A program made the translations under genes and the position numbers. From positions 1 to 64,000 of the forward strand of contig NZ_JQKO01000017.1 in NCBI RefSeq assembly GCF_000746085.1: a stretch of 64,000 nt of DNA, in the 5' to 3' direction. This document shows, piece by piece, positions 1-64,000 of this stretch. The notes below the pieces were generated by a model that saw only the letters and a list, made by a program, of their open reading frames with translations, was not told where the DNA came from and ran no database searches. Every line of letters begins with the position of its first letter. Position 1 is the stretch's first letter. The stretch comes from Methylocapsa aurea. GTDB lineage: Bacteria > Pseudomonadota > Alphaproteobacteria > Rhizobiales > Beijerinckiaceae.

Positions 1-1
1 C

Positions 2-883
2 GGCTTCCTCGACCGCACCGGCGACGAGATCCACACCTCGATGGAGGCGGGTCCGATGATCCGCAAGAACGAGATGAAATCGACGCCGTGGATCGCGGCT
101 TACGAGAATGCGAATGTCGATGTGGGCCTCGCCTGCGGCTTGCCGGGGCGGGCGCAGATCGGCAAGGGGATGTGGGCCGCTCCGGACCTGATGGCCGACA
201 TGCTGGCGCAAAAAATCGCCCATCCGCTGGCCGGCGCCAGCACCGCCTGGGTGCCCTCGCCGACGGCGGCGACGCTGCATGCGGTGCATTATCACAAGGT
301 CGACGTCGCCGCCCGGCAGGCGGAGCTGCGCAAGCGCGCCCCGGCGCGCCTTGCCGACCTGCTCTCCCTTCCGGTCAGCCGGACCAATTTCGCGCCGGAA
401 GACGTCGAGGAGGAGCTCGACAATAATTGCCAGGGCATTTTGGGCTATGTGGTGCGCTGGGTCGATCAGGGGATCGGCTGTTCGAAAGTGCCCGACATTC
501 ATGACGTCGGCCTGATGGAGGATCGGGCGACCTTGCGGATTTCGAGCCAGCACATCGCCAATTGGCTGCATCACGGGGTGGTCGGCGCGGCGCAGGTGCT
601 GGAGCGGCTGAAGCATATGGCGGCGGTGGTCGATCGGCAGAACGCCGGCGATCCGGCCTACCGGCCGATGGCGCCGAACTTCGACGGGCCGGCCTTCCTC
701 GCCGCCCAGGATCTGATCTTCAAAGGCCGCGACCAGAAAAACGGCTACACCGAAGAAATCCTCCACCAAAAACGCCGCCAGGCCAAGGCGGCGTATCTAC
801 AAGGGGGGTCGAACCGCTTTGAAGGTCTGAAGGGGGTCGCAACGCGGCTCGAGAAGGGCGAGTCTTTCGGCGGCGCCGATTGA
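2..883 (+). CDS. glcB: Malate synthase G, C-terminal part (5' end outside window)
   Basis: Condenses glyoxylate and acetyl-CoA to malate (glyoxylate shunt, C2 assimilation) in the cytosol. The frame is open from the first bases of the window, reading [19 protein letters not shown], and continues for about 293 residues to TGA. Segments typical of the long monomeric G isoform are visible: [41 protein letters not shown] and [18 protein letters not shown]. The full family length is about 720 residues, so some 430 N-terminal residues lie upstream. Recognition is by family resemblance and is strong. The next gene starts 230 bp downstream, and I see no clear terminator between them. Confidence 0.95.
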
Positions 884-1113
884 GGCGCCCTTTTGAGCAG
901 GGCGACCTATTTGACACGCATCGCCGAGCCGAATAGTGCATTTTCATGCGAAATGGATAGAGTTCGCGTCAAGAAATCGACGATGAACAGGCCGCAAAAA
1001 CGGCGATCTCTTCGCGTGGGGTTTGGGAGGTCGGTCTTGCGCAAGGCGGTCTCGATGCTCGGGCGGGTCGCATCCCCTCCACGCCGCCGCCGCTCTCTTT
1101 GGCGCGCGCGGCC

Positions 1114-2064
1114 ATGACCGATCTGGCCTCCGCCACGAGACGCCGCCTTTTGCTCGGGGGATTTTGCCTGTGCTGCTTGCCGGGCGCGATCAGACGGGGC
1201 GAGGCCAGCCCTGGCCCTTTCGCGAGCGAGGAAATCGCCGAAGGCATCCATATTCGTCGCGGCGTCGATGAAGATGCATCGCTGGCGAACCGAGACGCCA
1301 TCGCCAATATCGGCTTCATCATTGGCCGCGATGGCGTGCTCGTCGCCGATCCCGGCGGCAGTTTGACGGACGGCGAAAACCTGCGCGCGACGATAAGACA
1401 AAAGACGAATCTGCCGATCAGATTTGTCGTCATGAGCCATGTCCATCCAGACCATATTTTCGGCGCCGGCGCATTCCGGCAAGACAATCCTGTTTTTGTC
1501 GGCCACGCCCGCCTTGCTCAGGCGCTGCTTCAGCGCGGCGAATATTACCGCAGCGTCCTTGCGACTATGCTGGGATCGGAGCGGGCCGGACCAGTCGTTG
1601 CGCCGACGATGCTGGTGAGCGACAAAACCGAAATTGATCTTGGCGATCGCCTCATCGAGGCTAGGGCGCATGGCCCGGCCCATACGACATGCGACTTGAG
1701 CCTTTTTGACAAGAAGACCGGGACGTTGTTTCCGGCGGATCTGCTCTTCGTCCGCCGGGCGCCCTCGCTCGATGGCGGCTTGCGGGGTTGGCTCAAAGAA
1801 CTCGCTGCGTTGAAGCAGCGTGGCGCGGCGCGCGCGGTTCCCGGTCATGGTCCAGTTTCAATCGACTGGCCGGCGGGGTCGACGGACATCGAACGTTACT
1901 TGACCACGTTGGAGCGTGAGACCCGGCAGGCGGTCGCTGATAGCGTCGGCATCGAGGCCGCAGTTCGGACGGTCGCCAGCTCCGAACGCGACAAGTGGCT
2001 GCTTTTTGATGAGTACAACGGCCGCAATGTCACCGAGGCTTATAGGGAGCTGGAGTGGCAGTGA
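1114..2064 (+). CDS. Quinoprotein relay system zinc metallohydrolase (MBL fold)
   Basis: Exported metallo-beta-lactamase-fold protein of about 316 residues, of the type that travels with PQQ-dependent dehydrogenases. The N-terminus (ATRRRLLLGGFCLCC) looks like a Tat or Sec signal. The zinc motif H-x-H-x-D-H is at residues 109-114, and later His residues (AHGPAHTTCD, VPGHGPVS) complete the usual set. ATG 1114 was preferred to an in-frame TTG at 1099 because it sits just before the twin-Arg stretch. It is the first gene of a three-gene run with the SoxYZ-like and CXXCW proteins. The substrate is unknown for the family. A TTGACA at 911 could be a -35 box, but its partner is weak. Confidence 0.85.
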   Translation: MTDLASATRRRLLLGGFCLCCLPGAIRRGEASPGPFASEEIAEGIHIRRGVDEDASLANRDAIANIGFIIGRDGVLVADPGGSLTDGENLRATIRQKTNLPIRFVVMSHVHPDHIFGAGAFRQDNPVFVGHARLAQALLQRGEYYRSVLATMLGSERAGPVVAPTMLVSDKTEIDLGDRLIEARAHGPAHTTCDLSLFDKKTGTLFPADLLFVRRAPSLDGGLRGWLKELAALKQRGAARAVPGHGPVSIDWPAGSTDIERYLTTLERETRQAVADSVGIEAAVRTVASSERDKWLLFDEYNGRNVTEAYRELEWQ

Positions 2065-2086
2065 TGCGAGGCGCAAATCGTTGGAG

Positions 2087-2896
2087 ATGGACATGAAGGG
2101 ACTGCAATTGGGATGGGCTCTTGCATGCATGCTCCTCTTCGCAGCCGCGGCGGCGGCGCAGGACGACGAGACTGCGCGGGCGGAGCGTTGGAAGGATTTG
2201 CGGCAAACTCTTTTCGGCGACAGGCCGGTGCGCGACGGCGCCGGCAAGATCGCGCTGGAAGCGCCGGAGCGCGCGCTCGACGCGGCATTGGTCCCGGTTG
2301 CAATCACCGTCCAGAACCCGAAAAATGTGAAGGCGCTCTATCTCGTGATCGATGACAATCCGGCGCCGGTCGCGGCTCATGTCACCTATGGACCGGCGGG
2401 AGATCCGGAAAGCCTGAAGCTTCGGGTTCGAGTGAACCAATATACCAACATGCGCGCGATCGAAGAGACTTTGCAGGGCGAGCTTTACGAGAGCGTTCGC
2501 CTCGTCAAGGCGGCTGGAGGCTGCTCCGCGCCAGCCGGCGATTACGATGAGGCAAATCTGGCGGACATGGGGCAAATGAAGCTGCGCCCCGTTGGCGGTC
2601 CAGCCCCCACGGAGGGATTTGAAGCGCAGCTCCTGATTCGCCACCCGAACTTCAATGGCATGCAAATGGATCCGATCACGCGCGGCTATACGCCCGCAAG
2701 GTTCCTGAAAAGCATTGATGTCGCCTATAACGGCGAAAAAGCGTTTCACCTCGAAAGCGACATTTCCCTGGCGACGGATCCCGCCATTGCATTTCGCGTC
2801 AAGGGACCGAGGAAGGGCAAGCTGGCGGTCGACGCCGCGGACAGCGCGAATGGCGTTTTCAAGCATATATTTGATCTTGCCGAACAGGGAAGCTGA
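2087..2896 (+). CDS. Quinoprotein dehydrogenase-associated SoxYZ-like carrier protein
   Basis: Periplasmic protein of about 269 residues. It has a signal peptide (LGWALACMLLFAAAAAAQ), a SoxY-like domain with a Cys at residue 146 in the context KAAGGCSAPAG, and then a SoxZ-like domain from about residue 175 to the end. SoxYZ proteins carry sulfur intermediates on a SoxY Cys. In this fused family, found beside PQQ dehydrogenases, the cargo is not established. The start is ATG 2087 or ATG 2093 (MDMKG), both shortly after the metallohydrolase stop at 2064. The next gene begins 1 bp after its stop, which indicates translational coupling. Confidence 0.85.
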   Translation: MDMKGLQLGWALACMLLFAAAAAAQDDETARAERWKDLRQTLFGDRPVRDGAGKIALEAPERALDAALVPVAITVQNPKNVKALYLVIDDNPAPVAAHVTYGPAGDPESLKLRVRVNQYTNMRAIEETLQGELYESVRLVKAAGGCSAPAGDYDEANLADMGQMKLRPVGGPAPTEGFEAQLLIRHPNFNGMQMDPITRGYTPARFLKSIDVAYNGEKAFHLESDISLATDPAIAFRVKGPRKGKLAVDAADSANGVFKHIFDLAEQGS

Positions 2897-2897
2897 G

Positions 2898-3479
2898 ATG
2901 GCCGCCGCGCGCCGTCTTTCGATGGGTCTTGCCGGCGTGTTGCAATGCCTGCCGCTCTGCGTTTTCGCTGCGTTGGCATTGGCGCAGGCGCCTGAACCGC
3001 AAGGCTTTTGGACCGGCGCCATGCAAGGCGAGACGCCGCCAACGCTCTCCGGCGGCGAAGTGATTCATACCGAAGCGCTGGCGGAAATCACGGCTCGCGG
3101 CGGGATCATCTTGGTCGATGTCGACAGCTCCCCGCGACGTCCCGCCAATCTCGCCGCCACCGCGATCTGGAAGCCCTTGGCGCATCGAAACATCAAGGGG
3201 AGCGTCTGGATTCCAGGCGCCGGAGCTGGCGACCTCGACGACGCTATGAACGGCTTCTTTCGCGACCGGCTGATGGCGCTGACCGGCGGCGATTTGGAGC
3301 GCCCGATAGCCTTTTATTGCCATCCGAGATGCTGGGGCAGCTGGAACGCGGCCAAGCGCGCGATCGGCTTCGGCTATCGAAATGTCTATTGGTATCCCGA
3401 CGGGGTCGAAGGCTGGCAGGAGGCCGGTCATCCACTTGTCGCGGCGCAGCCCGAAGGCCCCGATCAGGCGGAGCGCTGA
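2898..3479 (+). CDS. PQQ-dependent catabolism-associated CXXCW-motif rhodanese-like protein
   Basis: Exported protein of about 193 residues with a signal peptide (LAGVLQCLPLCVFAALALAQA) and a rhodanese-like body. The diagnostic motif FYCHPRCWGSWNAAKRA places Cys 141, Cys 145 and Trp 146, that is, C-x3-C-W. Family members occur in clusters for PQQ-dependent alcohol or polyvinyl alcohol-type oxidation, and their chemistry is unproven. It begins 1 bp after the SoxYZ-like stop and closes the three-gene operon. No PQQ dehydrogenase, cytochrome or pqq gene is in the window, so the partner enzyme must be encoded elsewhere. Confidence 0.85.
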   Translation: MAAARRLSMGLAGVLQCLPLCVFAALALAQAPEPQGFWTGAMQGETPPTLSGGEVIHTEALAEITARGGIILVDVDSSPRRPANLAATAIWKPLAHRNIKGSVWIPGAGAGDLDDAMNGFFRDRLMALTGGDLERPIAFYCHPRCWGSWNAAKRAIGFGYRNVYWYPDGVEGWQEAGHPLVAAQPEGPDQAER

Positions 3480-3669
3480 GACGCCAGGACGAAAGGCGTG
3501 ATCGCGCGCGCCGCTGTGGAGCCCTGATCGAATCCCGCACGGCGTTGCGGATCGAACACAGTCAGGCTGAAGCCGGCATGGTAGCGTTATTACCGTTCGG
3601 CTCCCCATCGGTCCCGAACGTTGCAAGCGCTTCAAACTCATCCCAAGCGATAGTGATAAAGGACGGCCG

Positions 3670-5385
3670 ATGTTTGACGAGGTCGGTGGGGGCTCTGCGC
3701 CTGGCGGACGCGGCTCATCCGGCCGTTGCGCGCCCCGCGATCCAGCGCGATTCGGCTCCGCCCGGCTTGAGATTGACGGCAATCCCCGCGGCCATTGGGT
3801 AGCTCGTCTCGCGCTGATTGCTGGCGTGTTGTTGCCGGCGGCGGGTTGTGCGGTCGGCCCGGATTTCGCGCGGCCATCGGCTCCGATCGCCGAGCAATGG
3901 CTCGAATCCGGCAGCAAATCGATTCAGGCCGATCGCCAGGAATATCGAGATTGGTGGAAGGTCTTCCGCGACCCGATCCTCAATCGGCTGATCGAGATCG
4001 CCTACGATCAAAACCTCACCCTGTTGAGCGCCGGAACCCGTGTGCTGGAAGCCCGCGCGCAATTGGGAATCGCCATCGGCGAGTTCTATCCGCAAACACA
4101 ACAGGGAACGGGCGCGACGACATATAATCGGCCGAGCCATGCCGACGCCGCCGCGAGCCCGCAAGCATCGCTAACGAATTTCTGGCAGTCGACGTTGGCG
4201 GCGCGCGCCACTTGGGAACTGGATTTCTGGGGCAAATTCCGTCGCGGCGTCGAATCGGCGGACGCCGCCTATCTTGCCTCCATCGCGACCTATGACGAGG
4301 TCCTCGTCGCGCTTCTTGGCGACGTCGCGAAGACCTATATCGGCATTCGCACGATCGAAAAGCAGATCGCCATCGCCCGCGCCAATGTCCACAGGCAGAG
4401 GCAGGCCTTGGCGATCGCGCGCGACAGGTTCAAGGGCGGCGCCGCCACCAAGCTCGATGTTTACCAGGCGGAAAATGTCCTTGGCGCGACCGAGGCGACG
4501 ATCCCGCAATTGACGATCCAATTGCAGCAGGGACAGAACGCCCTGCGCGTTCTCCTCGGGATGAGCCCGCAGCCCTTGGGCTTTCTTCTCGCAGGATCGA
4601 CTGGAAAAATACCGGTTGCGCCAGGCAAAGTCTTCGTCGGCATTCCGACGGACCTGCTGCGCCGTCGACCGGACGTGCGCGCCGCCGAATTGCGGGCCGC
4701 GGCGCAGAGCGCCCAAATCGGCGTCGCCGCGGCGGAGCTTTATCCGGCGATCAGCCTGACCGGCCGGCTCGGCGGTTCTGCGAGCACGCTCAATGGCAAT
4801 ACGCTTGGCCAGCTCTTCACTCCGGCCGCACTTGCCTACTCCTTTGGCCCAACGTTCCAGTGGAACATCCTCAATTATGGCCAGATCACCAACAATGTGC
4901 GTTTGCAGGACGCAACGCTGCAGCAATATCTGGTCGATTATCAGAACGCCGTGTTGAAAGCGCAGCAGGATGTGGAGAATGGCATTTCGGCCTATCTGCA
5001 GTCGCGGGTCCAGGCTGGATATCTGCGCTACAGCGTCAGTGCGGCGAAGGGCGCGGTAAGCATCTCGCTCCTCCAATATCAGCAGGGGACGCGCGATTTC
5101 ACCGCGGTGCTGCTTGCCGAGCAAAATCTCTATCAGGCGGAAAACAATCTGGCCCTCGCCGAGGGCAACATTCCCCTCGGGTTGACTTCCGTCTACCGGG
5201 CGCTGGGCGGCGGCTGGCAGATCCGCGAGGGCAATGATTTCGTGCCGCCGGCGGTCAACGCCGAAATGCGGGCGCGGACCGACTGGGGCGAGGTCTTGCC
5301 GCCTGCGGGAGCGCCGCAACCGCCGGCGCCGGGCTTGCCGGGCCCCGAGGATGAAGGGCCAACGGTCCGGGCGCCGGAATGGTGA
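3670..5385 (+). CDS. RND efflux outer membrane lipoprotein, NodT/OprM family
   Basis: TolC-type channel of an RND tripartite pump, about 571 residues. A lipobox LLPAAGC puts the acylated Cys at residue 60, followed by AVGPDFARP, typical of NodT/OprM. Two outer-membrane efflux repeats follow (WWKVFRDPILNRLIEIAYDQN and the later NEALP-like region IPTDLLRRRPDVRAAELRAAAQ). The stretch before the lipobox is unusually long, and no ATG/GTG/TTG suitable for a shorter start is visible, so either the N-terminus is genuinely long or the true start is noncanonical. The C-terminal tail is Pro-rich. The stop overlaps the start of the adaptor gene (ATGGTGA). It exports drugs or solvents of unknown identity. 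Confidence 0.93.
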   Translation: MFDEVGGGSAPGGRGSSGRCAPRDPARFGSARLEIDGNPRGHWVARLALIAGVLLPAAGCAVGPDFARPSAPIAEQWLESGSKSIQADRQEYRDWWKVFRDPILNRLIEIAYDQNLTLLSAGTRVLEARAQLGIAIGEFYPQTQQGTGATTYNRPSHADAAASPQASLTNFWQSTLAARATWELDFWGKFRRGVESADAAYLASIATYDEVLVALLGDVAKTYIGIRTIEKQIAIARANVHRQRQALAIARDRFKGGAATKLDVYQAENVLGATEATIPQLTIQLQQGQNALRVLLGMSPQPLGFLLAGSTGKIPVAPGKVFVGIPTDLLRRRPDVRAAELRAAAQSAQIGVAAAELYPAISLTGRLGGSASTLNGNTLGQLFTPAALAYSFGPTFQWNILNYGQITNNVRLQDATLQQYLVDYQNAVLKAQQDVENGISAYLQSRVQAGYLRYSVSAAKGAVSISLLQYQQGTRDFTAVLLAEQNLYQAENNLALAEGNIPLGLTSVYRALGGGWQIREGNDFVPPAVNAEMRARTDWGEVLPPAGAPQPPAPGLPGPEDEGPTVRAPEW

Positions 5386-6749
5386 GTTTTCCAGCAAAAG
5401 GGCGTTCCGCCATGGGGTCGAGATCGATTGAAACAGCGCGCCTGCGGCGTTTTGCGAAAAAGGCCGCGCGCCGGACGCCAAACCGCGCCCTGGTCTTGGC
5501 GGTTGTAATGTCGACGGTCGGCGGTTGCTGGGCGGGTGAAAGCCAGGCGGCGTCCTGGTGGGATGCGTTGTTCGCCAGGCAACCTGCAGCCGAAACCAAG
5601 CAGCCTCAGACCGAGGAAGCGCAGCCTCATCCAGACCCGCCGCCGCAGGCGACATCCGCCGCCCCGCCGCCGACGATCCCAGTGGTGCGACCCAAGGTCC
5701 AGACGGTGACCGATTATGTCGAGGTCACCGGCAACGCCGCTTCCACGAACACGGTCAAGCTCATAGCCCGCATTGAGGGCTATCTGGAGAAGCTGCATTT
5801 CGCCGATGGCGCACTCGTCAAGAAGGGCGATCTTCTCTTCACGATCCAGCAAGATCAGTACAAGGCTCAATTGCAACAGGCGCAGGCGCAGCTTATGGCG
5901 CAGCAGGCGGCGCTTTTTTACGCCAAGACCGAGGTCGCCCGCTACACCGCGCTGCTCCGGAAGGACGCCGCGACTCAGACCGAGGTTGACCACTGGAATT
6001 ACGAGCAGAAGAAGGCGGAGGCTGGGATTATCGGGGCGCAGGCGCAGATCGAGATCGCCAAGTTGAATCTGGATTATACGGAAGTCAGAGCCCCGTTTGA
6101 CGGCCTGATGGGCAAGCATCTGGTTGATCCTTGGAATGTCGTCGGCGGTCCCGGCCAACCGACCGCGCTGGCCGAAATCCTCCAGCTCAGTCCGATCTAC
6201 GTGGTCGCCACATTGAGCGAGCAGCAAGTGTTGCAGATCCGCGCCAACATCAATCAGCGCCGGCTCGCGCTTCCAGATCTCGTCAGGATCCCGATCGACG
6301 TCGGGCTTGAGAACGGGACCAGCTTTCCCTACCACGGAACGATTGAATATGTGGCGCCGGGAATCGATCCTTCGACCGGAACGCTGCTGGTGCGCGGAAT
6401 CCTGCCGAACGCGGATCGCGCGCTGCTGCCGGGTTTCTTCGTCCGTATGCGCCTGCCGAAGGGCCGCGTGGCGGACAATGCGCTGCTGGTTCCGAACCGC
6501 GCCTTGGGGGAAGACCAGGGCGGCCGTTATTTGCTGGTCCTGAACAAGGACGATGTCGTCGAGCAGCGCTATGTGCAGATCGGGGAGCTCGTTGGCGCGT
6601 TGAGAGTGATTGAGTCCGGCCTCGCGCCTGACGAGCGCGTCGTCATCGGCGAGTTGTGGCGCGCCTCGCCGGGCGTCAAGGTGAAGCCTAAACTATTGAC
6701 GACCGACGCGGCGCCCGATGGCGCAGCTGCGGGGAGCGACCGGCCATGA
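5379..6749 (+). CDS. RND efflux periplasmic adaptor (HlyD/AcrA family)
   Basis: Membrane fusion subunit, about 456 residues. The N-terminal hydrophobic segment (ALVLAVVMSTVGGC) resembles a lipobox signal. Next come the lipoyl half-motifs (VKLIARIEGYLEKLHFADGA, LNLDYTEVRAPFDGLMG) flanking a coiled-coil hairpin rich in Gln/Ala (about residues 160-215), then the beta-barrel domain (GTIEYVAPGIDPSTGTLLVRG). ATG 5379 overlaps the preceding stop by 7 bp. ATG 5412 is an alternative start that would remove 11 residues. The stop overlaps the pump gene start at 6746, so all three genes are translationally coupled. Confidence 0.93.
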   Translation: MVSFPAKGRSAMGSRSIETARLRRFAKKAARRTPNRALVLAVVMSTVGGCWAGESQAASWWDALFARQPAAETKQPQTEEAQPHPDPPPQATSAAPPPTIPVVRPKVQTVTDYVEVTGNAASTNTVKLIARIEGYLEKLHFADGALVKKGDLLFTIQQDQYKAQLQQAQAQLMAQQAALFYAKTEVARYTALLRKDAATQTEVDHWNYEQKKAEAGIIGAQAQIEIAKLNLDYTEVRAPFDGLMGKHLVDPWNVVGGPGQPTALAEILQLSPIYVVATLSEQQVLQIRANINQRRLALPDLVRIPIDVGLENGTSFPYHGTIEYVAPGIDPSTGTLLVRGILPNADRALLPGFFVRMRLPKGRVADNALLVPNRALGEDQGGRYLLVLNKDDVVEQRYVQIGELVGALRVIESGLAPDERVVIGELWRASPGVKVKPKLLTTDAAPDGAAAGSDRP

Positions 6750-9700
6750 TTTCGAAATTCTTCATTGAGCATCCGGTGCTGGCGAATGTGCTGGCGATCG
6801 TCCTGGTGCTGATCGGCGCGGTCGCCCTCTATGCGCTGCCGGTTTCCGAATATCCGAACGTGGTGCCGCCAACGGTGCAGGTCACCACGAGCTATCCCGG
6901 CGCCAGCCCGCAGACGGTCATAGACACGGTCGCCCTTCCGATCGAGCTGCAGGTCAATGGCGTCGACCACATGCTCTATATGGAGTCGACCAGCGCGGCC
7001 GATGGCACCTACACCTTGACGGTGACCTTCGACATCGGCACCGATCCGGACATGGATCAGGTTCTGGTCCAGAACCGCGTCGCGATCGCGCTCGCCTCGT
7101 TGCCCCAGGCGGTGCAGGCGCAGGGCGTCACCATTCAAAAGAAAAACACTGCTATCCTCCAGATCGTGACTCTCGAGTCGCCAACGGGCCGCTACGACGG
7201 CCTTTACATGAGCAATTACGCGACTATCAATTTGGTCAATGAGCTGGCGCGTCTGCCAGGCGTTGGCAGCGTCAACGTGATCGGCGCCGGCAATTACGCG
7301 ATGCGGATCTGGATGGATCCGCAGAAGCTCTATTCGTTCGGCCTGGAGCCGAAGGATGTGATCACCGTCATTCGGCAGCAAAGTCAGGAGGTGGCGGCCG
7401 GACAGATCGGCATGCCGCCGGCGCCAAAGGGCCAGGAATTCCAATATACGGTGGATATCCAGTCTCGAATGACCGACCCTGCGCAATTCGGCGAGATCAT
7501 CATCAAGGATCAGACCGCGCAGGGAGGACGCCTCGTTCGGCTGAAGGACATCGGGCGAATCGAACTTGGCGCGCAGACCTATACGCGGGATTTCAAACTG
7601 AACGGGAAGGCGGGCGCGGGCATCGCCATCTATCAAACGCCCGAGGCCAATTCGCTGACGGTCGCGAAGGAGGTCGAGGCGAAGATGACGCAACTCGCCC
7701 GCCGCTTTCCGCAAGGCCTATCCTACTCGATCCCTTTCGACACCACGGTCTTCGTCAAGGCGTCTATTTCGGACGTCTATGCGACCTTGTACGAAGCCGG
7801 CGTGCTGGTCCTGATCGTGATCCTGGTCTTCCTGCAGAATTTTCGCGCCATGCTGGTGCCGGCGACGACGGTTCCGGTCACCATCATCGGGGCTTTCGCC
7901 GGGATGGCGGCGCTTGGCTTCACCATCAACCTCTCCACCTTGTTCGGGATCGTGCTGGCGATCGGCATCGTGGTCGACGATGCGATCGTCATCGTCGAAG
8001 GCGTGTCGAAATATATCGAAAAAGGCATGTCCGGCCATGACGCCGCAATCAAGGCGATGAACGAATTGTTCGGGCCGATCATCGGCATTACATTGGTGCT
8101 CATGTCGGTGTTTCTGCCGGCGGCTTTCGTGCCTGGCCTGACCGGAAAGATGTTCGCGCAGTTCGCGCTTGTGATCGCGGCGACGGCCCTGATCAGCGCG
8201 ATCAACGCGGCGACCCTCAAGCCGACCCAATGCGCGCTTTGGCTGCGCGAGCCGGTCCCGCTCGATCAGCGCAATTTTTTCTATCGGGCCTTCAACACTG
8301 TCTATGATCGACTTGAAAATGCCTATGCGGCGCTGGTCGGCCGCATGGTGCGGCGAAGCGGTTGGATGGTTCTGATCGCTTTCGTTCTCGCGGGGCTCGG
8401 CCTATGGGGCATGGCCCGCCTGCCGACAGCCTTCATCCCCAATGAGGACCAGGGCTACGCCATGATCGCGGTCCAATTGCCGGATGGCGCCTCGCTGGAG
8501 AGAACCACGGCGGCGTTGGATCTTGTGACCAAAGTGGCCCGCGAGACTCCGGGGGTCGAAAATGCGATTGCGATCGCCGGTCAATCGGTGCTCGACAATA
8601 GCGCCACGCTGGCCAATGGCGGCGTGGAATATGTGATCTTCAAGGACTGGAGCCTGCGGGAGAAGGCCGAGGGCGAGGACCTCAGATCGATCCTGGAGCG
8701 CCTTCAGGGCGCCCTCGGCTCGTTGCCGGACGGCAAGGCCGTGGTGTTGGTTCCGCCGCCGATCCAGGGCATCGGCAACGCGGGCGGCTTTGATATGCAG
8801 GCCGAATTGCTTGGCGGAAGCTTCAACTATCGGAAGTTGAACGAACTCACCCAGCAAATGGTCAAGACGGCCGACGCCGAGCCGCACTTGCAACATGTCC
8901 TCACAACGTTCCGTCCCTCAGCGCCTCATGTTGCGGTCACGGTCGATCGCGACAGGGCGGAAACGCTGAAAGTCTCGGTCGGCGACGTGTTCTCGACCCT
9001 GACGGCCTATCTGGGCTCGACTTACGTCAATCAGTTCAACAAGTTCGGTCAGTCGTACCAGGTCTATGTGCAGGCCGACTCCCAGTTCCGCCTGCACCCC
9101 GAGGACCTGCTCGACCTTTATGTGCGCAATAAGAATCAGGAGATGGTTCCGGTCAGCGCGATTGCGCAAATAGGGCCGGTGGTGGCGCCTCCGCTGATCA
9201 CGCTCTACAACCTGTTTCCATCCTCGACGATTGTTGGCGGCCCGGCGCCGGGATTCAGTTCAGGAGAGTCGATGGCGACCATGGAGCGAATTGCGCAAGA
9301 GACGCTGCCAAGCGACGTCGCTTATGAATGGAGCGGAATGTCTTATCAGCAGAAGGTGGTGGGAAATCAGCTTCTCTACGTATTCGCCCTGTCGATCTTG
9401 CTGGTCTATCTATGCCTCGCCGGACAATATGAAAGCTGGATCCTGCCGCTTGCCGTGCTTTCGGCGGTGCCGCTGGCGCTGTTGGGGCCGGCGATTGCGC
9501 TGACCAGCCTTGGCGTCGCCAACAATCTCTACACGCAGATCGGCTTGATGCTGCTGATCGCTCTGTCGGCCAAGAACGGCATTCTGATCGTCGAGGTGGC
9601 GCGTGAGCGCCGAATCGTCGATGGCTTGCCGATCCTCGAGGCGGCGGTGGAGGCGGCGCGCACGCGGTTCCGGCCGATTTTAATGACCTCCTTCGCCTTT

Positions 9701-9919
9701 ATTCTTGGCGTTGTGCCGCTGGTCGTCGCCACCGGAGCCGGAGCCAATGCGCGCCGCTCGCTCGGCATCAGCGTGTTCAGCGGGATGATCGCGTCGACAT
9801 GCCTGGCGGTGCTTTTCGTGCCCTCATTTTTTGCGTTGCTGCAGAAGCTGCAGGAGGGCAAAGGAGCCAAGAACAATTCGGCCAAGAAAGATCCAGCGGA
9901 GGCGAACGCCAGCCCCTGA
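6746..9919 (+). CDS. RND multidrug efflux permease, HAE1 family (AcrB/MexF-like)
   Basis: Inner-membrane proton/drug antiporter of 1057 residues, the normal HAE1 length. It begins MISKFFIEHPVLANVLAIVLVLIGAVA, as AcrB homologues do. The proton-relay pair Asp411-Asp412 is in GIVVDDAIVIVEGV, and the second transmembrane half (LSILLVYLCLAGQYESW, AKNGILIVEVA) is complete. It is the third gene of the pump operon. No TetR or LysR regulator lies beside it, so its control cannot be inferred from context. Substrates are not predictable from the sequence. Confidence 0.95.
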   Translation: MISKFFIEHPVLANVLAIVLVLIGAVALYALPVSEYPNVVPPTVQVTTSYPGASPQTVIDTVALPIELQVNGVDHMLYMESTSAADGTYTLTVTFDIGTDPDMDQVLVQNRVAIALASLPQAVQAQGVTIQKKNTAILQIVTLESPTGRYDGLYMSNYATINLVNELARLPGVGSVNVIGAGNYAMRIWMDPQKLYSFGLEPKDVITVIRQQSQEVAAGQIGMPPAPKGQEFQYTVDIQSRMTDPAQFGEIIIKDQTAQGGRLVRLKDIGRIELGAQTYTRDFKLNGKAGAGIAIYQTPEANSLTVAKEVEAKMTQLARRFPQGLSYSIPFDTTVFVKASISDVYATLYEAGVLVLIVILVFLQNFRAMLVPATTVPVTIIGAFAGMAALGFTINLSTLFGIVLAIGIVVDDAIVIVEGVSKYIEKGMSGHDAAIKAMNELFGPIIGITLVLMSVFLPAAFVPGLTGKMFAQFALVIAATALISAINAATLKPTQCALWLREPVPLDQRNFFYRAFNTVYDRLENAYAALVGRMVRRSGWMVLIAFVLAGLGLWGMARLPTAFIPNEDQGYAMIAVQLPDGASLERTTAALDLVTKVARETPGVENAIAIAGQSVLDNSATLANGGVEYVIFKDWSLREKAEGEDLRSILERLQGALGSLPDGKAVVLVPPPIQGIGNAGGFDMQAELLGGSFNYRKLNELTQQMVKTADAEPHLQHVLTTFRPSAPHVAVTVDRDRAETLKVSVGDVFSTLTAYLGSTYVNQFNKFGQSYQVYVQADSQFRLHPEDLLDLYVRNKNQEMVPVSAIAQIGPVVAPPLITLYNLFPSSTIVGGPAPGFSSGESMATMERIAQETLPSDVAYEWSGMSYQQKVVGNQLLYVFALSILLVYLCLAGQYESWILPLAVLSAVPLALLGPAIALTSLGVANNLYTQIGLMLLIALSAKNGILIVEVARERRIVDGLPILEAAVEAARTRFRPILMTSFAFILGVVPLVVATGAGANARRSLGISVFSGMIASTCLAVLFVPSFFALLQKLQEGKGAKNNSAKKDPAEANASP

Positions 9920-9958
9920 GTCGAGCATCTCTCCTGCGATCTGGACGGATCGCGGCGG

Positions 9959-10294
9959 TCATTGAAAGTAGATCAGCTTCGCGTCGGAGAGGGCCTTCAT
10001 GCAAGCGTCTCGATTGCCTTCGGCATCGAGCGCTTTGGCCCGCGCCAGCACCGCCTCGAACCCAGTCTGGGCCCGCGCTTCAGCTTCTTTCACGGATTGA
10101 GGCGTCGGTTGATGTTCGAGTTGCGCGCCGATGGATTGAGGCGCTCCCGGCCCGGCGCCGGGCGTCGATTTCGAGGCGCGAACGGCCGCTTCGAACTGCG
10201 CGATCTCCTGCGTGCAAGGACCTGCCTGCGCCGAAGCAAGGGTGAGCCCAAGAGTGGCTCCGAGGATCAAGGCGGCAAGGCCTCTGCAGTTCAT
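9959..10294 (-). CDS. Small exported protein of unknown function
   Basis: About 111 residues, beginning MNCRGLAALILGATLGLTLASAQAG, a clear signal peptide with Ala-x-Ala cleavage. The mature part has two Cys residues (GPCTQEIAQFEAAV and NRDACMKALSDAKLIY) that could pair, and a middle rich in Pro, Gly and Gln. The ORF is open further upstream, but ATG 10294 was chosen because the signal peptide starts there. It faces the efflux operon tail to tail with 39 bp between stops. Function is unknown; I recognise only a general resemblance to small periplasmic helical proteins found in Hyphomicrobiales. Confidence 0.65.
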   Translation of the reverse strand: MNCRGLAALILGATLGLTLASAQAGPCTQEIAQFEAAVRASKSTPGAGPGAPQSIGAQLEHQPTPQSVKEAEARAQTGFEAVLARAKALDAEGNRDACMKALSDAKLIYFQ

Positions 10295-10420
10295 GGTTGT
10301 GCTCCACGGGTGGGATTGCGCGAATGGGGTCCATTCCAGCTCATCGTGCCACATTGGCGCGCGGCGCGCTATTGCCGGTAGGGCCCGCAAGAACTCTTTC
10401 CCGCGCCGGCCGTGCGCTTT

Positions 10421-10500
10421 TAGGAGCGTTCGGCGATTGCCGGTCCGTTGGGGCTGAGCCAGCGTGGCTTCAAAGGGGTCGATCAACTTTTCCAACTACA
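10421..10500 (-). repeat. Strongly decayed copy of the CTAG-bounded dispersed repeat (tentative)
   Basis: The plus strand reads TAGGAGCG, then a diverged middle, then TTCAAAGGGG and GATCAACTTTTCC. These blocks appear in the same order as in the intact copy at 20118-20234 but with an internal deletion. By eye it is the weakest member of the family. A small inverted repeat (CTTAAAG at 10504, CTTTAAG at 10522) follows directly, ahead of the hydrolase gene. Confidence 0.3.
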
Positions 10501-10571
10501 GGCCTTAAAGTAAAAAATGTGCTTTAAGACATTTCTTCATCGGTAGTCTCATCAATTTGAAGTGGGATCGC

Positions 10572-11459
10572 ATGTCCAAGTCGGGGATTGAAGCTGTCCG
10601 CGAAATGCTGCGTTCGAAGCCAAGGCCCAGGGGCTTCGCGGAGCGGCGCAAGCGCATGGACGAAATCGGCGCGCATCCGATCGCGCCCGATGTCGCGCTG
10701 GAGGAGGGGAGCCTCGCCGGCGTTCCAATAGAGTGGTCGCTGGCGCCTGGCGGCGATCCATCGCGCGTCGTGATTTACTTCCACGGTGGGGGCTATTGTT
10801 CGGGTTCGATCGCCAGCCATCGCGGCTTGGTCGTGGAGGCGGGGCGCGCGGCGGGCGCCCGCACGCTGGCGGTGGGATATCGGCTGGCCCCGGAATGTCC
10901 GTTCCCGGCCGCGCTCGATGACGCGCGCGCCGCCTACGCATTTCTCATCGGGCAAGGCTTCGCCCCCCAGCATATAGCATTGGGCGGCGATAGCGCCGGA
11001 GGCGGCCTTTGCCTGGCCCTGCTGACCAGCTTGCGCGATGCGGGCCATCCTTTGCCCGCCTGCGCATGGCTGATTTCGCCTTGGGTCGATCTCGAAATGA
11101 CCGGCGCCAGCCTGGCCGCCAAGGCGGCAGTCGATCCCTTAATCTCGAAGCGCTATCTGGAGGAACTGGCCACGGCCTATCTTGGCGGCGGCGATCCGGC
11201 CAATCCGCTGGTCTCGCCGCTTCACGCCGACCTTACTGGCCTCCCGCCCATGCTGGTGCAGGTGGGCTCGGCCGAGACATTGCTCGATGACGCGGTGCGG
11301 ATCGCCGGGCGCGCGGGCGCCGCCGATGTCTCCGTGACGCTCGAGATCTGGCCGCATATGATCCATGCGTGGCCTCTTTGGGCCGCCGAACTCGAGGAGG
11401 GGCGGGCGGCGCTCCAATCGGCCGGCGCCTTTATCCGCGGCAGATTTTTGAACCTTTAG
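10572..11459 (+). CDS. Alpha/beta hydrolase, hormone-sensitive lipase (HSL) type
   Basis: Esterase or lipase-like enzyme of about 295 residues. The oxyanion-hole motif HGGGYC begins at His 71, the nucleophile elbow GGDSAGGG has Ser 141, and the expected Asp and His of the triad fit TLLDD and PHMIHAWPL near the C-terminus. ATG 10572 was preferred to an in-frame TTG at 10557. It has no signal peptide and is therefore cytosolic. It stands alone between a divergent small gene and the next small ORF, and its substrate cannot be told. Confidence 0.9.
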   Translation: MSKSGIEAVREMLRSKPRPRGFAERRKRMDEIGAHPIAPDVALEEGSLAGVPIEWSLAPGGDPSRVVIYFHGGGYCSGSIASHRGLVVEAGRAAGARTLAVGYRLAPECPFPAALDDARAAYAFLIGQGFAPQHIALGGDSAGGGLCLALLTSLRDAGHPLPACAWLISPWVDLEMTGASLAAKAAVDPLISKRYLEELATAYLGGGDPANPLVSPLHADLTGLPPMLVQVGSAETLLDDAVRIAGRAGAADVSVTLEIWPHMIHAWPLWAAELEEGRAALQSAGAFIRGRFLNL

Positions 11460-11628
11460 CGCCGGGAATGCCGGGCCAAGATCCTTGCGCCTGCTTGCGC
11501 TAAGGACTGGACGCCATCGCTGCTCCGGGACTGGGCGGCGATCTTGCTGGCGCATTTCTTGCGCTTGCTGGATTCGATTGAAATCATGGCACCGACGAGA
11601 AGTCGAATTCCAATTCCTTTGAGGCCGA

Positions 11629-11946
11629 ATGATGCGCAAATGGGATGTGTTTTTTACCGCGACCAAAATCTCCAAAGGTCTGGAGCTCGATCTCTTTGAA
11701 GCCCTGGAAACCAATGAAGAGCCGCCGCCGCAATTGACCAAATATGACGTGCTGAACTTTGAAGTCGTATCGCGCCGAACGCATTTTCAAGGCAATGTTC
11801 TCGAGGTTCGCGACAATGGCGAAGCCATCATCGAGGCCCAAGGCGTCCGGTGGCGCATCTCGCCGGCGACGGATGCCGACGCCGTCCATCCGGTTGCGCG
11901 ACATGGGCGCGTTTGCATTTGGATGGTCCGGGAAGAAATCCAATGA
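11629..11946 (+). CDS. Small hypothetical protein upstream of draTG
   Basis: About 105 residues, starting MMRKWDVFFTATKISKGLELDLFEALE. Soluble, mixed alpha/beta composition with a compact C-terminal half (VVSRRTHFQGNVLEVRDNGEAIIEAQGVRWRISPA). Codon use resembles the surrounding genes, and no overlapping ORF competes, so it is probably real. It lies 230 bp upstream of draT on the same strand. Whether it belongs to the nitrogenase-regulation unit is unproven. I do not recognise a family. Confidence 0.6.
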   Translation: MMRKWDVFFTATKISKGLELDLFEALETNEEPPPQLTKYDVLNFEVVSRRTHFQGNVLEVRDNGEAIIEAQGVRWRISPATDADAVHPVARHGRVCIWMVREEIQ

Positions 11947-12176
11947 TGGGTCCGCCGCGCGACGCGGTCGCCAATCCTGCGCCGCTTAGCGCCCGGTTTC
12001 GGGATCTTCCAGCAAGCTTGCATAGGCATGCCAAGCTAATCTTGGTCAAAAGCCCACGGGCCTGCGTCACTTTCTCCTGCAATCAGGGCGGCGTTTTCCA
12101 GAAATGATGCTTGGGTTAGTCGCATGATCGGCGTTATCTATCGCGCAAAAGAGCGGGAGCAGGTCCGGAACGGGAA

Positions 12177-12995
12177 ATGAACAAGGGAGGCGCGGTCGGC
12201 CATTCGACGAATCTCGTGGGTTTGCCCACTGAATTCCTCGCGAGTTGCGATTTCAATGAGCAGCCAATGCCGGTGCATATCGCGGCGGCGCGCGAGATGA
12301 ACGCAAATCTGTTTGAAATGCTGAGCCAGGCCTCCGATGTGCTGGAGGCGGAGGAGGCTTTCATCTGCTATATGACGGCGATCTTCGGCCTCGATCCGGA
12401 ACAGCGCGAGGAGGGCGGTCGAAGCGCTGCGGGACGGCGGCGTTACCGCTCGTCTTTTCTGCGCCTGATCAAAGGCTGGGGATATGACAGCAATGGCCCG
12501 GAAGGGGCGGTGCTCAAAGGCTGGGTCGAGAGCCGCTTCGGCATATTCCCGACCTATCACAAGGGCCCGATCAAGCGCATTTCAAGCGGCTTCTGGACGA
12601 CTTACGTCGAAGAGAAAATGTCGAGCCGTTTCCATAACAATGCAATCTACGCCCAACTCGACCTCGTTTACGAATTCTGCCAATGGGCGTTGGCGACGCT
12701 GGTTGCGCCAGGCCAAACCCATGTCACGCTCTATCGCGGCATCAATTCCTTCGACGAGCACCAGATCCTGGAGCGGTTCGACAAGAAGACGGTCGTGATG
12801 CGGCTCAATAATCTCGCTTCATTTTCCGCCGATCGCGAAGTGGCCTGCTGTTTCGGCGATATTATCCTCACCGCCCGCGTGCCGCTGCAAAAGCTGGTGT
12901 TTTTCAACACGCTGCTGTCGATGCATGCGCTGAACGGCGAGGCCGAATATCTGGTCATTGGCGGAAATTATCGCGTCGATGCAAGCCATCTCTGA
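12177..12995 (+). CDS. draT: NAD+-dinitrogen-reductase ADP-D-ribosyltransferase
   Basis: DraT transfers ADP-ribose from NAD+ to an Arg of the nitrogenase Fe protein (NifH), switching nitrogenase off in response to ammonium or energy loss. It has 272 residues, the family length, and segments characteristic of DraT: GHSTNLVGLPTEFLAS, PVHIAAAREMNANLF, THVTLYRGIN and LNNLASFSADREVACCFGD. It is followed at once by draG, as in Rhodospirillum and Azospirillum. I looked for a sigma54 -24/-12 box upstream and did not find a convincing one. Its presence is good evidence that the organism fixes nitrogen although nif genes are not in view. Confidence 0.96.
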   Translation: MNKGGAVGHSTNLVGLPTEFLASCDFNEQPMPVHIAAAREMNANLFEMLSQASDVLEAEEAFICYMTAIFGLDPEQREEGGRSAAGRRRYRSSFLRLIKGWGYDSNGPEGAVLKGWVESRFGIFPTYHKGPIKRISSGFWTTYVEEKMSSRFHNNAIYAQLDLVYEFCQWALATLVAPGQTHVTLYRGINSFDEHQILERFDKKTVVMRLNNLASFSADREVACCFGDIILTARVPLQKLVFFNTLLSMHALNGEAEYLVIGGNYRVDASHL

Positions 12996-13039
12996 GCGCG
13001 CGGGAGGCCAAGATCGTTGAATCTCCGCAAGGCCTTGCT

Positions 13040-13939
13040 CTGAAGGATCCCGCTCTTCAAGACCGGGCGCTCGCCGCCTTTCTAGGCTTTGCGGTCGGCG
13101 ACGCGCTGGGCGCCACGGTCGAGTTTCTCACCCGCGAGGAAATCCTCGCCAAACATGGCCGACATCAAAAAATCATCGGCGGCGGCTGGCTCCGCCTCGC
13201 GCCGGGACAGGTCACGGACGATACGGAGCTATCCCTCGCCCTTGGCCGCTCGCTGGCGCGGCGCGGCGGCCTCGATTGCAAGGACATATGCGAAGAATTC
13301 GCAGGATGGCTGAAAGCGGGGCCGGTCGATGTTGGCAATACGTGCCGCCGGGGCATTCGCCGTTACATCACGCAAGGCACATTGGCGGGACCCGCCCGAG
13401 AGGCCGACGCCGGCAATGGCGCCGCCATGCGCGTCCTGCCGGTGGCCTTGGCGACTCTCGGCCATGCGGAAAATGCGAAGGCCTGGACCTTGGCTCAGTG
13501 CCATATCACCCATCATCATCCACTGTCTGACGATGTTGCGCTCACTCTGGTTCATATGACGCAGGCGCTTCTGCGCGGGCGAGGCAAGGAAGCCGCACGG
13601 GAGCGGTCCGCCGCGCTCGCGAGCGCTCACCCCGAGGCGGAGTTCGATGTCTACAGGGGCAAATGTTCGGCCTATGTCGTCGAGACGATGCAGACGGTGC
13701 TGCATTTTTATTTTCGGACCCAGTCCTTCGGCGAATGCCTGATTGAAACGGTCAACCAGGGCGGCGACGCCGACACGACGGGCGCATTGGTTGGGATGCT
13801 GGCTGGCGCGACCTATGGGCTCTCGGCCATTCCGAAGGACTGGCTGGCGCGGCTCGACCGTAAGGTCGCCGCCGAAATCCGTCTGCAGGTTCCGCAATTG
13901 CTTGCGCTCTCGGCGCGCAATGAGGGTAGAGCGGCGTGA
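13040..13939 (+). CDS. draG: ADP-ribosyl-[dinitrogen reductase] hydrolase with noncanonical start
   Basis: DraG removes the ADP-ribose put on NifH by DraT, reactivating nitrogenase. The frame encodes the whole family core: ALAAFLGFAVGDALGATVEF, TDDTELSLALGRSL, DVGNTCRRGIRRYI, DAGNGAAMR, and NQGGDADTTGALVGMLAGATYG with the di-metal Asp residues. The family's N-terminus should lie near residue DRALAAF, yet no ATG, GTG or TTG occurs in frame until TTG 13382, which would delete the catalytic N-terminal third. CTG 13040 gives about 299 residues, close to the usual 294, with AAGG 7 nt upstream. Alternatives are ATC 13013, 5 nt after a strong GGGAGG, or CTG 12992 overlapping the draT stop. A one-base sequencing error is also possible. 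Confidence 0.9.
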   Translation: MKDPALQDRALAAFLGFAVGDALGATVEFLTREEILAKHGRHQKIIGGGWLRLAPGQVTDDTELSLALGRSLARRGGLDCKDICEEFAGWLKAGPVDVGNTCRRGIRRYITQGTLAGPAREADAGNGAAMRVLPVALATLGHAENAKAWTLAQCHITHHHPLSDDVALTLVHMTQALLRGRGKEAARERSAALASAHPEAEFDVYRGKCSAYVVETMQTVLHFYFRTQSFGECLIETVNQGGDADTTGALVGMLAGATYGLSAIPKDWLARLDRKVAAEIRLQVPQLLALSARNEGRAA

Positions 13940-13955
13940 GGCGCCGGGCGCCGGG

Positions 13956-15122
13956 CTAAATCATCTTGAAATGCTTCGACAGCTTCAGTCCCTGACCCTG
14001 GTAATTCGAAACATCGCTCTCGCCATAAAGGACCTGCGGCGGCTCGGCCATTTTCTCGTAGACGAGCCGGCCGATCACCTGGCCATCCTCCAGGATGAAA
14101 GGCACCTCGTGGCTGCGGACTTCGAGAACCGCGCGCGCGCCTGGGCGCTTATCCAGCGCCGCGCCAAAACCTGGATCGAAAAAGCCGGCGTAATGGACCC
14201 GGAACTCGCCCATCGCGGGGTCGATCGGAACCATTTCGGCGGCGAGATCGGGAGGAATGTGCAATCTTTCATGCGAGGCGAGAATATAGAATTCGCCTGG
14301 ATCGAGGATTAGCTTGTTGTCCTCGCGGGCCCGGACGAGATCCCAATAATCGTCGATGCGATATTCGCCGACCCGGTCGATATCGATGATGTCGGCGTGT
14401 TTTTGCGCCCGGTAGCCAATCACCTCGCCGACCGATTGCGCGCTCAAGGCCACGCGCAGCACCAGCCCGTTGCGGAGGTTCAAATCGCCATCGACGAGCG
14501 GCATTTTTTGATGATGGTCGCGGAGGTCCTTGTCCTCGATGCCGAAATCGGTCCGCTCGAGCTGCTGCGAATTCAGCCGCCGGAACCGGATCTGGTTGAG
14601 TTTCGCGCCCTTGCGAACCCGGACGCTGAAGCTGCGCGGCGAGACCTCGGCATAGAGCGGCCCTTCATAGGCGCGGGCGACGCGGTCGAACACTTCGGCG
14701 TTATCGGTGATGAGGCGGGTGAAAATATCGAGCCGCCCGGTTGAGCTTTTCGGGTTCGCCACGGCGGAAATGCTGTCTGGTAATTTCAAGTGCTCGAGCA
14801 GAGGAATCACATAGACGCAGCCGCGCTCCAAGACTGCGCCTTTGTGGCCGTCGAGGCTGATAGCGTCGGTCTCGAGGGCGGGAAGCTGATCCGACACCTT
14901 GCGCTCCTTGCCCGGCAGGAAGCTCGCCCGAACCCGATAGGCGCGGGCGCCCAAGCGAAGGTCGAGGCTCGCCGGCTGGAACTGAGCTTCCTCGATTTCG
15001 GGGCTGGCGATCATCCCCCGGCGGACCATCAGCTCGATCTTTTGGCGCGACAGCAGGCCGAACTGGGTCCCGAAGTCGTCCTGGTCCAATTTGGGGAAAA
15101 GCGAGTGCATGGAAAGCCGCAT
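13956..15122 (-). CDS. dcd: 2'-deoxycytidine 5'-triphosphate deaminase, long alphaproteobacterial form
   Basis: Deaminates dCTP to dUTP for thymidylate synthesis. It has 388 residues, about twice the E. coli enzyme, which is the known two-domain form of Hyphomicrobiales. The core motif is NPKSSTGRLDIFTRLITDN in the N-terminal half; the second half repeats the fold (EFYILASHERLHIPPDLAAEM, HYAGFFDPGFGA). It starts MRLSMHSLFPKLDQ, and an internal Met at residue 5 is an alternative start. It runs opposite to draG (convergent, 16 bp apart) and divergently from metZ. Confidence 0.93.
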   Translation of the reverse strand: MRLSMHSLFPKLDQDDFGTQFGLLSRQKIELMVRRGMIASPEIEEAQFQPASLDLRLGARAYRVRASFLPGKERKVSDQLPALETDAISLDGHKGAVLERGCVYVIPLLEHLKLPDSISAVANPKSSTGRLDIFTRLITDNAEVFDRVARAYEGPLYAEVSPRSFSVRVRKGAKLNQIRFRRLNSQQLERTDFGIEDKDLRDHHQKMPLVDGDLNLRNGLVLRVALSAQSVGEVIGYRAQKHADIIDIDRVGEYRIDDYWDLVRAREDNKLILDPGEFYILASHERLHIPPDLAAEMVPIDPAMGEFRVHYAGFFDPGFGAALDKRPGARAVLEVRSHEVPFILEDGQVIGRLVYEKMAEPPQVLYGESDVSNYQGQGLKLSKHFKMI

Positions 15123-15262
15123 CGAATACTAAGGCAAAAAATTGCGGGAGTCGGAGTGGAGCAGCGGCAATAAGCTTAGGGTGCAATGCCGCGTTTGTCG
15201 CTTGAGATATAAGAAATAGGCGGGTAAGCAACCAAGGAATCCCCCCGCGCCGAGGAGAGCAG

Positions 15263-16489
15263 ATGAAAATTCCGGGGCAAAAGCCTGATCCCAGGACCTT
15301 GCGTCCGGCGACGCAGCTCGTCCATGGCGGCACGCAACGCTCGCAGTTCGGCGAAACCTCGGAGGCGATCTTCCTCACCCAGGGCTTCGTTTACGAATCG
15401 ATGGAGCGGGCCGAGGCGCGCTTTAAGGGCGACGAACCGGGCTATGTCTATTCGCGCTATTCCAATCCGACCGTCGTGATGTTCGAGGAGCGCATGGCTC
15501 TGTTCGAGGGGGCCGAGGCGGCGCGGGCGACGGCGAGCGGCATGGCGGCGGTCACGGCCTCGTTAATGTCGCTGGTCAAGGCCGGCGATCATGTCGTCGC
15601 CGCGCGCGCCTTGTTCGGGGCGTGCCTCTATGTGGTGGAGGACTTGCTGCCGCGTTTCGGCGTCTCCTCGACCTTGGTCGATGGCGCGGATCTGTCCCAA
15701 TGGCGCGCGGCGATGCGGCCGGAGACCAAGGTTCTGTTTCTCGAAAGCCCGACCAACCCTTGTCTCGAGGTCTATGATATTGCGGCGATCGCGGCGATCG
15801 CGCATGACAATGGCTCGCTTCTCGTGGTCGACAATGTTTTCGCCACGCCAATTCTCCAGAAGCCGTTGGCGCTCGGAGCCGACTGCGTCGTCTATTCCGC
15901 GACGAAGCACATTGACGGGCATGGCCGCTGTCTCGGCGGCGTGATCCTCGCCAGCCAGGAGCTCATTGACACGCATATTCATGCCTTTTTGCGCCAGACC
16001 GGGCCGGTGCTCTCGCCCTTCAACGCCTGGGTTCTTTTGAAATCGCTCGAAACCTTGCCCTTGCGGGTCAGGCAGCAGATGCAAAGCGCGGAGCGCATCG
16101 CGGATTTTCTGAGCGGCTGCCAACATATTCGCCTGGTCCGCTATCCTGGCCGTTCGGACCATCCCCAGGCCGACCTGGTCAAACGGCAAATGCGCGGCGG
16201 CGGAACGCTCGTCAGCTTCGAGTTCGCCGGCGGCAAGGCGGCGGCCTTCGCTTTCGCGAACCAATTGTCGATCATCAAAATTTCCAACAATCTGGGCGAC
16301 GCCAAAAGCCTGATCACGCATCCGGCGACGACGACGCATCAGAGGCTGACGCCCGAGGCGAGGGCCGCGCTTGGGGTGAACGACGGGCTTCTGCGCCTTT
16401 CGGTCGGACTGGAGGACGCCGACGATCTCATCGACGATTTGGGGGCCGCGCTCGCGGCTCTCGACCAGCATGGGCTCGCGGCGGAATAG
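15263..16489 (+). CDS. metZ: O-succinylhomoserine sulfhydrylase
   Basis: PLP enzyme that makes homocysteine directly from O-succinylhomoserine and sulfide. It has 408 residues of the Cys/Met metabolism family, with N-terminal RPATQLVHGGTQRSQFGETSEAIF, the PLP region YSRYSNPTV, and the Schiff-base Lys 215 in SATKHIDGHGRCLGG, the MetZ-type sequence. AGGAGAG 5 nt before ATG 15263 is a good ribosome-binding site. The 140 bp upstream was checked for a SAM-II riboswitch without success. It would use the sulfide produced by the cysIH cluster at 53-56 kb. Confidence 0.95.
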   Translation: MKIPGQKPDPRTLRPATQLVHGGTQRSQFGETSEAIFLTQGFVYESMERAEARFKGDEPGYVYSRYSNPTVVMFEERMALFEGAEAARATASGMAAVTASLMSLVKAGDHVVAARALFGACLYVVEDLLPRFGVSSTLVDGADLSQWRAAMRPETKVLFLESPTNPCLEVYDIAAIAAIAHDNGSLLVVDNVFATPILQKPLALGADCVVYSATKHIDGHGRCLGGVILASQELIDTHIHAFLRQTGPVLSPFNAWVLLKSLETLPLRVRQQMQSAERIADFLSGCQHIRLVRYPGRSDHPQADLVKRQMRGGGTLVSFEFAGGKAAAFAFANQLSIIKISNNLGDAKSLITHPATTTHQRLTPEARAALGVNDGLLRLSVGLEDADDLIDDLGAALAALDQHGLAAE

Positions 16490-16611
16490 TTCTTGCTTTG
16501 CTCTATGAAGGCCGCGCTAGCCCGTCAGGCTATTTTCCTCCTGAGCGAGGCTGTGCTAAAAATAATGCGCATGCCGGGCTTTTCCGGCTCTTTTCATGTT
16601 AGATCAAGACC

Positions 16612-17004
16612 ATGTACAGCGCCGTCACGCATGATATCCAAATTACCGTTCTGCCGGAATTCGTCCCGGAGCGCTCTGACGCCGACGAGGCGACCTTTTT
16701 CTGGGCCTATACGGTGGAAATCGCCAATCAGAGCAATATGACCGTGCAACTCACGGCGCGGCATTGGAAAATCACCGACGCCAATGGCAAGCTTGAGGAA
16801 GTGCAGGGGGCGGGCGTCGTTGGCGAACAGCCGATTTTGAAGCCTGGGGAGACCTTTCGCTACACGTCCGGCTCGAATTTGACGACGCCCTCCGGCATCA
16901 TGACGGGATCCTATCGCATGGTGAACGAAAACGGCGATGTCTTTGAGGCCGAAATCCCGGTCTTTTCGCTGGATTCGCCTTACGTCCGGCGCGTGCTCAA
17001 CTGA
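16612..17004 (+). CDS. apaG: ApaG family protein
   Basis: About 130 residues with the single immunoglobulin-like ApaG fold: TVEIANQSNMTVQLTARHW, GVVGEQPILKPGETFRYTSG and MTGSYRMVNENGDVFEAEIP. ApaG has been linked to divalent-cation tolerance and diadenosine-tetraphosphate phenotypes, but its molecular role is not settled. It starts at ATG 16612, 122 bp after metZ, and argE follows 59 bp later, so apaG-argE may be co-transcribed. Confidence 0.95.
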   Translation: MYSAVTHDIQITVLPEFVPERSDADEATFFWAYTVEIANQSNMTVQLTARHWKITDANGKLEEVQGAGVVGEQPILKPGETFRYTSGSNLTTPSGIMTGSYRMVNENGDVFEAEIPVFSLDSPYVRRVLN

Positions 17005-17063
17005 CCATTGGACGCATTTCGGGCGACTGTATTTTCGCCTGCGGATGAGGGAGCCGGTTGCCG

Positions 17064-18242
17064 ATGTCGTCCGCCAATGGTCCAGAGCCCGGTCTCGTCG
17101 CGACGCTCGACCTGCTTGAACGGCTGATTTCCTTTGATACCGAGAGCTCTAAATCCAATCTGGATCTGGTCGCCGCCGTCGAGGCCTATCTAAGCGGTTT
17201 AGGCGTCGACTATGTAAAAATTCCCAATAGCGCCGGCGACAAGGCGGCGCTTTTCGCCACCATTGGTCCAAAGGTCGATGGCGGCGTGGTCCTATCCGGG
17301 CATACCGATGTCGTCCCGGTGGAGGGACAGGCCTGGACTAGCGATCCATTCACATTGCGGCGCACGGAGCATCGCGTATACGGCCGCGGCGCCTGCGACA
17401 TGAAGGGATTTGACGCGATCTGCCTCGCGATGATCCCCGAATTCCAGAAAGCCCGCCTGTCGCGCCCGATCCACATTCTCTTAAGCTATGATGAGGAAAC
17501 CACCTGTCTTGGTCCGCTCGATGCGATCGCGCGCTTTGGCGTCGAGCTGCCTCGCCCCGGCGCGGTGCTCGTCGGCGAGCCTACCTTGATGCAGGTGGCG
17601 GACGCGCATAAGAGCGTCGCGACCTATCGCACCACTGTGCATGGCCATGAGGCGCATTCCTCCAAACCCAATCTTGGGGCGAATGCGATCGAGGCGGCCT
17701 GCGATCTCGTGACCGAGCTTTATCGTTTCGCCGCTGCGCTGGTAGAACAGGGCGATCCCTCCGGGCGGTTCGATCCGCCCTTTTCCACGATCCAGGTTGG
17801 CACGATCCACGGCGGGACAGCGCGCAATATCCTCGCCAAGCAATGCGTCTTCCACTGGGAGTTTCGCGCTTTGCCCGGCGTCCCGCAAGACCTCGCCTTG
17901 AGACATTTCGAGGAGTACGCGGCGCGGGTCGTTGCGCCAAAGCTCACCCGCTACGCCAAGGACGCCTTTATCGAGACCCTGACGGAAGTCGAAGTGCCCG
18001 GGTTGCGGCCGGAACCTGGCTCTCCAGCTGAGACCTTGGCCTTAAAGCTCGCGCACTCCAATCGCACGATCACGGTGCCTTTCGCCTCGGAGGCGGGCCA
18101 GTTCCAACTGGCCGAAGTGCCGACCGTGGTTTGCGGCCCAGGCTCGATCGATCAGGCGCATCAGCCCGACGAATATATCGAGATCGCGCAAATCGAGGCG
18201 GGGATCGCCTTCATGCGCAGGCTTGCGGCGGAGCTGAGCTGA
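17064..18242 (+). CDS. argE: Acetylornithine deacetylase
   Basis: Zinc peptidase-family M20 enzyme that removes the acetyl group from N-acetylornithine in arginine synthesis. It has about 392 residues. Metal ligands are visible as His 80 and Asp 82 in LSGHTDVVPVEG, GRGACDMKGFDA, and the Glu pair in YDEETTCLG. The dimerisation domain (HGHEAHSSKPNLGANAIEAA) follows. ATG 17064 was chosen over an in-frame TTG at 17058. Related M20 amidohydrolases cannot be excluded wholly, but the ArgE-type length and motifs fit well. Confidence 0.92.
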   Translation: MSSANGPEPGLVATLDLLERLISFDTESSKSNLDLVAAVEAYLSGLGVDYVKIPNSAGDKAALFATIGPKVDGGVVLSGHTDVVPVEGQAWTSDPFTLRRTEHRVYGRGACDMKGFDAICLAMIPEFQKARLSRPIHILLSYDEETTCLGPLDAIARFGVELPRPGAVLVGEPTLMQVADAHKSVATYRTTVHGHEAHSSKPNLGANAIEAACDLVTELYRFAAALVEQGDPSGRFDPPFSTIQVGTIHGGTARNILAKQCVFHWEFRALPGVPQDLALRHFEEYAARVVAPKLTRYAKDAFIETLTEVEVPGLRPEPGSPAETLALKLAHSNRTITVPFASEAGQFQLAEVPTVVCGPGSIDQAHQPDEYIEIAQIEAGIAFMRRLAAELS

Positions 18243-18268
18243 GACCTGCCTGACCGCTGCGCACGGGC

Positions 18269-18847
18269 TCACGGCTCCAGGACGGAATCCCAGTAGAGAT
18301 AATCCATCCAGCTTTCGTGCAGGTAATTTGGAGGAAACAGCCGGCCGTTCTGGTGCAGATCGTTGACGGTGGGCTGGTAGGGCTTGTGCGCCGGCCACAT
18401 GCGGGCTTCGCTTGGAAGCTGGTCGCTCTTGCGCAGATTGCAGGTGGAGCAGGCGGCGACGACATTTTCCCAGGTCGTCATTCCCCCTTTCGAGCGGGGG
18501 ATCACATGATCGAAGGTCAGATCCTGACGGGAATTGCAATATTGGCAGCTGAAACGATCGCGGAGGAAGACGTTGAATCTTGTGAAGGCAGGATGGCGGG
18601 ACGGTTTGACGTAGTTCTTGAGCGAAACCACCGAGGGCAGGGCCATCTCGAAGCTCGGACTTCGCACCGTCTTATCGTAATTGGACACGATATTGACGCG
18701 GTCGAGAAACACCGCCTTGATCGCATCCTGCCATGACCAAAGGGACAAAGGATAGTAGCTCAAGGGCCTGAAGTCGGCATTGAGCACCAGCGCCGGACAT
18801 GCCTCCGGCGAGACAGTGGGTTGGAAGTGAACCGTCAAATCCGGCAC
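18269..18847 (-). CDS. HNH endonuclease family protein
   Basis: About 192 residues with an HNH/zinc-finger nuclease domain in the middle: CQYCNSRQDLTFDHVIPRSKGG and then ENVVAACSTCNLRK supply two CxxC zinc pairs and the His-Asn-His core. The N-terminal part (ALVLNADFRPLSYYPLSLWSWQDAIKAV) is typical of the chromosomal HNH proteins common in Alphaproteobacteria, whose role is unclear and which are not restriction enzymes of known systems. It starts at GTG 18847 with no better ATG. It is convergent with argE, 26 bp apart. Confidence 0.9.
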   Translation of the reverse strand: MPDLTVHFQPTVSPEACPALVLNADFRPLSYYPLSLWSWQDAIKAVFLDRVNIVSNYDKTVRSPSFEMALPSVVSLKNYVKPSRHPAFTRFNVFLRDRFSCQYCNSRQDLTFDHVIPRSKGGMTTWENVVAACSTCNLRKSDQLPSEARMWPAHKPYQPTVNDLHQNGRLFPPNYLHESWMDYLYWDSVLEP

Positions 18848-18998
18848 CTCGCCTGCAACGCCTTCGCATTAGCGGCTGCGCGCTCATCCGTCAATTCGAT
18901 TCATCTCCGACCGGAGGACGAATCGAATTGACGTCACAGTCTACAGGCTTGATGACAGCGATGTGAAGGCCAGATTGACGCAGGCGGCCGATTGCCGA

Positions 18999-19874
18999 TC
19001 ACCGTGTCGGAATCGGCGTTCCGCTGCGATAATCGTAAAATCCGCGCTGCGTTTTGCGCCCGAGCCAGCCCGCTTCGACATATTTCACAAGCAGGGGGCA
19101 GGGGCGATATTTCGAATCAGCCAGTCCTTCGTGGAGGACTTGCATGACCGAAAGCACGGTGTCGAGGCCGATGAAGTCGGCGAGTTGCAGCGGTCCCATC
19201 GGATGATTCGCGCCAAGCCGCATCGCGGTGTCGATCGCCTCCACCGACCCGACGCCTTCATAGAGCGTATAGATCGCCTCGTTGATCATTGGCAGGAGAA
19301 TGCGATTGACGATGAAGGCGGGGAAATCCTCCGAGACGGTGAAGGTCTTGCCGAGCCGGCAGATCAGCGCCTTGGCCGCCTCAAAAGTCGTGTTTTCTGT
19401 GGCGATGCCGCGGATCACTTCGACGAGCTGCATGCGCGGCACGGGATTCATGAAATGAATGCCGATGAACCGCTCCGGCCGATCGGTCACCGAGGCGAGC
19501 CGGGTGATCGAAATCGACGACGTATTCGACGCCAGCATGGTTTCGGGCTTCAACGAAGCGCAGAGCTTGGAGAAAATCTTGCGCTTCAGCTCCTCGTTTT
19601 CGGAGGCCGCTTCGATAACGAGATCGCAGTTGGCGAAGGCATCGAAGTCGACCGCCGCTTTGATGCGGCCCAAGGCAGCGTCGCGCTCCGACGGGACGAC
19701 CTGCTGGCGTTCGACCTGGCGCCCGATGTTCGACGCGATGGCCGCGAGGCCGGCATTGATTCGCTCCTCGGAAATATCATTGAGGGCGACCTCGATGCCG
19801 GCAAGCGCACAGACCTGAGCGATTCCAGTGCCCATTTGTCCGGCGCCGATCACCCCAATTTTATTGATGTCCAT
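18999..19874 (-). CDS. 3-hydroxybutyryl-CoA dehydrogenase
   Basis: NAD-dependent oxidation of 3-hydroxyacyl-CoA, about 291 residues. It has the Rossmann motif GVIGAGQMGTGIAQ at the N-terminus, SNTSSISITRLA, catalytic His/Glu region IGIHFMNPVPRMQLVEVIRG, and the C-terminal helical domain NHPMGPLQLADFIGLDT. It lies downstream of etfBA on the same strand, after a 356-bp gap holding a repeat element. This order (etfB, etfA, hbd) is common in Hyphomicrobiales and suits butyryl-CoA or polyhydroxybutyrate metabolism. The symbol hbd or paaH depends on the pathway and is left open. Confidence 0.95.
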   Translation of the reverse strand: MDINKIGVIGAGQMGTGIAQVCALAGIEVALNDISEERINAGLAAIASNIGRQVERQQVVPSERDAALGRIKAAVDFDAFANCDLVIEAASENEELKRKIFSKLCASLKPETMLASNTSSISITRLASVTDRPERFIGIHFMNPVPRMQLVEVIRGIATENTTFEAAKALICRLGKTFTVSEDFPAFIVNRILLPMINEAIYTLYEGVGSVEAIDTAMRLGANHPMGPLQLADFIGLDTVLSVMQVLHEGLADSKYRPCPLLVKYVEAGWLGRKTQRGFYDYRSGTPIPTR

Positions 19875-20117
19875 TTTACTCGTCCATAACGGAAATCATG
19901 CGCGACAGGTCCCGGAGCCCCGAAGCGCGACGTGGCTTTCGATCGGCGTTCGATAGATGCCCAACGGGGCGTGAGCGCTTGAAACGTCCGGCCCGACTTC
20001 TAGACCAATCAACACAAGATTTCCACTCGCGTCGAGAACATCTCCGGTCCTGCCTTAGCTCCAACGCCGCTCATTGCGCTCCACGTCGCATAAATTGAGC
20101 ATGCTTCGGGCGGTTGT

Positions 20118-20234
20118 CTAGAGCGCTTGCCGATCGGACGGGATCATCTGATCGAAAAGGAATTGCTTAGATTCAAAGGGTTGGAGCATGTTCTTATCGA
20201 AAAAATCGATCAACTTTTTCGGAACATGCTCTAG
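20118..20234 (-). repeat. CTAG-bounded double-hairpin repeat, intact copy after etfA
   Basis: It begins CTAGAGCGC and ends ACATGCTCTAG on the plus strand, so the ends are inverted repeats. One hairpin has 10-bp arms GAGCATGTTC (20184-20193) and GAACATGCTC (20222-20231) with a nested CGAAAAA/TTTTTTCG stem; the other half is less regular. Read on the minus strand, the etfA stop TAG is inside the CTAGAGCATG terminus. The same block order recurs at 24722, 25968, 38427, 53091 and 63096, and with different hairpin sequences at 49767. Confidence 0.85.
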
Positions 20235-21175
20235 CGTTCGATCTTGGCCAATTCTTCGTTCAACGCCGGCAAGACCGCAAACAGATCGCCGACAAGACCA
20301 TAATCGGCGATCTGAAAAATCGGCGCTTCCTCGTCCTTGTTGATGGCGACGATGACCTTCGAATCCTTCATCCCGGCGAGATGCTGGATCGCGCCGGAAA
20401 TGCCGACGGCGATATAGAGATCGGGGGCCACAATCTTGCCGGTCTGGCCCACCTGCCAATCATTGGGCGCATAGCCAGCGTCCACCGCCGCGCGCGAGGC
20501 CCCCATAGCAGCGCCGAGCCTATCGGCGACAGGCTCGATCAAGGCGGTGAAATTTTCGGCGTTTTGCATCCCTCGGCCGCCCGAAATGATGATCTTGGCC
20601 GATGCGAGCTCGGGCCGGTCGGTTTTGGCGAGAGCTTCTTCCTTGAAGCTCGAGACATCCGGCCCCGCGACGGAAGCAATTTTCTCGACGGTCGCGGCGC
20701 CGCCTTCGCCGGTGGCCTGAAACGCCGCGGTGCGGACGGTTATCACTCTCTTTCGGTCGGTCGATTGCACGGTTTGGATCGCATTGCCGGCATAGATCGG
20801 ACGCTCGAAAATGTCCGCGGCGATGACTTTGATGATCTCGGAAATCTGCATCACGTCGAGCGCGGCGGCAACTCTCGGCATCACGTTTTTCGCGGTCGAG
20901 GTCGATGCCGAAAGGATCGCGGAATAGCCTTCCGCCAGATGCGTGATGAGAGCCGCGAGCGGCTCGGCAAGCTGATGCGCATAGAGCGGGTCATCGGCCG
21001 CCAGCACTTTTTCGACCCCTGCGAGCTTGGCGGCGGCGTCGACCGCGGCTTGGATGCCCTGGCCGGCGGCGAGGATATGAACCGGCTCCCCGAGCGCCTT
21101 GGCTGCGGAGAGGGTCTTGGCTGTCGCCTCGTTCAGCTGGCCATTTTGAATCTCGGCGAGAACCAAGACCGTCAT
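20231..21175 (-). CDS. etfA: Electron transfer flavoprotein alpha subunit
   Basis: FAD-carrying subunit of ETF, which takes electrons from acyl-CoA dehydrogenases to ETF-quinone oxidoreductase. It has about 314 residues. The N-terminal domain starts [20 protein letters not shown], and the C-terminal FAD domain has [14 protein letters not shown] and the signature [22 protein letters not shown] 21175 shares one base with the etfB stop (TGATG), so the pair is translationally coupled. Its stop TAG coincides with the end of a dispersed repeat. Confidence 0.96.
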
Positions 21176-21924
21176 CAGATCACTCCCGCTTCGTCTTTGA
21201 GCTTGGCGACAAGTTCGGCGGCCGATCCGACCCTGACGCCGGCCTTGCGCGAGGCGGGCTCCACGGTCTTGAGAATTTTGAGGCGCGGCGCGACATCGAC
21301 CCCGAAATCGGCTGGCGACTTCTCCTCGATGGTTTTCTTTTTCGCCTTCATGATGTTTGGAAGCGAGGCGTAACGGGGCTCGTTGAGGCGCAGATCCGTC
21401 GTCACGATCGCAGGCAGTTTGAGAGTGAGAGTCTGCAGCCCGCCATCGACCTCTCGCGTCACGTCGACGGTTCCATCGCCGATGACGACCTTCGAGGCGA
21501 AGGCGCCTTGGCCCCAGCCCAGAAGCGCGGCCAGCATTTGTCCTGCCTGGTTGCAATCATCGTCGATCGCCTGCTTGCCGAGAATGATCAGCCCCGGCTG
21601 TTCGGCTATGGCGATCGCGTGCAAAATTTTGGCGACGGCCAAGGGTTCGACAGCTTGCTCCACCTTGACGAGAATGCCGCGATCGGCGCTCATCGAGAGC
21701 GCGCTCCGGATGGTTTCAGCCGCCTGCGCCGGCCCGATCGAAACTACGATGACCTCCGCAGCCTTGCCCGCCTCCTTGATGCGAAGGGCCTCTTCGACCG
21801 CGATTTCGTCGAATGGATTCATCGACATTTTGACATTGGCGAGGTCGACGCCGGAGCCGTCCGGCTTCACCCGGATCTTAACATTGTAATCGACCACCCG
21901 TTTCACGGGCACGAGAATTTTCAT
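21175..21924 (-). CDS. etfB: Electron transfer flavoprotein beta subunit
   Basis: About 249 residues, beginning [27 protein letters not shown], the standard EtfB N-terminus, with the AMP-site region [29 protein letters not shown] 21924 was chosen over an in-frame upstream start because the family begins MKILV. It is the first gene of the etfB-etfA pair. A 35-bp short repeat lies about 95 bp upstream of the start. Confidence 0.96.
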
Positions 21925-22018
21925 GGAAAAGCTCTTGGTGGCTCCGCCTTCCAGCGGGCGCTGGCGCGAAAACAAGGTGGCGAGCCAAAGCTATCTCGCC
22001 TGGAAAACGCCGCCTCGC

Positions 22019-22053
22019 CTAGAGCGTTTCCCGATCAGATGGATGCGCTCTAG
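22019..22053. repeat. Minimal 35-bp CTAG-bounded repeat
   Basis: It starts CTAGAGCG and ends CGCTCTAG, a perfect 8-bp terminal inverted repeat, around TTTCCCGATCAGATGGATG. It matches only the AGCGC-end half of the longer repeat and lacks the AGCATG hairpin half. It lies between etfB and the glycosyltransferase-like gene. Confidence 0.7.
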
Positions 22054-22137
22054 GTAATAGCGCGGGAAAGCCAAGTCAACAAAGCGCCGCTGGGTTGATG
22101 AAGGCCGGGCCCAGGATTTCGGTTTGGAGCGTTGGCC

Positions 22138-22896
22138 TCACGCGCCGCCGTAACGCGCCTGCGGCGCTCCTTGAAAATGGTGCGCGCCGATGTGGGTGAG
22201 CCTTCCCTCGGTATCGAGCCAGATCTTGCCGCCAATGTCGCGCCATTTCTGGCAGAACCCGAAATCCTCGCTGATATAGGCGTTGGTTTCTTTGTCGATC
22301 ATGCAGTCGAACAGCGCGTAATTGGCGTCGCCCGTCGCGTTGGAATAGGCGTGCGCGCTTCGGTAGCGGGTTTCCGGATAGGCCGCTATCATGCGTTCGA
22401 GAACGCGACGCTTGAGCATCATGAATCCGCCGCCGCAATAGACGCCGGTGGCGAAGCGGCCCTCGCGTTCGAGCGCTCCGCCGGCGCAGAGGGTCCCGAC
22501 ATAGAGCAGCGGCGCGGTCTGAAAGGTCTCGCCGGCGCTCGCCGCCCGCCTGATCGCGGCGCCGCTCCAGTCGATCACCTTGAGGGGGTAGATGCCGGCG
22601 ACGAAGTCCCGATCGAAACTGAGCATCCGCTGGACCTGCTCCGCCTCGAAAGCGATGTCCGCGTCGATGAAGAGGAGATGGGTTGCGCTCGGCGTGTTCA
22701 GAAATTGCGTCACAAGCGTGTTGCGGCTTCGCGTAATCAGCGAGTCATGGCCAAGGAGGGCGAGCGCCGCGTCGAACCCGGCTTGGCTGGCGAACTGGAT
22801 AAGGCCGAGGATCGATTGCATGTAATGCTGCGACACCAGGCCGCCGAAGCATGGCGTGGCGATGAAGACCATTGGGCGGGCGGCGGTTTGCGTCAT
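22138..22896 (-). CDS. Glycosyltransferase-like protein (GT-A fold, DxD motif)
   Basis: About 252 residues. It starts MTQTAARPMVFIATPCFGG and has a nucleotide-sugar type DxD motif in HLLFIDADIAFEAEQVQRML, then GVYCGGGFMMLKRRVLERM and ISEDFGFCQKWRDIGGKIWLD, a pattern like Anp1/GT2-type transferases (SEDxxFC). No membrane segments are present. ATG 22896 was chosen over the longer open frame because family similarity begins there. The sugar and acceptor are unknown, and it stands alone without other polysaccharide genes. Confidence 0.75.
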   Translation of the reverse strand: MTQTAARPMVFIATPCFGGLVSQHYMQSILGLIQFASQAGFDAALALLGHDSLITRSRNTLVTQFLNTPSATHLLFIDADIAFEAEQVQRMLSFDRDFVAGIYPLKVIDWSGAAIRRAASAGETFQTAPLLYVGTLCAGGALEREGRFATGVYCGGGFMMLKRRVLERMIAAYPETRYRSAHAYSNATGDANYALFDCMIDKETNAYISEDFGFCQKWRDIGGKIWLDTEGRLTHIGAHHFQGAPQARYGGA

Positions 22897-23176
22897 GGGT
22901 TTTCCTGCTGAACGAAGCTTGGCGGGCAACGCCGTCCGAGGGCGAAGCGATCTTCCGCCATCGTCTTTGCCGGTGGGCCGGACGATTTTTGAGATCGCTG
23001 GGATTTCTTCTTGACCTCTACCGGTCGAACCCTGCGCGAGCCTGCATCGTCCGCACGGCGGCGCTTGTGTTAAGCCTAATGAAAGCTGAACCCCCACCTG
23101 CCGGCGAATTGGCGCTATGATGGCGATCATCGCCGCTGCAGCTCTGCGACGGCGGCCTCGGATGAAAAGGCGCGTC

Positions 23177-23728
23177 ATGTTGCAAACGTCATTTTTCAAG
23201 GAAGATGGAACGGTTTCGTTCGGCGAGATGCTGGCGGCCTCCGACCAGTTCCTGACCTTATTTCGGGAAGGCATGGACCTTGTCGGCGATGCCGCCGCGT
23301 ATCTCGATGGCGACGGTCGCGAGGAGGCGAGAGCTTTGCCGCGCGCCGCAGCGCTCGCCTATGCGGTCGAAAGCATGCGCTTGACGACCCGGCTGATGCA
23401 GGTTGCTTCCTGGCTCCTGCTCCAGCGCGCCGTCAATGAAGGGGAACTGACCCGGGCCGAAGCCTCGGCCGAAAAGCGGCGAATTTATTTGTCCCGGCAG
23501 CAGGCCGCCGCGAGCGCCGACGTGATGGAGGAATTGCCGCCTCGCCTCCGCGAACTTGTCGAACTGTCGCTGCGCCTGCAGGCGCGCATACTTAATCTCG
23601 ATGAGCAGATCTATCGGACCCGCGGACCGCGCGACGTAGCTGTCTTGGCGCCAAGTCCGGTGGAAGGGCAGATCGAACGGCTTCGGGCGGCATTCGGCGC
23701 TGCGCGCGTGGGGTCGTCGGCGATGTGA
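23177..23728 (+). CDS. RcdA/DUF1465 family protein
   Basis: About 183 residues, mainly helical, beginning MLQTSFFKEDGTVSFGEMLAASDQF. The family (DUF1465) includes Caulobacter RcdA, an adaptor that helps ClpXP degrade CtrA during the cell cycle. ATG 23177 has AAAAGG six bases upstream; ATG 23162 (MKRRVMLQ) is an alternative start. It is conserved in Hyphomicrobiales close to rpmE, as here. Whether this copy has the adaptor role is inference. Confidence 0.85.
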   Translation: MLQTSFFKEDGTVSFGEMLAASDQFLTLFREGMDLVGDAAAYLDGDGREEARALPRAAALAYAVESMRLTTRLMQVASWLLLQRAVNEGELTRAEASAEKRRIYLSRQQAAASADVMEELPPRLRELVELSLRLQARILNLDEQIYRTRGPRDVAVLAPSPVEGQIERLRAAFGAARVGSSAM

Positions 23729-23750
23729 TGCGCAGAGTCCGGAGCGAGCC

Positions 23751-24269
23751 CTATTTCGAGGCCGGCCGAGGGTAGGCGCGGATATTGGCGGCGACCTGCG
23801 GATATTGCGCCGCCAAGGCGTCGGCGTCGCCCAACTCCACATCGACCGGCAGCACGCCGGGCCATTCGGCGCTGGCTCCCAAGAACCAGCCGCCGCGTCC
23901 GGCCAAGCGGGCGGTGTGGAAGGTGTGGCCGGGGATAAAGAGCTGCGTCCGCTGGCCCGCGCGCAGATCCGGTCCGACGATGATATGCTCGGCCTTTCCA
24001 TCGCCGCGCAGCATCAGGACCTCAAGGGGGTCGCCAAGATAATAATGATAGAGCTGATCGTCTTTGATGCGGTGCAGCTTTACCGGCGCCTCCGGCGTCA
24101 CCAGGAAATAGAGCGCCGAGCCGAGCGGCCGGCCATCGGCAAATGGTTCCGATAGGCCGCCGGGCGCTATGGCCAGGGCGCTGCGATAGGTCTCGCGGAC
24201 GAAGCCGCAGGTGGCGTTCGGCTCAAGACGGAGCAGGGCGCAAATCTCGTCGGCGGTCAGCTTGGCCAT
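23751..24269 (-). CDS. Cupin domain protein (DUF985)
   Basis: 172 residues forming a single small cupin barrel. It begins MAKLTADEICALLRLEPNATCGF and shows GSALYFLVTPEAPVKLHRIKDDQLYHYYLGDPLEV and FIPGHTFHTARL, the hallmarks of the DUF985 family. Function is unknown in general, with a possible sugar or metal ligand. It is convergent with the RcdA-type gene, with 22 bp between stops, and about 100 bp downstream of rpmE on the same strand. Confidence 0.88.
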   Translation of the reverse strand: MAKLTADEICALLRLEPNATCGFVRETYRSALAIAPGGLSEPFADGRPLGSALYFLVTPEAPVKLHRIKDDQLYHYYLGDPLEVLMLRGDGKAEHIIVGPDLRAGQRTQLFIPGHTFHTARLAGRGGWFLGASAEWPGVLPVDVELGDADALAAQYPQVAANIRAYPRPASK

Positions 24270-24370
24270 GGCCTTCGGCTCCGGTGAGGCGACGCGGTTT
24301 CACCTGCGCTCCGAAGGCTGGCGAAAGAACGGCCGGCGCAGCCTTCAGAACCTCAAAGAGTCCCGCGCGC

Positions 24371-24601
24371 CTATTTCTTGGCGAAGGAAAGTCCGCCGAA
24401 GCGCGAATTGAAACGGGACAGTCGGCCGCCGCGGTCGAGCAATTGCTGGGAACCCCCGGTCCAGGCCGGGTGGGTCTTCGGATCGATGTCGAGATTGAGC
24501 GTGTCGCCCTCGGCGCCATAGGTCGAGCGGGTCATGAATTCCGCGCCGTCGGTCATGACAACCTTGATCAGATGATATTGGGGATGAATATCGGCCTTCA
24601 T
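24371..24601 (-). CDS. rpmE: 50S ribosomal protein L31
   Basis: 76 residues, [29 protein letters not shown], ending FGGLSFAKK. This is the zinc-independent (C-minus) type, since none of the usual four Cys residues is present. ATG 24601 was chosen over a TTG at 24607 because family members start MKADIHP. It is a component of the large ribosomal subunit. Confidence 0.97.
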
Positions 24602-24721
24602 CGTCAAATGTCCTTATGAAATTCATAGCCGATGCGGCGCCGGCGCGCGCAATCCAGCCGCTGAATGGGATCGCGCCCTATAACGCAGCTTTCACGACGA
24701 GACAAGCGAAGGCTGGCGCGG

Positions 24722-24817
24722 CTAGACCTTGGAGCGTCCTCCTGAAGCATGTTTCGATCCGTCGAATCTGAGCGATTCCTTCCCGATCAAATGATTCCAT
24801 CTGATCGCGAAGCGCTC
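24722..24817 (+). repeat. CTAG-bounded dispersed repeat, partly decayed
   Basis: CTAGA at 24722, AGCATGTT at 24747, then GAATCTGAGCGATTCC from 24764 and TCTGATCGCGAAGCGCTC to 24817. The right half aligns closely with the reverse complement of the copy at 20118-20234; the left hairpin is reduced. It accounts for most of the 330-bp gap between rpmE and the cyclase gene, where I see no other feature. Confidence 0.7.
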
Positions 24818-24932
24818 AAGGGCGGCGGAACTGATCGGGGGGCAGGTTCTGATTTGGACTAAGCTAACGGAGTCCCACATCGCCGAAGGATTGTTTGCGC
24901 GAGCCGCCCGGCTGGACCCGAACAAGGTCGCC

Positions 24933-25784
24933 TCAGGCGCGATTTGCCTCCGTCTCTGGCCATTCGACCAGAAAGGCATGGATCGGCGTTGGGATGTTTT
25001 TGACCCCGCACTCGCCGATGTCGCGGAACATCACCGAGACCTTATTAGCCACCGCCTCATGCACCGAGCGCGAAATGCAGATTCCGCCCGGTTCGGCGAG
25101 GCTTTCGAGCCGCGCGGCGAGATTCACTCCGTCGCCGAGAAGTTCTCCTTGGCGTTCGACAACGTCGGCAATGGTAATGCCGATGCGGAACTGGAGCCAT
25201 CGGTTCGGCGGATGCGAGAGATTGCGGGTGCGCAAAGCTTCTTGGATATCGATCGCGGCGCGCGTCGCCTCGACCGCCGAACTGAACTCGGACATGACCG
25301 AATCGCCGGCGGCGTTGAAGACGCGCCCGCCGTAGCGGTCGACGAAATCGTCGAAGACCTCGCGATAGTCAGCGAGGAGATGCAGGGTTTCCTCCTCGTT
25401 TTCGGCGACGAGCCGCGAGTAGGAGGCGACATCGGCCGCCATGATCGCGGCAATTTTCCGGGTCAGCGGCCGCGAATGCCGCTGGGCCCAGCGCGAATGT
25501 GGGCTGAGCGGGCTGCCGCTGAAGCGTCGCAGCACCGTATGGATCTTGACGGTATCGACATTGCCATGTTCGTGCAGCCAACGCGTCAGCGTCAGGCCAT
25601 CCTGGCCAGGCAGGTCGAAATCCACGACCAGGAGCTGGGGAACCGACTCGCCCGCTCCAGGGCGCGAATCGCCTCCACTCGCCGCAGGCGCCACCGTCAA
25701 TCCATGCAAGACCAGATATTTTTCGATGACTTCGCGGATGCCCGGCTCGTCATCGACTATCAGGATGTGCGCCGTGTCCGTCAT
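24933..25784 (-). CDS. Receiver-adenylate/guanylate cyclase fusion with shortened receiver domain
   Basis: 283 residues. Residues 1-90 are a two-component receiver: acidic pair Asp11-Asp12 (ILIVDDEPGIREVI) and phospho-acceptor Asp55 (LLVVDFDLPGQDGL). The part that normally follows, with the conserved Thr/Ser and Lys, is absent, and RWLHEHGNVD joins straight to a linker-like HTVLRRFSG. Residues 110-283 are a class III cyclase: metal ligands Asp118 (IMAADVASYSRL) and Asp160 (NAAGDSVMSEF), then FRIGITIADVV and GDGVNLAARLESLAEPGGICIS. It would make cAMP or cGMP from ATP or GTP. No histidine kinase is adjacent. Whether it responds to phosphorylation is doubtful. Confidence 0.85.
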   Translation of the reverse strand: MTDTAHILIVDDEPGIREVIEKYLVLHGLTVAPAASGGDSRPGAGESVPQLLVVDFDLPGQDGLTLTRWLHEHGNVDTVKIHTVLRRFSGSPLSPHSRWAQRHSRPLTRKIAAIMAADVASYSRLVAENEEETLHLLADYREVFDDFVDRYGGRVFNAAGDSVMSEFSSAVEATRAAIDIQEALRTRNLSHPPNRWLQFRIGITIADVVERQGELLGDGVNLAARLESLAEPGGICISRSVHEAVANKVSVMFRDIGECGVKNIPTPIHAFLVEWPETEANRA

Positions 25785-25967
25785 TCCGGTTCAATACTCC
25801 CGGCATCTATCGGTCATAAAACTCGCCAAAATCGGCAGAATCAGCTTAGACTAAAATTGCGCGCCTGAGTGTTATTTTCAATGTTCAATCCGCGCGGACA
25901 CACGATTCATAAATTGATTTTTCGTAAGGGCCGCCATTCCTGAGGGGGCTCCCCTAATTTAGGCGCA

Positions 25968-26070
25968 GGAGCATGTGGCTGAAAAGGTTGGCCGACTTTT
26001 TCAATCCCGACACGCGCCGAGCCTTTAAGATCCTTTGCCATTCCCTTTCGATTGGACCGTTCATTTGGGG
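25968..26070 (+). repeat. Decayed copy of the CTAG-bounded dispersed repeat
   Basis: GGAGCATGT, GAAAAGGTTGGCCGACTTTTTC, then CCTTTAAGATCC and TTCCCTTTCGATTGG follow the same block order as the reverse complement of the copy at 20118-20234. One plus-strand frame reads LADFF, recalling the IDFF frame of the copies at 20 kb and 38 kb. Confidence 0.5.
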
Positions 26071-26209
26071 CGTCGAGCCGCAGCAGCGAAACCGCGCCCC
26101 CAAAAACGCGCACACTAGACTAGAACCATGGCCGGAGTGTTTGCGCAAGCGCGCGCCGCGAGGCCGAGCTTTACTCGCACGGCGCTATTGTGTACCGCTC
26201 GCCGCCTGA

Positions 26210-26227
26210 CCCGGCGCATGCGCCGGG
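26210..26227. promoter_or_regulatory. Perfect 18-bp GC palindrome upstream of purA
   Basis: CCCGGCGCATGCGCCGGG, followed by ATTATTTTGG. It could be an operator or a transcription-terminating hairpin. No plus-strand gene lies upstream that needs a terminator, which leaves an operator, a leader attenuator or an unseen small RNA. It is 70 bp before the purA ATG. Confidence 0.4.
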
Positions 26228-26297
26228 ATTATTTTGGCGGCTTTTCGGCCGCATAGGGTCATGAACATAAGGATTCGCGGAGCAGCGAAACGGACCG

Positions 26298-27593
26298 ATG
26301 GCGAATGTGGTGGTGGTCGGAGCCCAATGGGGCGACGAAGGAAAAGGCAAGATCGTCGATTGGCTGTCGATCGAGGCCGACATCGTGGTGCGCTTTCAGG
26401 GTGGCCATAATGCCGGCCATACGCTGGTCATCGGCAATCAGACCTATAAGCTGGCGCTGCTTCCCTCGGGCATCGTGCGGCCGGGCAAGCTCTCGGTCAT
26501 TGGCAATGGCGTCGTGCTCGATCCGCGCCATCTTATCGAGGAAATCGCCAAACTTGGGGCGCAAGGCGTCGCCGTTTCGCCAGCCAATTTGAAGATCGCC
26601 GAGAATGTCACGCTGATCCTGGCGCTGCATCGCGAACTCGACGCGCATCGCGAATCCTCCACCACCGAAGGCTTGAAGATCGGCACCACCAAGCGCGGCA
26701 TCGGTCCGGCCTATGAGGACAAGGTCGGCCGGCGCGCGATCCGCCTCATGGATCTCGCCGAGCCGGATTCGCTGGATCAGAAGATCGCCCGCCTGCTCGC
26801 CCATCATGATCCCCTGCGGCGCGGCCTTGGACTTGAGCCGGTCAGCGCGCAGGCCATTCGCGCGGAACTCGATAGCGTCGCGCCGGCCGTCTTGCCCTTC
26901 ATGGATGCGACCTGGGATTTGCTCGAGACTGCGCGGCGGGACGGCAAGCGCATTCTCTTCGAAGGAGCGCAAGGCGCGCTGCTCGACGTCGATCATGGTA
27001 CCTATCCTTTCGTGACTTCGTCGAACACCGTCGCCGCCAATGCCGCGACGGGATCCGGCCTCGGCCCGAAGGCGATCGGCTATGTGCTCGGCATCGCCAA
27101 GGCCTATACGACTCGCGTCGGGGGCGGGCCTTTCCCGACCGAGCTCCTGGACGCGATCGGCGAGCGGATCGGCGATCGCGGCCATGAATTTGGCACCAAT
27201 ACCGGCAGACGGCGGCGCTGCGGCTGGTTCGACTCGGTCTTGGTGCGTCAGACCGTGAAAACCTCCGGAATCGACGGCATAGCGCTCACCAAGCTCGATA
27301 TTCTTGATGGATTCGAGGAGATCAAGGTTTGCGTCGGCTATCATCTCGACGGCGCGCGGATCGACAGATTGCCGGCGAGCCAGGCGGCGCAAGCTCGGGT
27401 CGCGCCAATCTATGAGACGATCGAGGGCTGGGAAGGCACGACCGCTGGAGCGCGCTCCTGGGCGGAGCTTCCGGCGCAGGCCATTAAATATGTCCGGCGC
27501 ATCGAGGAGCTGATCGAAGCGCCGGTGGCGCTTCTCTCGACGAGCCCGGAGCGCGCCGACACAATTCTCGTTCATAATCCCTTCCGCGATTGA
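26298..27593 (+). CDS. purA: Adenylosuccinate synthetase
   Basis: GTP-dependent condensation of IMP with aspartate, the first step of AMP synthesis. It has 431 residues with all signatures: [19 protein letters not shown] at the N-terminus with its GDEGKGK loop, [51 protein letters not shown], and the C-terminal [17 protein letters not shown] 26298 is the standard start ([12 protein letters not shown]). Confidence 0.98.
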
Positions 27594-27648
27594 CGTCATA
27601 ACTCCACGCGGGATTGACGGATGATCCTGGGAATGCTCTGAACGCGTA

Positions 27649-29322
27649 ATGGCTGACTATTACCCGCTGCTCGCCAAGGCCGTCGCGGGCCTGCCCAATT
27701 CGACGCCTGAGTCGCGCCACGCCATCTATGAGCGGGCGCGCAAGGCGCTTTTCGGCCAGTTGCGCAATCTCGATCCGCCAATTCCGGAGTCGGATATAGA
27801 GCGCGAAGGCCAGGCCTTGGAAGCGGCGGTCGTTCAGCTGGAGGCCGAATTCGCTGCGACGACGGAAGCCGGTATTGCAGCCGAGCCGCCGCCACCGCAA
27901 GAGCCCATGCCGCCTCCGGCCGGCGCGACGTCCTCTTCGGATTCCTCGGAGCCGATTGGGCCGGCGCCAGTGGCGCAAGAGCCGTCCCAGCCTAAGACAG
28001 CCGACGCATTGCCGGTCTCGGCGCCAGCGCCAAAAACCGTGCGGCCTTCGCTGCTCTTGAGAGCACAGCGCGATGGGCCGGCTCCGCCAATGCCTGGCTC
28101 AAAGGCGACTGACGAAGCCAATGGCGGCGCGCCGGGCGCTGCTCCGCCGTTCGGCCCGCGTCGATCTCTCAAAAACCTCAGCCGCAACGATGTTGCGGCG
28201 AAGGCTTCCGAAGCGGAAGGTCTTGGCGCCCCAGGTCTTGGCGCTGCTGGAATTAGCTCGCCCGACTCTTTCGCTTCAGACCCTTTCGCGCAGGAAGCGG
28301 TCCCTCAAGGACCTGTCATCCTTGACGGCGGAACTCCGTCAGTCGCGCAAACAACAGACGCATGGGCGCAGGTCCCCGAAGAACAAAGCGCCGCGAGCGG
28401 GGAGACGCGCGACTCCGCCGTGAAATCGCGGCGGGACGCGCAACGCCCCCTTGCGCCGCAGCCGGCTCGAGAAGCCGTTGCGCCCAAGCGTCTGTGGATC
28501 GTCGGAGTTGTCGTCGGCCTCTTGGTCATGCTTGTCGCCGTCGCCGCCTTTCAATTCCGCGACCGGCCGGAGGATCTTGCTCGTCTACAAGCGCCTTTGG
28601 CGCCGGCGGCGCCGGAGGCGGCCCCAAATGGCAAGATCGTCGAACGCATCGGCGTTGGCTCCTCCGCTGCGGAGCCATCCTCGACGCCGGCTGCAGAGGC
28701 GGGGTCTGAGGCCAATCGCATGGCGGTGGCCAGGAGCGGGGCGGAGCGCGGGACGGAGCCCGGCAATCCTCCGATCTCCACCGCCCTCCGCGCCGCCCTC
28801 CTTGTGGCGGCGCCCGAGGAGCAATCCAAAGTGAAGACTTTTCTGGGCTCTGTCGTCTGGCATGTCGACAATGTCAGCAATGGGCCTGGCGAGGCGCTGA
28901 GCATGGCGGTCCGCGCCGAGATCGAGATTCCCGAGGAGAAGCTGCAGACGGTGGTGATGTTGCAGAAGAATTTGGACAGCACATTGCCGGCTTCGCACAC
29001 CATGAATGTGCGTTTCGTCGTGCCGCCGGGCGGTCCATTGGGCAATATCCAGCAGATCAACGTGCCGCAAATGCGCCGCGAGGACACCGCCACCGGGAGC
29101 GCCCTTAGCGGCATTCCGGTTCCGATCATGGAAAACTCTTTTCTCGTCGGCTTGAGCCGCGGCTCCGCCGAGGCGACCAATCTCGATCTCTTGCGCTCGC
29201 GGGAGTGGATCGACGTCCCGATGGTGCTCAGCGATGGCCGCATCGCCAAGTTGACGTTCGAGAAAGGTCCTCCTGGGCAGCGCGCGTTCGATGACGCTTT
29301 GGCGTCCTGGCAGGCGCAATAA
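27649..29322 (+). CDS. Pro/Ala-rich single-span membrane protein of unknown function
   Basis: 557 residues in three parts. A conserved-looking N-terminus (MADYYPLLAKAVAGLPNSTPESRHAIYERARKALFGQLR, residues 1-65) is typical of Hyphomicrobiales hypothetical proteins downstream of purA. A low-complexity Pro/Ala/Ser-rich linker follows (about 70-278). One transmembrane helix (KRLWIVGVVVGLLVMLVAVAAF, about 280-302) precedes a C-terminal domain of about 160 residues (KVKTFLGSVVWHVDNVSNGPGE to the end) that is probably periplasmic. It starts 55 bp after purA on the same strand. The function is not recognised; the topology is inferred from composition. Confidence 0.85.
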   Translation: MADYYPLLAKAVAGLPNSTPESRHAIYERARKALFGQLRNLDPPIPESDIEREGQALEAAVVQLEAEFAATTEAGIAAEPPPPQEPMPPPAGATSSSDSSEPIGPAPVAQEPSQPKTADALPVSAPAPKTVRPSLLLRAQRDGPAPPMPGSKATDEANGGAPGAAPPFGPRRSLKNLSRNDVAAKASEAEGLGAPGLGAAGISSPDSFASDPFAQEAVPQGPVILDGGTPSVAQTTDAWAQVPEEQSAASGETRDSAVKSRRDAQRPLAPQPAREAVAPKRLWIVGVVVGLLVMLVAVAAFQFRDRPEDLARLQAPLAPAAPEAAPNGKIVERIGVGSSAAEPSSTPAAEAGSEANRMAVARSGAERGTEPGNPPISTALRAALLVAAPEEQSKVKTFLGSVVWHVDNVSNGPGEALSMAVRAEIEIPEEKLQTVVMLQKNLDSTLPASHTMNVRFVVPPGGPLGNIQQINVPQMRREDTATGSALSGIPVPIMENSFLVGLSRGSAEATNLDLLRSREWIDVPMVLSDGRIAKLTFEKGPPGQRAFDDALASWQAQ

Positions 29323-29340
29323 CTCGGCGCGTAAGCCGGC

Positions 29341-31464
29341 CTATTCGAGCCGCACCAGCACGCTATCGGTCGCGCCTTTTGCATCCATGACCGACACGCG
29401 GGCGAAGCCGGCGCCGTCCGGCGTCCAGGCCGCCTGCCGACGCAGGGTCGGCTCCCCCACCGGAACTCCATTGACGATCCATGTCAGAGGCGGCGATCCG
29501 CCTTCGGCCTTCAAGGCCAGCGGGGCTAAAAGCTGGGGGGAACCCGACGTTGGCTGATTCCCGTCTCTGCTCTCCTGGCGCGATAATCCAAGATCGACGC
29601 GCGCGCCCTCGGGCGGGAAAGCGATTTTCAGTCGCGGCGCGGCCGCGGCGGCGAAGGTTTTTGGGGCGTCCTTGCGCAAATGCCGCAGGGGAGGGGGAAG
29701 CGATGCGGTCCGGCTGACGAGAACATTGGCCGGCGCGGGCAAGACTTCGTGCTCCGCGCCAAGCCGGGCGAAGGCGTCGAAGAGCATGGGCGCCGCGGCT
29801 TGCCGGCCGATGAGGCCCGGAACGGCGGCATTGTCGGGCCGGCCGAGCCAGACCGCGATCGTATGGGCTTTGTCGAAGCCGATCGCGACGGCGTCGCGAT
29901 AGCCATAGGAGGTTCCGGTCTTGAAAGCGATCCGGCCGGCCGGCGCGTTCAAAGGCGGCGGCGCGCCGCGCAGAATATCGGCGACATACCAGCTTGCGAC
30001 CGGCTCGCTGATCGCGCGCGGCTCGGCCGGCGCGATCGCCGCCTCAGCCTCGGTCTCGACCAGCGCCGGCGCGCCGCCGCCCCGGGCGAGCCCGCAATAG
30101 AGCATTGCGAGATCGCGCAACGTAATGCCAACCCCGCCAAGACCTACCGCGAGGCCGGGCGCCCCCTCGCGCGGGAGCGCGATCTCTGCGCCAGCATTGC
30201 GCAGCCGGGCGATGAACCGCGCCGGACTGATTTCGGCCAGCAATTCGACGGCCGGCAGATTTAGCGACAATTGCAGCGCGCGCCGCGCCGTGACCGCGCC
30301 CTGGAACGCGAGGTCGAAATTTTCCGGCGCATAGGCGCCATAGCGGCGCGGCCGATCATCCAGCAGGGTTTCGGGATGGGCGAGGCCATTTTCAAAAGCG
30401 AGCGCATAGATGAACGGCTTTAAGGCCGAGCCGGGCGAGCGGATCGCCTCGCTCATGTCGATCGCTCCAGCCCGGTCTTGCGACCGATAATCCGCGGCGC
30501 CGATATGAGCGCGAATCTCGCCGGTGGCGTTGTCGATGACGAGGATGGCGGCGGAAAGCTTAGGGCCGAGCCGCGCTGCGTTCTCATGGGCCAGGGCTTC
30601 GAGCGAGGCTTGCAATTTAGCGTCGATCGTCAGGCGTTGGATGCGCGACCCCGGCGCGCGCCGGATCGCCGCCTCGCTGGCGTGCGGGGCCAGCATCGGA
30701 AACGCCCGCCGCTCGGTCGGCGCCGGCTCGCGCTTGGCGAAGTCGCGCTCCGCGAGGCTGATGAGGCCGCGCGCGAAAACCCTGTCGAGGACAAGGTCGC
30801 GGGCTGCGCGGGCGGCGTCTGGATAGCGGTCCGGCCGCCGCGTTTCGGGCGATTGCGGCAAAGCGACGAGCAGGGCCGCTTCGGCGATCGAAAGGCGTCT
30901 CGGCTCCTTGCCGAAATAGGCGAGGCTCGCCGCCCTGACGCCTTCGAGATTGCCGCCATAAGGCGCAAGCGCCAGATAAAGATCAATAACGCCGGCCTTG
31001 CCTGTCCGCCGTTCGATCTCGAATGCCCGCACGATTTGGAAAAGCTTCGCCGGCAGCGACCGCTCTTCGCGCGGCTCGATCAGCCGGGCGACCTGCATCG
31101 TCAAAGTCGAGCCGCCCGAAACGATGCGGCCATGGCCGATCCATTGCAGGGCGGACCGGCTCAGCGCGAGAAAATCAACGCCGCCGTGACGAGCGAAGCG
31201 CCGGTCCTCATAGGCGATCAGCATGGCGATGAATCGCGGATCGACGTCGCGCGCCGTGATTGGGAGGCGCCAGCGCCCGTCCGGCGTCGTGAAGGCCCGC
31301 AGCAGGCGCCCATTGCGGTCGATGGCGATGGCCGATCCTTGGCGCGCCGGTTCGAGATCGAACGGACCGAGAGAATTGACGAAGCGAATCCAGCACGCTG
31401 GAATGACGAGGCCGAGGAGCGCCATCGCCAGGGCCAGAAAAGCGAACCGCCGGTCTGCTTTCAC
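29341..31464 (-). CDS. pbpC: Penicillin-binding protein 1C
   Basis: Bifunctional peptidoglycan synthase, 707 residues. It has an N-terminal membrane anchor (FAFLALAMALLGLVIPACWI), a glycosyltransferase GT51 domain (AYEDRRFARHGGVDFLAL, GGSTLTMQVARLI), a transpeptidase domain with SPGSALKPF (S-x-x-K), SLNLPAVE (S-x-N) and KTGTSYGYRDA (KTG), and a C-terminal PBP1C-specific domain. It lies 20 bp after the alpha-2-macroglobulin stop, the same pairing as E. coli yfhM-pbpC. It probably repairs the wall where the macroglobulin traps invading proteases. Confidence 0.96.
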   Translation of the reverse strand: MKADRRFAFLALAMALLGLVIPACWIRFVNSLGPFDLEPARQGSAIAIDRNGRLLRAFTTPDGRWRLPITARDVDPRFIAMLIAYEDRRFARHGGVDFLALSRSALQWIGHGRIVSGGSTLTMQVARLIEPREERSLPAKLFQIVRAFEIERRTGKAGVIDLYLALAPYGGNLEGVRAASLAYFGKEPRRLSIAEAALLVALPQSPETRRPDRYPDAARAARDLVLDRVFARGLISLAERDFAKREPAPTERRAFPMLAPHASEAAIRRAPGSRIQRLTIDAKLQASLEALAHENAARLGPKLSAAILVIDNATGEIRAHIGAADYRSQDRAGAIDMSEAIRSPGSALKPFIYALAFENGLAHPETLLDDRPRRYGAYAPENFDLAFQGAVTARRALQLSLNLPAVELLAEISPARFIARLRNAGAEIALPREGAPGLAVGLGGVGITLRDLAMLYCGLARGGGAPALVETEAEAAIAPAEPRAISEPVASWYVADILRGAPPPLNAPAGRIAFKTGTSYGYRDAVAIGFDKAHTIAVWLGRPDNAAVPGLIGRQAAAPMLFDAFARLGAEHEVLPAPANVLVSRTASLPPPLRHLRKDAPKTFAAAAAPRLKIAFPPEGARVDLGLSRQESRDGNQPTSGSPQLLAPLALKAEGGSPPLTWIVNGVPVGEPTLRRQAAWTPDGAGFARVSVMDAKGATDSVLVRLE

Positions 31465-31484
31465 CCCAATCCTCTTGCAGCTGA

Positions 31485-34400
31485 TTACTTCGAACCCGCG
31501 ATATCGACCGCGCCAAAGGCGGTGCGGCCGAAGCGTTCTGGACGATACATGTCCTCGATCGTCGCCGGCGGCAGGACGTAATGCCCGGGCGTCACCGCGC
31601 GCGCGATATAGGCGACGCTAAAGGTCGCCTTGTCATGCCCGTCGCGCGCGAAGGCGGCCACGAAACGGTCGTCGCGATATTCGGCATGGACCGGCTCGAC
31701 CGTTTTCTTGAGCCAGTCCAGCGCCTCCGTGGAGCCGCCTTCGAACAGCGCCGGATTGTCGATCTCGAACCCTGCCGGCAGATGATCGACGAGGAGAAGC
31801 CGCGCGAAGGCGGCTTCGCTTTCCGTGACTTTCAAGGTGACGACGATGCGCTCATTCTGTTTGATCGCGCCAAGATCGACCTTCTTGCCGGCAAGCGTGA
31901 AATAGCCGCGTTCGATTTGATAGCCTTGGCTCGCGGCGGGCTCCTGGATCAGCGGATGGCCCGATGTGGTCACGGTTATCTTCGCCGGCGCCTGTCCTCT
32001 GTTGACGATCGTAATGCTCTTCTTGTCGAGGGCGGCGGCGCGCCAGGTCTTGTAGAAGGCGCCCTGGTGCGGCGCGCCGTCGATCGACAAGGCGGTGGCC
32101 TCCGCCTCGCCGGCGAGCGCTTCGGCGGCGAGAATCATGAAAGCATTTTCCTGGGTGTTGGTGAGGCCGGTCTTGGCGCGGGCGTCCTCGACAATCTTCG
32201 AGGCGCGAAAAATTTCGGCGGCGGGCATCGAAGTCTCGACCGCCAGCGCCAAAAGCCCGGCGCCATCGCGCAGGCGCGAGCCGTAATCGGCGCTCGAATA
32301 GAGCGGATTGCCGATCGTGCTCAAACGGTCGGTCGCCTTGGCGAAAACCGCCATCGCCCTGCCGCGATCGCCGAGGAGCGCGAGCGCCGCGGCGAGCTGG
32401 GCGCGGGCGAGCGGCGTATCCAGCCGATCGATCTTGGCGTCGGCGAGATAGCGCAGATCGCCCATTACCGGGCGCCCATTGCGGGCCAGGACATAGGCGG
32501 CATAAGCGACCGACGGGCCCTGGCCAGCGTCGATATCGCTGCTATTGGCGAGCAGATTGCGAAGCCGCTCCAGGGCGGAATCGAATCGCTTTTGCGGCAC
32601 GGAAAAATGGTTTTCGCGGGCGCGCGTCAGGAAGTCGGTCACGAAGGCGTGCAGCCACATGTCGTCGGCGTCATTCGCCGACCAGGCTCCGAAGGCGCCG
32701 TTGGAATCCTGACGCGCCAGCACGCGCTCGATCGCCTCGCGAACGCGGCCGTCGACATCGGGATCGATTCCGAGCGCCTCGGCCTTTGCGAGCTTGTTCA
32801 CGTAGAGCAGCGGCAGGGCGCGGCTGACGATCTGCTCGGAACAGCCGTAAGGGTAGCGGTCAAGCGCTTGCAGAAGGGCGGGGACGTCGATGCCGGTCAG
32901 GGGCGAGACGGCGACCGAAACGGCGCCGGCGCCGGGGACGAAATCGGCGATGAGATCGCTCGATATCGTGAGGCTTGTCGCGGGCGCCAGCGTCCGCACC
33001 GTGCGGCGATAGAGTTCCGACGTCCCCGGCAAAACAGCGAGCGCGAGAGTCTGCGGCGCGTCGAGACTGGGGCCGCTCAGTTTGAGGTCGATCGCGGCGG
33101 GGCCAATCGCTGCGGCGGTCACCGGAATCGCAATCGCCTTGCGCGCTCCGGCGTCGAGTTTGATCTTGCGATGCAAAGCCTCGGGCGCGAGCGAAATCCC
33201 GCCCTGCGGATCGAGATCGAGGGCGTAATCTCCTGGCCGCCCTTCGACATTGTCGAGTTGCACGTGGAATTGCGAACGGTCGCCGAGCGCGAGGAAGCGC
33301 GGCGCGCTTGCCTGCGCGACGACCGCGTCGCGCACGATCACCTCGGCGCTGGCGGAGCCGACCTTGGTCTTGGTCCAGGCGGTCGCCATTACCCGCAAGG
33401 ATCCATTGAAGGCGGGCAGATCGAAGGTTGCTTTCGCTCGTCCATCGGGGCCGACCTTGACGATGCCCGAAAATAGCGCCACGGGCTCCTGCGTCGGTCG
33501 TTCGCTCCCCAGATCCGCGCCGGCGTCGCCACCAGAGCGGATCGCGCCGCGCACGCCCTGCATTCCGTCGATCAGAAACCCATAGAGATCGCGAATTTCC
33601 GCGCCCAACTGGCGCTGGCCGAAGAAATAGTCGCGCGGATTCGGCGCTTCGTAATGGGTCAAGTTGAGAATGCCGACATCGACCGCCGCCAAGGTGACCC
33701 TGGCTTCCTCGCCGGCTGCGAGGCCCTTGATTTCAAGCGGGATCGTCAAAGGCATGCGCGGGCGCGCCTTGGCCGGCGCATCGAGTTTGACATCGATCTT
33801 ATGGGCCTCGGCGTCGATCGAAAACCAGGCGAGGCCGATCGCGCGTCCCGGCATCCGATGAGCGGCCTTATCGAGCGGGCGATGAGCCAGCGCCACCACA
33901 TAGGCGCCGGCGCCCCAGTCGGCCGAGACGGGAATCGTCTTGGTCGCGTCGCCTTCGTTCAGGGCGAAGGTGATCGGATCGTTCAAGCGATCGCTGACGA
34001 TGGCCACGGTCGCCGCGCCCTTGAAGCGCGAGGCGATCCGCAAACGCAACTCCTCGCCCGGTCTATAATTGCCTTTGTCGATGCTGACGTCGAGAAGATC
34101 GGGCATCTCGGCGCTCGCCTCGCCCGACCAGCCGCTTTCGAAGCGAAGGCTCGTTGGCCCATCGGCGCCATTGTCGCTGGCGAGATCGAGCCGGTATTGG
34201 CCAAGACCGACCACGGCCGAAATCCGCGCTGGCGCATCGACGCCAAGGTCGATTTTTCCATCGGCGATGCGTTTCGACGATTTCACCCGTTCGAAACCCC
34301 AGCGGCCGTCGGAGCGATACCATTGATAATCATTGCTGATCCGGTATAGCGACCAGGCGACGCCTTTGCGCGCCACCCGGGCTCCATCGGCGCCGAGCGC

Positions 34401-36689
34401 GATAACGTCGAATGTCGCCGCCGCGCCGTCGGTCAGATTAGCAAAATTCTTTTTCACGCCGATCAGGCCGCCTTGAGGCAGGATCGGCAGGACCAGCGTG
34501 CGTTCGACCGCGCGGCCGCCTGGCTCGCCGGCGCGCAGGATAATTTTGGCTTCGAGCGGGCGCGGCGCGGTGACCTCGGGAATCGGCGCCTCGATCGTCG
34601 CCGCGCCCTTTGCGTCCGTCGTCGCGCTGTTTTCGATCTCGTTGCTGATCGTCGTGAAATCCTCGTCTTGGAGCCCTGCGACATAGCCCTCGAGAGCGGG
34701 AAGGCGGGCGTCCTCGGCGGGGCGGATTTGGACTTCGCCGGTAATTTCGAGATTGCCGCCCGGCGCGCCATAGAGGTAGCGGGCCGAGGCCGCGATCGCG
34801 ACCGATTCGCCGCCGCGCACCGCCTTCGCCGCCGGCGTCAGGGTCAGGTCAAGCCGTTCGGGGACATAATCCTCGACGAGAATGCTCGTCTGCCCCACCG
34901 GCGGGGCCTTGGGATCGGCAAAGGCCTCGATGCGCCAGGTTCCCGTGCTGGAGCCGGGGAGAAGCGGCAGCGCCAATATGCGGCCGCCGTCACCCTGATC
35001 CTCGACCTGGACCCGCTTATATTCGACCCCGTCAGGGCGCTTGGCGACCAGCGTGAGCGGCAGGGCGGGGCGGGCCGCGCCCTTATCGTCGCGGAGCAGC
35101 GCGGTGATGAAAACAGTCTCGCCGGGCCGATAGACGCCGCGCTCGGCGAAGACGAGGGCGTCGAGCGCCGCCGCCGCTGGTCGCCCCTTGACGCCTCGAT
35201 CGGCGAGGTCGAAAGCTGACTGTTCAAGGTCGAGAAAGCCGTAATCGCCTTTGCCGTCCTCGGCCACGAGCAGACCGGGGGCGAGGCCTCCAGTTCCGCG
35301 CGAAAAACCGGGATCGAAATGGATATGTCCCGCCGCGTCCGTGCTCTTGGACGCCAGAATTTCATTGTCGCGAGCGATGAGGCGCACCGTCGCGGCCAGA
35401 GGCGCGGCGCTCGCCAAGGAGCGGACGAAGACATGGATGCCGTCCTTGGCGCTGAATGCGGTCAGGCCGAGGTCGGAGACGATGAACCATTGCGTGGCGG
35501 CGGACCCGCCGCCTTCTTCGTCATCGCCGCTTGCCGCCAAAGGATCGTCGGCCGGCCTGGCGACCATGACATAAACGCCGGGCTCGAGTTTCCCCACTGC
35601 CTCCAATACTGGAAAGGCGGTGGTTACGTCGCGATTGAGCTCCGGACTGGCGTCGAGAGTCCCCGACCAGATCTTGGCGCCGTCGGTTTCGACATATTGC
35701 TTGATTCGGTAGGACGAGAGCTGGGCGAGGAAATCCTCGGAGCGAACGGTCGGCAACAGATTGCGGTCGCCGATCCGCACGACCTCCACGGCGATTTTTT
35801 GGGTGTTGACGGAAACGACCGGAACGCCTTCCTGCCCGACGCGCGGCAGCACGTAATTCTTGCCGGTGAAGTGAACCTGCGGCGAGCGATCGCGGACATA
35901 AACGTCATAATCGGCCGATTTCAGGAGCGCTTCGCCGACGGAAGACGGCAGGCCTTGGCGCAGCACGATCCTGTAGCTTTCGCCATGCTTGAGGCCTTCG
36001 ACGCAAAGCTGTTGCTCTTCGGTCGAGATCGCGCCGTTGGCGGCGCCCGATAGCGCGACAAAGGGCGCGAAATCCACCGTCCCGCGCGCCAAGGCCTCGG
36101 AAAATTGGAAACATATGCGGGGCGAGGCCGATTCATTGTCGACCTTATAGTCAAGGATGCGAAACCCGTGCTTTTCGCGTTCGTCGTCATAGAGCTTTCG
36201 CACGGCGGCGACCTCGGCGAGATCGAGGCTGGCGCGCAGGGCGTTGAGCGAGGGGCGCCACATTTCTCGCTTGGCGTAAACTTCTCCAAGCCAGGCCAGC
36301 GCTGCGGCTTGCTCCTGGGCCCGGCTTGCGCGCGCATAGGCAAGATAGGCCGCGCTCGCCGCGGCCTGCCGCAGGTCGTAGCTGTCCCCGCTCGCAAGCG
36401 TCGCGCGCGAATAGGCGAGCCAGGCGCCCGGATCGTTTGGGTTCTGCGCAACAATTGCGGCGAGCGAAGCGAGCGCGGCCTGAAGATCCCCGCGCCCGAT
36501 CGCCTGTTGGGCGTCCTTGCGCAATTGAGCCAGAGGCCGCTGCGCCAGGGCGCCGGCGTCCTTGGCAACTTGCGCCTCGATCCGGATCGCGTCGCTGGCG
36601 AGAGCTTCGTCGACGAAGCTCTTCTGCGCCTGCGCTGGAAAGGTCCAGAAGCTCAGCGCCAGCGCCGCAATCAAAAGGATCGATTTCAT
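31485..36689 (-). CDS. Bacterial alpha-2-macroglobulin family protein
   Basis: Protease-trapping giant of 1734 residues. It starts with a signal peptide (MKSILLIAALALSFWTFPAQAQ) without a lipobox Cys, so it is probably soluble in the periplasm, unlike lipidated E. coli YfhM. MG-type beta domains follow (RGVYRPGETVFITALLRDD), then the bait/ANA region (WTKTKVGSASAEVIVRDAVV). The thioester motif GCSEQ is at residues 1282-1286, set in a helical thioester domain (YPYGCSEQIVSRALPLLYVNKL). Both reactive residues are intact. It is followed by pbpC 20 bp downstream, and a sigma/anti-sigma pair lies upstream on the same strand. Confidence 0.95.
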   Translation of the reverse strand: MKSILLIAALALSFWTFPAQAQKSFVDEALASDAIRIEAQVAKDAGALAQRPLAQLRKDAQQAIGRGDLQAALASLAAIVAQNPNDPGAWLAYSRATLASGDSYDLRQAAASAAYLAYARASRAQEQAAALAWLGEVYAKREMWRPSLNALRASLDLAEVAAVRKLYDDEREKHGFRILDYKVDNESASPRICFQFSEALARGTVDFAPFVALSGAANGAISTEEQQLCVEGLKHGESYRIVLRQGLPSSVGEALLKSADYDVYVRDRSPQVHFTGKNYVLPRVGQEGVPVVSVNTQKIAVEVVRIGDRNLLPTVRSEDFLAQLSSYRIKQYVETDGAKIWSGTLDASPELNRDVTTAFPVLEAVGKLEPGVYVMVARPADDPLAASGDDEEGGGSAATQWFIVSDLGLTAFSAKDGIHVFVRSLASAAPLAATVRLIARDNEILASKSTDAAGHIHFDPGFSRGTGGLAPGLLVAEDGKGDYGFLDLEQSAFDLADRGVKGRPAAAALDALVFAERGVYRPGETVFITALLRDDKGAARPALPLTLVAKRPDGVEYKRVQVEDQGDGGRILALPLLPGSSTGTWRIEAFADPKAPPVGQTSILVEDYVPERLDLTLTPAAKAVRGGESVAIAASARYLYGAPGGNLEITGEVQIRPAEDARLPALEGYVAGLQDEDFTTISNEIENSATTDAKGAATIEAPIPEVTAPRPLEAKIILRAGEPGGRAVERTLVLPILPQGGLIGVKKNFANLTDGAAATFDVIALGADGARVARKGVAWSLYRISNDYQWYRSDGRWGFERVKSSKRIADGKIDLGVDAPARISAVVGLGQYRLDLASDNGADGPTSLRFESGWSGEASAEMPDLLDVSIDKGNYRPGEELRLRIASRFKGAATVAIVSDRLNDPITFALNEGDATKTIPVSADWGAGAYVVALAHRPLDKAAHRMPGRAIGLAWFSIDAEAHKIDVKLDAPAKARPRMPLTIPLEIKGLAAGEEARVTLAAVDVGILNLTHYEAPNPRDYFFGQRQLGAEIRDLYGFLIDGMQGVRGAIRSGGDAGADLGSERPTQEPVALFSGIVKVGPDGRAKATFDLPAFNGSLRVMATAWTKTKVGSASAEVIVRDAVVAQASAPRFLALGDRSQFHVQLDNVEGRPGDYALDLDPQGGISLAPEALHRKIKLDAGARKAIAIPVTAAAIGPAAIDLKLSGPSLDAPQTLALAVLPGTSELYRRTVRTLAPATSLTISSDLIADFVPGAGAVSVAVSPLTGIDVPALLQALDRYPYGCSEQIVSRALPLLYVNKLAKAEALGIDPDVDGRVREAIERVLARQDSNGAFGAWSANDADDMWLHAFVTDFLTRARENHFSVPQKRFDSALERLRNLLANSSDIDAGQGPSVAYAAYVLARNGRPVMGDLRYLADAKIDRLDTPLARAQLAAALALLGDRGRAMAVFAKATDRLSTIGNPLYSSADYGSRLRDGAGLLALAVETSMPAAEIFRASKIVEDARAKTGLTNTQENAFMILAAEALAGEAEATALSIDGAPHQGAFYKTWRAAALDKKSITIVNRGQAPAKITVTTSGHPLIQEPAASQGYQIERGYFTLAGKKVDLGAIKQNERIVVTLKVTESEAAFARLLLVDHLPAGFEIDNPALFEGGSTEALDWLKKTVEPVHAEYRDDRFVAAFARDGHDKATFSVAYIARAVTPGHYVLPPATIEDMYRPERFGRTAFGAVDIAGSK

Positions 36690-36874
36690 TGGCCTCTCCC
36701 CCCCCCCGGCGGCTGGGCGCGTCGACGCGGCATTGCAAGGCTACTGTCTTGCCAATTCCACTTTTTCGTCAAGGTGAATCGCGCCGTTTTCTGGGAGTTT
36801 GATGCGGCGAGCTTTCGCGTGGGGCCTGGTTGTGACGGGAGCTTGAAGGTCGCTTCGCGTCAAGGATAAAGTCT

Positions 36875-37774
36875 CTAGCGGCTGGCGAAGGCGTCGACCT
36901 CGTCATGCGCCCGCTCCGCCAAGGTACGAAGTTCGGTCTCGGGGAGGGCGCCGGCGATGGCATAATTGGCGCCCCTCTGTTTCCAGGCGATCGCGCCGGA
37001 GGGGAAATGCCCGGCCTTGCGGAATCCAGTTGGTCCGAAGCCCGTGGCCTTTTCGACGCAGAGCGCGACGGCGGCGCGCAAGCCCTTGGCATAGAACAGA
37101 CAGAACATCTGTTCGGATTCGCCTGGCGCGACGCGCACGCCGGCGAGTCTCAGGCCCGTGCCGGCGAGATGCGGCAAGATCATTGCTGTTGGACGCTGCG
37201 CGGCGCCAGCCGGGTCAGGCGTGGGATCGGCGGCTTGCGCCGACGCGGGAGGCGGCGCGAAGGCCAGCAAAGCCGAAACTGTCCGGCTGACGAAGACGGA
37301 GTCGGATGCAGCGCTCCCCAGAGTCTGGCTGGTCCCGCCGGGCGGGGCGCGTTCCGGCGCAAAGAAACGAGCGATGATCAGGGAGGCTGCGATCCCCGCG
37401 ACCATTCCGAAAGCGAAGCCTGCGGCAAGGAGGGTCGCCACTCGCGGACTCCATTGCGCTTTTGGGCGGGCGCCGGGCTTGCGCGGCTCTGGCTCCGCCG
37501 GCCGCTCCTGTTTTGATAAGAGCTTGCAGGGAAAACCGCGCCGTTTGGGCGCGGGCGCCATCAACCATGATAAGGGGATATGCTCGGTTTCGACGCGCGC
37601 GAAAGCGGCGCGGATCGCCTCGTTTTGGCGCCGCCATTTTTCCACCCGCGCCGCCTCCGCCGGGGAGGCGGAGAGAAAGGCGACAATGGCCTCGCGACCC
37701 GCCGGCGGGGTCTCTCCATCGACGAATCCATGCAGGTCTTCGTCGCTGACAGGCGGGAGGGAGCCGTTTTTCAC
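36875..37774 (-). CDS. Anti-sigma factor, single-span membrane protein
   Basis: 299 residues. The N-terminal cytoplasmic part (LPPVSDEDLHGFVDGETPPAGREAIVAFL) matches the anti-sigma start D-x-x-L-x-x-F-V-D-G. A transmembrane helix near residues 115-140 (VATLLAAGFAFGMVAGIAASLIIA) precedes a periplasmic C-terminal domain (MFCLFYAKGLRAAVALCVEKATGFGPTGF). It lies 34 bp after the ECF sigma gene on the same strand. It should hold that sigma factor at the membrane until a signal arrives; the signal is unknown. Confidence 0.88.
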   Translation of the reverse strand: MKNGSLPPVSDEDLHGFVDGETPPAGREAIVAFLSASPAEAARVEKWRRQNEAIRAAFARVETEHIPLSWLMAPAPKRRGFPCKLLSKQERPAEPEPRKPGARPKAQWSPRVATLLAAGFAFGMVAGIAASLIIARFFAPERAPPGGTSQTLGSAASDSVFVSRTVSALLAFAPPPASAQAADPTPDPAGAAQRPTAMILPHLAGTGLRLAGVRVAPGESEQMFCLFYAKGLRAAVALCVEKATGFGPTGFRKAGHFPSGAIAWKQRGANYAIAGALPETELRTLAERAHDEVDAFASR

Positions 37775-37808
37775 GCCGAGGGGTCTCCATCGCGCGTCAA
37801 TATGCGCG

Positions 37809-38357
37809 TTATTTCACGACCCGCAAATGGGTTGGCGCAAGCTTTGTCTTATGCTGCGTCGGCTCGCTCATCTGGAGGTCGCCAAGCGCTGCGCGCGCGC
37901 GCGCCAACCGCGCGATCAAAATGGGTTGCGAAATCTTCAGGATGCGCGCCGCATGGGCGTAGCCGAATCCTTCAAGAGCGACGAGCAGCAAGGCCTCTCG
38001 CTCTTCCAGCGTCAGCCCGCCAAGCGCGCCGGAAAGCTTTTGGCGGGGGGCGCATAGGTTCGGCATTTTTTCCGCGGGTCGGATTCCACCGGCGTAAAAA
38101 CTTCCCTTCTCCAGCGCGGCGCCGGCGTCCGCTTTCGCCGCGCGAAGCGAATCGCGATGCATTTCGATCATGAGGGAATAAAGGTGGATGTCGAGGTCCA
38201 GCCGGCGGCCAGGAACGCCATTTTCGAGGGCCCGCCGCAACGCCGCCTGGACGAGATCATCGGCTGCCTGACTTGGACCAGGATGGCCGGCGACAAGGGC
38301 GCGCGCAAAGCGGCGGAGCCGCGGCGCGATCAGATTCAAATCGTCTCGCCAATTCAC
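37809..38357 (-). CDS. ECF-type RNA polymerase sigma factor
   Basis: 182 residues. Sigma region 2 is at the N-terminus (APRLRRFARALVAGHPGPSQAADDLVQAALRRALE), followed by a short linker and region 4 (GGLTLEEREALLLVALEGFGYAHAARIL and a following helix-turn-helix, KISQPILIARLARARAAL). It starts at ATG 38357. It heads a possible four-gene minus-strand unit: sigma, anti-sigma, alpha-2-macroglobulin, pbpC. That it controls the last two is inference from order only. Confidence 0.9.
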   Translation of the reverse strand: MNWRDDLNLIAPRLRRFARALVAGHPGPSQAADDLVQAALRRALENGVPGRRLDLDIHLYSLMIEMHRDSLRAAKADAGAALEKGSFYAGGIRPAEKMPNLCAPRQKLSGALGGLTLEEREALLLVALEGFGYAHAARILKISQPILIARLARARAALGDLQMSEPTQHKTKLAPTHLRVVK

Positions 38358-38730
38358 CTTTGCGCTCCCTCGACAGCGCCCGAACCGATCTTTACGCGCG
38401 GCCCCGCCCGCAGCCCATTATCAATATTAGAACATGTTGCGAAAAAGTGATCGACTTTTTCGATCAGGGCGCGCTCCAATTCTTTGAATCTGAGCGATTC
38501 ATTTTCGATCAGACGATTCCGCCGGATTGGGAGACGCTCTCATGCGCGGCAGGCGTCCCTCCTTGTCGCCAAGTCAAATTTCGCATCCACCCCACGCGGC
38601 GCCCGCTCTCGCTCGTCTTTGAGACTTCTCTCTCGCGCCGCCTTGCGTTAAAGGCGCACACCCCTTAAACGCGGCGGAAGCAGCGGCCGTTCCCGTCGGT
38701 CGCATCCCTATTCTCTGGTCCGGATCGAGA
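38358..38730. other. Intergenic region between sigma factor gene and fabI
   Basis: 373 bp between divergent genes. A dispersed repeat fills 38427-38540. The remaining 190 bp before fabI has no ORF, tRNA or hairpin that I can support. The fabI and sigma promoters must be here. Confidence 0.6.
38427..38540 (+). repeat. CTAG-type dispersed repeat, near-complete copy
   Basis: It starts TTAGAACATGTT, contains CGAAAAAGTGATCGACTTTTTCG and TTTGAATCTGAGCGATTC, and ends GACGCTCT. It aligns over its whole length with the reverse complement of the copy at 20118-20234. The terminal CTAG has been lost at both ends. It does not touch a coding sequence. Confidence 0.75.
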
Positions 38731-39579
38731 ATGACGCAACCGGAAACGATGACGCCTGGACTTAAAACCTCCGGACTCCTGGCCGGAAAACGCGGCTTGG
38801 TGATGGGGCTCGCCAATAACCGCTCGATTGCTTGGGGAATCGCGAAGGCGGCCCATGAGGCGGGCGCCGAACTGGCCTTCACCTACCAGGGTGATTCGCT
38901 TGAAAAGCGGGTGAGGCCTCTCGCGCAGGAGCTTGGCGCCAAGGTTCTGGGTCATTGCGACGTGACCGACCCGGCGAGCCTCGATGCGGCCTTCGCCGAA
39001 GTCGAACGCCTGTGGGGAAAGCTTGACTTCGTGGTCCATTGCATCGCTTTCTCCGACAAGGATCAATTGACCGGCCGATACGTCGACACCACCGCGGAAA
39101 ATTTCAGCAATTCGCTCTTGATTTCCTGCTATTCCTTCACTGCCGTCGCGCAGCGCGCTGAAAAACTAATGGATGGCGGCGGCTCCATGTTGACCTTGAC
39201 CTATTACGGCGCCGAGAAATGGATGCCGCACTATAATGTCATGGGCGTCGCCAAGGCAGCGCTCGAAGCCAGCGTCCGCTATCTTGCCGCCGATCTCGGC
39301 GCGCGCAATATCCGAATCAACGCGATTTCGGCGGGGCCGATCAAGACCTTGGCGGCCTCCGGCATTGGCGACTTCCGCTATATTCTCAAATGGAACGAAT
39401 ATAACGCTCCGCTTCGCCGTTCAGTGACGATCGAGGAAGTCGGCGAGAGCGCCGCCTTTCTGCTGTCGCCCATGTCGCGAGGCATCACGGGCGAAATCCT
39501 CCACGTCGACGCCGGCTATCACGTCGTTGGCATGAAGAACCCGGCCGCCCCCGATATCGCCGTTCTCGGCAAGGATTAA
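38731..39579 (+). CDS. fabI: Enoyl-[acyl-carrier-protein] reductase, NADH type
   Basis: Last reduction step of fatty-acid elongation, 282 residues, short-chain dehydrogenase fold. N-terminal GLLAGKRGLVMGLANNRSIAWGIAKA is the FabI NADH loop. The catalytic pair is Tyr168 and Lys175 in HYNVMGVAKAAL. C-terminal RRSVTIEEVGESAAFLLSPMSRGITGEI is typical. It starts at ATG 38731 (MTQPETMTPGLKTSGLLAGKRG); a Met seven residues in is an alternative start. Confidence 0.96.
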   Translation: MTQPETMTPGLKTSGLLAGKRGLVMGLANNRSIAWGIAKAAHEAGAELAFTYQGDSLEKRVRPLAQELGAKVLGHCDVTDPASLDAAFAEVERLWGKLDFVVHCIAFSDKDQLTGRYVDTTAENFSNSLLISCYSFTAVAQRAEKLMDGGGSMLTLTYYGAEKWMPHYNVMGVAKAALEASVRYLAADLGARNIRINAISAGPIKTLAASGIGDFRYILKWNEYNAPLRRSVTIEEVGESAAFLLSPMSRGITGEILHVDAGYHVVGMKNPAAPDIAVLGKD

Positions 39580-40130
39580 GGCGGCTATCTTACAAGATCC
39601 CGCCGCGTGATTTCGGAATTGGAAGCCGTTCATTGGCCATTCAGGCCAAAGGCGCGAAATTGCGACGTGGTGGTGAGTCCCTCCGCAGAGGCGGAAAGCC
39701 GAGCTCGAACCGGACCGGTTTAGTTGCGTGAAGCTTTCAGACCTCGACATTGGTCCGGCCGAGCATTTGGGAGGCGCGGCGATGAGCGCTTTGAAGAGCG
39801 GGCCGGCCACATGGTCTGTCGAATTGCGACAATGCCTTTTCCAGGACTGCTTTCGGTTTCCAAGAATGCATCAGTAAAATGGCCGCCGATTTTCGAACAC
39901 GAATTGTTACGATTAATATTTTCGTCACTATTCTATTTGAAGTCCCGGCTCTGGCGGCGCTTCGGTGAAAACACTTTCCCAATTCGGATGGCCGCGGTTA
40001 AGTTGGTCGCGGCATCGGACGGCAAGCTCCTTGCCGGCGAAGCGAAAGGCGCCCAAGTTCAATCAAGGGCCTAAAAAATTCATCTTTCCATGCGATACGA
40101 AAGAGCTCCAGCGGGACAATAGGATCACAT
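39580..40130. other. 551-bp region between fabI and the NRPS-like gene
   Basis: No convincing gene. The open frames here have unnatural composition and no ribosome-binding sites. A stretch at 39880-39950 (TTGTTACGATTAATATTTTCG and around) is much richer in A/T than its surroundings and is a likely promoter region for the large downstream gene. A weak TAGGA lies about 8 nt before its ATG. Confidence 0.5.
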
Positions 40131-43100
40131 ATGTCGCACCGTTCGGCGACCGCCGCAGCATTGCTAGCGAAAAACGATCGCTTCGCCTTGACGCCCCTCT
40201 CAGGCAGCGTCTTGCGCGGTCCGGTCCAGCCGGAGTTGATCCGTGATGAACTGCTGTGCGAACTCTTCGCCGCCACAGTCGCCGCGCATCCTTCATCCAT
40301 CGCGATGGCGACGCTGGAGAGCAGACTTACCTATGCCGAGGTCGACGCGAAGGCCGAGGCGCTGGCCCGCGGCCTTCTCCGCATGGGGCTACGGCCGGGT
40401 CGGGTCGCCGGTCTTTGGATGGCGCGCGGCCCCGATCTGCTGATCGCTCAAATCGCGATCGCGAAGACGGGCGCCGCCTGGCTTCCGTTCGACGCCGATG
40501 CGCCGCCAGAACGCATCGCCGCTTGTCTTGGCGACGCTGAAGCGGCCGGCGTTCTGGCCTCGGCGGCCTTTGCGCCAAGGCTAGCGGATTTGTCTCCTTG
40601 TCCGGCTTGGACGTCGCAAGACCTGATCGACCCGGCGGACAGGACCCCAATCGATGCTCGGGCGCTCGGCGCGACGCCGGAGGATCCCGCCTACCTCATT
40701 TACACCTCGGGCTCGACTGGAACGCCAAAGGGAATCGAAATTTCCGGCCGCAATATTTGCCATTATTTGCGCGCGGCGAATGAAGTCTACGGAGTGAAGC
40801 AAAGCGACGTCGTGTTCCAGGGCGCGTCGGTCGCCTTCGACCTGTCAATGGAAGAAATCTGGCTTCCCTATCTTGCCGGAGCGACTCTTTTCGTCGCGAG
40901 CCCGGAAATCATGGGCGAGGCGGACAGACTCCCCGATGTTCTCGAGGCCCATCGCGTCACGGTGCTCGATACCGTGCCGACTTTGCTCGCTCTGCTGCCG
41001 CGCGACATCGCCACCTTGCGGCTGATCATTCTCGGCGGCGAAGCCTGTCCGCCGTCGATCGCCAGCCGCTGGTGCAGGCCGGGCCGCAAGATCTTCAATT
41101 CTTACGGGCCGACCGAAACCACGGTCGTCGCCACGGTCGCGGAAGTTCGCCCAGGAGCGCCGGTCACGATCGGGCGGCCGATCGCGAATTATACCTGTTA
41201 TGTGGCCGACGAGGGCTTGGGTCTCGTCGGGGCGAATATCCAAGGCGAACTTCTCATCGGGGGTCCTGGCGTCGCCAAAGGCTATTTGCGCCGGGATCGG
41301 CTGACCGCCGAGAAATTCATCGCCAATCCATTCCCGGCCGAATTTTCCTTGTCCGGCGGGGTCGATCCGATTCTCTACCGGTCTGGCGACGCGGTCGAAA
41401 TCGCCGCCAATGGCGACCTCGTCTTTCACGGCCGCATTGATGATCAAGTGAAGATACGTGGTTTTCGGGTCGAACTCGGCGAGATCGAAGCGAGACTTGC
41501 GGACCTTCCCAGCATTTCGCAAGCCGCCGTAGTGTTGCGCACCGATAACGGGCTCGAACAGCTTGTCGCCTTTGTCGTCCCGGCCCGCGCTGCCTTGGCG
41601 CAGCAGTCCCCAACTGATGGTCAAGGCGGCGCCGATGATTCCGGCTCCTTGAACACAGGGGGACCCGAATTCGAGACGCGGGTCGTTCGCAACGAACTGC
41701 GCGCGACTTTGCCGGCCTATATGGTGCCGGCCCATTTCGAAACCGTTGAGAGCCTTCCGACGCTCGCCTCCGGCAAGATCGACCGCAAGAATCTAAAGTT
41801 GGTCGCGCTGACCGCCCACGTTTCCGACGAAGCTCAGGAAGAGCCGCGCACGAAAACAGAAGCCGTGCTTCTCGACGCCGCCAAACGCGTTCTGCCGCCG
41901 CAGGCAATCCCTCTCGATGCGGATTTCTTTATCGATCTTGGCGGCCATTCTTTGCTCGCTGCGCGCTTCATCTCGGTCGTGCGAGAGACGCCCGCTCTTT
42001 CGCGCATCACCTTGCAGGATGTCTATGCCGCGCGTTCGCTGCGCGCGATGGCCGAACTTCTTGACCGCAAATGGGCGCATGCCGCCGTTGTCGAGGACTT
42101 ATCCTTCGCCCCGCCGCCTTTGTTGCGGCGCTTCCTCTGCGGGCTTGCGCAGGCGGTGGCCCTGCCGGTCATTCTCGGTCTGGTGACCCTGCAATGGCTC
42201 GGCGTTTTCGTGAGCTACATGCTTCTCACCGGCGCCGATGCGAGCTTCGGCGAGGAGGTGATTTCGCTCATCGGCGTCTATATGTGCATCAATGTTGCGA
42301 CCGTGGCGATCGTCATTGGCGCGAAATGGCTGCTGATAGGGCGGACCAAGCCGGGTCGCTATCCTTTATGGGGCGTCTATTATTTTCGTTGGTGGCTGGT
42401 GAAGCGGTTTCTCGGCCTCGTTCATATCAAATGGTTTCAGGGCTCGCCGTTCATCCGGCTTTATCTGCGCGCGCTCGGCGCCAGGATCGGGAACGATGCA
42501 ATCCTTGGCGAGATCGAGGCGGGAGCTGTCGATCTCATATCGATCGGCGCTGGCGCCAGCGTCGGATCCATCGCCAATTTGGCCAATGCGCGGGTCGAGG
42601 GAAACGAGCTCATTATCGGCGCCATCGAAATTGGCGCAAATGCCTATATCGGCTCCTCCTGCGTGATCGAGGAGAATGTCGTCATCGGCGAGGGGGCCGA
42701 ACTCGCCGACCTGACCTCGATCGGGGCCGGAGGCCGCGTCGGCGCCTGGGAGGCATGGGACGGGTCGCCCGGCCGCAAGGTCGCATTGGTCGATCGCGCC
42801 GCGCTTGATCCGCCTCCGGAGGCTTCGCCCGCGCGGCGGCGCGGCATGACGATCATGTATCTTATTCTCTTGCTGGCGATTCCGCCGCTCGGCCTGTTGC
42901 CGATTTTTCCCGCCTTCTGGGTGTTCGACCGGATCGACGATATGATCGGAATCGCCGATATCGATCGCACGCTCTACATGGCCTCGATTCCAATCATGGC
43001 CTGGCCGACGGCTTTCGTGATGGTTCTCGTCACCGTCGGCTTCATCGCGGCTTGCCGCTGGGTGATCCTGCCGCGCGTGCGCGAGGGGACCTATTCGGTT

Positions 43101-44288
43101 CACTCCTGGTTCTATTTGCGCAAATGGGCAGTGGCGCTCGCAACTGAAATCACGCTCGAGACTTTGTCGTCTCTGTTCGCGACGGTCTATATGCGCGCTT
43201 GGTACCGGCTGATGGGCGCTAAAATCGGCAAGGACGCGGAAATCTCGACCAACCTATCCGGCCGCTACGACCTCGTCGAGATCGGCGAAAAATGCTTCAT
43301 CGCCGACGAAGTCATCCTCGGTGATGAGGAAATCCGCAATGGCTGGATGTACCTGAAAAAGGTCAAGACCGGGCCGCGCGTTTTCGTCGGCAATAATGCC
43401 GTGGCGCCGGCGGGCTCCGATATTCCGGCCAATGCGCTGATTGGCATCAAATCGAAGCCGCCCGCGAACCATCTGATGAGCGAGGGCGATACCTGGTTCG
43501 GCTCGCCGCCGATCAAACTGCCTCTCCGGCAGAAGTTCGACGCCGGCGGAGCCAACTGGACCTATGAGCCGCCGCGCTGGAAGAAATTCGCCCGCGCCTG
43601 TTTCGAGGCAGTGACGATTTCAATGCCGACCATGCTGTTCATCACCTTCGGAACCTGGGCGGTGGAATGGTTCAGCAAGAGCGCGCTCGAAGGCGCCTAT
43701 TTCGAGGTGCTCGGGGATTTTACCCTGGCGTCGATCGTCATTTGCCTCGCTCTGACCGTCGTCGTCATCGTGCTGAAATGGATCACGATGGGACGCTACG
43801 AGCCGATGATCCGACCGATGTGGTCCTGGTGGGCCATGCGGACGGAGGCGGTGGCCGTCATTTATTGGGGTATGGCCGGCAAGGTCCTACTCGATCATTT
43901 GCGCGGCACCCCATTCCTGCCTTGGCTGATGCGCGGCTTCGGCATGAAGCTCGGACGCGGCGTCTATATGAACATGACCGACATTACGGAGTTCGACTGC
44001 GTCAGCGTCGGCGATTTCGCCGCCCTCAATGAACTCTGCGCCTTGCAAACGCACCTGTACGAGGACCGGGTTATGAAGGTGGGCAGAGTTTTCGTTGGCA
44101 AAGGCGTGAGCGTCGGAGCCGGCTCGACCGTGCTTTATGACACGCTTGTTTCCGACTATGCGCGGCTTGGACCCTTGACCTTGGTGATGAAAGGCGAGCA
44201 AATCCCGGCTCATTCCGAATGGGTCGGCGCGCCCGCCGAGCCCAAGTCCGCTTCCGAACGCCTTATAGACGACAAGGCGGCGGCCTGA
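40131..44288 (+). CDS. Stand-alone NRPS-like protein, Pls/PosA family
   Basis: 1385 residues. Adenylation domain, about 40-550: A3 YTSGSTGTPKG from Tyr191, A4 VAFDLSMEEIW, A5 NSYGPTETTV, A7 YRSGD, A8 GRIDDQVKIRGFRVELGEIE, A10 GKIDRK. Carrier domain: LGGHSLLAAR with the phosphopantetheine Ser607. There is no condensation or thioesterase domain. The C-terminal 750 residues contain several transmembrane helices separated by three blocks of left-handed beta-helix hexapeptide repeats (LGEIEAGAVDLISIGAGASVG, KIGKDAEISTNLSG, VGKGVSVGAGSTVL). This is the polylysine-synthetase-like layout in which the membrane part polymerises one amino acid. The monomer and product are unknown. No PPTase gene is nearby. 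Confidence 0.93.
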   Translation: MSHRSATAAALLAKNDRFALTPLSGSVLRGPVQPELIRDELLCELFAATVAAHPSSIAMATLESRLTYAEVDAKAEALARGLLRMGLRPGRVAGLWMARGPDLLIAQIAIAKTGAAWLPFDADAPPERIAACLGDAEAAGVLASAAFAPRLADLSPCPAWTSQDLIDPADRTPIDARALGATPEDPAYLIYTSGSTGTPKGIEISGRNICHYLRAANEVYGVKQSDVVFQGASVAFDLSMEEIWLPYLAGATLFVASPEIMGEADRLPDVLEAHRVTVLDTVPTLLALLPRDIATLRLIILGGEACPPSIASRWCRPGRKIFNSYGPTETTVVATVAEVRPGAPVTIGRPIANYTCYVADEGLGLVGANIQGELLIGGPGVAKGYLRRDRLTAEKFIANPFPAEFSLSGGVDPILYRSGDAVEIAANGDLVFHGRIDDQVKIRGFRVELGEIEARLADLPSISQAAVVLRTDNGLEQLVAFVVPARAALAQQSPTDGQGGADDSGSLNTGGPEFETRVVRNELRATLPAYMVPAHFETVESLPTLASGKIDRKNLKLVALTAHVSDEAQEEPRTKTEAVLLDAAKRVLPPQAIPLDADFFIDLGGHSLLAARFISVVRETPALSRITLQDVYAARSLRAMAELLDRKWAHAAVVEDLSFAPPPLLRRFLCGLAQAVALPVILGLVTLQWLGVFVSYMLLTGADASFGEEVISLIGVYMCINVATVAIVIGAKWLLIGRTKPGRYPLWGVYYFRWWLVKRFLGLVHIKWFQGSPFIRLYLRALGARIGNDAILGEIEAGAVDLISIGAGASVGSIANLANARVEGNELIIGAIEIGANAYIGSSCVIEENVVIGEGAELADLTSIGAGGRVGAWEAWDGSPGRKVALVDRAALDPPPEASPARRRGMTIMYLILLLAIPPLGLLPIFPAFWVFDRIDDMIGIADIDRTLYMASIPIMAWPTAFVMVLVTVGFIAACRWVILPRVREGTYSVHSWFYLRKWAVALATEITLETLSSLFATVYMRAWYRLMGAKIGKDAEISTNLSGRYDLVEIGEKCFIADEVILGDEEIRNGWMYLKKVKTGPRVFVGNNAVAPAGSDIPANALIGIKSKPPANHLMSEGDTWFGSPPIKLPLRQKFDAGGANWTYEPPRWKKFARACFEAVTISMPTMLFITFGTWAVEWFSKSALEGAYFEVLGDFTLASIVICLALTVVVIVLKWITMGRYEPMIRPMWSWWAMRTEAVAVIYWGMAGKVLLDHLRGTPFLPWLMRGFGMKLGRGVYMNMTDITEFDCVSVGDFAALNELCALQTHLYEDRVMKVGRVFVGKGVSVGAGSTVLYDTLVSDYARLGPLTLVMKGEQIPAHSEWVGAPAEPKSASERLIDDKAAA

Positions 44289-44330
44289 GCAAAATGCGCG
44301 GGCGGATCCATTCGCTCGGATCCCGCTGCT

Positions 44331-45026
44331 CTACGTGTTGGCGCCCATGGTTTCGCGCAGGCGGATGAAAACAGCGCGAAACATTTGCGGCGTCAAAACG
44401 CCGGTATTCGTGTTGTAGCGGGAGCAATGGTAGCTGTCGAAAAGCAGAAGGCTGTTAGCGTCCATGCGGGGCAGGAAATGTTCGGCGCCATGTGCAAATG
44501 GGACTCCGGACAGTTTCAATCCATAAGCGCGAATAATGGACTCATGTGCGATCCGCCCTAAAGCGAGGATCACTTGAAGATTGGGCGCAGCTTCAAGCGT
44601 CGCGGCGAGAAATGGCCGGCAACCGTTGATTTCGGCGGGCGTCGGCTTGTTCTGCGGCGGCGCGCAGCGCACGGCATTCGTGATCGCACAATCCACGAGC
44701 TGGAGATCATCCTCCGCGGAGGCCCGATAGACGCCTTTGGCGAAGCCGAATTCGAGCAGCGTTTGATAGAGAAGGTCGCCAGCAAAGTCGCCAGTAAAAG
44801 GTCGCCCGGTGCGGTTGGCGCCGCGAAGGCCCGGCGCAAGGCCCACAATCAGGAGGCGCGCCTCGGCGGGCCCAAAATTTCGAACGGGGGCATTATGCCA
44901 TTGCGGCTCGGCCACGCGGTTCGTTGTCCGGTAGGCCGCAAGTCTTGGGCAGGAAGAGCAGTCTCGTTCGGGCTCAAAATTGCTTCGTTCTGGCCTGGTC
45001 GCCGCCGCGGCGGCTTTGCGGTTCAC
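44331..45026 (-). CDS. Uracil-DNA glycosylase, family 5 (UdgB) type
   Basis: Excises uracil and related bases from DNA, 231 residues. N-terminal Cys pair in RDCSSCPRLAAYR belongs to the iron-sulfur cluster of families 4 and 5; a further Cys in CAITNAVRCAPPQNKPTP fits the rest. Active-site motif 1 is LIVGLAPGLRGANRTGRPFTGDFAGDLLY with Ala/Gly where family 4 has GEAPG, which indicates UdgB. Its start overlaps the end of the NYN-domain gene by 4 bp (ATGA-type), so the two are coupled. Confidence 0.92.
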   Translation of the reverse strand: MNRKAAAAATRPERSNFEPERDCSSCPRLAAYRTTNRVAEPQWHNAPVRNFGPAEARLLIVGLAPGLRGANRTGRPFTGDFAGDLLYQTLLEFGFAKGVYRASAEDDLQLVDCAITNAVRCAPPQNKPTPAEINGCRPFLAATLEAAPNLQVILALGRIAHESIIRAYGLKLSGVPFAHGAEHFLPRMDANSLLLFDSYHCSRYNTNTGVLTPQMFRAVFIRLRETMGANT

Positions 45027-45646
45027 TCCAGGCGATCGTCGGACATGTCCGCATCGAAATTGCCGACTGGAGCCGGCCGCCGCTCCTGCGCTCTTTGTGG
45101 ACGCTCCGACCGCTCGCCCGCATCGCGGCCGATTTTCGACGCAAGATGGACGATGTCGATGAATTCATCCGCTTGACGGCGCAGTTCATCGGCTACCATG
45201 GCCGGCTGCGTCGTATTCGTCGAAACGACGGAAACACGGACGCCCTTGCGCTGCACAGCTTCGACGAGCGAGCGGAAGTCGCCATCGCCGGAAAAGAGGA
45301 CAATATGGTCCAAATGCTCGGCCATTTCCATGGCGTCGACGGCGAGTTCGATGTCCATGTTGCCCTTGACCTTGCGCCGGCCAAGCGAATCCACGAATTC
45401 TTTCGTCGGTTTGGTGACGACTGAATAGCCGTTATAGTCCAACCAATCGACCAGCGGCCGGATCGATGAATATTCCTGATCCTCGACAAGAGCCGTATAA
45501 TAGAAAGCTCTGATCAACTTGCCTCTGGATTGGAATTCTTTAAGCAGCCGCTTATAATCGATGTCAAAACCGAGTGATTTTGCTGTTGCGTATAGATTGG
45601 CGCCATCGATGAAAAGCGCAAGTCGCTCTTGGTCAGCCATAAACAT
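45023..45646 (-). CDS. NYN domain protein, LabA/DUF88 family
   Basis: Predicted PIN-like ribonuclease, 207 residues. Acidic metal-binding residues are visible: FIDGANLYATAKSLG (Asp), KVKGNMDIELAVDAMEMA (Asp) and VLFSGDGDFRSLVEAVQRKG (Asp/Asp). The C-terminal tail is polar and charged. It starts at ATG 45646 (MFMADQERLAL) or ATG 45640. The gene is usually found beside rpoZ and rsh in Hyphomicrobiales, as here. The RNA substrate is unknown. Confidence 0.9.
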   Translation of the reverse strand: MFMADQERLALFIDGANLYATAKSLGFDIDYKRLLKEFQSRGKLIRAFYYTALVEDQEYSSIRPLVDWLDYNGYSVVTKPTKEFVDSLGRRKVKGNMDIELAVDAMEMAEHLDHIVLFSGDGDFRSLVEAVQRKGVRVSVVSTNTTQPAMVADELRRQADEFIDIVHLASKIGRDAGERSERPQRAQERRPAPVGNFDADMSDDRLE

Positions 45647-46194
45647 ATCTCTTAAGGTTATGCAGTGATAATCTTCATTATTCTTGATCCGTCACCGATG
45701 AAAGCAACGAGTAAGTCGAAGAGCAAAGTCACGAAACCTTCACGATTTTCGCGTCATGCGGGAATCACTTTAGATCAAAGAACTCCATGTGTGAAGGGTT
45801 CCCACAGCATTTTCAAGAAAGAGTCAATCAAATTTCTGAAAAAGGAACGGCAAGGCAATGAAGGCCTGCTTTGCCGACCATGCGGGAAAGCGCACCGATC
45901 AAACGGCTCGTTGACCAACAAGAACCACTTCAAAATCAAAAAGGTGGAGCTTACAAAATCTATTATGTCTAGCGACGGCGCGTCGATTCTGCTTTCCTTT
46001 TAGGGCTTGAATGTGGCGATGCTCCGCCCGCCGGTCAAGGGAGATGCGCGTCCAGGGCTTCAAATTTTGGTTTTTTTTCTCGATCGCTGTTGGGTTAGAG
46101 GGATCTGCTTCCGGCTTTTGGCTTGCCATGCGGGGGGATTAGACGCTAAATCACTTTTTTCAAAAGAGTCTCTCGAACAAGGAGCGAGCGCAGT
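45647..46194. other. 548-bp low-GC region between the NYN gene and rpoZ
   Basis: Base composition falls well below the neighbours from about 45660 to 46180. A 112-codon open frame (45665-46003 plus strand) encodes a Lys/Ser-rich basic peptide (KSKSKVTKPSRFS) without recognisable domain; I consider it more probably chance than a gene. A run of eight or more T at about 46070 and the segment before 46195 should hold the rpoZ promoter. A small RNA cannot be excluded. Confidence 0.45.
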
Positions 46195-46590
46195 ATGGCC
46201 CGCGTCACCGTTGAAGACTGCATCGATAAGGTTGAAAATCGTTTCGAACTCGTCCTGATCGCGAGTCACCGGGCGCGCATGATCGCGTCGGGCAGCCAGA
46301 TCACGGTCGACCGCGACAACGACAAAAACCCTGTCGTTTCTCTCCGGGAGATCGCGGACGCCACTTTGGCGCCGGATGATCTCAAGGAGGACTTTATCCA
46401 ATCCCTGCAAAAACATGTCGAAGTGGATGAGCCGGAGGCGGAAGCCGTGCCGGCGCTGGCTTCGGCGCCGGAACAGGCGCGATCAGACGCATTGGGCGAT
46501 GTTCAATTCGATCGAATGACCGAAGAGGATCTCTTGCGTGGGCTCGAGGGCCTGGTGCCGCCGACCGAAACCGAGGACGACGCCGACTGA
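46195..46590 (+). CDS. rpoZ: DNA-directed RNA polymerase subunit omega
   Basis: 131 residues. N-terminal [33 protein letters not shown] is the omega signature; the acidic C-terminal half ([22 protein letters not shown]) is the alphaproteobacterial extension. AAGGAGCG lies about 8 nt before the ATG. It assembles with beta-prime in RNA polymerase. It lies 198 bp upstream of rsh on the same strand, the classic rpoZ-spoT order. Confidence 0.97.
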
Positions 46591-46788
46591 AGGCTGGGAC
46601 TTGGCGCCGCGCCCGCGCGCTCAAGCGCGGCGGCGTTATGAGATAGGGTCGCGACCGCCGCTCCGCAGCGGTCGGCCAGAATGCATTCGGCCTTTCGATG
46701 AGCGCCGCCGCATGAGCCGGCGGCGTCATGGGTCGGCGCGTAGACGGTTGGCGTCCAAATCGCGCCGAGTTGCGGGTCAATCAAAGTC

Positions 46789-48999
46789 ATGATGCGGCAA
46801 TATGAACTCGTCGATCGGGTGCGGCGCTATAATCCGCAAGCCGACGAAGTGTCGCTCAATCGCGCCTATGTCTATGCGATGAAGGCGCATGGCGCGCAAA
46901 AACGCGCCTCGGGCGACCCTTTTTTTTCGCATCCGCTCGAGGTCGCCGCGATCCTCACCGACATGAAGCTCGACGATGCGACGATCGTCGCGGCAGTCCT
47001 ACATGACACTATCGAAGACACGGATTCGACCCGGGAGGAAATCGACAGGCTGTTTGGCAGCGACATCGGCCGTCTTGTCGACGGACTGACCAAGCTGAAG
47101 AAGCTGGACCTCGTCTCGAAACGCGCGGCGCAGGCGGAGAATTTCCGCAAGCTTCTTCTTGCGGTGGCCGAAGACGTGCGCGTGCTTCTCGTCAAGCTCG
47201 CCGACCGGCTGCACAATATGCGCACGCTTCATTTCATGGCGCCGGAGAAGCGGGCCCGGATCGCCGAGGAAACCCTCGATATCTATGCGCCGCTCGCCGG
47301 TCGCATGGGCATGCAGGGCATGCGCGACGAACTCGAGGATCTGGCCTTTCGTCATCTGATGCCGGAGGCCTATGCGATGATCGAGGCGAGGCTCGAGGAT
47401 CTGCGCCGTAAGAATGGGAAGATCATCGCCACGATCGAGAAGGAGCTCGCCGACGAACTCGCCGCGCGCGGCATCCATGCCCATGTCGAAGGGCGCCAGA
47501 AACAGCCCTATTCCGTGTGGCGCAAGATGGAGCGCAAATCGATCGCCTTCGAGCAGCTTTCCGATATTTTCGGCTTCCGCGTCGTCGTCTCCAGCGTTGA
47601 GGATTGCTATCGCGTCATCGGCGTCGTGCATACCAAATGGGCCGTCGTTCCCGGCCGTTTCAAGGACTATATTTCGACCCCGAAGCAGAATGACTATCAA
47701 TCGATTCATACGACCGTCGTCGGTCCGGGCCGTCAGCGGGCTGAACTCCAGGTGCGGACGGAGGCGATGCAGGACATCGCCCGCAACGGCATCGCCGCGC
47801 ATGCGCTCTACAAGGATGGGCGCGTCGCCGATCGGGAAACGCTGACCAACGAGAGCCGCGCCTATCAATGGCTGCGCCGAACCATCGCTCTGCTGGCCGA
47901 GGGCGATACGCCCGAGGAGTTTCTCGAACATACCAAACTCGAACTGTTCCACGACCAGGTGTTTTGTTTCACCCCGAAAGGCCGCTTGATCGCCTTGCCG
48001 CGCGGCGCGACGCCGATCGATTTCGGCTATGCGGTGCATACCGACGTCGGCAATTCGGCCGTCGGCGCGAAGATCAATGGACGGCATGCGCCGCTGCTGT
48101 CCGAATTGCAAAATGGCGATGAGGTCGAGATCGCGCGAGCCGAAGGGCAGGCGCCGCCGGCGGTTTGGGAATCCCTTGTCATTACCGGCAAGGCGCGCTC
48201 GGCGATCAGGCGGGCGACGCGCGACGCCGTGCGCGCGCAATATGCCGGCCTCGGGCGGCAGATCGTGGCGCGCGCGTTTGAGCGCGCTGGCAAGCCCTAC
48301 ACCGAAGACAAGCTGAAAAATGTTCTTCCAAGGCTTGCGCGGGCCAGCGTCGAGGACGTGCTCGCCGCGGTCGGGCGGGGCGAAATGTTCTCGGGCGACG
48401 TCGTCAAGGCGGTGTACCCGGAGTTCATGGAAGAACGCAAGGCGGTCGCGCCCCGCCCGCGCGGCGAGGCCGGCTGGTTCGGTCTCAAGAAGGCGGCGAG
48501 CTTGGTGTTCAAGATCCCCGGCGAAGGGGTTAGCGAGCATGCCGCCAAGTCAATCCCCATTCGCGGTCTTCAGGGCGATCTTCCTGTCCGTTTCGCGCCG
48601 AATGGCGGCGCCGTTCCCGGCGATCGCATCGTCGGCATTCTGACGCCAGGCGAGGGAATTACGATCTATCCAATTCAATCCCCCGATCTCACCGCATTCG
48701 ACGAACAGCCCGAACGCTGGCTTGACGTGCGGTGGGATATCGAGGATGGCCGCCAGGATTTTTTTCCGGCGCGAATCGTGATAACCGCGATCAATGAACC
48801 TGGCACCTTGGGGACCATCGCGACGGTGATCGGCGACCACTCCGCCAATATCGATAATATCGTCATCAAGGCGCTTACAGCCGATTTCCGCGAAATGATT
48901 GTCGACATCGAAGTCAATGACTTGAAGCATTTGAACGCAATCATTTCGAATTTGCGGGCGCGGCCCGTGGTCAGCAAGGTCGAGCGGGTGAACGGATAG
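46789..48999 (+). CDS. rsh: Bifunctional (p)ppGpp synthetase/hydrolase
   Basis: Makes and degrades the stringent-response alarmone, 736 residues. Domain order: HD hydrolase (residues 25-180) with FFSHPLEVAAIL, VLHDTIEDT and KLADRLHNMRTL, all metal ligands present; RelA/SpoT synthetase (240-360) with YSVWRKMERKS, FKDYISTPKQNDYQSIHTTV and ELQVRTEAMQDIA; TGS domain (about 390-450, FCFTPKGRLIALPRGATPIDFGYAVHT); C-terminal ACT domain (VITAINEPGTLGTIATVIGDHSANI). Both activities look intact. Start ATG 46789 or 46792. The stop abuts the pdxJ start directly. Confidence 0.97.
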   Translation: MMRQYELVDRVRRYNPQADEVSLNRAYVYAMKAHGAQKRASGDPFFSHPLEVAAILTDMKLDDATIVAAVLHDTIEDTDSTREEIDRLFGSDIGRLVDGLTKLKKLDLVSKRAAQAENFRKLLLAVAEDVRVLLVKLADRLHNMRTLHFMAPEKRARIAEETLDIYAPLAGRMGMQGMRDELEDLAFRHLMPEAYAMIEARLEDLRRKNGKIIATIEKELADELAARGIHAHVEGRQKQPYSVWRKMERKSIAFEQLSDIFGFRVVVSSVEDCYRVIGVVHTKWAVVPGRFKDYISTPKQNDYQSIHTTVVGPGRQRAELQVRTEAMQDIARNGIAAHALYKDGRVADRETLTNESRAYQWLRRTIALLAEGDTPEEFLEHTKLELFHDQVFCFTPKGRLIALPRGATPIDFGYAVHTDVGNSAVGAKINGRHAPLLSELQNGDEVEIARAEGQAPPAVWESLVITGKARSAIRRATRDAVRAQYAGLGRQIVARAFERAGKPYTEDKLKNVLPRLARASVEDVLAAVGRGEMFSGDVVKAVYPEFMEERKAVAPRPRGEAGWFGLKKAASLVFKIPGEGVSEHAAKSIPIRGLQGDLPVRFAPNGGAVPGDRIVGILTPGEGITIYPIQSPDLTAFDEQPERWLDVRWDIEDGRQDFFPARIVITAINEPGTLGTIATVIGDHSANIDNIVIKALTADFREMIVDIEVNDLKHLNAIISNLRARPVVSKVERVNG

Positions 49000-49770
49000 A
49001 TGTGCGGATCGCGCGCCTTGCGCCTCGGCGTCAACGTCGATCATGTTGCGACATTGCGCAATGCGCGCGGCGGGACTTTTCCCGATCCGCTGCGCGCCGC
49101 GCTCCTTGCGATCGAGGCTGGCGCCGACGGAATCACGGCGCATCTGCGCGAAGACCGGCGCCACATCAATGATGACGACATGGCGCGGATCAAGGCCGTC
49201 ATTTCAAAGCCGCTCAATTTCGAAATGGCGGCGACGGAACTGATGCTCGATATCGCCCTCAAGACCAGGCCGCACGCGGTCTGCCTCGTGCCGGAGAAGC
49301 GGACGGAACGCACCACCGAGGGCGGCCTCGACGTCGTCGGCGGACATCATTATCTGAAGCCTTTCGCCTCCGAACTCGGACGCGTGGGGATCAGGGTCTC
49401 GCTCTTCATCGAGCCCACGATCGAGGCGATCGAAGCGGCGGTTTCGATCGGCGCGCCAGTTGTCGAACTCCACACCGGCGCTTGGTGCAATGCGCTGTCG
49501 CTTGGCGAGGAGATCAAAGCGGAACAGGAATTCGGCCGCCTCAAATCAGGCGCCGCGCACGCGGCCCTATGCGGCCTAGAGTGCCACGCCGGCCATGGCC
49601 TCGATTTCGATACGGCGCGCAAGATCGCCGGCCTGCCGCAGATCGTGGAATTAAATATAGGCCACTTTCTGATCGGCGAGGCGATTTTCATAGGTCTCGC
49701 CGCGGCCATCGCCAAGATGCGCGCCGCGATCGAGGCGGGGCGGGCGCAGGAGATGGCGAAGGCGCTCTAG
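49000..49770 (+). CDS. pdxJ: Pyridoxine 5'-phosphate synthase
   Basis: Last step of DXP-dependent vitamin B6 synthesis, 256 residues, TIM barrel. N-terminal [19 protein letters not shown], catalytic [21 protein letters not shown], and [18 protein letters not shown] match the family. ATG 49000 begins immediately after the rsh stop TAG with no base between, so translation is coupled. The stop TAG at 49768-49770 is also the CTAG end of a dispersed repeat. Confidence 0.97.
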
Positions 49771-49894
49771 AGCATGATGCCGAAAAGTGGAAACCGGTTT
49801 TCGGACGACATCATGCTCTAACTCTTTGATGAGAGGCGGATTCAGACTTTGGACGAGATCGCGTTGCGATTCCGTCCAAAGTCATCCGGCTCTA
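49767..49894 (+). repeat. CTAG-bounded double-hairpin repeat, second sequence type
   Basis: It begins CTAGAGCATGATG at the pdxJ stop and ends GGCTCTAG. Hairpin 1 has arms AGAGCATGATG (49769-49779) and CATCATGCTCT (49809-49819) with inner CCGAAAA/TTTTCGG. Hairpin 2 has perfect 11-bp arms GACTTTGGACG (49845-49855) and CGTCCAAAGTC (49873-49883). The spacer TAACTCTTTGATGAG resembles the CAACCCTTTGAATCT spacer of the other type. The first hairpin belongs to a palindrome widespread in Hyphomicrobiales genomes, by my recollection. The remaining gap to 50308 holds nothing I can name. Confidence 0.85.
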
Positions 49895-50308
49895 GCATTC
49901 CATATTTTGGAGATTCTGAATCGCTGATGCTCTGCGCGCATCAGGGGTGATTATGTCATCGGTACGCTGGCGGACCCGGATGCGGTTCCAATCATTGATG
50001 AAGCCGGGTTTCTGAAGTAGGGCGAGGCCTCATCCGGCGTTGGGCGCCAATATAGCGGCCGGCCCGGCAAGATCGCCAACCGCAAGTTCGGCGCGTTCGC
50101 TGCTTATGCGTCTTGCATATCGGCGGCCGATCATCACAAATTTGTGCGCTGATCCCAACGGTCCTATTCCCGACATGTTTGGCGGCCATCACGTCTGTCG
50201 AAATCCGTTTGTTAACCTTTCAGCAAGGGTCGAGAGGTTCATAAGAGCCTTGATAGTCTCGCGGATCCTCACCTGGATAGACGCTCAATTTTGCAGAAGC
50301 GAAACCAT

Positions 50309-51469
50309 ATGCCGCTGGCGTTCTTGCGTGCTGCAGCGCGGCCCTGCGGCATCGCCGCGTGGTTGGCTTTCGCGGCTGCGCTCTTTGTTTCCGGCTGCGC
50401 CTCGTCGGGTCTCTCCGAGCTGACCGAAGCATCAATGGAGTCCCGCGCGCTTTCCGTCTTCGTCGTCTCGACCCGAAAGGGTGAGCGCGGCGCGGCGAGC
50501 GAGACAGGGGTGGAGGGCGGCGCGCGCGCGTCTCTGCAGATGATCGGCGTGCCGCCGGAGCATGCGCCGGGACAATTGGAGCGGCCTAGCTTTGGTTCAG
50601 AGGATCCGCGGAAACATTTTGTCGCGTTGAAGCGGCGCGGGCTCGACGAGGCCGCGTTTCTTTCAGAGCTTGCGACGCATATCTCCGGACGCATCGGCTC
50701 GAACCGCGACCTCCTGCTCTATGTGCATGGCTTCAACACAGGCTATGACGAAGCCCGGTTCAGGCTTGCCCAGATCGTCGCCGATGGGCGCTTCGGCGGC
50801 GTTCCGGTCCTGTTTACTTGGCCATCGGCCAACAGCCTTCTCGACTATGGGGCCGCCAAGGAAAGCGCCACCATTTCCCGCGACGCCTTGGCGCGGCTGA
50901 TCCATCAGCTGGCCGAGACGCCAGGCGTTGGCCGCCTGCATGTTCTCGCCCATTCGATGGGCGCCTGGCTCACCATGGAGGCCTTGCGCGAAAACGCCAT
51001 CGCCGGCAGTCCCGATCTCAACGGCCGGCTTGGCGAAGTCATGCTCGCGGCGCCGGACATCGATCTAAAAGTCTTCCGGCAGCAGCTGGCCCGGATCGAT
51101 CCGTCCCATGTCTCCGTTCTGGTCGCCTCCAACGATCGGGCGCTCTCGATTTCGCGGACGCTCGCCGGCGACCGCGCGCGTCTGGGCGCGCTCGACCCGA
51201 CCAATCCGAGCGAACGGGCGGCGCTCGAGGGGCTCGGCGTGAGAGTCTATGATCTTTCGCGCGAGTCGACCGAAATCATCGGCCATGGCACCTACGCCAA
51301 TGCGCCGCAGGTCGTGCGCACGATCGGCGCGCAGATTGCCGAACCGAGGCCCCAGGACGCCAGCGTCCAAGCCGTGCTCGGCGACAAGCCGGTCGATCCA
51401 AAAATCACGGCGGCTCCCCTGCCGCCTATCGTCGCCCCCTCAAGCGGCGCCGCTGCCCCTGCTCCGTAA
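50309..51469 (+). CDS. Lipoprotein alpha/beta hydrolase, DUF900 family
   Basis: About 386 residues. Signal peptide with lipobox (AWLAFAAALFVSGCASSG), then the DUF900 hydrolase core: LLYVHGFNTGYDEARFRLAQI (oxyanion region), GVPVLFTWPSANSLLDYGAAKESATIS, nucleophile elbow LHVLAHSMGAWLTMEAL (Ser in HSMG), and later Asp (MLAAPDIDL) and His (EIIGHGTYA). The C-terminal tail is Pro/Ala-rich. ATG 50309 was chosen over TTG 50291. It is likely anchored in the periplasm; the substrate is unknown. Confidence 0.88.
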   Translation: MPLAFLRAAARPCGIAAWLAFAAALFVSGCASSGLSELTEASMESRALSVFVVSTRKGERGAASETGVEGGARASLQMIGVPPEHAPGQLERPSFGSEDPRKHFVALKRRGLDEAAFLSELATHISGRIGSNRDLLLYVHGFNTGYDEARFRLAQIVADGRFGGVPVLFTWPSANSLLDYGAAKESATISRDALARLIHQLAETPGVGRLHVLAHSMGAWLTMEALRENAIAGSPDLNGRLGEVMLAAPDIDLKVFRQQLARIDPSHVSVLVASNDRALSISRTLAGDRARLGALDPTNPSERAALEGLGVRVYDLSRESTEIIGHGTYANAPQVVRTIGAQIAEPRPQDASVQAVLGDKPVDPKITAAPLPPIVAPSSGAAAPAP

Positions 51470-51939
51470 GTCCCGGCGCAGGAGTTGCTTGACAATTGCG
51501 ATGGAACCTTTCCGCTCGGCGCAAGTTAAAGAATTTACAGCCTTTTATGCATTTGCGGCGAAGCTTGGCGTTTGCGCTGGAGACAAGGTGCCGTTGGAGC
51601 GGCGACATATCTGTTCTATCGGGATCTTTTCTATAGAAAACTTGGCAATATTGTTTTTGCGGCGCAGGCATTCATGTCGGCTGAGATAGATGCTTTTGCA
51701 AATTTTATTTGCTTTTAGGCTAATTAGGCGCAGCTTCTGGCGTCGATCATCGCGGATGCGAAATGTTAAGGCGGATGTTGCTGCAATGCAGCACAACTAA
51801 TCTGCATTGACGTCACAATAAGTTTAGCATTAACGTTTAATATACTTTTTTGTCGCTTCGGTTCAGCTTACGTTAAGCGGCGATGGTGAATGCTCAATCT
51901 TGCATGCGAGATTCGATATGCGCGTAGAGTGAGGGTGTC
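51470..51939. other. 470-bp A/T-rich region without a supported gene
   Basis: The sequence from about 51640 to 51880 is clearly A/T-rich (TTTGCAAATTTTATTTGC, AATATACTTTTTTG) and precedes a small ORF. A 62-codon frame from ATG 51501 is possible but has no family resemblance. It most likely contains promoter DNA for the gene at 51940. Confidence 0.4.
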
Positions 51940-52221
51940 ATGTGTTTGATCGCGGAAATCGTCCACACGTGTTCGAATGAGAAAGTGGCCCAGGCCGCCG
52001 TCGCTTCGATCGGTTCGGATTTCGCCGGCAAAGTCGGCGCGACTGCGAGCGCGCACGGGATGTCGGTTGGCGCCTTTACGGCTCACACGGTGCTGCAATT
52101 CGACCGGATCCGCGGAGAGCAGCAACGCAAGGCCATTCATGAGGCAATGCGGGGTTCCGATCAGCCGATCTTGTCGGGCCTCCAGCATATTCTTCGCCCG
52201 GTTGTCGAAGCGAATATGTGA
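51940..52221 (+). CDS. Small protein of unknown function
   Basis: 93 residues, MCLIAEIVHTCSNEKVAQAAVASIGSDF and on to GLQHILRPVVEANM. Balanced composition, helical, no signal peptide or membrane segment, two Cys near the N-terminus. GGGTGTC precedes the ATG weakly. Codon use resembles the genes around it, unlike the A/T-rich DNA just upstream. I do not recognise a family. Confidence 0.6.
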   Translation: MCLIAEIVHTCSNEKVAQAAVASIGSDFAGKVGATASAHGMSVGAFTAHTVLQFDRIRGEQQRKAIHEAMRGSDQPILSGLQHILRPVVEANM

Positions 52222-52368
52222 ACTCTCGGCGGCTTAACCCCTTTCGACGCGCATGGTCGCCAATGCCGCGCGGTGCGTAAGGAGCCACCCGCGCGCTCAA
52301 GTCCACTCTGACGCGGCCATTCCTCCTCCGCCTGCGCACATCTGACGATAGCGCTTTACGGGTGGGAC

Positions 52369-52944
52369 TCACGCGTTTTCGCGGAATGGGTCGCCTTCAA
52401 GATGCTCATGCGTCTCAATCTCTTCGATGATCTTCGCCATGAAAGCGTCGAGATCAGCCGGCGAGCGGCTGGTGATGAGGCTATCGTCAACGACCACCTC
52501 CCTGTCGATCCATATGCCGCCGGCGTTTTCGATATCGGTCTTGATCGATCTCCAGGAGGTTAGCTGGCGACCCTCGACGACGTCAGCCTCGACCAGCAGC
52601 CAAGGCGCGTGACAAATCGCGGCCACGATCTTGCCGCAGTGCAGAAAGTCGCGGATGAGTTCAAGGGCGTCCTCATTGGTCCGCAAGGCGTCTGGATTCA
52701 TCTGCCCGCCAGGGAGGATCAAGCAGTGAAAATCGGCGGCGTCGACTGAGCTGATGGCGAGGTCGACATCGACGCTTTCCCCCCAATCCTTGTCTTTCCA
52801 TCCTCGGATTTGTGGGCCGTGCGGCGCCGCGATGAGCACGGAAGCGCCGGCGTCCTGCAATCTATGCAATGGCGTCAGAAGTTCCGATTGTTCGAATCCA
52901 TCCGTCGCCATGATAAGAACCTTCGCGGCGCGAATTGTCGGCAT
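52369..52944 (-). CDS. DJ-1/PfpI family protein
   Basis: 191 residues, class I glutamine-amidotransferase-like fold. The nucleophile is Cys in IVAAICHAPWLLVEADVV (ICHAP, the PfpI form with the adjacent His); FHCLILPGGQMNPDALR carries the second conserved loop, and DDSLITSRSPADLDAF the third. Members are proteases, deglycases or stress proteins. ATG 52944 has GGAGGAAG 3 nt upstream on the minus strand, a strong ribosome-binding site. It is a single gene. Confidence 0.93.
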   Translation of the reverse strand: MPTIRAAKVLIMATDGFEQSELLTPLHRLQDAGASVLIAAPHGPQIRGWKDKDWGESVDVDLAISSVDAADFHCLILPGGQMNPDALRTNEDALELIRDFLHCGKIVAAICHAPWLLVEADVVEGRQLTSWRSIKTDIENAGGIWIDREVVVDDSLITSRSPADLDAFMAKIIEEIETHEHLEGDPFRENA

Positions 52945-53090
52945 GATCTTCCTCCATGGAATGGATGAGAGGAAAACCAGCTGCGTGATGCAAGGTTCCA
53001 TCGGCGGACGAGCCAGAGTGGCGCAGGCGCGCCAACGGAACTTTACTTGAGGGGGGGCAGGGAGCTGGCGCGCCGAGTCCATGCGAGCCT

Positions 53091-53175
53091 GCTCGAACGC
53101 CTTGAACCGGAGCAAGTCCATTCTGACCAGATGGACCCCTCCGATGGGCAAGCGCTCTAACTGGAAAATGCTCTA
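53091..53175 (+). repeat. CTAG-type dispersed repeat, partial, after the DUF934 gene
   Basis: GCTCGAACGCCTTGAACC, GAGCAAGTCCATTCTGACCAG and AAGCGCTCTAA align in order with the reverse complement of the copy at 20118-20234. Then ATGCTCTAA follows, so on the minus strand the DUF934 stop is the TAG of TAGAGCAT. The first hairpin is missing. Confidence 0.65.
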
Positions 53176-53682
53176 ATTGCCGGTGCGGCGCGCCCAGGGC
53201 CGGGTCGACTCCGCGGCTTCAACGCCAAGGCCAGGCTGATAGAAAAGGCCGAGGCCGGGCCGGCGTCCGGCCGTGAGCAGCCGGACAGTCGCCGGGTCGC
53301 TGATTTCAAATGCATCGAAGCCGCAGCGGGCCAGCAATTGCAACTGATCGAACAGGATGTCGCCTACCGCCCGCAATTGCCCGCAAAAACCATAATCGCC
53401 GCGGATCTGATGCGCCATTGAGAAGCCGCGGCCATCGGAGAATTTGGGAAAATTGACGGCGACGAGGGCGAGGCGGGGAAGATCTTGCGCGATCGCTTGG
53501 ACCGCCGCGCCGGGCTCGAGCCGCAGGCCGATCGGAATATTGGCGGTCTCGAATTGTTCGCGCTTCTCTTGCCATTGCGGCAGCGTCAGGATGACTTTGC
53601 CATCGAGTGGAAACGCCTCGTCCGGCGCTGCGGATCGCCAGTCATCGGCGACGAATGCGTCATTGGTGAACAAGAATGCCAT
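53173..53682 (-). CDS. DUF934 family protein, sulfite reduction cluster
   Basis: About 169 residues (MAFLFTNDAFVADDWRS, FPKFSDGRGFSMAHQIRGDYGFCGQLRAVGDIL, QLQLLARCGFDAFEI). DUF934 proteins accompany the hemoprotein sulfite reductase and CysH in Alphaproteobacteria and other Proteobacteria; the exact role is not established, though assembly or electron supply for the reductase has been proposed. ATG 53682 lies 4 bp after the cysH stop. It is the last gene of the DUF2849-cysI-cysH-DUF934 operon. Confidence 0.92.
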   Translation of the reverse strand: MAFLFTNDAFVADDWRSAAPDEAFPLDGKVILTLPQWQEKREQFETANIPIGLRLEPGAAVQAIAQDLPRLALVAVNFPKFSDGRGFSMAHQIRGDYGFCGQLRAVGDILFDQLQLLARCGFDAFEISDPATVRLLTAGRRPGLGLFYQPGLGVEAAESTRPWARRTGN

Positions 53683-53686
53683 GTTC

Positions 53687-54466
53687 TTAGATGTCCGAAG
53701 CAGCATCGCGCGCGGGCGCGTCAAGCGGATGCGGGAGAGGTTGAGAAAGCGCTTGCGTATGCAGCCCGCATTCTAGCTTGCCTTTGTCGCGCCAGCGCCC
53801 GGCGCGCGCGTCTTCGCCCGGCTTCACCGGCGAGGTGCAAGGGATGCAGCCGATCGAGGGATAGCCTTTGGCGACGAGCGGGTGGCGCGGCAAGGCATGC
53901 GCATCGAGATAGCCGATCAGTTCGCGCGCGGACCAGCCGGCGAGCGGATTGACTTTGATGCGGCCTCCTTCGCCCTCGACCTCGAACAACGCCAGGGCAG
54001 CCCGCGTCGTCGCTTGAAAGCGCTTGCGGCCGGTGATCCAGGCGTCGAAACCTTCGAGCGCTTTGGCCAGCGGAGCGACCTTGCGAATCTCGCAGCAACG
54101 ATCCGGGTTGTTGGCCCAAAGGAAGGTTTCGGGATCTTCCTGCGCGAGCTGGTTTTGATCGGGTCCGATGTTGATCACGTTGCGGAGGTCAAGACGCGCG
54201 ATCAGCGCGTCGCGATAGGCGAGAGTCTCTGGAAAGAGGACCCCAGTGTCGATGAAAAGGACCGGCGCGGCTCTATCGATTTCTGCGACCATATGGAGCA
54301 GCACGGCGGATTCAGCGCCAAAGCTCGAGACAAGAGCGATCTTGCCGGGGAACAGATCCGCAATGACGAAACGAAGAAATTTCGCCGCATCCATCGCGGC
54401 GAATTTGGCCGACAGCCGGCTCGCGGCGTCGGCGTCCGCGAAAAGCGCCACATCAGTCGCGCTCAT
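53687..54466 (-). CDS. cysH: Phosphoadenylyl/adenylyl-sulfate reductase
   Basis: Reduces APS or PAPS to sulfite, about 259 residues. P-loop-like ALVSSFGAESAVLLHM; iron-sulfur Cys pairs RCCEIRKVAPL and IGCIPCTSPV, which mark the [4Fe-4S] type that usually uses APS; the catalytic Cys is in the C-terminal ECGLH. ATG 54466 overlaps the cysI end by 14 bp. Because of the cluster, APS reductase activity is the better guess. Confidence 0.94.
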   Translation of the reverse strand: MSATDVALFADADAASRLSAKFAAMDAAKFLRFVIADLFPGKIALVSSFGAESAVLLHMVAEIDRAAPVLFIDTGVLFPETLAYRDALIARLDLRNVINIGPDQNQLAQEDPETFLWANNPDRCCEIRKVAPLAKALEGFDAWITGRKRFQATTRAALALFEVEGEGGRIKVNPLAGWSARELIGYLDAHALPRHPLVAKGYPSIGCIPCTSPVKPGEDARAGRWRDKGKLECGLHTQALSQPLPHPLDAPARDAASDI

Positions 54467-56111
54467 AAAGCGCCTCCTTGAACGGCTCGATTCCAACCCG
54501 CCGGAAGGCGGCGAGAAAATCTTCGTCGCGCTCCTTGCGGACTTTCAAATAGGTGTCTACGACCGTCTCGATCGCATCGACGATTTCATCTGATGAAAAG
54601 CTGCGGCCGGTGATCGCGCCGACATTGCAGGTTTCGTCCGCCGAGCCGCCGAGCGTGATCTGATAGGCTTCGCCGCCGCTTTTATCGAGGCCGAGAATTC
54701 CGATATGGCCGACATGATGATGCCCGCAGGCATTGATGCAGCCCGAGATATTGATCTTGAGCTCGCCGATCTCCTCGGCTCGCGCGCCATCGCCGAAGCG
54801 TTCCGAAATGCGTTGCGCGACGGGAATCGAGCGCGCCGTCGCCAGCGCGCAATAGTCGAGGCCAGGGCAGGCGATGATGTCGGTCACGAGGCCTGTATTG
54901 GCGGTGGCGAGCCCATGTTCCTGAAGCGCGTCGAAGACTTGCGGCAAATCGTCCAGCGCGACATGCGCGAGGACGAGGTTCTGTTCATGCGCGACGCGAA
55001 TTTCGCTTTGCGAATAGGTTTCTGCGAGATCGGCCACGGCCTCCATCCATTCCGCGCTGGCGTCGCCGGGAATGCCGCCGATCGGCTTTAGCGATATCGT
55101 GACGATGCCATATCCCTGAACCTTATGCGGCGCGACATTTTGCGCAACGAAGCGGGCGAAGGCCGGATCCTTGGCCTTGCGCGCCGCGAGCGGAGCCGAG
55201 ACATCCGCGCGCGCGGGCAGGGCGGGGGGAGCGAAATAGGCGCGGATGCGGTCGATATCCGCCTGCGGCAAGGTCAGGGCCTCGTCGCGATGATCGGCGA
55301 ATTCGGCCTCGACGGCGGCGCGAATGGCCTCGGCGCCTTTTTCATGCACCAGAATTTTAATGCGCGCCTTATATTTATTGTCGCGTCGACCTTCGAGATT
55401 ATAGATCCTCAGCACTGCGTTGGTATAGGCGAGGAGATCGGCCTTCGGCAGAAAGTCGCGGATCTTATGCGCGACCAAAGGCGTGCGGCCAAGGCCGCCG
55501 CCGATATAGACGGAAAAGCCAACTTCGCCATCGGCGTTCCTGACGATCTGGTAGCCGATGTCATGCACCTGAATCGCGGCGCGATCCTTGGCCGCGCCAT
55601 TGACCGCGATCTTGAATTTGCGCGGCAGAAACGAATATTCCGGATGCAGCGAAGACCATTGCCGTAAAATTTCGGCGTAGGGGCGGGGATCTTCGATCTC
55701 GTCCGCGCTGGCGCCGGCGAATTGATCCGACGTGACATTGCGGATGCAATTGCCCGAGGTTTGAATCGCGTGCATTTCGACTTCGGCGAGTTCATTCAAA
55801 ATGTCGGGACAATCGGCGAGCGCCGGCCAGTTGAACTGAATGTTCTGCCGCGTCGTGAAATGGCCATAGCCTTTGTCGTAGCGCCGGGCGATGAAGGCGA
55901 GCTTGCGCAACTGCCGCGACGATAGCGTGCCGTAGGGAATGGCGACCCGGAGCATATAGGCGTGCAATTGCAGATAGACGCCGTTCATCAGCCGCAACGG
56001 TTTGAACTGGTCCTCGTCCAATTCGCCGGAAAGCCGGCGGGCGACCTGGTCGCGGAACTGCTCCACGCGGCCGGCGACAAAAGTTTTGTCGAATTCGTCA
56101 TAGAGGTACAT
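54453..56111 (-). CDS. cysI: Nitrite/sulfite reductase hemoprotein
   Basis: Six-electron reduction of sulfite to sulfide at a siroheme-[4Fe-4S] centre, about 552 residues. Ferredoxin-like half-domains and siroheme domains: YGHFTTRQNIQFNW, TSGNCIRNVTSDQFAG, VYIGGGLGRTPLV. Cluster Cys residues are in ACPGLDYCALA (C-x5-C) and SGCINACGHHHVGHIG (C-x3-C). ATG 56111 starts MYLYDEFD, the common start; an in-frame earlier codon would add 13 residues inside the upstream gene. Grouped with cysH, so sulfite is the likely substrate. Confidence 0.94.
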   Translation of the reverse strand: MYLYDEFDKTFVAGRVEQFRDQVARRLSGELDEDQFKPLRLMNGVYLQLHAYMLRVAIPYGTLSSRQLRKLAFIARRYDKGYGHFTTRQNIQFNWPALADCPDILNELAEVEMHAIQTSGNCIRNVTSDQFAGASADEIEDPRPYAEILRQWSSLHPEYSFLPRKFKIAVNGAAKDRAAIQVHDIGYQIVRNADGEVGFSVYIGGGLGRTPLVAHKIRDFLPKADLLAYTNAVLRIYNLEGRRDNKYKARIKILVHEKGAEAIRAAVEAEFADHRDEALTLPQADIDRIRAYFAPPALPARADVSAPLAARKAKDPAFARFVAQNVAPHKVQGYGIVTISLKPIGGIPGDASAEWMEAVADLAETYSQSEIRVAHEQNLVLAHVALDDLPQVFDALQEHGLATANTGLVTDIIACPGLDYCALATARSIPVAQRISERFGDGARAEEIGELKINISGCINACGHHHVGHIGILGLDKSGGEAYQITLGGSADETCNVGAITGRSFSSDEIVDAIETVVDTYLKVRKERDEDFLAAFRRVGIEPFKEALYERD

Positions 56112-56112
56112 G

Positions 56113-56424
56113 TCAGCTCCGCTCGGTCCGAGCCACTCGAGGTCCGGCATGTGGCGTGAAATCGATTGTCGGGCCGCGCGCTCGGATCGCGTCGCGCAGG
56201 CTCAAGGCGTTCAAGCCATTGTCGCCGGAGGCGACCTCCACCGCGAAGGGATCGACGATGAGATTGCGCTTTGCATCAATGCGGGCGGCGCCGAGCGCGG
56301 CTTCAACTTCCGCCTCGCTGGCGAGAATTTGCCCAAGGTCGATATTCTCGCGCCACGATCCGGCGCCCTCGAAATAGACCACGATTCCATCGGAGAGACG
56401 ATTTGCGGAAATGACTTTGGACAT
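56113..56424 (-). CDS. DUF2849 family protein
   Basis: 103 residues: MSKVISANRLSDGIVVYFEGAGSW and a middle with VIDA-like ARIDAKRNLIVDPFAVEVA. DUF2849 occurs upstream of cysI in Hyphomicrobiales. Function unknown. It is the first gene of the reductive operon and ends 1 bp before cysI. It often follows cysG; cysG is not in this window. Confidence 0.88.
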   Translation of the reverse strand: MSKVISANRLSDGIVVYFEGAGSWRENIDLGQILASEAEVEAALGAARIDAKRNLIVDPFAVEVASGDNGLNALSLRDAIRARGPTIDFTPHAGPRVARTERS

Positions 56425-56504
56425 GGCTCGTTTGAGGCGTTGGCAAAGGGTGAAGGCGCATATAGAGCATATAACAGCGTTTGGCGAGGATTAAAGATTT
56501 AATA

Positions 56505-56519
56505 ACATAACTAATATGT
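56505..56519. promoter_or_regulatory. Inverted repeat in the divergent cys promoter region
   Basis: ACATA-ACTAA-TATGT in a very A/T-rich stretch of 238 bp between the divergent DUF2849-cysI and cysT operons. The spacing and position suit binding of a LysR-type regulator such as CysB, but I have only the symmetry to go on. Confidence 0.3.
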
Positions 56520-56662
56520 AAATACTATCTCCCTAGGCCCCGATCCCTCGCTAGCCTCAATCCCACAAGCTCGATAAAATCTATTTGCTTTGTTCGTAAA
56601 TACTGGCCTAATGGGTTGGGCCGCGCCTCTGCGGTCGGATATTGTGCTGAAAGGTTGGTTTC

Positions 56663-57499
56663 TTGTCCCTGGCGATACGGCGTCAATCGATCTTGCCGGG
56701 ATTCGGTCTGACCCTCGGCTATACGCTTGTGTATCTCGGCGTGATCGTGCTGCTTCCGCTCGCGGTGCTTGTCTTGCGCGCCAGCAGTCTGGGATTGGCG
56801 GGACTGTGGGACATCGCGACCGAGCCGCGCATTCTCGCCGCGCTGCGGACCAGCTTCAGCCTCGCCCTGGCGGCCGCGGCGATCAATGTCATTTTTGGCG
56901 GGATCGTCGCTTGGGTCTTGGCGCGCTATGACTTCCCGGGCCGCCGCCTGCTCGACGCTGCGGTTGACCTGCCTTTCGCCTTGCCGACCGCCGTGGCGGG
57001 CATTGCGCTGGCCGCGATCTATGCGCCAAATGGCTGGATCGGCGCCTTGATCGCGCCGCTTGGATGGAAGATCGCCTATACGCCGCTCGGCATCGTCGTG
57101 GCTCTCGTCTTCATCGGCCTGCCCTTTATCGTGCGGACGGTGCAGCCTGTCATCCTGGAGCTTGAACAGGATGTGGAGGAAGCCTCGGCGACGCTCGGCG
57201 CGGCGCGCATGCAGACGCTCGTCCGCGTCATTCTTCCAACCCTTGCGCCGGCGCTTCTGACCGGCTTCGCATTGGCCTTTGCGCGGGGCGTCGGCGAATA
57301 TGGTTCGGTGATCTTCATCGCCGGCAATTTGCCATTCGTCTCGGAAATCGCGCCGCTGCTCATCATCGTCAAGCTCGAGCAATTCGACTATGCCGGCGCG
57401 ACGGCGATCGCGACGCTGATGCTCGCCGCTTCCTTTCTCATTCTATTGACGATCAACCTGATTCAAGCCTGGAGCCGAAGGAGAATGGGTCATGTCTGA
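56663..57499 (+). CDS. cysT: Sulfate/thiosulfate ABC transporter permease CysT
   Basis: 278 residues, about six transmembrane helices. The permease EAA-like loop is [28 protein letters not shown], and [17 protein letters not shown] is CysT/CysU-specific. It begins at TTG 56663 (no in-frame ATG upstream), with AAAGG about 9 nt before. The stop overlaps cysW by 8 bp. It is divergent from the cysI operon and probably co-regulated with it. Confidence 0.95.
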
Positions 57500-58415
57500 G
57501 ACCCTTGCTGAGTGGGAGACCCGGCCCGCGAAAATCGCCTGGGCGCCGAAGACTTTTGCGATCACTTTCTCCAAAAGCCCAGTGGCGGGCGAGGGGCCGG
57601 TTCTCGCCAGCATTCTCGTCGGCGTCACGCTGGTCTTTCTGCTTCTTTTCCTGGTGCTGCCGCTCGCGGTTGTCTTCTACGAGGCTTTCGCCAATGGCTT
57701 TGCGGTCTATTGGGAGGCCTTGAACGCGCCGGACGCGCGCTCGGCCATCTGGCTCACCCTCACGGTTGCGGCGATCGCGGTTCCGCTGAACATTGTTTTC
57801 GGCCTTGCGGCGGCCTGGGCGATCGCTAAATTTCGCTTCGCCGGAAAGAGTTTCCTGATCACGCTCATCGATCTGCCCTTTTCGGTTTCGCCGGTGGTCG
57901 CGGGTCTGATCTATGTCCTCCTGTTCGGCGCCCAAGGCCTTTTCGGGCCTTGGCTCAAGGCCCATGACATCGAGATCATTTTCGCCGTTCCGGGCATTGT
58001 GCTGGCGACGATATTTGTCACCTTCCCCTTCGTCGCGCGCGAGCTGATCGCCCTGATGGAGGATCAAGGGACAGGCGATGAGGAGGTCGCCCTTTCCCTC
58101 GGAGCGAGCGGCGTCGCGACTTTCTTTCGCGTGACCCTGCCCAATATCAAATGGGCGCTGCTGTATGGGGTGCTCCTCTGCAACGCCCGCGCGATGGGTG
58201 AGTTCGGCGCGGTGTCGGTTGTGTCCGGTCATATCCGCGGATTGACCAACACCATGCCGTTGCATGTCGAAATTCTCTACAATGAATATAACATCACGGC
58301 GGCTTTTGCGGTCGCTTCGCTTCTGGCGCTTTTGGCGCTCGTCACTCTCGTCGCCAAGACCCTGCTCGAGACGCGCTTCAAGGACGCCCTCCCCGGGAAA
58401 TCGCGCGGGCATTGA
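57492..58415 (+). CDS. cysW: Sulfate/thiosulfate ABC transporter permease CysW
   Basis: 307 residues, six or so transmembrane helices. The permease loop is [27 protein letters not shown], followed by [20 protein letters not shown], the CysW signature. ATG 57492 overlaps cysT. The N-terminus (about 45 residues before the first helix) is longer than in E. coli. It forms the membrane channel with CysT. Confidence 0.95.
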
Positions 58416-58433
58416 CGTAAAAGGCAAAAGTTC

Positions 58434-59507
58434 ATGCAGATACGCGCGGTCGACATTTTCAAGAATTTTACCGGTTCATCGGCGCGGCCGGCCCTCGACG
58501 GCGTCAGCCTCGATGTTGGCAGCGGCGAACTGGTCGCCTTGCTTGGCCCCTCCGGCTCGGGCAAGACGACGCTGTTGCGAATCATCGCCGGCCTCGACTT
58601 TCCCGATCGCGGCTCAGTCTATTTTGGCGATGAAGACGCCTCGAAAAAGACCGTCCAGGAGAGGCGCGTCGGATTCGTTTTCCAAAATTACGCTCTGTTC
58701 AAGCATCTGACCGTCGCTGAAAACATCGCCTTCGGGCTCGAGGTTCGCGATCGTCAGACGCGCCCGCCGAAGGCCGAAATCAGGCGGCGCGCGCTCGAAC
58801 TACTAGACCTCGTCCAATTGACCGGGCTTGAGAAACGCAGGCCGGCGCAATTGTCGGGCGGACAGCGCCAGCGGGTGGCGCTCGCTCGGGCGCTCGCGGG
58901 GGAGCCGAGGGGTCTTTTGCTCGACGAGCCTTTCGGCGCCCTTGACGCCAAGGTCCGGCGCGACTTGCGCAGCTGGCTCCGCGAAATTCATCTCCGAACC
59001 GGACATACGACGACATTCGTGACGCATGATCAGGACGAGGCGCTTGAGCTCGCCGATCGCGTCGCGGTCCTCAACCACGGCCATATCGAGCAAGTCGGCT
59101 CGCCGGACGAAATCTACGATCATCCGGCGACGCCTTTCGTGCATGGGTTCATCGGCGAGGCGAGCGCGCTGACGGTCGATTTAAGGGCGGGAAACCTGTT
59201 CATCGGCAACCATCAATTGCCGCTTCCAGGCAGGAGCGGCCGGACCGGGAGGGGCAGGCTTTTCGTGCGGCCGCAGGACATCGTGATCGGCGAAGGCGAT
59301 GCCAATGGCATCGAAGCGGAAATCGTCGCGGTGCGGCGCGCCGGCGCGACGAGGCGGGCGGAAATCGTCATCCCGGCCGATGCCGGGCGCGTCGAAATCG
59401 ATGCGCCGGCGGCGGTCAATTTTCGTCCCGGCGAGCGGATCCCGATCCGCTTTCTGCGCGGAACGTTTTTTCTCGACGGCGAAGGCGCAGCGTCCAGTCT
59501 TTGCTAG
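58434..59507 (+). CDS. cysA: Sulfate/thiosulfate ABC transporter ATP-binding protein
   Basis: 357 residues. Walker A GPSGSGKT at residues 38-45, signature [15 protein letters not shown], Walker [16 protein letters not shown], switch His in [13 protein letters not shown], and a C-terminal regulatory TOBE-like domain ([17 protein letters not shown]). It starts 18 bp after the cysW stop. The set cysTWA has no sulfate-binding protein (sbp/cysP) gene in the window; it must be encoded elsewhere. Confidence 0.95.
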
Positions 59508-60123
59508 TCCACCGTGGGGAAGGGCGATCGCCATTTCACCATGAAGAGGCGGCTTCGGCCGCCCGCCGAGGCTCGGCGATGTCATCCGCCGTTCCCCGCC
59601 ACCTGCATTTGTCGTGGCGGCTGCCGCCTCGATAGGGGCAATCGGGGGCAAATCCTTCTTCAGGGCTCTGGATGGGGCGGCATAGGCCGCGTCCCTGCCG
59701 CCTGAGCGGCGCGGCCCGAGAAAATCCGAACCCTCCGGTCTGGGTCCTTGCGCAAAAGCCTGGCCCGGCGCCATGCGGCTTGCCGAACACATTCGAGCCC
59801 TTATATCGCTCTATGGCAATCGTGCGGTCTTTTGTGCTAGCAATCGGAAGCGCGGGCATTCCCTCGCCGGGTGAGACGATTTTGCTTTTCGCCTCGTTCT
59901 CCACTGCCGCCTTACTCGGCCCCCTGTCTGGGGCGTCATCGCTTCGTGGGGGGCTGCTGAATCGGGGACAATCGAGGGGCGATCGGAGGGCGCATGTAAA
60001 TGGTCGCTTCTTGCGCGCCGCACCGGCCTCGTCGGCGGACGAGAGAAGCCGAATCCACGATTTCTCAACCGGGAGGCGGTCGAGACCTTGTTCGAGCCAG
60101 CGCCTCGCAGTTTGGAGCCTTAA
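59508..60123. other. 616-bp gap between cysA and dedA
   Basis: No credible full gene. A plus-strand frame around 59813-59930 reads SAGIPSPGETILLFASFSTA, similar to the ESAGLPLPGETALLLAGA motif of the DedA protein that follows, which suggests a decayed duplicate of the dedA 5' part. The flanking codons carry no further similarity that I can see. No terminator hairpin is clear after cysA. Confidence 0.4.
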
Positions 60124-60765
60124 GTGTTCTTGAACGATATCCAGCCGCTCATTATCCAACATGGTTATTGGGCTGTTTTCCTGATCGTCATGCTGGAAAG
60201 CGCTGGCTTGCCGCTCCCCGGCGAGACGGCCTTGCTGCTCGCTGGAGCCTATGCTGGGGCCACCGGAAACCTCGACATTTCCTATGTCATCGCGGCGGCG
60301 GCGGCGGGCGCCATCATTGGCGACAATATCGGTTTTTGGGTCGGCCGGACATGGGGCGCCAATCTTCTCGTGCGCTACGGAAGGTTCATCCATTTGCCTG
60401 AGGGACGGCTGAAGCTCGGACAATATTTGTTCAAGAAGCATGGCGCGAAAATCGTATTCTTCGGCCGCTTCGTCGCTTTTCTAAGGGTTCTCGCGGCCTT
60501 GCTCGCCGGCGTCAACAAATACAGTTGGGGCCAATTTCTCTTCTACAACGCCACTGGCGGCATTGTTTGGGCGGGCGTGATGGGGATCGGCTCTTATGTT
60601 TTCGGCGATGCGGTTCATCGCGTCAGCGGCCCGCTCGGAATTGCCGCGCTCATAGGGGTTGTCGGCGGCGCCGTCGCCTTCATGATTATCGTTCGCCGCG
60701 AAGAAAGGAAGATGGAGAAGCGCTTGGCGGCGGTCCGCGACGGCGATCTTCAAACCCTGCTGTGA
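60124..60765 (+). CDS. DedA family membrane protein
   Basis: 213 residues, starting at GTG 60124. The core motif is VMLESAGLPLPGETALLLAGAYAG, then IGDNIGFWVGRTWGANLLVRYGRF, GAKIVFFGRFVAFLRVLAALLAG (the FxRFxPxxR-like Arg helix) and several transmembrane helices. DedA/SNARE-associated proteins act in membrane homeostasis, including undecaprenyl-phosphate or phospholipid flipping. There is no ATG alternative near the start. It stands alone. Confidence 0.92.
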   Translation: MFLNDIQPLIIQHGYWAVFLIVMLESAGLPLPGETALLLAGAYAGATGNLDISYVIAAAAAGAIIGDNIGFWVGRTWGANLLVRYGRFIHLPEGRLKLGQYLFKKHGAKIVFFGRFVAFLRVLAALLAGVNKYSWGQFLFYNATGGIVWAGVMGIGSYVFGDAVHRVSGPLGIAALIGVVGGAVAFMIIVRREERKMEKRLAAVRDGDLQTLL

Positions 60766-60878
60766 TGAATTTTATTTGGATCCGCGCGTTCAGCGAGACC
60801 CCTGTTGCGGCCCTTGCCGAGATCGTCGCCCCCGCCCGCAGCGGCGGGCGCCGTCGGGCGGGGGGGGGAGCATAGGCC

Positions 60879-61166
60879 TCAAAGCCAGCGTCGGCCGCTT
60901 GAACCGGCGCCATAAGCGTTGCGGCCAACCAAAAGATGCCAAACATAAAGGACTATGACGGAGCCGGCCGTCGCGCCGAGCAGTCCGGCTCCTTGATCTA
61001 ATCGGTACCATCCGATCGTCTGGCCGAGCCAGGTCGCCACAAAGGCTCCGCTGATTCCGAGCAGGATCGTCATGATGAAGCCGCTCGGATTATAAGGCGC
61101 TGGATAGATAAAGCGCGCGATAAGTCCAGCGACCAGGCCGATGATGAGAATCCAGATAATATGCAT
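60879..61166 (-). CDS. GlsB/YeaQ/YmgE-type small membrane protein
   Basis: 95 residues, three transmembrane helices: MHIIWILIIGLVAGLIARFI, GFIMTILLGISGAFVATWLG and GLLGATAGSVIVLYVWHLL. This pattern with Gly-rich helices is that of the transglycosylase-associated stress family (GlsB/YeaQ). ATG 61166 was chosen over a longer open frame. Function is unclear, linked to stress response by family. Confidence 0.92.
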   Translation of the reverse strand: MHIIWILIIGLVAGLIARFIYPAPYNPSGFIMTILLGISGAFVATWLGQTIGWYRLDQGAGLLGATAGSVIVLYVWHLLVGRNAYGAGSSGRRWL

Positions 61167-61256
61167 GAGCGTCTTACCTCGCCAGTTGCGATTGATGCGA
61201 GGTGAACGCCGCCGCGATGCGGTGGTTGCTTGGAGCCGGGCCAAGCACCGCGTCCT

Positions 61257-62126
61257 TCAACTCCGCTCCAGCCGAGCGATCAGGCTTGAGGTGTCCCATC
61301 TCGCGCCGCCCATGCTCTGGACCTCGGCGTAGAATTGATCAATGAGGGCGGCGACGGGCAGGCTGGCGCCGTTGCGGCGCGCTTCCTCGAAGCAGATCGC
61401 CAGATCCTTGCGCATCCAGTTCACCGCGAAGCCGAAGTCGAACTGGCCCGCGATCATCGTCTTGTGCCGGTTTTCCATCTGCCAGGACTGCGCTGCGCCC
61501 TTCGAAATAACCTCGATGACCGCGTGCGGGTCGAGGCCCGCGCATTTGGCGAAATGGAGGCCTTCGGCCAGAGCCTGCACGAGCCCCGAAATGCAGATCT
61601 GATTGACCATTTTCGTCAGCTGGCCGGAGCCGGTTGGCCCCATCAGGCGGCAGGCTTTCGCATAAGACAAGATGACCGGCTCGGCCCTGGCGAAATCCGC
61701 CGGATCGCCGCCGCACATGATGGTCAGCGCGCCAGTCTCGGCGCCGGCCTGTCCGCCCGAAACCGGCGCGTCGATGAAGCCTTGTCCTGACGCTTGCGCA
61801 AGCGCGTGAAGCTCGCGCGCGACTCCGGCCGAGGCGGTGGTGTGATCGACGAAGACAGCGCCCTTCGCCAGCCCGCCGAAGGCCCCGTCTTCCCCAATCG
61901 CCACCGCGCGGAGGTCGTCATCATTGCCGACGCAGGCAAACACAAATTCCTGTCCGGCTGCGGCTGCGCGGGGCGTCGGCTCCAAACGGCCGCCGAATTC
62001 TGCTACCCATTGCGCGGCTTTTTTGCCGGAGCGGTTGTAGACGGTGACCTCGTGGCCCTTCTTTTGAAGGTGGCCGGCCATGGGATAGCCCATGACGCCG
62101 AGGCCAAGGAAAGCGACCTTCGCCAT
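61257..62126 (-). CDS. NAD(P)-dependent oxidoreductase, 3-hydroxyisobutyrate dehydrogenase family
   Basis: 289 residues. Rossmann motif FLGLGVMGYPMAGHL at the N-terminus; substrate-binding DAPVSGGQAGAETGALTIM; catalytic Lys in GSGQLTKMVNQ; C-terminal helical domain NRHKTMIAGQFDFGFAVNWMRKDL. Members act on 3-hydroxyisobutyrate, tartronate semialdehyde, succinic semialdehyde or related acids; the sequence alone does not fix which. It lies 84 bp downstream of the solute-binding protein gene on the same strand. Confidence 0.92.
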   Translation of the reverse strand: MAKVAFLGLGVMGYPMAGHLQKKGHEVTVYNRSGKKAAQWVAEFGGRLEPTPRAAAAGQEFVFACVGNDDDLRAVAIGEDGAFGGLAKGAVFVDHTTASAGVARELHALAQASGQGFIDAPVSGGQAGAETGALTIMCGGDPADFARAEPVILSYAKACRLMGPTGSGQLTKMVNQICISGLVQALAEGLHFAKCAGLDPHAVIEVISKGAAQSWQMENRHKTMIAGQFDFGFAVNWMRKDLAICFEEARRNGASLPVAALIDQFYAEVQSMGGARWDTSSLIARLERS

Positions 62127-62210
62127 TGCTGCCTTTCCGCGCGATTCCCATCATGGCCGCGCCTATCAATTCAGCGGATCGCGAATGCCCGCGCCCGCAC
62201 CCGCATCGCA

Positions 62211-62990
62211 CTAGTTGATGGCGAAATCAAAATATTTGGCGCTGATCTTGGCGTAGGCGCCATCAGCCTTGCTTGCATCCAATGCCTTTTCGAACATCGC
62301 TTTGAGCGTCTCATCTTGTTTGCGAAGGCCGATGCCGACGCCGTCTCCAAAATAGGCCGGGTCGCGCGGGACGTCGGCAATGAGCATACAGCATTGCGCT
62401 TCTCTGCGCGTCTTTAGGAAGTCGGCAATTGCGTCCTTGTCGCCGAGAACGGCGTCCAGGCGCCCTTCCGCCAGATCGAGAATCGCTTCTTCCAGGGTGG
62501 CGTAGGGATGGATCTCAGACTGCTTATAGAGATCCTCGACATAGGCCTGATGGGCGCCGCCAGATTCGACGCCGATGTTTTTGTCGGCGAGTCCGGCCGG
62601 ACTTGCATCCTTGACGCCGTCCTCGCGCAAAGCCAGGAACGCGGACGGCATCTGGATGTATGGCTTGCTGAACGCGATCTTTTCGCGCGCCTCGTCGGTG
62701 ATTTCCATGGCGGCCATGATCGCATCATATTGATGATCGAGCAGGCCTGGAACGAGGCTGTCCCAGTCTTGTGCGACGAAACTGCAGGACACGTTCATGC
62801 GGGCGCAGAGATCGCGCGCGAGATCGATTTCGAACCCGGCGAGCTCATTATTGTCGAGGTAATTATAGGGCGGACGCGCGCCTTCGCTGGCGATCTTGAC
62901 TGCGGTCCAGACTGTTGCGTCGCTTGCTTTGGAGCCAGAGGAAAGCGGCGCCGCGCAGGCGAGGAGCAAAAACATCCAGCGCAAGAACAT
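62211..62990 (-). CDS. Amino-acid-type ABC transporter substrate-binding protein
   Basis: Family 3 solute-binding protein of about 259 residues. Signal peptide MFLRWMFLLLACAAPLSSG; binding fold starts with ASEGARPPYNYLDNNELAGFEIDLARDLCARM; hinge residues DAIMAAMEITDEAREKIAFSKPY and LDAVLGDKDAIADFL are typical of lysine/arginine/ornithine-type proteins. The start is uncertain because the signal region has tandem 15-bp repeats giving Met at 62990 or 62975, or TTG 62999. No permease or ATPase gene is adjacent, so it is an orphan here. Confidence 0.88.
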   Translation of the reverse strand: MFLRWMFLLLACAAPLSSGSKASDATVWTAVKIASEGARPPYNYLDNNELAGFEIDLARDLCARMNVSCSFVAQDWDSLVPGLLDHQYDAIMAAMEITDEAREKIAFSKPYIQMPSAFLALREDGVKDASPAGLADKNIGVESGGAHQAYVEDLYKQSEIHPYATLEEAILDLAEGRLDAVLGDKDAIADFLKTRREAQCCMLIADVPRDPAYFGDGVGIGLRKQDETLKAMFEKALDASKADGAYAKISAKYFDFAIN

Positions 62991-63015
62991 CCAACGCAAG
63001 AACCACCAACCGAAA
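62971..63015. repeat. Tandem 15-bp repeat at the start of the binding-protein gene
   Basis: Two near-identical units (AACATCCAGCGCAAG, 62971-62985; AACATCCAACGCAAG, 62986-63000; one mismatch), then a diverged third. On the minus strand they encode (M)FLRW repeats at the signal-peptide start, so unit-number changes would alter the signal n-region without changing the frame. Confidence 0.7.
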
Positions 63016-63649
63016 GACGCCAGATTGAGGCGGGGGGCCCATAGAAGAAAATCAGTCGGGGCGCGTGCAAACAGGGACCTGCTCCTCGGGTTTTCCGAGA
63101 GCGCTTTCCGATCGAATGGAGTCCTTCGATCGATCAGAAATCGCTCCAGTGCTAAAGAGGTTGAGCACGATCCCAGGACGCTGGGCGCCTTTTGGCCAAG
63201 ATCATGCGTTGACGCCTGAAGATTACAAGCATGATCGCTGCAATGTGAAGCCGCGATGTTTCAGATTTCAAAATAATGCGCGGCGGGCGCTGCTTGCGCA
63301 TCTATCCCCTGTCCGCCTCGCTGTCTGCCGCACAATCGACCAAGCGTCTTATTTCGGCTTTCGAAGCTAGAGGCAAGCAGCGGTTTCGATGTTCCCCGCG
63401 GCGCTTTGGAAGCCCGAACGAAAGCTGTCCTCATACGAAAATGTATCGGTCCCGACAGATTGGCGCAGGTCTTGCTGTTGCAGCGCCAATCGAATGCAGC
63501 GCCAATCGAAGCCGAGGCGGGACCTTTAATGCGCCTCGGAGCCGACAAAGCGCGACATGGCCCGATGCCAGATGGCTGCCGCGATTGAATGGAATGCGAC
63601 AAGCCTCTATATGTCCGGCGGCGACGTCAGGAATGGAGCGATATCAGGA
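63016..63649. other. Gene-free region before the Mrp gene
   Basis: 634 bp between divergent genes. A partial dispersed repeat occupies about 63096-63165. The rest has several short open frames with Arg/Ser-rich composition typical of chance in high-GC DNA. No tRNA or hairpin can be supported. The promoters of both flanking genes should be in it. Confidence 0.5.
63096..63165 (-). repeat. CTAG-type dispersed repeat, partial copy
   Basis: GAGAGCGCTTTCCGATCG, then ATCGATCAGAAATCGCTCC and AGGTTGAGCACG follow the order of the copy at 20118-20234 on the plus strand. The AGCATG hairpin is lost. Confidence 0.5.
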
Positions 63650-64000
63650 ATGGTCAGCGATCAAGACGTTCTCACCGCGCTTCAATCCGTGCCCGGTCCC
63701 GACGGGAAGACCCCTCTGCCGCAGTCAGGCGCTCTCGCCGGTCTGTCGATCAAGGATGGGAAGGTCTATCTCTCGATCGCGATCGATCCGAAGCAATCGG
63801 CGGCGCTGGAGCCCATGCGGGCCGCCGCCGAGACGGTTGTGCGGAAGTTGAGTGGCGTCGCCAATGCGCTGGTCAGCCTCACCGCGGAAATGCATCCGGC
63901 CCCGCCGCCGGCGGCGGCAAAGCCGGCTGCGCCGCGCAGCATCGCCATCCCGGGGATTTCAAACATTATCGCGGTGGCCTCTGGCAAAGGCGGTGTCGGA
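63650..64000 (+). CDS. Mrp/ApbC-family ATP-binding protein, 5' part (3' end outside window)
   Basis: Iron-sulfur cluster carrier of the Mrp/NBP35 P-loop family. 117 codons are in view, starting MVSDQDVLTALQSVPGPDG, with an N-terminal MIP18/DUF59-like domain (LSIKDGKVYLSIAIDP, MRAAAETVVRKLSGVANALVSLT), a Pro/Ala linker, and the first part of the deviant Walker A, VASGKGGVG, at the window edge. AGGA lies close before the ATG at 63650. It probably helps deliver Fe-S clusters, perhaps to the sulfite and APS reductases among others. Confidence 0.93.
   Translation, partial: MVSDQDVLTALQSVPGPDGKTPLPQSGALAGLSIKDGKVYLSIAIDPKQSAALEPMRAAAETVVRKLSGVANALVSLTAEMHPAPPPAAAKPAAPRSIAIPGISNIIAVASGKGGVG

Follow-up and report, generated by a model that had tools for sequence, protein, structure and literature searches.

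TA-inserting, hairpin-ended repeats in Methylocapsa: non-autonomous transposable elements with IS630-family transposases as candidate movers

The CTAG-bounded double-hairpin repeats dispersed through a 64-kb window of the Methylocapsa aurea genome (the whole stretch analyzed; NZ_JQKO01000017.1, positions 1 to 64,000) are non-autonomous transposable elements. Comparison of their ends and insertion sites makes it very probable that they are gene-less miniature elements that insert at TA, with transposases of the IS630 family (Tc1/mariner type) as their probable mobilizers in trans. The element proper spans approximately 110 bp, GAGC...GCTC, with two hairpins each closing with GAGC/GCTC; it inserts at TA, preferentially within C-TA-R, and duplicates the TA.

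The most direct evidence comes from orthologous sites in two sister genomes. Of 40 sites fetched from genome G013, 26 were looked for in sister genome G014; 13 were filled, six were empty, two had 53–54 bases between the flanks, and five could not be called. Four of the six empty sites (CTAA once, CTAG three times) show an exact, scarless TA duplication, reading C-TA-R when empty and C-TA-[GAGC...GCTC]-TA-R when filled, as expected of a miniature inverted-repeat transposable element (MITE) of the IS630/Tc1-mariner type; transposases of this type characteristically duplicate the TA of CTAG. The remaining two comprise a site with a one-sided extra TA (L134) and a site reading ATGG in G014, which is not a TA site (L137). 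Since exact insertions occur at C-TA-R, the terminal CTAG, initially read as the element end, does stand at the ends but is only partly element sequence: a single base of the host is followed by the duplicated TA and then by the first base of the element. Of the 48 copies in which TA stands at each end, 43 have outer bases reading CTAG, CTAA, or TTAG (16/20 in G013; 27/28 in G000, the genome containing the window), and outer-base variation occurs on both flanks. It is very improbable that the repeats are old and static, with the empty sites produced by deletion: a shortened copy (54 bp, sequence read) does occupy at least one G014 site, L130, and 53 bases, known from coordinates only, lie between the flanks at L120, but the four exact sites retain a single TA without a scar, and the dominant subfamilies differ between genomes. 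In G013, most of the 40 copies fall into a single near-identical subfamily; in G000, the 22 best-scoring of the 40 copies mostly belong to another, as after separate amplification.

Mobility had been proposed in the initial annotation, and empty sites with duplicated TA, genome-wide copies, and covariation all support it. Covariance-model searches returned at least 150 matches in the 3.97-Mb M. aurea genome, and every one of the 15 genomes searched in this genus has matches, with counts between 3 and at least 150. By reading, 149 of the 150 best-scoring G000 matches are distinct places; however, near-symmetric copies can match both strands, as many in G013 do, so that per-genome match counts are not copy numbers. 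The copies analyzed were the best-scoring 40 of G000 and the best-scoring 40 of G013, a choice that probably biases the sample toward young copies. The repeat is short (~117 bp) and present in many similar, dispersed copies, as is characteristic of MITEs.

Within the window, where the copies are not attributable to chance, the estimate of seven to nine copies stands in part. Five matches are strong: a full-length type I element at 20118..20234 (+; E = 8e-27); a nearly full-length type I copy at 38427..38542 (−; 1.7e-20); a partial copy at 24742..24820 (−; 6e-11), in which fold and sequence retain an intact hairpin 1 and the remainder has decayed; a copy at 63096..63212 (+; 1e-10) with a decayed second half, whose hairpin 1 is intact and belongs to the type that predominates in the G013 copies examined; and a full-length copy at 49767..49895 (−; 2e-9, with supporting fold). 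The last, noted earlier for having other hairpin sequences in the same layout, proved to be a separate, RIME-like subfamily (see below). Two further copies are decayed: a weak match at 25966..26086 (−; 5e-4), and 53059..53175 (−; 1e-5 for 53059–53160), which is either one decayed copy or two overlapping copies, with two TTAGAGC ends. The 35-bp internally deleted copy at 22019..22053 (+) was recognized from its sequence, with CTAG at both ends, and scores only E = 0.89 against the full-length model; it is comparable to the 54-bp deleted copy at L130 in G014. The possible copy at 10421–10500 was rejected, having no match in the covariance-model search of the window up to E = 1. In the 20118 copy, the element proper (20121–20231, +) and its TA target duplications (20119–20120 and 20232–20233, +) are placed by analogy with the filled and empty sites; the aligned structure and folds define hairpin 1 (20121..20168, +; beginning GAGCG), in which GGATC occupies the position of the GAATC box of IS630, and hairpin 2 (20184..20231, +; GAGCATGTTC...GAACATGCTC). 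The rarity of CTAG noted at the outset was borne out, with 28 occurrences in the window against 63 expected.

The common block order proposed from the window, CTAGAGC/hairpin/spacer/hairpin/GCTCTAG, holds in the 22 aligned copies. Folded as DNA, window copies are more stable than their shuffles (0 or 1 of 200 shuffles fold as well), with the exception of 53091–53179 (24/200), 25968–26070 (172/200), and 38427–38543 (19/200), which are not clearly so. Stem covariation among the 22 copies is likewise present: neither the number of cells with changes on both sides (28) nor the covariation score was reached in any of 500 shuffles. These properties, together with z-scores of about −8 to −12 for three copies folded as RNA and the frequent position of copies directly at stop codons, could indicate a structured RNA, a processed form of which the initial annotation also considered, or a 3′ cis-regulatory element (a terminator or an RNase III/E site) under selection, for which spread is secondary. 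We consider this unlikely. Two other covariation measures fall within the shuffles (pairs with changes on both sides, 39/500; further pair types, 241/500), the window yields no Rfam match above gathering score, match numbers differ widely within this single genus (3 to at least 150 per genome), and a close relative lacks the element at six of 26 G013 sites. Moreover, eight of 160 hairpin ends form long perfect palindromes at positions that carry one-sided bulges in sibling copies, as expected from template switching, and part of the stem covariation looks as if one hairpin arm had been rewritten from the other. Because arm rewriting would explain at least part of the covariation, the latter does not prove an RNA role; this serves as a warning that covariation in such repeats is not by itself evidence of RNA function.

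Transposition by IS630-family enzymes, the reading we favor, draws on resemblances in both target and ends. A preference of IS630 for the TA within CTAG was reportedly described by Tenzen and Ohtsubo in 1991. IS630 elements resemble the repeats in TA target and CTAG preference, but encode a transposase, which the repeats are too short to do. Some IS630 elements of the genus have TA-GAGC ends, flanks like those of the repeats, and an inner box similar to one in hairpin 1. Among 31 loci scanned at a threshold of 16/24 or better for paired GAGC ends, only L185, L186, L188, L191, L199, L208, and L212 passed, with one identical element at L188, L199, and L212; the other loci have different ends, single ends, or none. 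The five IS630 elements with paired GAGC ends are flanked by CTAG, CTAA, or TTAG, as is an adjacent 881-bp stretch that we count separately. G21 and C25 are invariant across 14 IS630 ends, all chosen for GAGC; similarity to six repeat ends was counted beyond GAGC, with uncorrected shuffle values. Hairpin-1 ends resemble the best IS end to differing degrees: 17/21 for the 49767 type (at 49895; 0 of 20,000 shuffles as good), 14/21 for the 20118-type consensus (23/20,000), and 12/21 for the G013 type (400/20,000). Hairpin-2 ends have no clear IS630 match, at 10/21 for the 20118 type (3,682/20,000), 11/21 for the 49767 type (986/20,000), and 13/21 for the G013 type (109/20,000). Only three DDE_3 matches occur in the M. 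aurea genome, of which one falls below cut-off and another has an internal stop; no autonomous GAGC-ended partner was found around them, and the mobilizer may have been lost from this genome. Duplication of TA is also stated for the IS630 family in PMC2170065.

These ends also bear on whether the repeats could instead be REP/REPIN-type elements whose tetranucleotide tag is CTAG and whose mover is a Y1 transposase of the RAYT or IS200-like kind. The GTAG REPs, as described in PMC3733652, are mostly intergenic hairpins with a tetranucleotide tag at one end, and their termini often supply the TAG stop of neighboring genes, all of which recalls the Methylocapsa repeats; at a lone CTAG empty site, furthermore, TA duplication and insertion beside a tetranucleotide are not separable. 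However, Y1_Tnp returned no matches in 12 of 15 genomes (including G000, G007, G013, and G014; matches occur in G006, G008, and G011), the variable outer base falls on both sides of the element rather than one fixed side, and IS630 elements have the same four terminal bases and flanks as the repeats. GTAG REPs, being moved by Y1 transposases, differ in their mover, and a REP/REPIN-RAYT origin, very improbable, is already largely refuted.

Insertion by an IS630-type mechanism has a particular consequence at stop codons. Each end of the element starts with G, so that a TAA or TAG stop codon hit at its TA is always restored as TAG, whichever way the element is oriented, and stop codons are a harmless landing place; insertion at CTAG likewise creates two new CTAG sites, so that copies can pile up side by side. 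The initial placement of all copies between genes accordingly requires amendment, as three ends (20231–20233, 49768–49770, and 53173–53175) are stop codons: those of the electron transfer flavoprotein alpha gene etfA (20231..21556, −; Pfam ETF and ETF_alpha), of pdxJ (49000..49770, +; Pfam PdxJ, ORF end), and of a DUF934 gene (53173..53724, −; from sequence and ORF), whose TAG lies at the element end. In etfA (TAG at 20233–20231) and pdxJ, the stop consists of the target TA and the element G. Across 13 genomes, the etfA stop carries a type I copy in one orientation in G000, a type I copy in the opposite orientation in G007, and a RIME-like end of about 13 bases in G008; it is otherwise a plain TAA or TAG in six congeners and TGA in three (G006 without a call).

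In G013, 21 of 40 copies lie in stop codons (23/80 ends; the other two frames give 3 and 2). The G000 excess is weaker and length-dependent: with 600-bp flanks, 11 of 40 copies lie in stop codons (12/80 ends, vs. 5 and 2), and intact stop triplets number 14 versus 7 and 5 at 100 codons, and 16 versus 13 and 7 at 80 codons. With 200-bp flanks there is no G000 excess (11 vs. 12 and 4, of 49 ends), the two tests using partly different sets of 40 copies. Outside elements in the window, CTAR/YTAG sites comprise 8 stop, 49 intergenic, and 37 coding sites, counts that are only a guide because the rough gene caller missed etfA. We infer that the stop-codon bias partly reflects targeting and not survival alone, and transcripts probably carry element hairpins at their 3′ ends. 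Such a niche would explain how many insertions are borne at little cost to the genome, and the occurrence of a hairpin immediately after the stop in some genes.

Among known repeats, the Rhizobium-specific intergenic mosaic elements (RIMEs), named since 1995, are said to comprise two large palindromes in a mosaic, intergenic unit of ~110–130 bp (Osteras et al. 1995). Folds and alignment show two palindromes and a mosaic internal structure in the Methylocapsa repeats as well, in a unit of similar size. The 49767 copy has 1,243 matching places in 342 plasmid records, of which 331 are from Rhizobium, 8 from Sinorhizobium, and 3 from other sources, while a 20118-type copy had no match in the same collection. 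Two of these places are bounded by CTAG on each side, and a pair of hairpins is visible in them by eye. Among the matches listed, coverage is about 60–67% of the query, and no record reaches 80%, leaving the hairpin-1 half unmatched in plasmids. We take these plasmid repeats, on which the comparison rests, to be RIMEs. The portions of the literature available to us contained no statement that RIMEs are IS630-type elements. In two Sinorhizobium small-RNA screens, RIMEs are set aside as repeats (PMC2573895; PMC2245857), and one of the two describes such sequences as being of unknown function. Comparison of filled and empty sites now supplies a mechanism for such repeats, together with a rule for their target and candidate transposases open to testing.

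A parallel in mobility is RUP of Streptococcus pneumoniae, described in PMC2229807 and PMC3049150 as a 107-bp non-autonomous element with a TA target and about 110 copies, for which trans-mobilization by IS630-Spn1, with similar ends, is proposed. RUP and the Methylocapsa repeats are alike in being short, non-autonomous, and TA-targeting, with an IS630 mover proposed. According to the same texts, however, the terminal inverted repeats of RUP are very similar to those of its IS, whereas in the Methylocapsa repeats each end forms a hairpin of its own, similarity between the two ends hardly extends past GAGC, and stop codons harbor many of the copies. It is conceivable, though we would not presently bet on it, that RIME-like repeats across Hyphomicrobiales form one superfamily of hairpin-ended IS630 MITEs with a self-repairing stop-codon niche and folded ends recognized by the transposase. 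Were this so, recognition would involve folded ends rather than long linear inverted repeats, and a great many genes would have received ready-made hairpins at their 3′ ends from the superfamily. Mosaicism also extends between subfamilies: in one copy (L246), a type-I-like hairpin 1 is joined to a RIME-like hairpin 2.

Comparison of filled and empty sites in two congeners of Methylocapsa aurea (G013 and G014, 97% identical at one locus) indicates, at the sequence level, that the element proper is GAGC...GCTC and that its TA target is duplicated, which supports the mobility tentatively proposed in the initial annotation. Forty G013 copies were fetched, and the joined flanks of 26 were searched in G014: 13 sites were filled, their flanks lying 113 to 119 bases apart; six were empty; two held 53 and 54 bases; and five (L116, L119, L127, L131, and L135) were not assignable to either class. 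At locus L115, the empty site reads cagt-CTAA-gcgcc and the filled site cagt-C-TA-[GAGCG...GCTC]-TA-A-gcgcc. The empty sites at L123, L125, and L136 are CTAG, and that at L134 is TTAG, its filled form having one extra TA. At L137, where the filled site implies CTAA, the G014 counterpart (L156) is empty with ATGG, which may represent a scar or divergence. The terminal CTAG previously read as the element's end is thus a composite of one host base, the TA, and one element base; the outer bases are CTAG, CTAA, or TTAG in 43 of the 48 copies having TA at both ends. Insertion into CTAG generates two CTAG sites, and several copies have a CTAG in common with the end of a neighbouring element, in G013 (L120) and in the M. 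aurea genome (L239, L240, L247, and L253; probably also L216).

IS630 is a candidate source of the transposase. According to PMC2170065, the family duplicates TA on insertion, and ISY100 in vitro gave 34 of 39 insertions with normal TA duplication and five irregular; a preference of IS630 itself for CTAG is indicated by the title of a work cited there (Tenzen and Ohtsubo 1991). DDE_3 transposase domains are present in all 15 genomes of the genus, with paired TA-GAGC ends at seven of the 31 loci scanned for ends. Five measured IS630 elements, including the close relatives L188 and L208, span 1046–1054 bp and are flanked by CTAG, CTAA, or TTAG. An 881-bp stretch in G011 (L212:92-974) has TA-GAGC ends of its own, likewise with CTAG, CTAA, or TTAG flanks, and has one CTAG in common with the IS630 copy next to it. 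Beyond GAGC, for which they were selected, the 14 IS ends compared share G at position 21 and C at position 25, mostly as GAATC, and the same box is found in hairpin-1 ends. Outside GAGC, agreement of hairpin-1 ends with an IS630 end reaches 17/21 positions for the 49767 type, against an end from G007 (0 of 20000 shuffles), 14/21 for the 20118-type consensus (23 of 20000), and 12/21 for the G013 type (400 of 20000). Hairpin-2 ends gave no clear match to IS630 ends, and a DDE_3 search combined with a scan for ends found no IS630 with such ends in the M. aurea genome itself. Three DDE_3 (IS630-type) matches lie within 9 kb on its 26-kb contig C24 (L112–L114); one of them contains an internal stop and another scores below the cut-off. 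No Y1 transposases were found in 12 of the 15 genus genomes. Five equal-scoring 117-base transposase fragments in G008 (contigs C3, C154, C273, C296, and C306; two at contig edges) probably reflect a multi-copy insertion sequence breaking the assembly.

The 49767 copy also matched 1243 places in 342 plasmid records, 331 of them from Rhizobium; coverage was 60–67% of the query among the matches listed, and no record reached 80%. At two of these places, the sequence shows CTAG at each end and, by eye, two hairpins. We take these plasmid repeats to be RIMEs. No assignment of RIMEs to IS630 was found in the literature searched by title, abstract opening, and selected passages.

By consensus, a full copy comprises two hairpins separated by a 15-base spacer. 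Hairpin 1 reads GAGCG, 14 bases, GGAATC, 18 bases, CGCTC, with a bulge on one side; hairpin 2 reads GAGCATGTTC...GAACATGCTC. Subfamilies within one genome (type I, the G013-like type, and the 49767 type) differ in their stems and keep the GAGC feet. In L246, a type-I-like hairpin 1 is combined with a 49767-type hairpin 2; the term mosaic is therefore fitting. Several M. aurea copies contain a perfect palindrome (GAGACATCGGATATATCCGATGTCTC) within hairpin 2, beside the normal loop in L030 and in place of it in L020, L026, L029, and L254.

Window copies, read directly, were placed in one alignment with others from elsewhere in the M. aurea genome, and a covariance model was built from 22 full copies. 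The model returned eight window matches with E < 1e-3 at seven sites; the eighth (20181-20303) lies on the reverse strand and overlaps the 20118 copy. At 35 bp, the copy at 22019 is below the length that the model can match. The doubtful copy at 10421 was rejected by this search. The dispersed family proposed from the window extends to at least 150 matches across the M. aurea genome (the best 150 being, on our own reading of the rows, 149 distinct places) and to all 15 genomes of the genus, from three in G012 and five in G010 to at least 150 in G002; these figures are numbers of matches, many places in G013 being scored twice, once per strand. At family level, under stricter filters than in the genus search, 56 of 119 genomes and 26 of 43 genera had matches. 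A 26-base pattern matched 20 stretches in named genomes: 14 in one Xanthobacteraceae MAG, two in Ancylobacter, one in Bosea, and three in other MAGs, which makes an origin of the window within the Hyphomicrobiales probable.

Stem pairing is preserved in 92.7% of cells among the aligned copies. Evidence for covariation, evaluated on a structure derived from those same sequences, is divided: the 28 cells with both-side changes and the covariation score were each reached by 0/500 shuffles, whereas the number of pairs with both-side changes (8/38) was reached by 39/500 and further pair types were not above shuffles (241/500). At eight of 160 hairpin ends (three of these eight represent a single variant, and 45 of all 160 were not measurable from the end), the outer arms are perfectly complementary over 17–27 bases; in most sibling copies, pairing stops at 5 (hairpin 1) or 8–10 (hairpin 2) owing to a one-sided bulge or mismatch. 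Such arm perfection in quasipalindromes is described in PMC8794818 and PMC7202029 as an effect of template switching. The covariation may therefore in part be mutational in origin.

The initial annotation placed all copies between genes; in the window, however, the stop codons of the ETF-alpha, PdxJ, and DUF934 genes coincide with element ends. When element ends were scored as the stop of an open frame with a minimum length of 150 codons, 23 of 80 ends (21 of 40 copies) qualified in G013, versus 3 and 2 in the two other frames, and 12 of 80 (11 of 40 copies) in M. aurea, versus 5 and 2. The M. aurea excess is smaller at shorter frames (14 versus 7 and 5 at 100 codons; 16 versus 13 and 7 at 80), and none was seen with 200-bp flanks. 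The etfA stop codon, compared in 13 genomes (G006 without a clear reading), is occupied by type I in one orientation in M. aurea and in the opposite orientation in G007, and by some 13 bases of a RIME-like end in G008; it is plain TAG or TAA in G012, G011, G005, G002, G009, and G010, and TGA in G001, G013, and G014. With a rough gene caller, only about 8 of the 57 CTAR/YTAG sites outside coding sequence in the window are stop codons, so that survival by itself may not account for about half of the G013 copies; this comparison spans two genomes and is no more than suggestive. GTAG REPs likewise supply TAG stop codons to genes, according to PMC3733652.

Elsewhere in the window, 40131-44288 encodes a single-module non-ribosomal-peptide-like enzyme of 1385 residues, in which AMP-binding, carrier, and hexapeptide-repeat domains are present.
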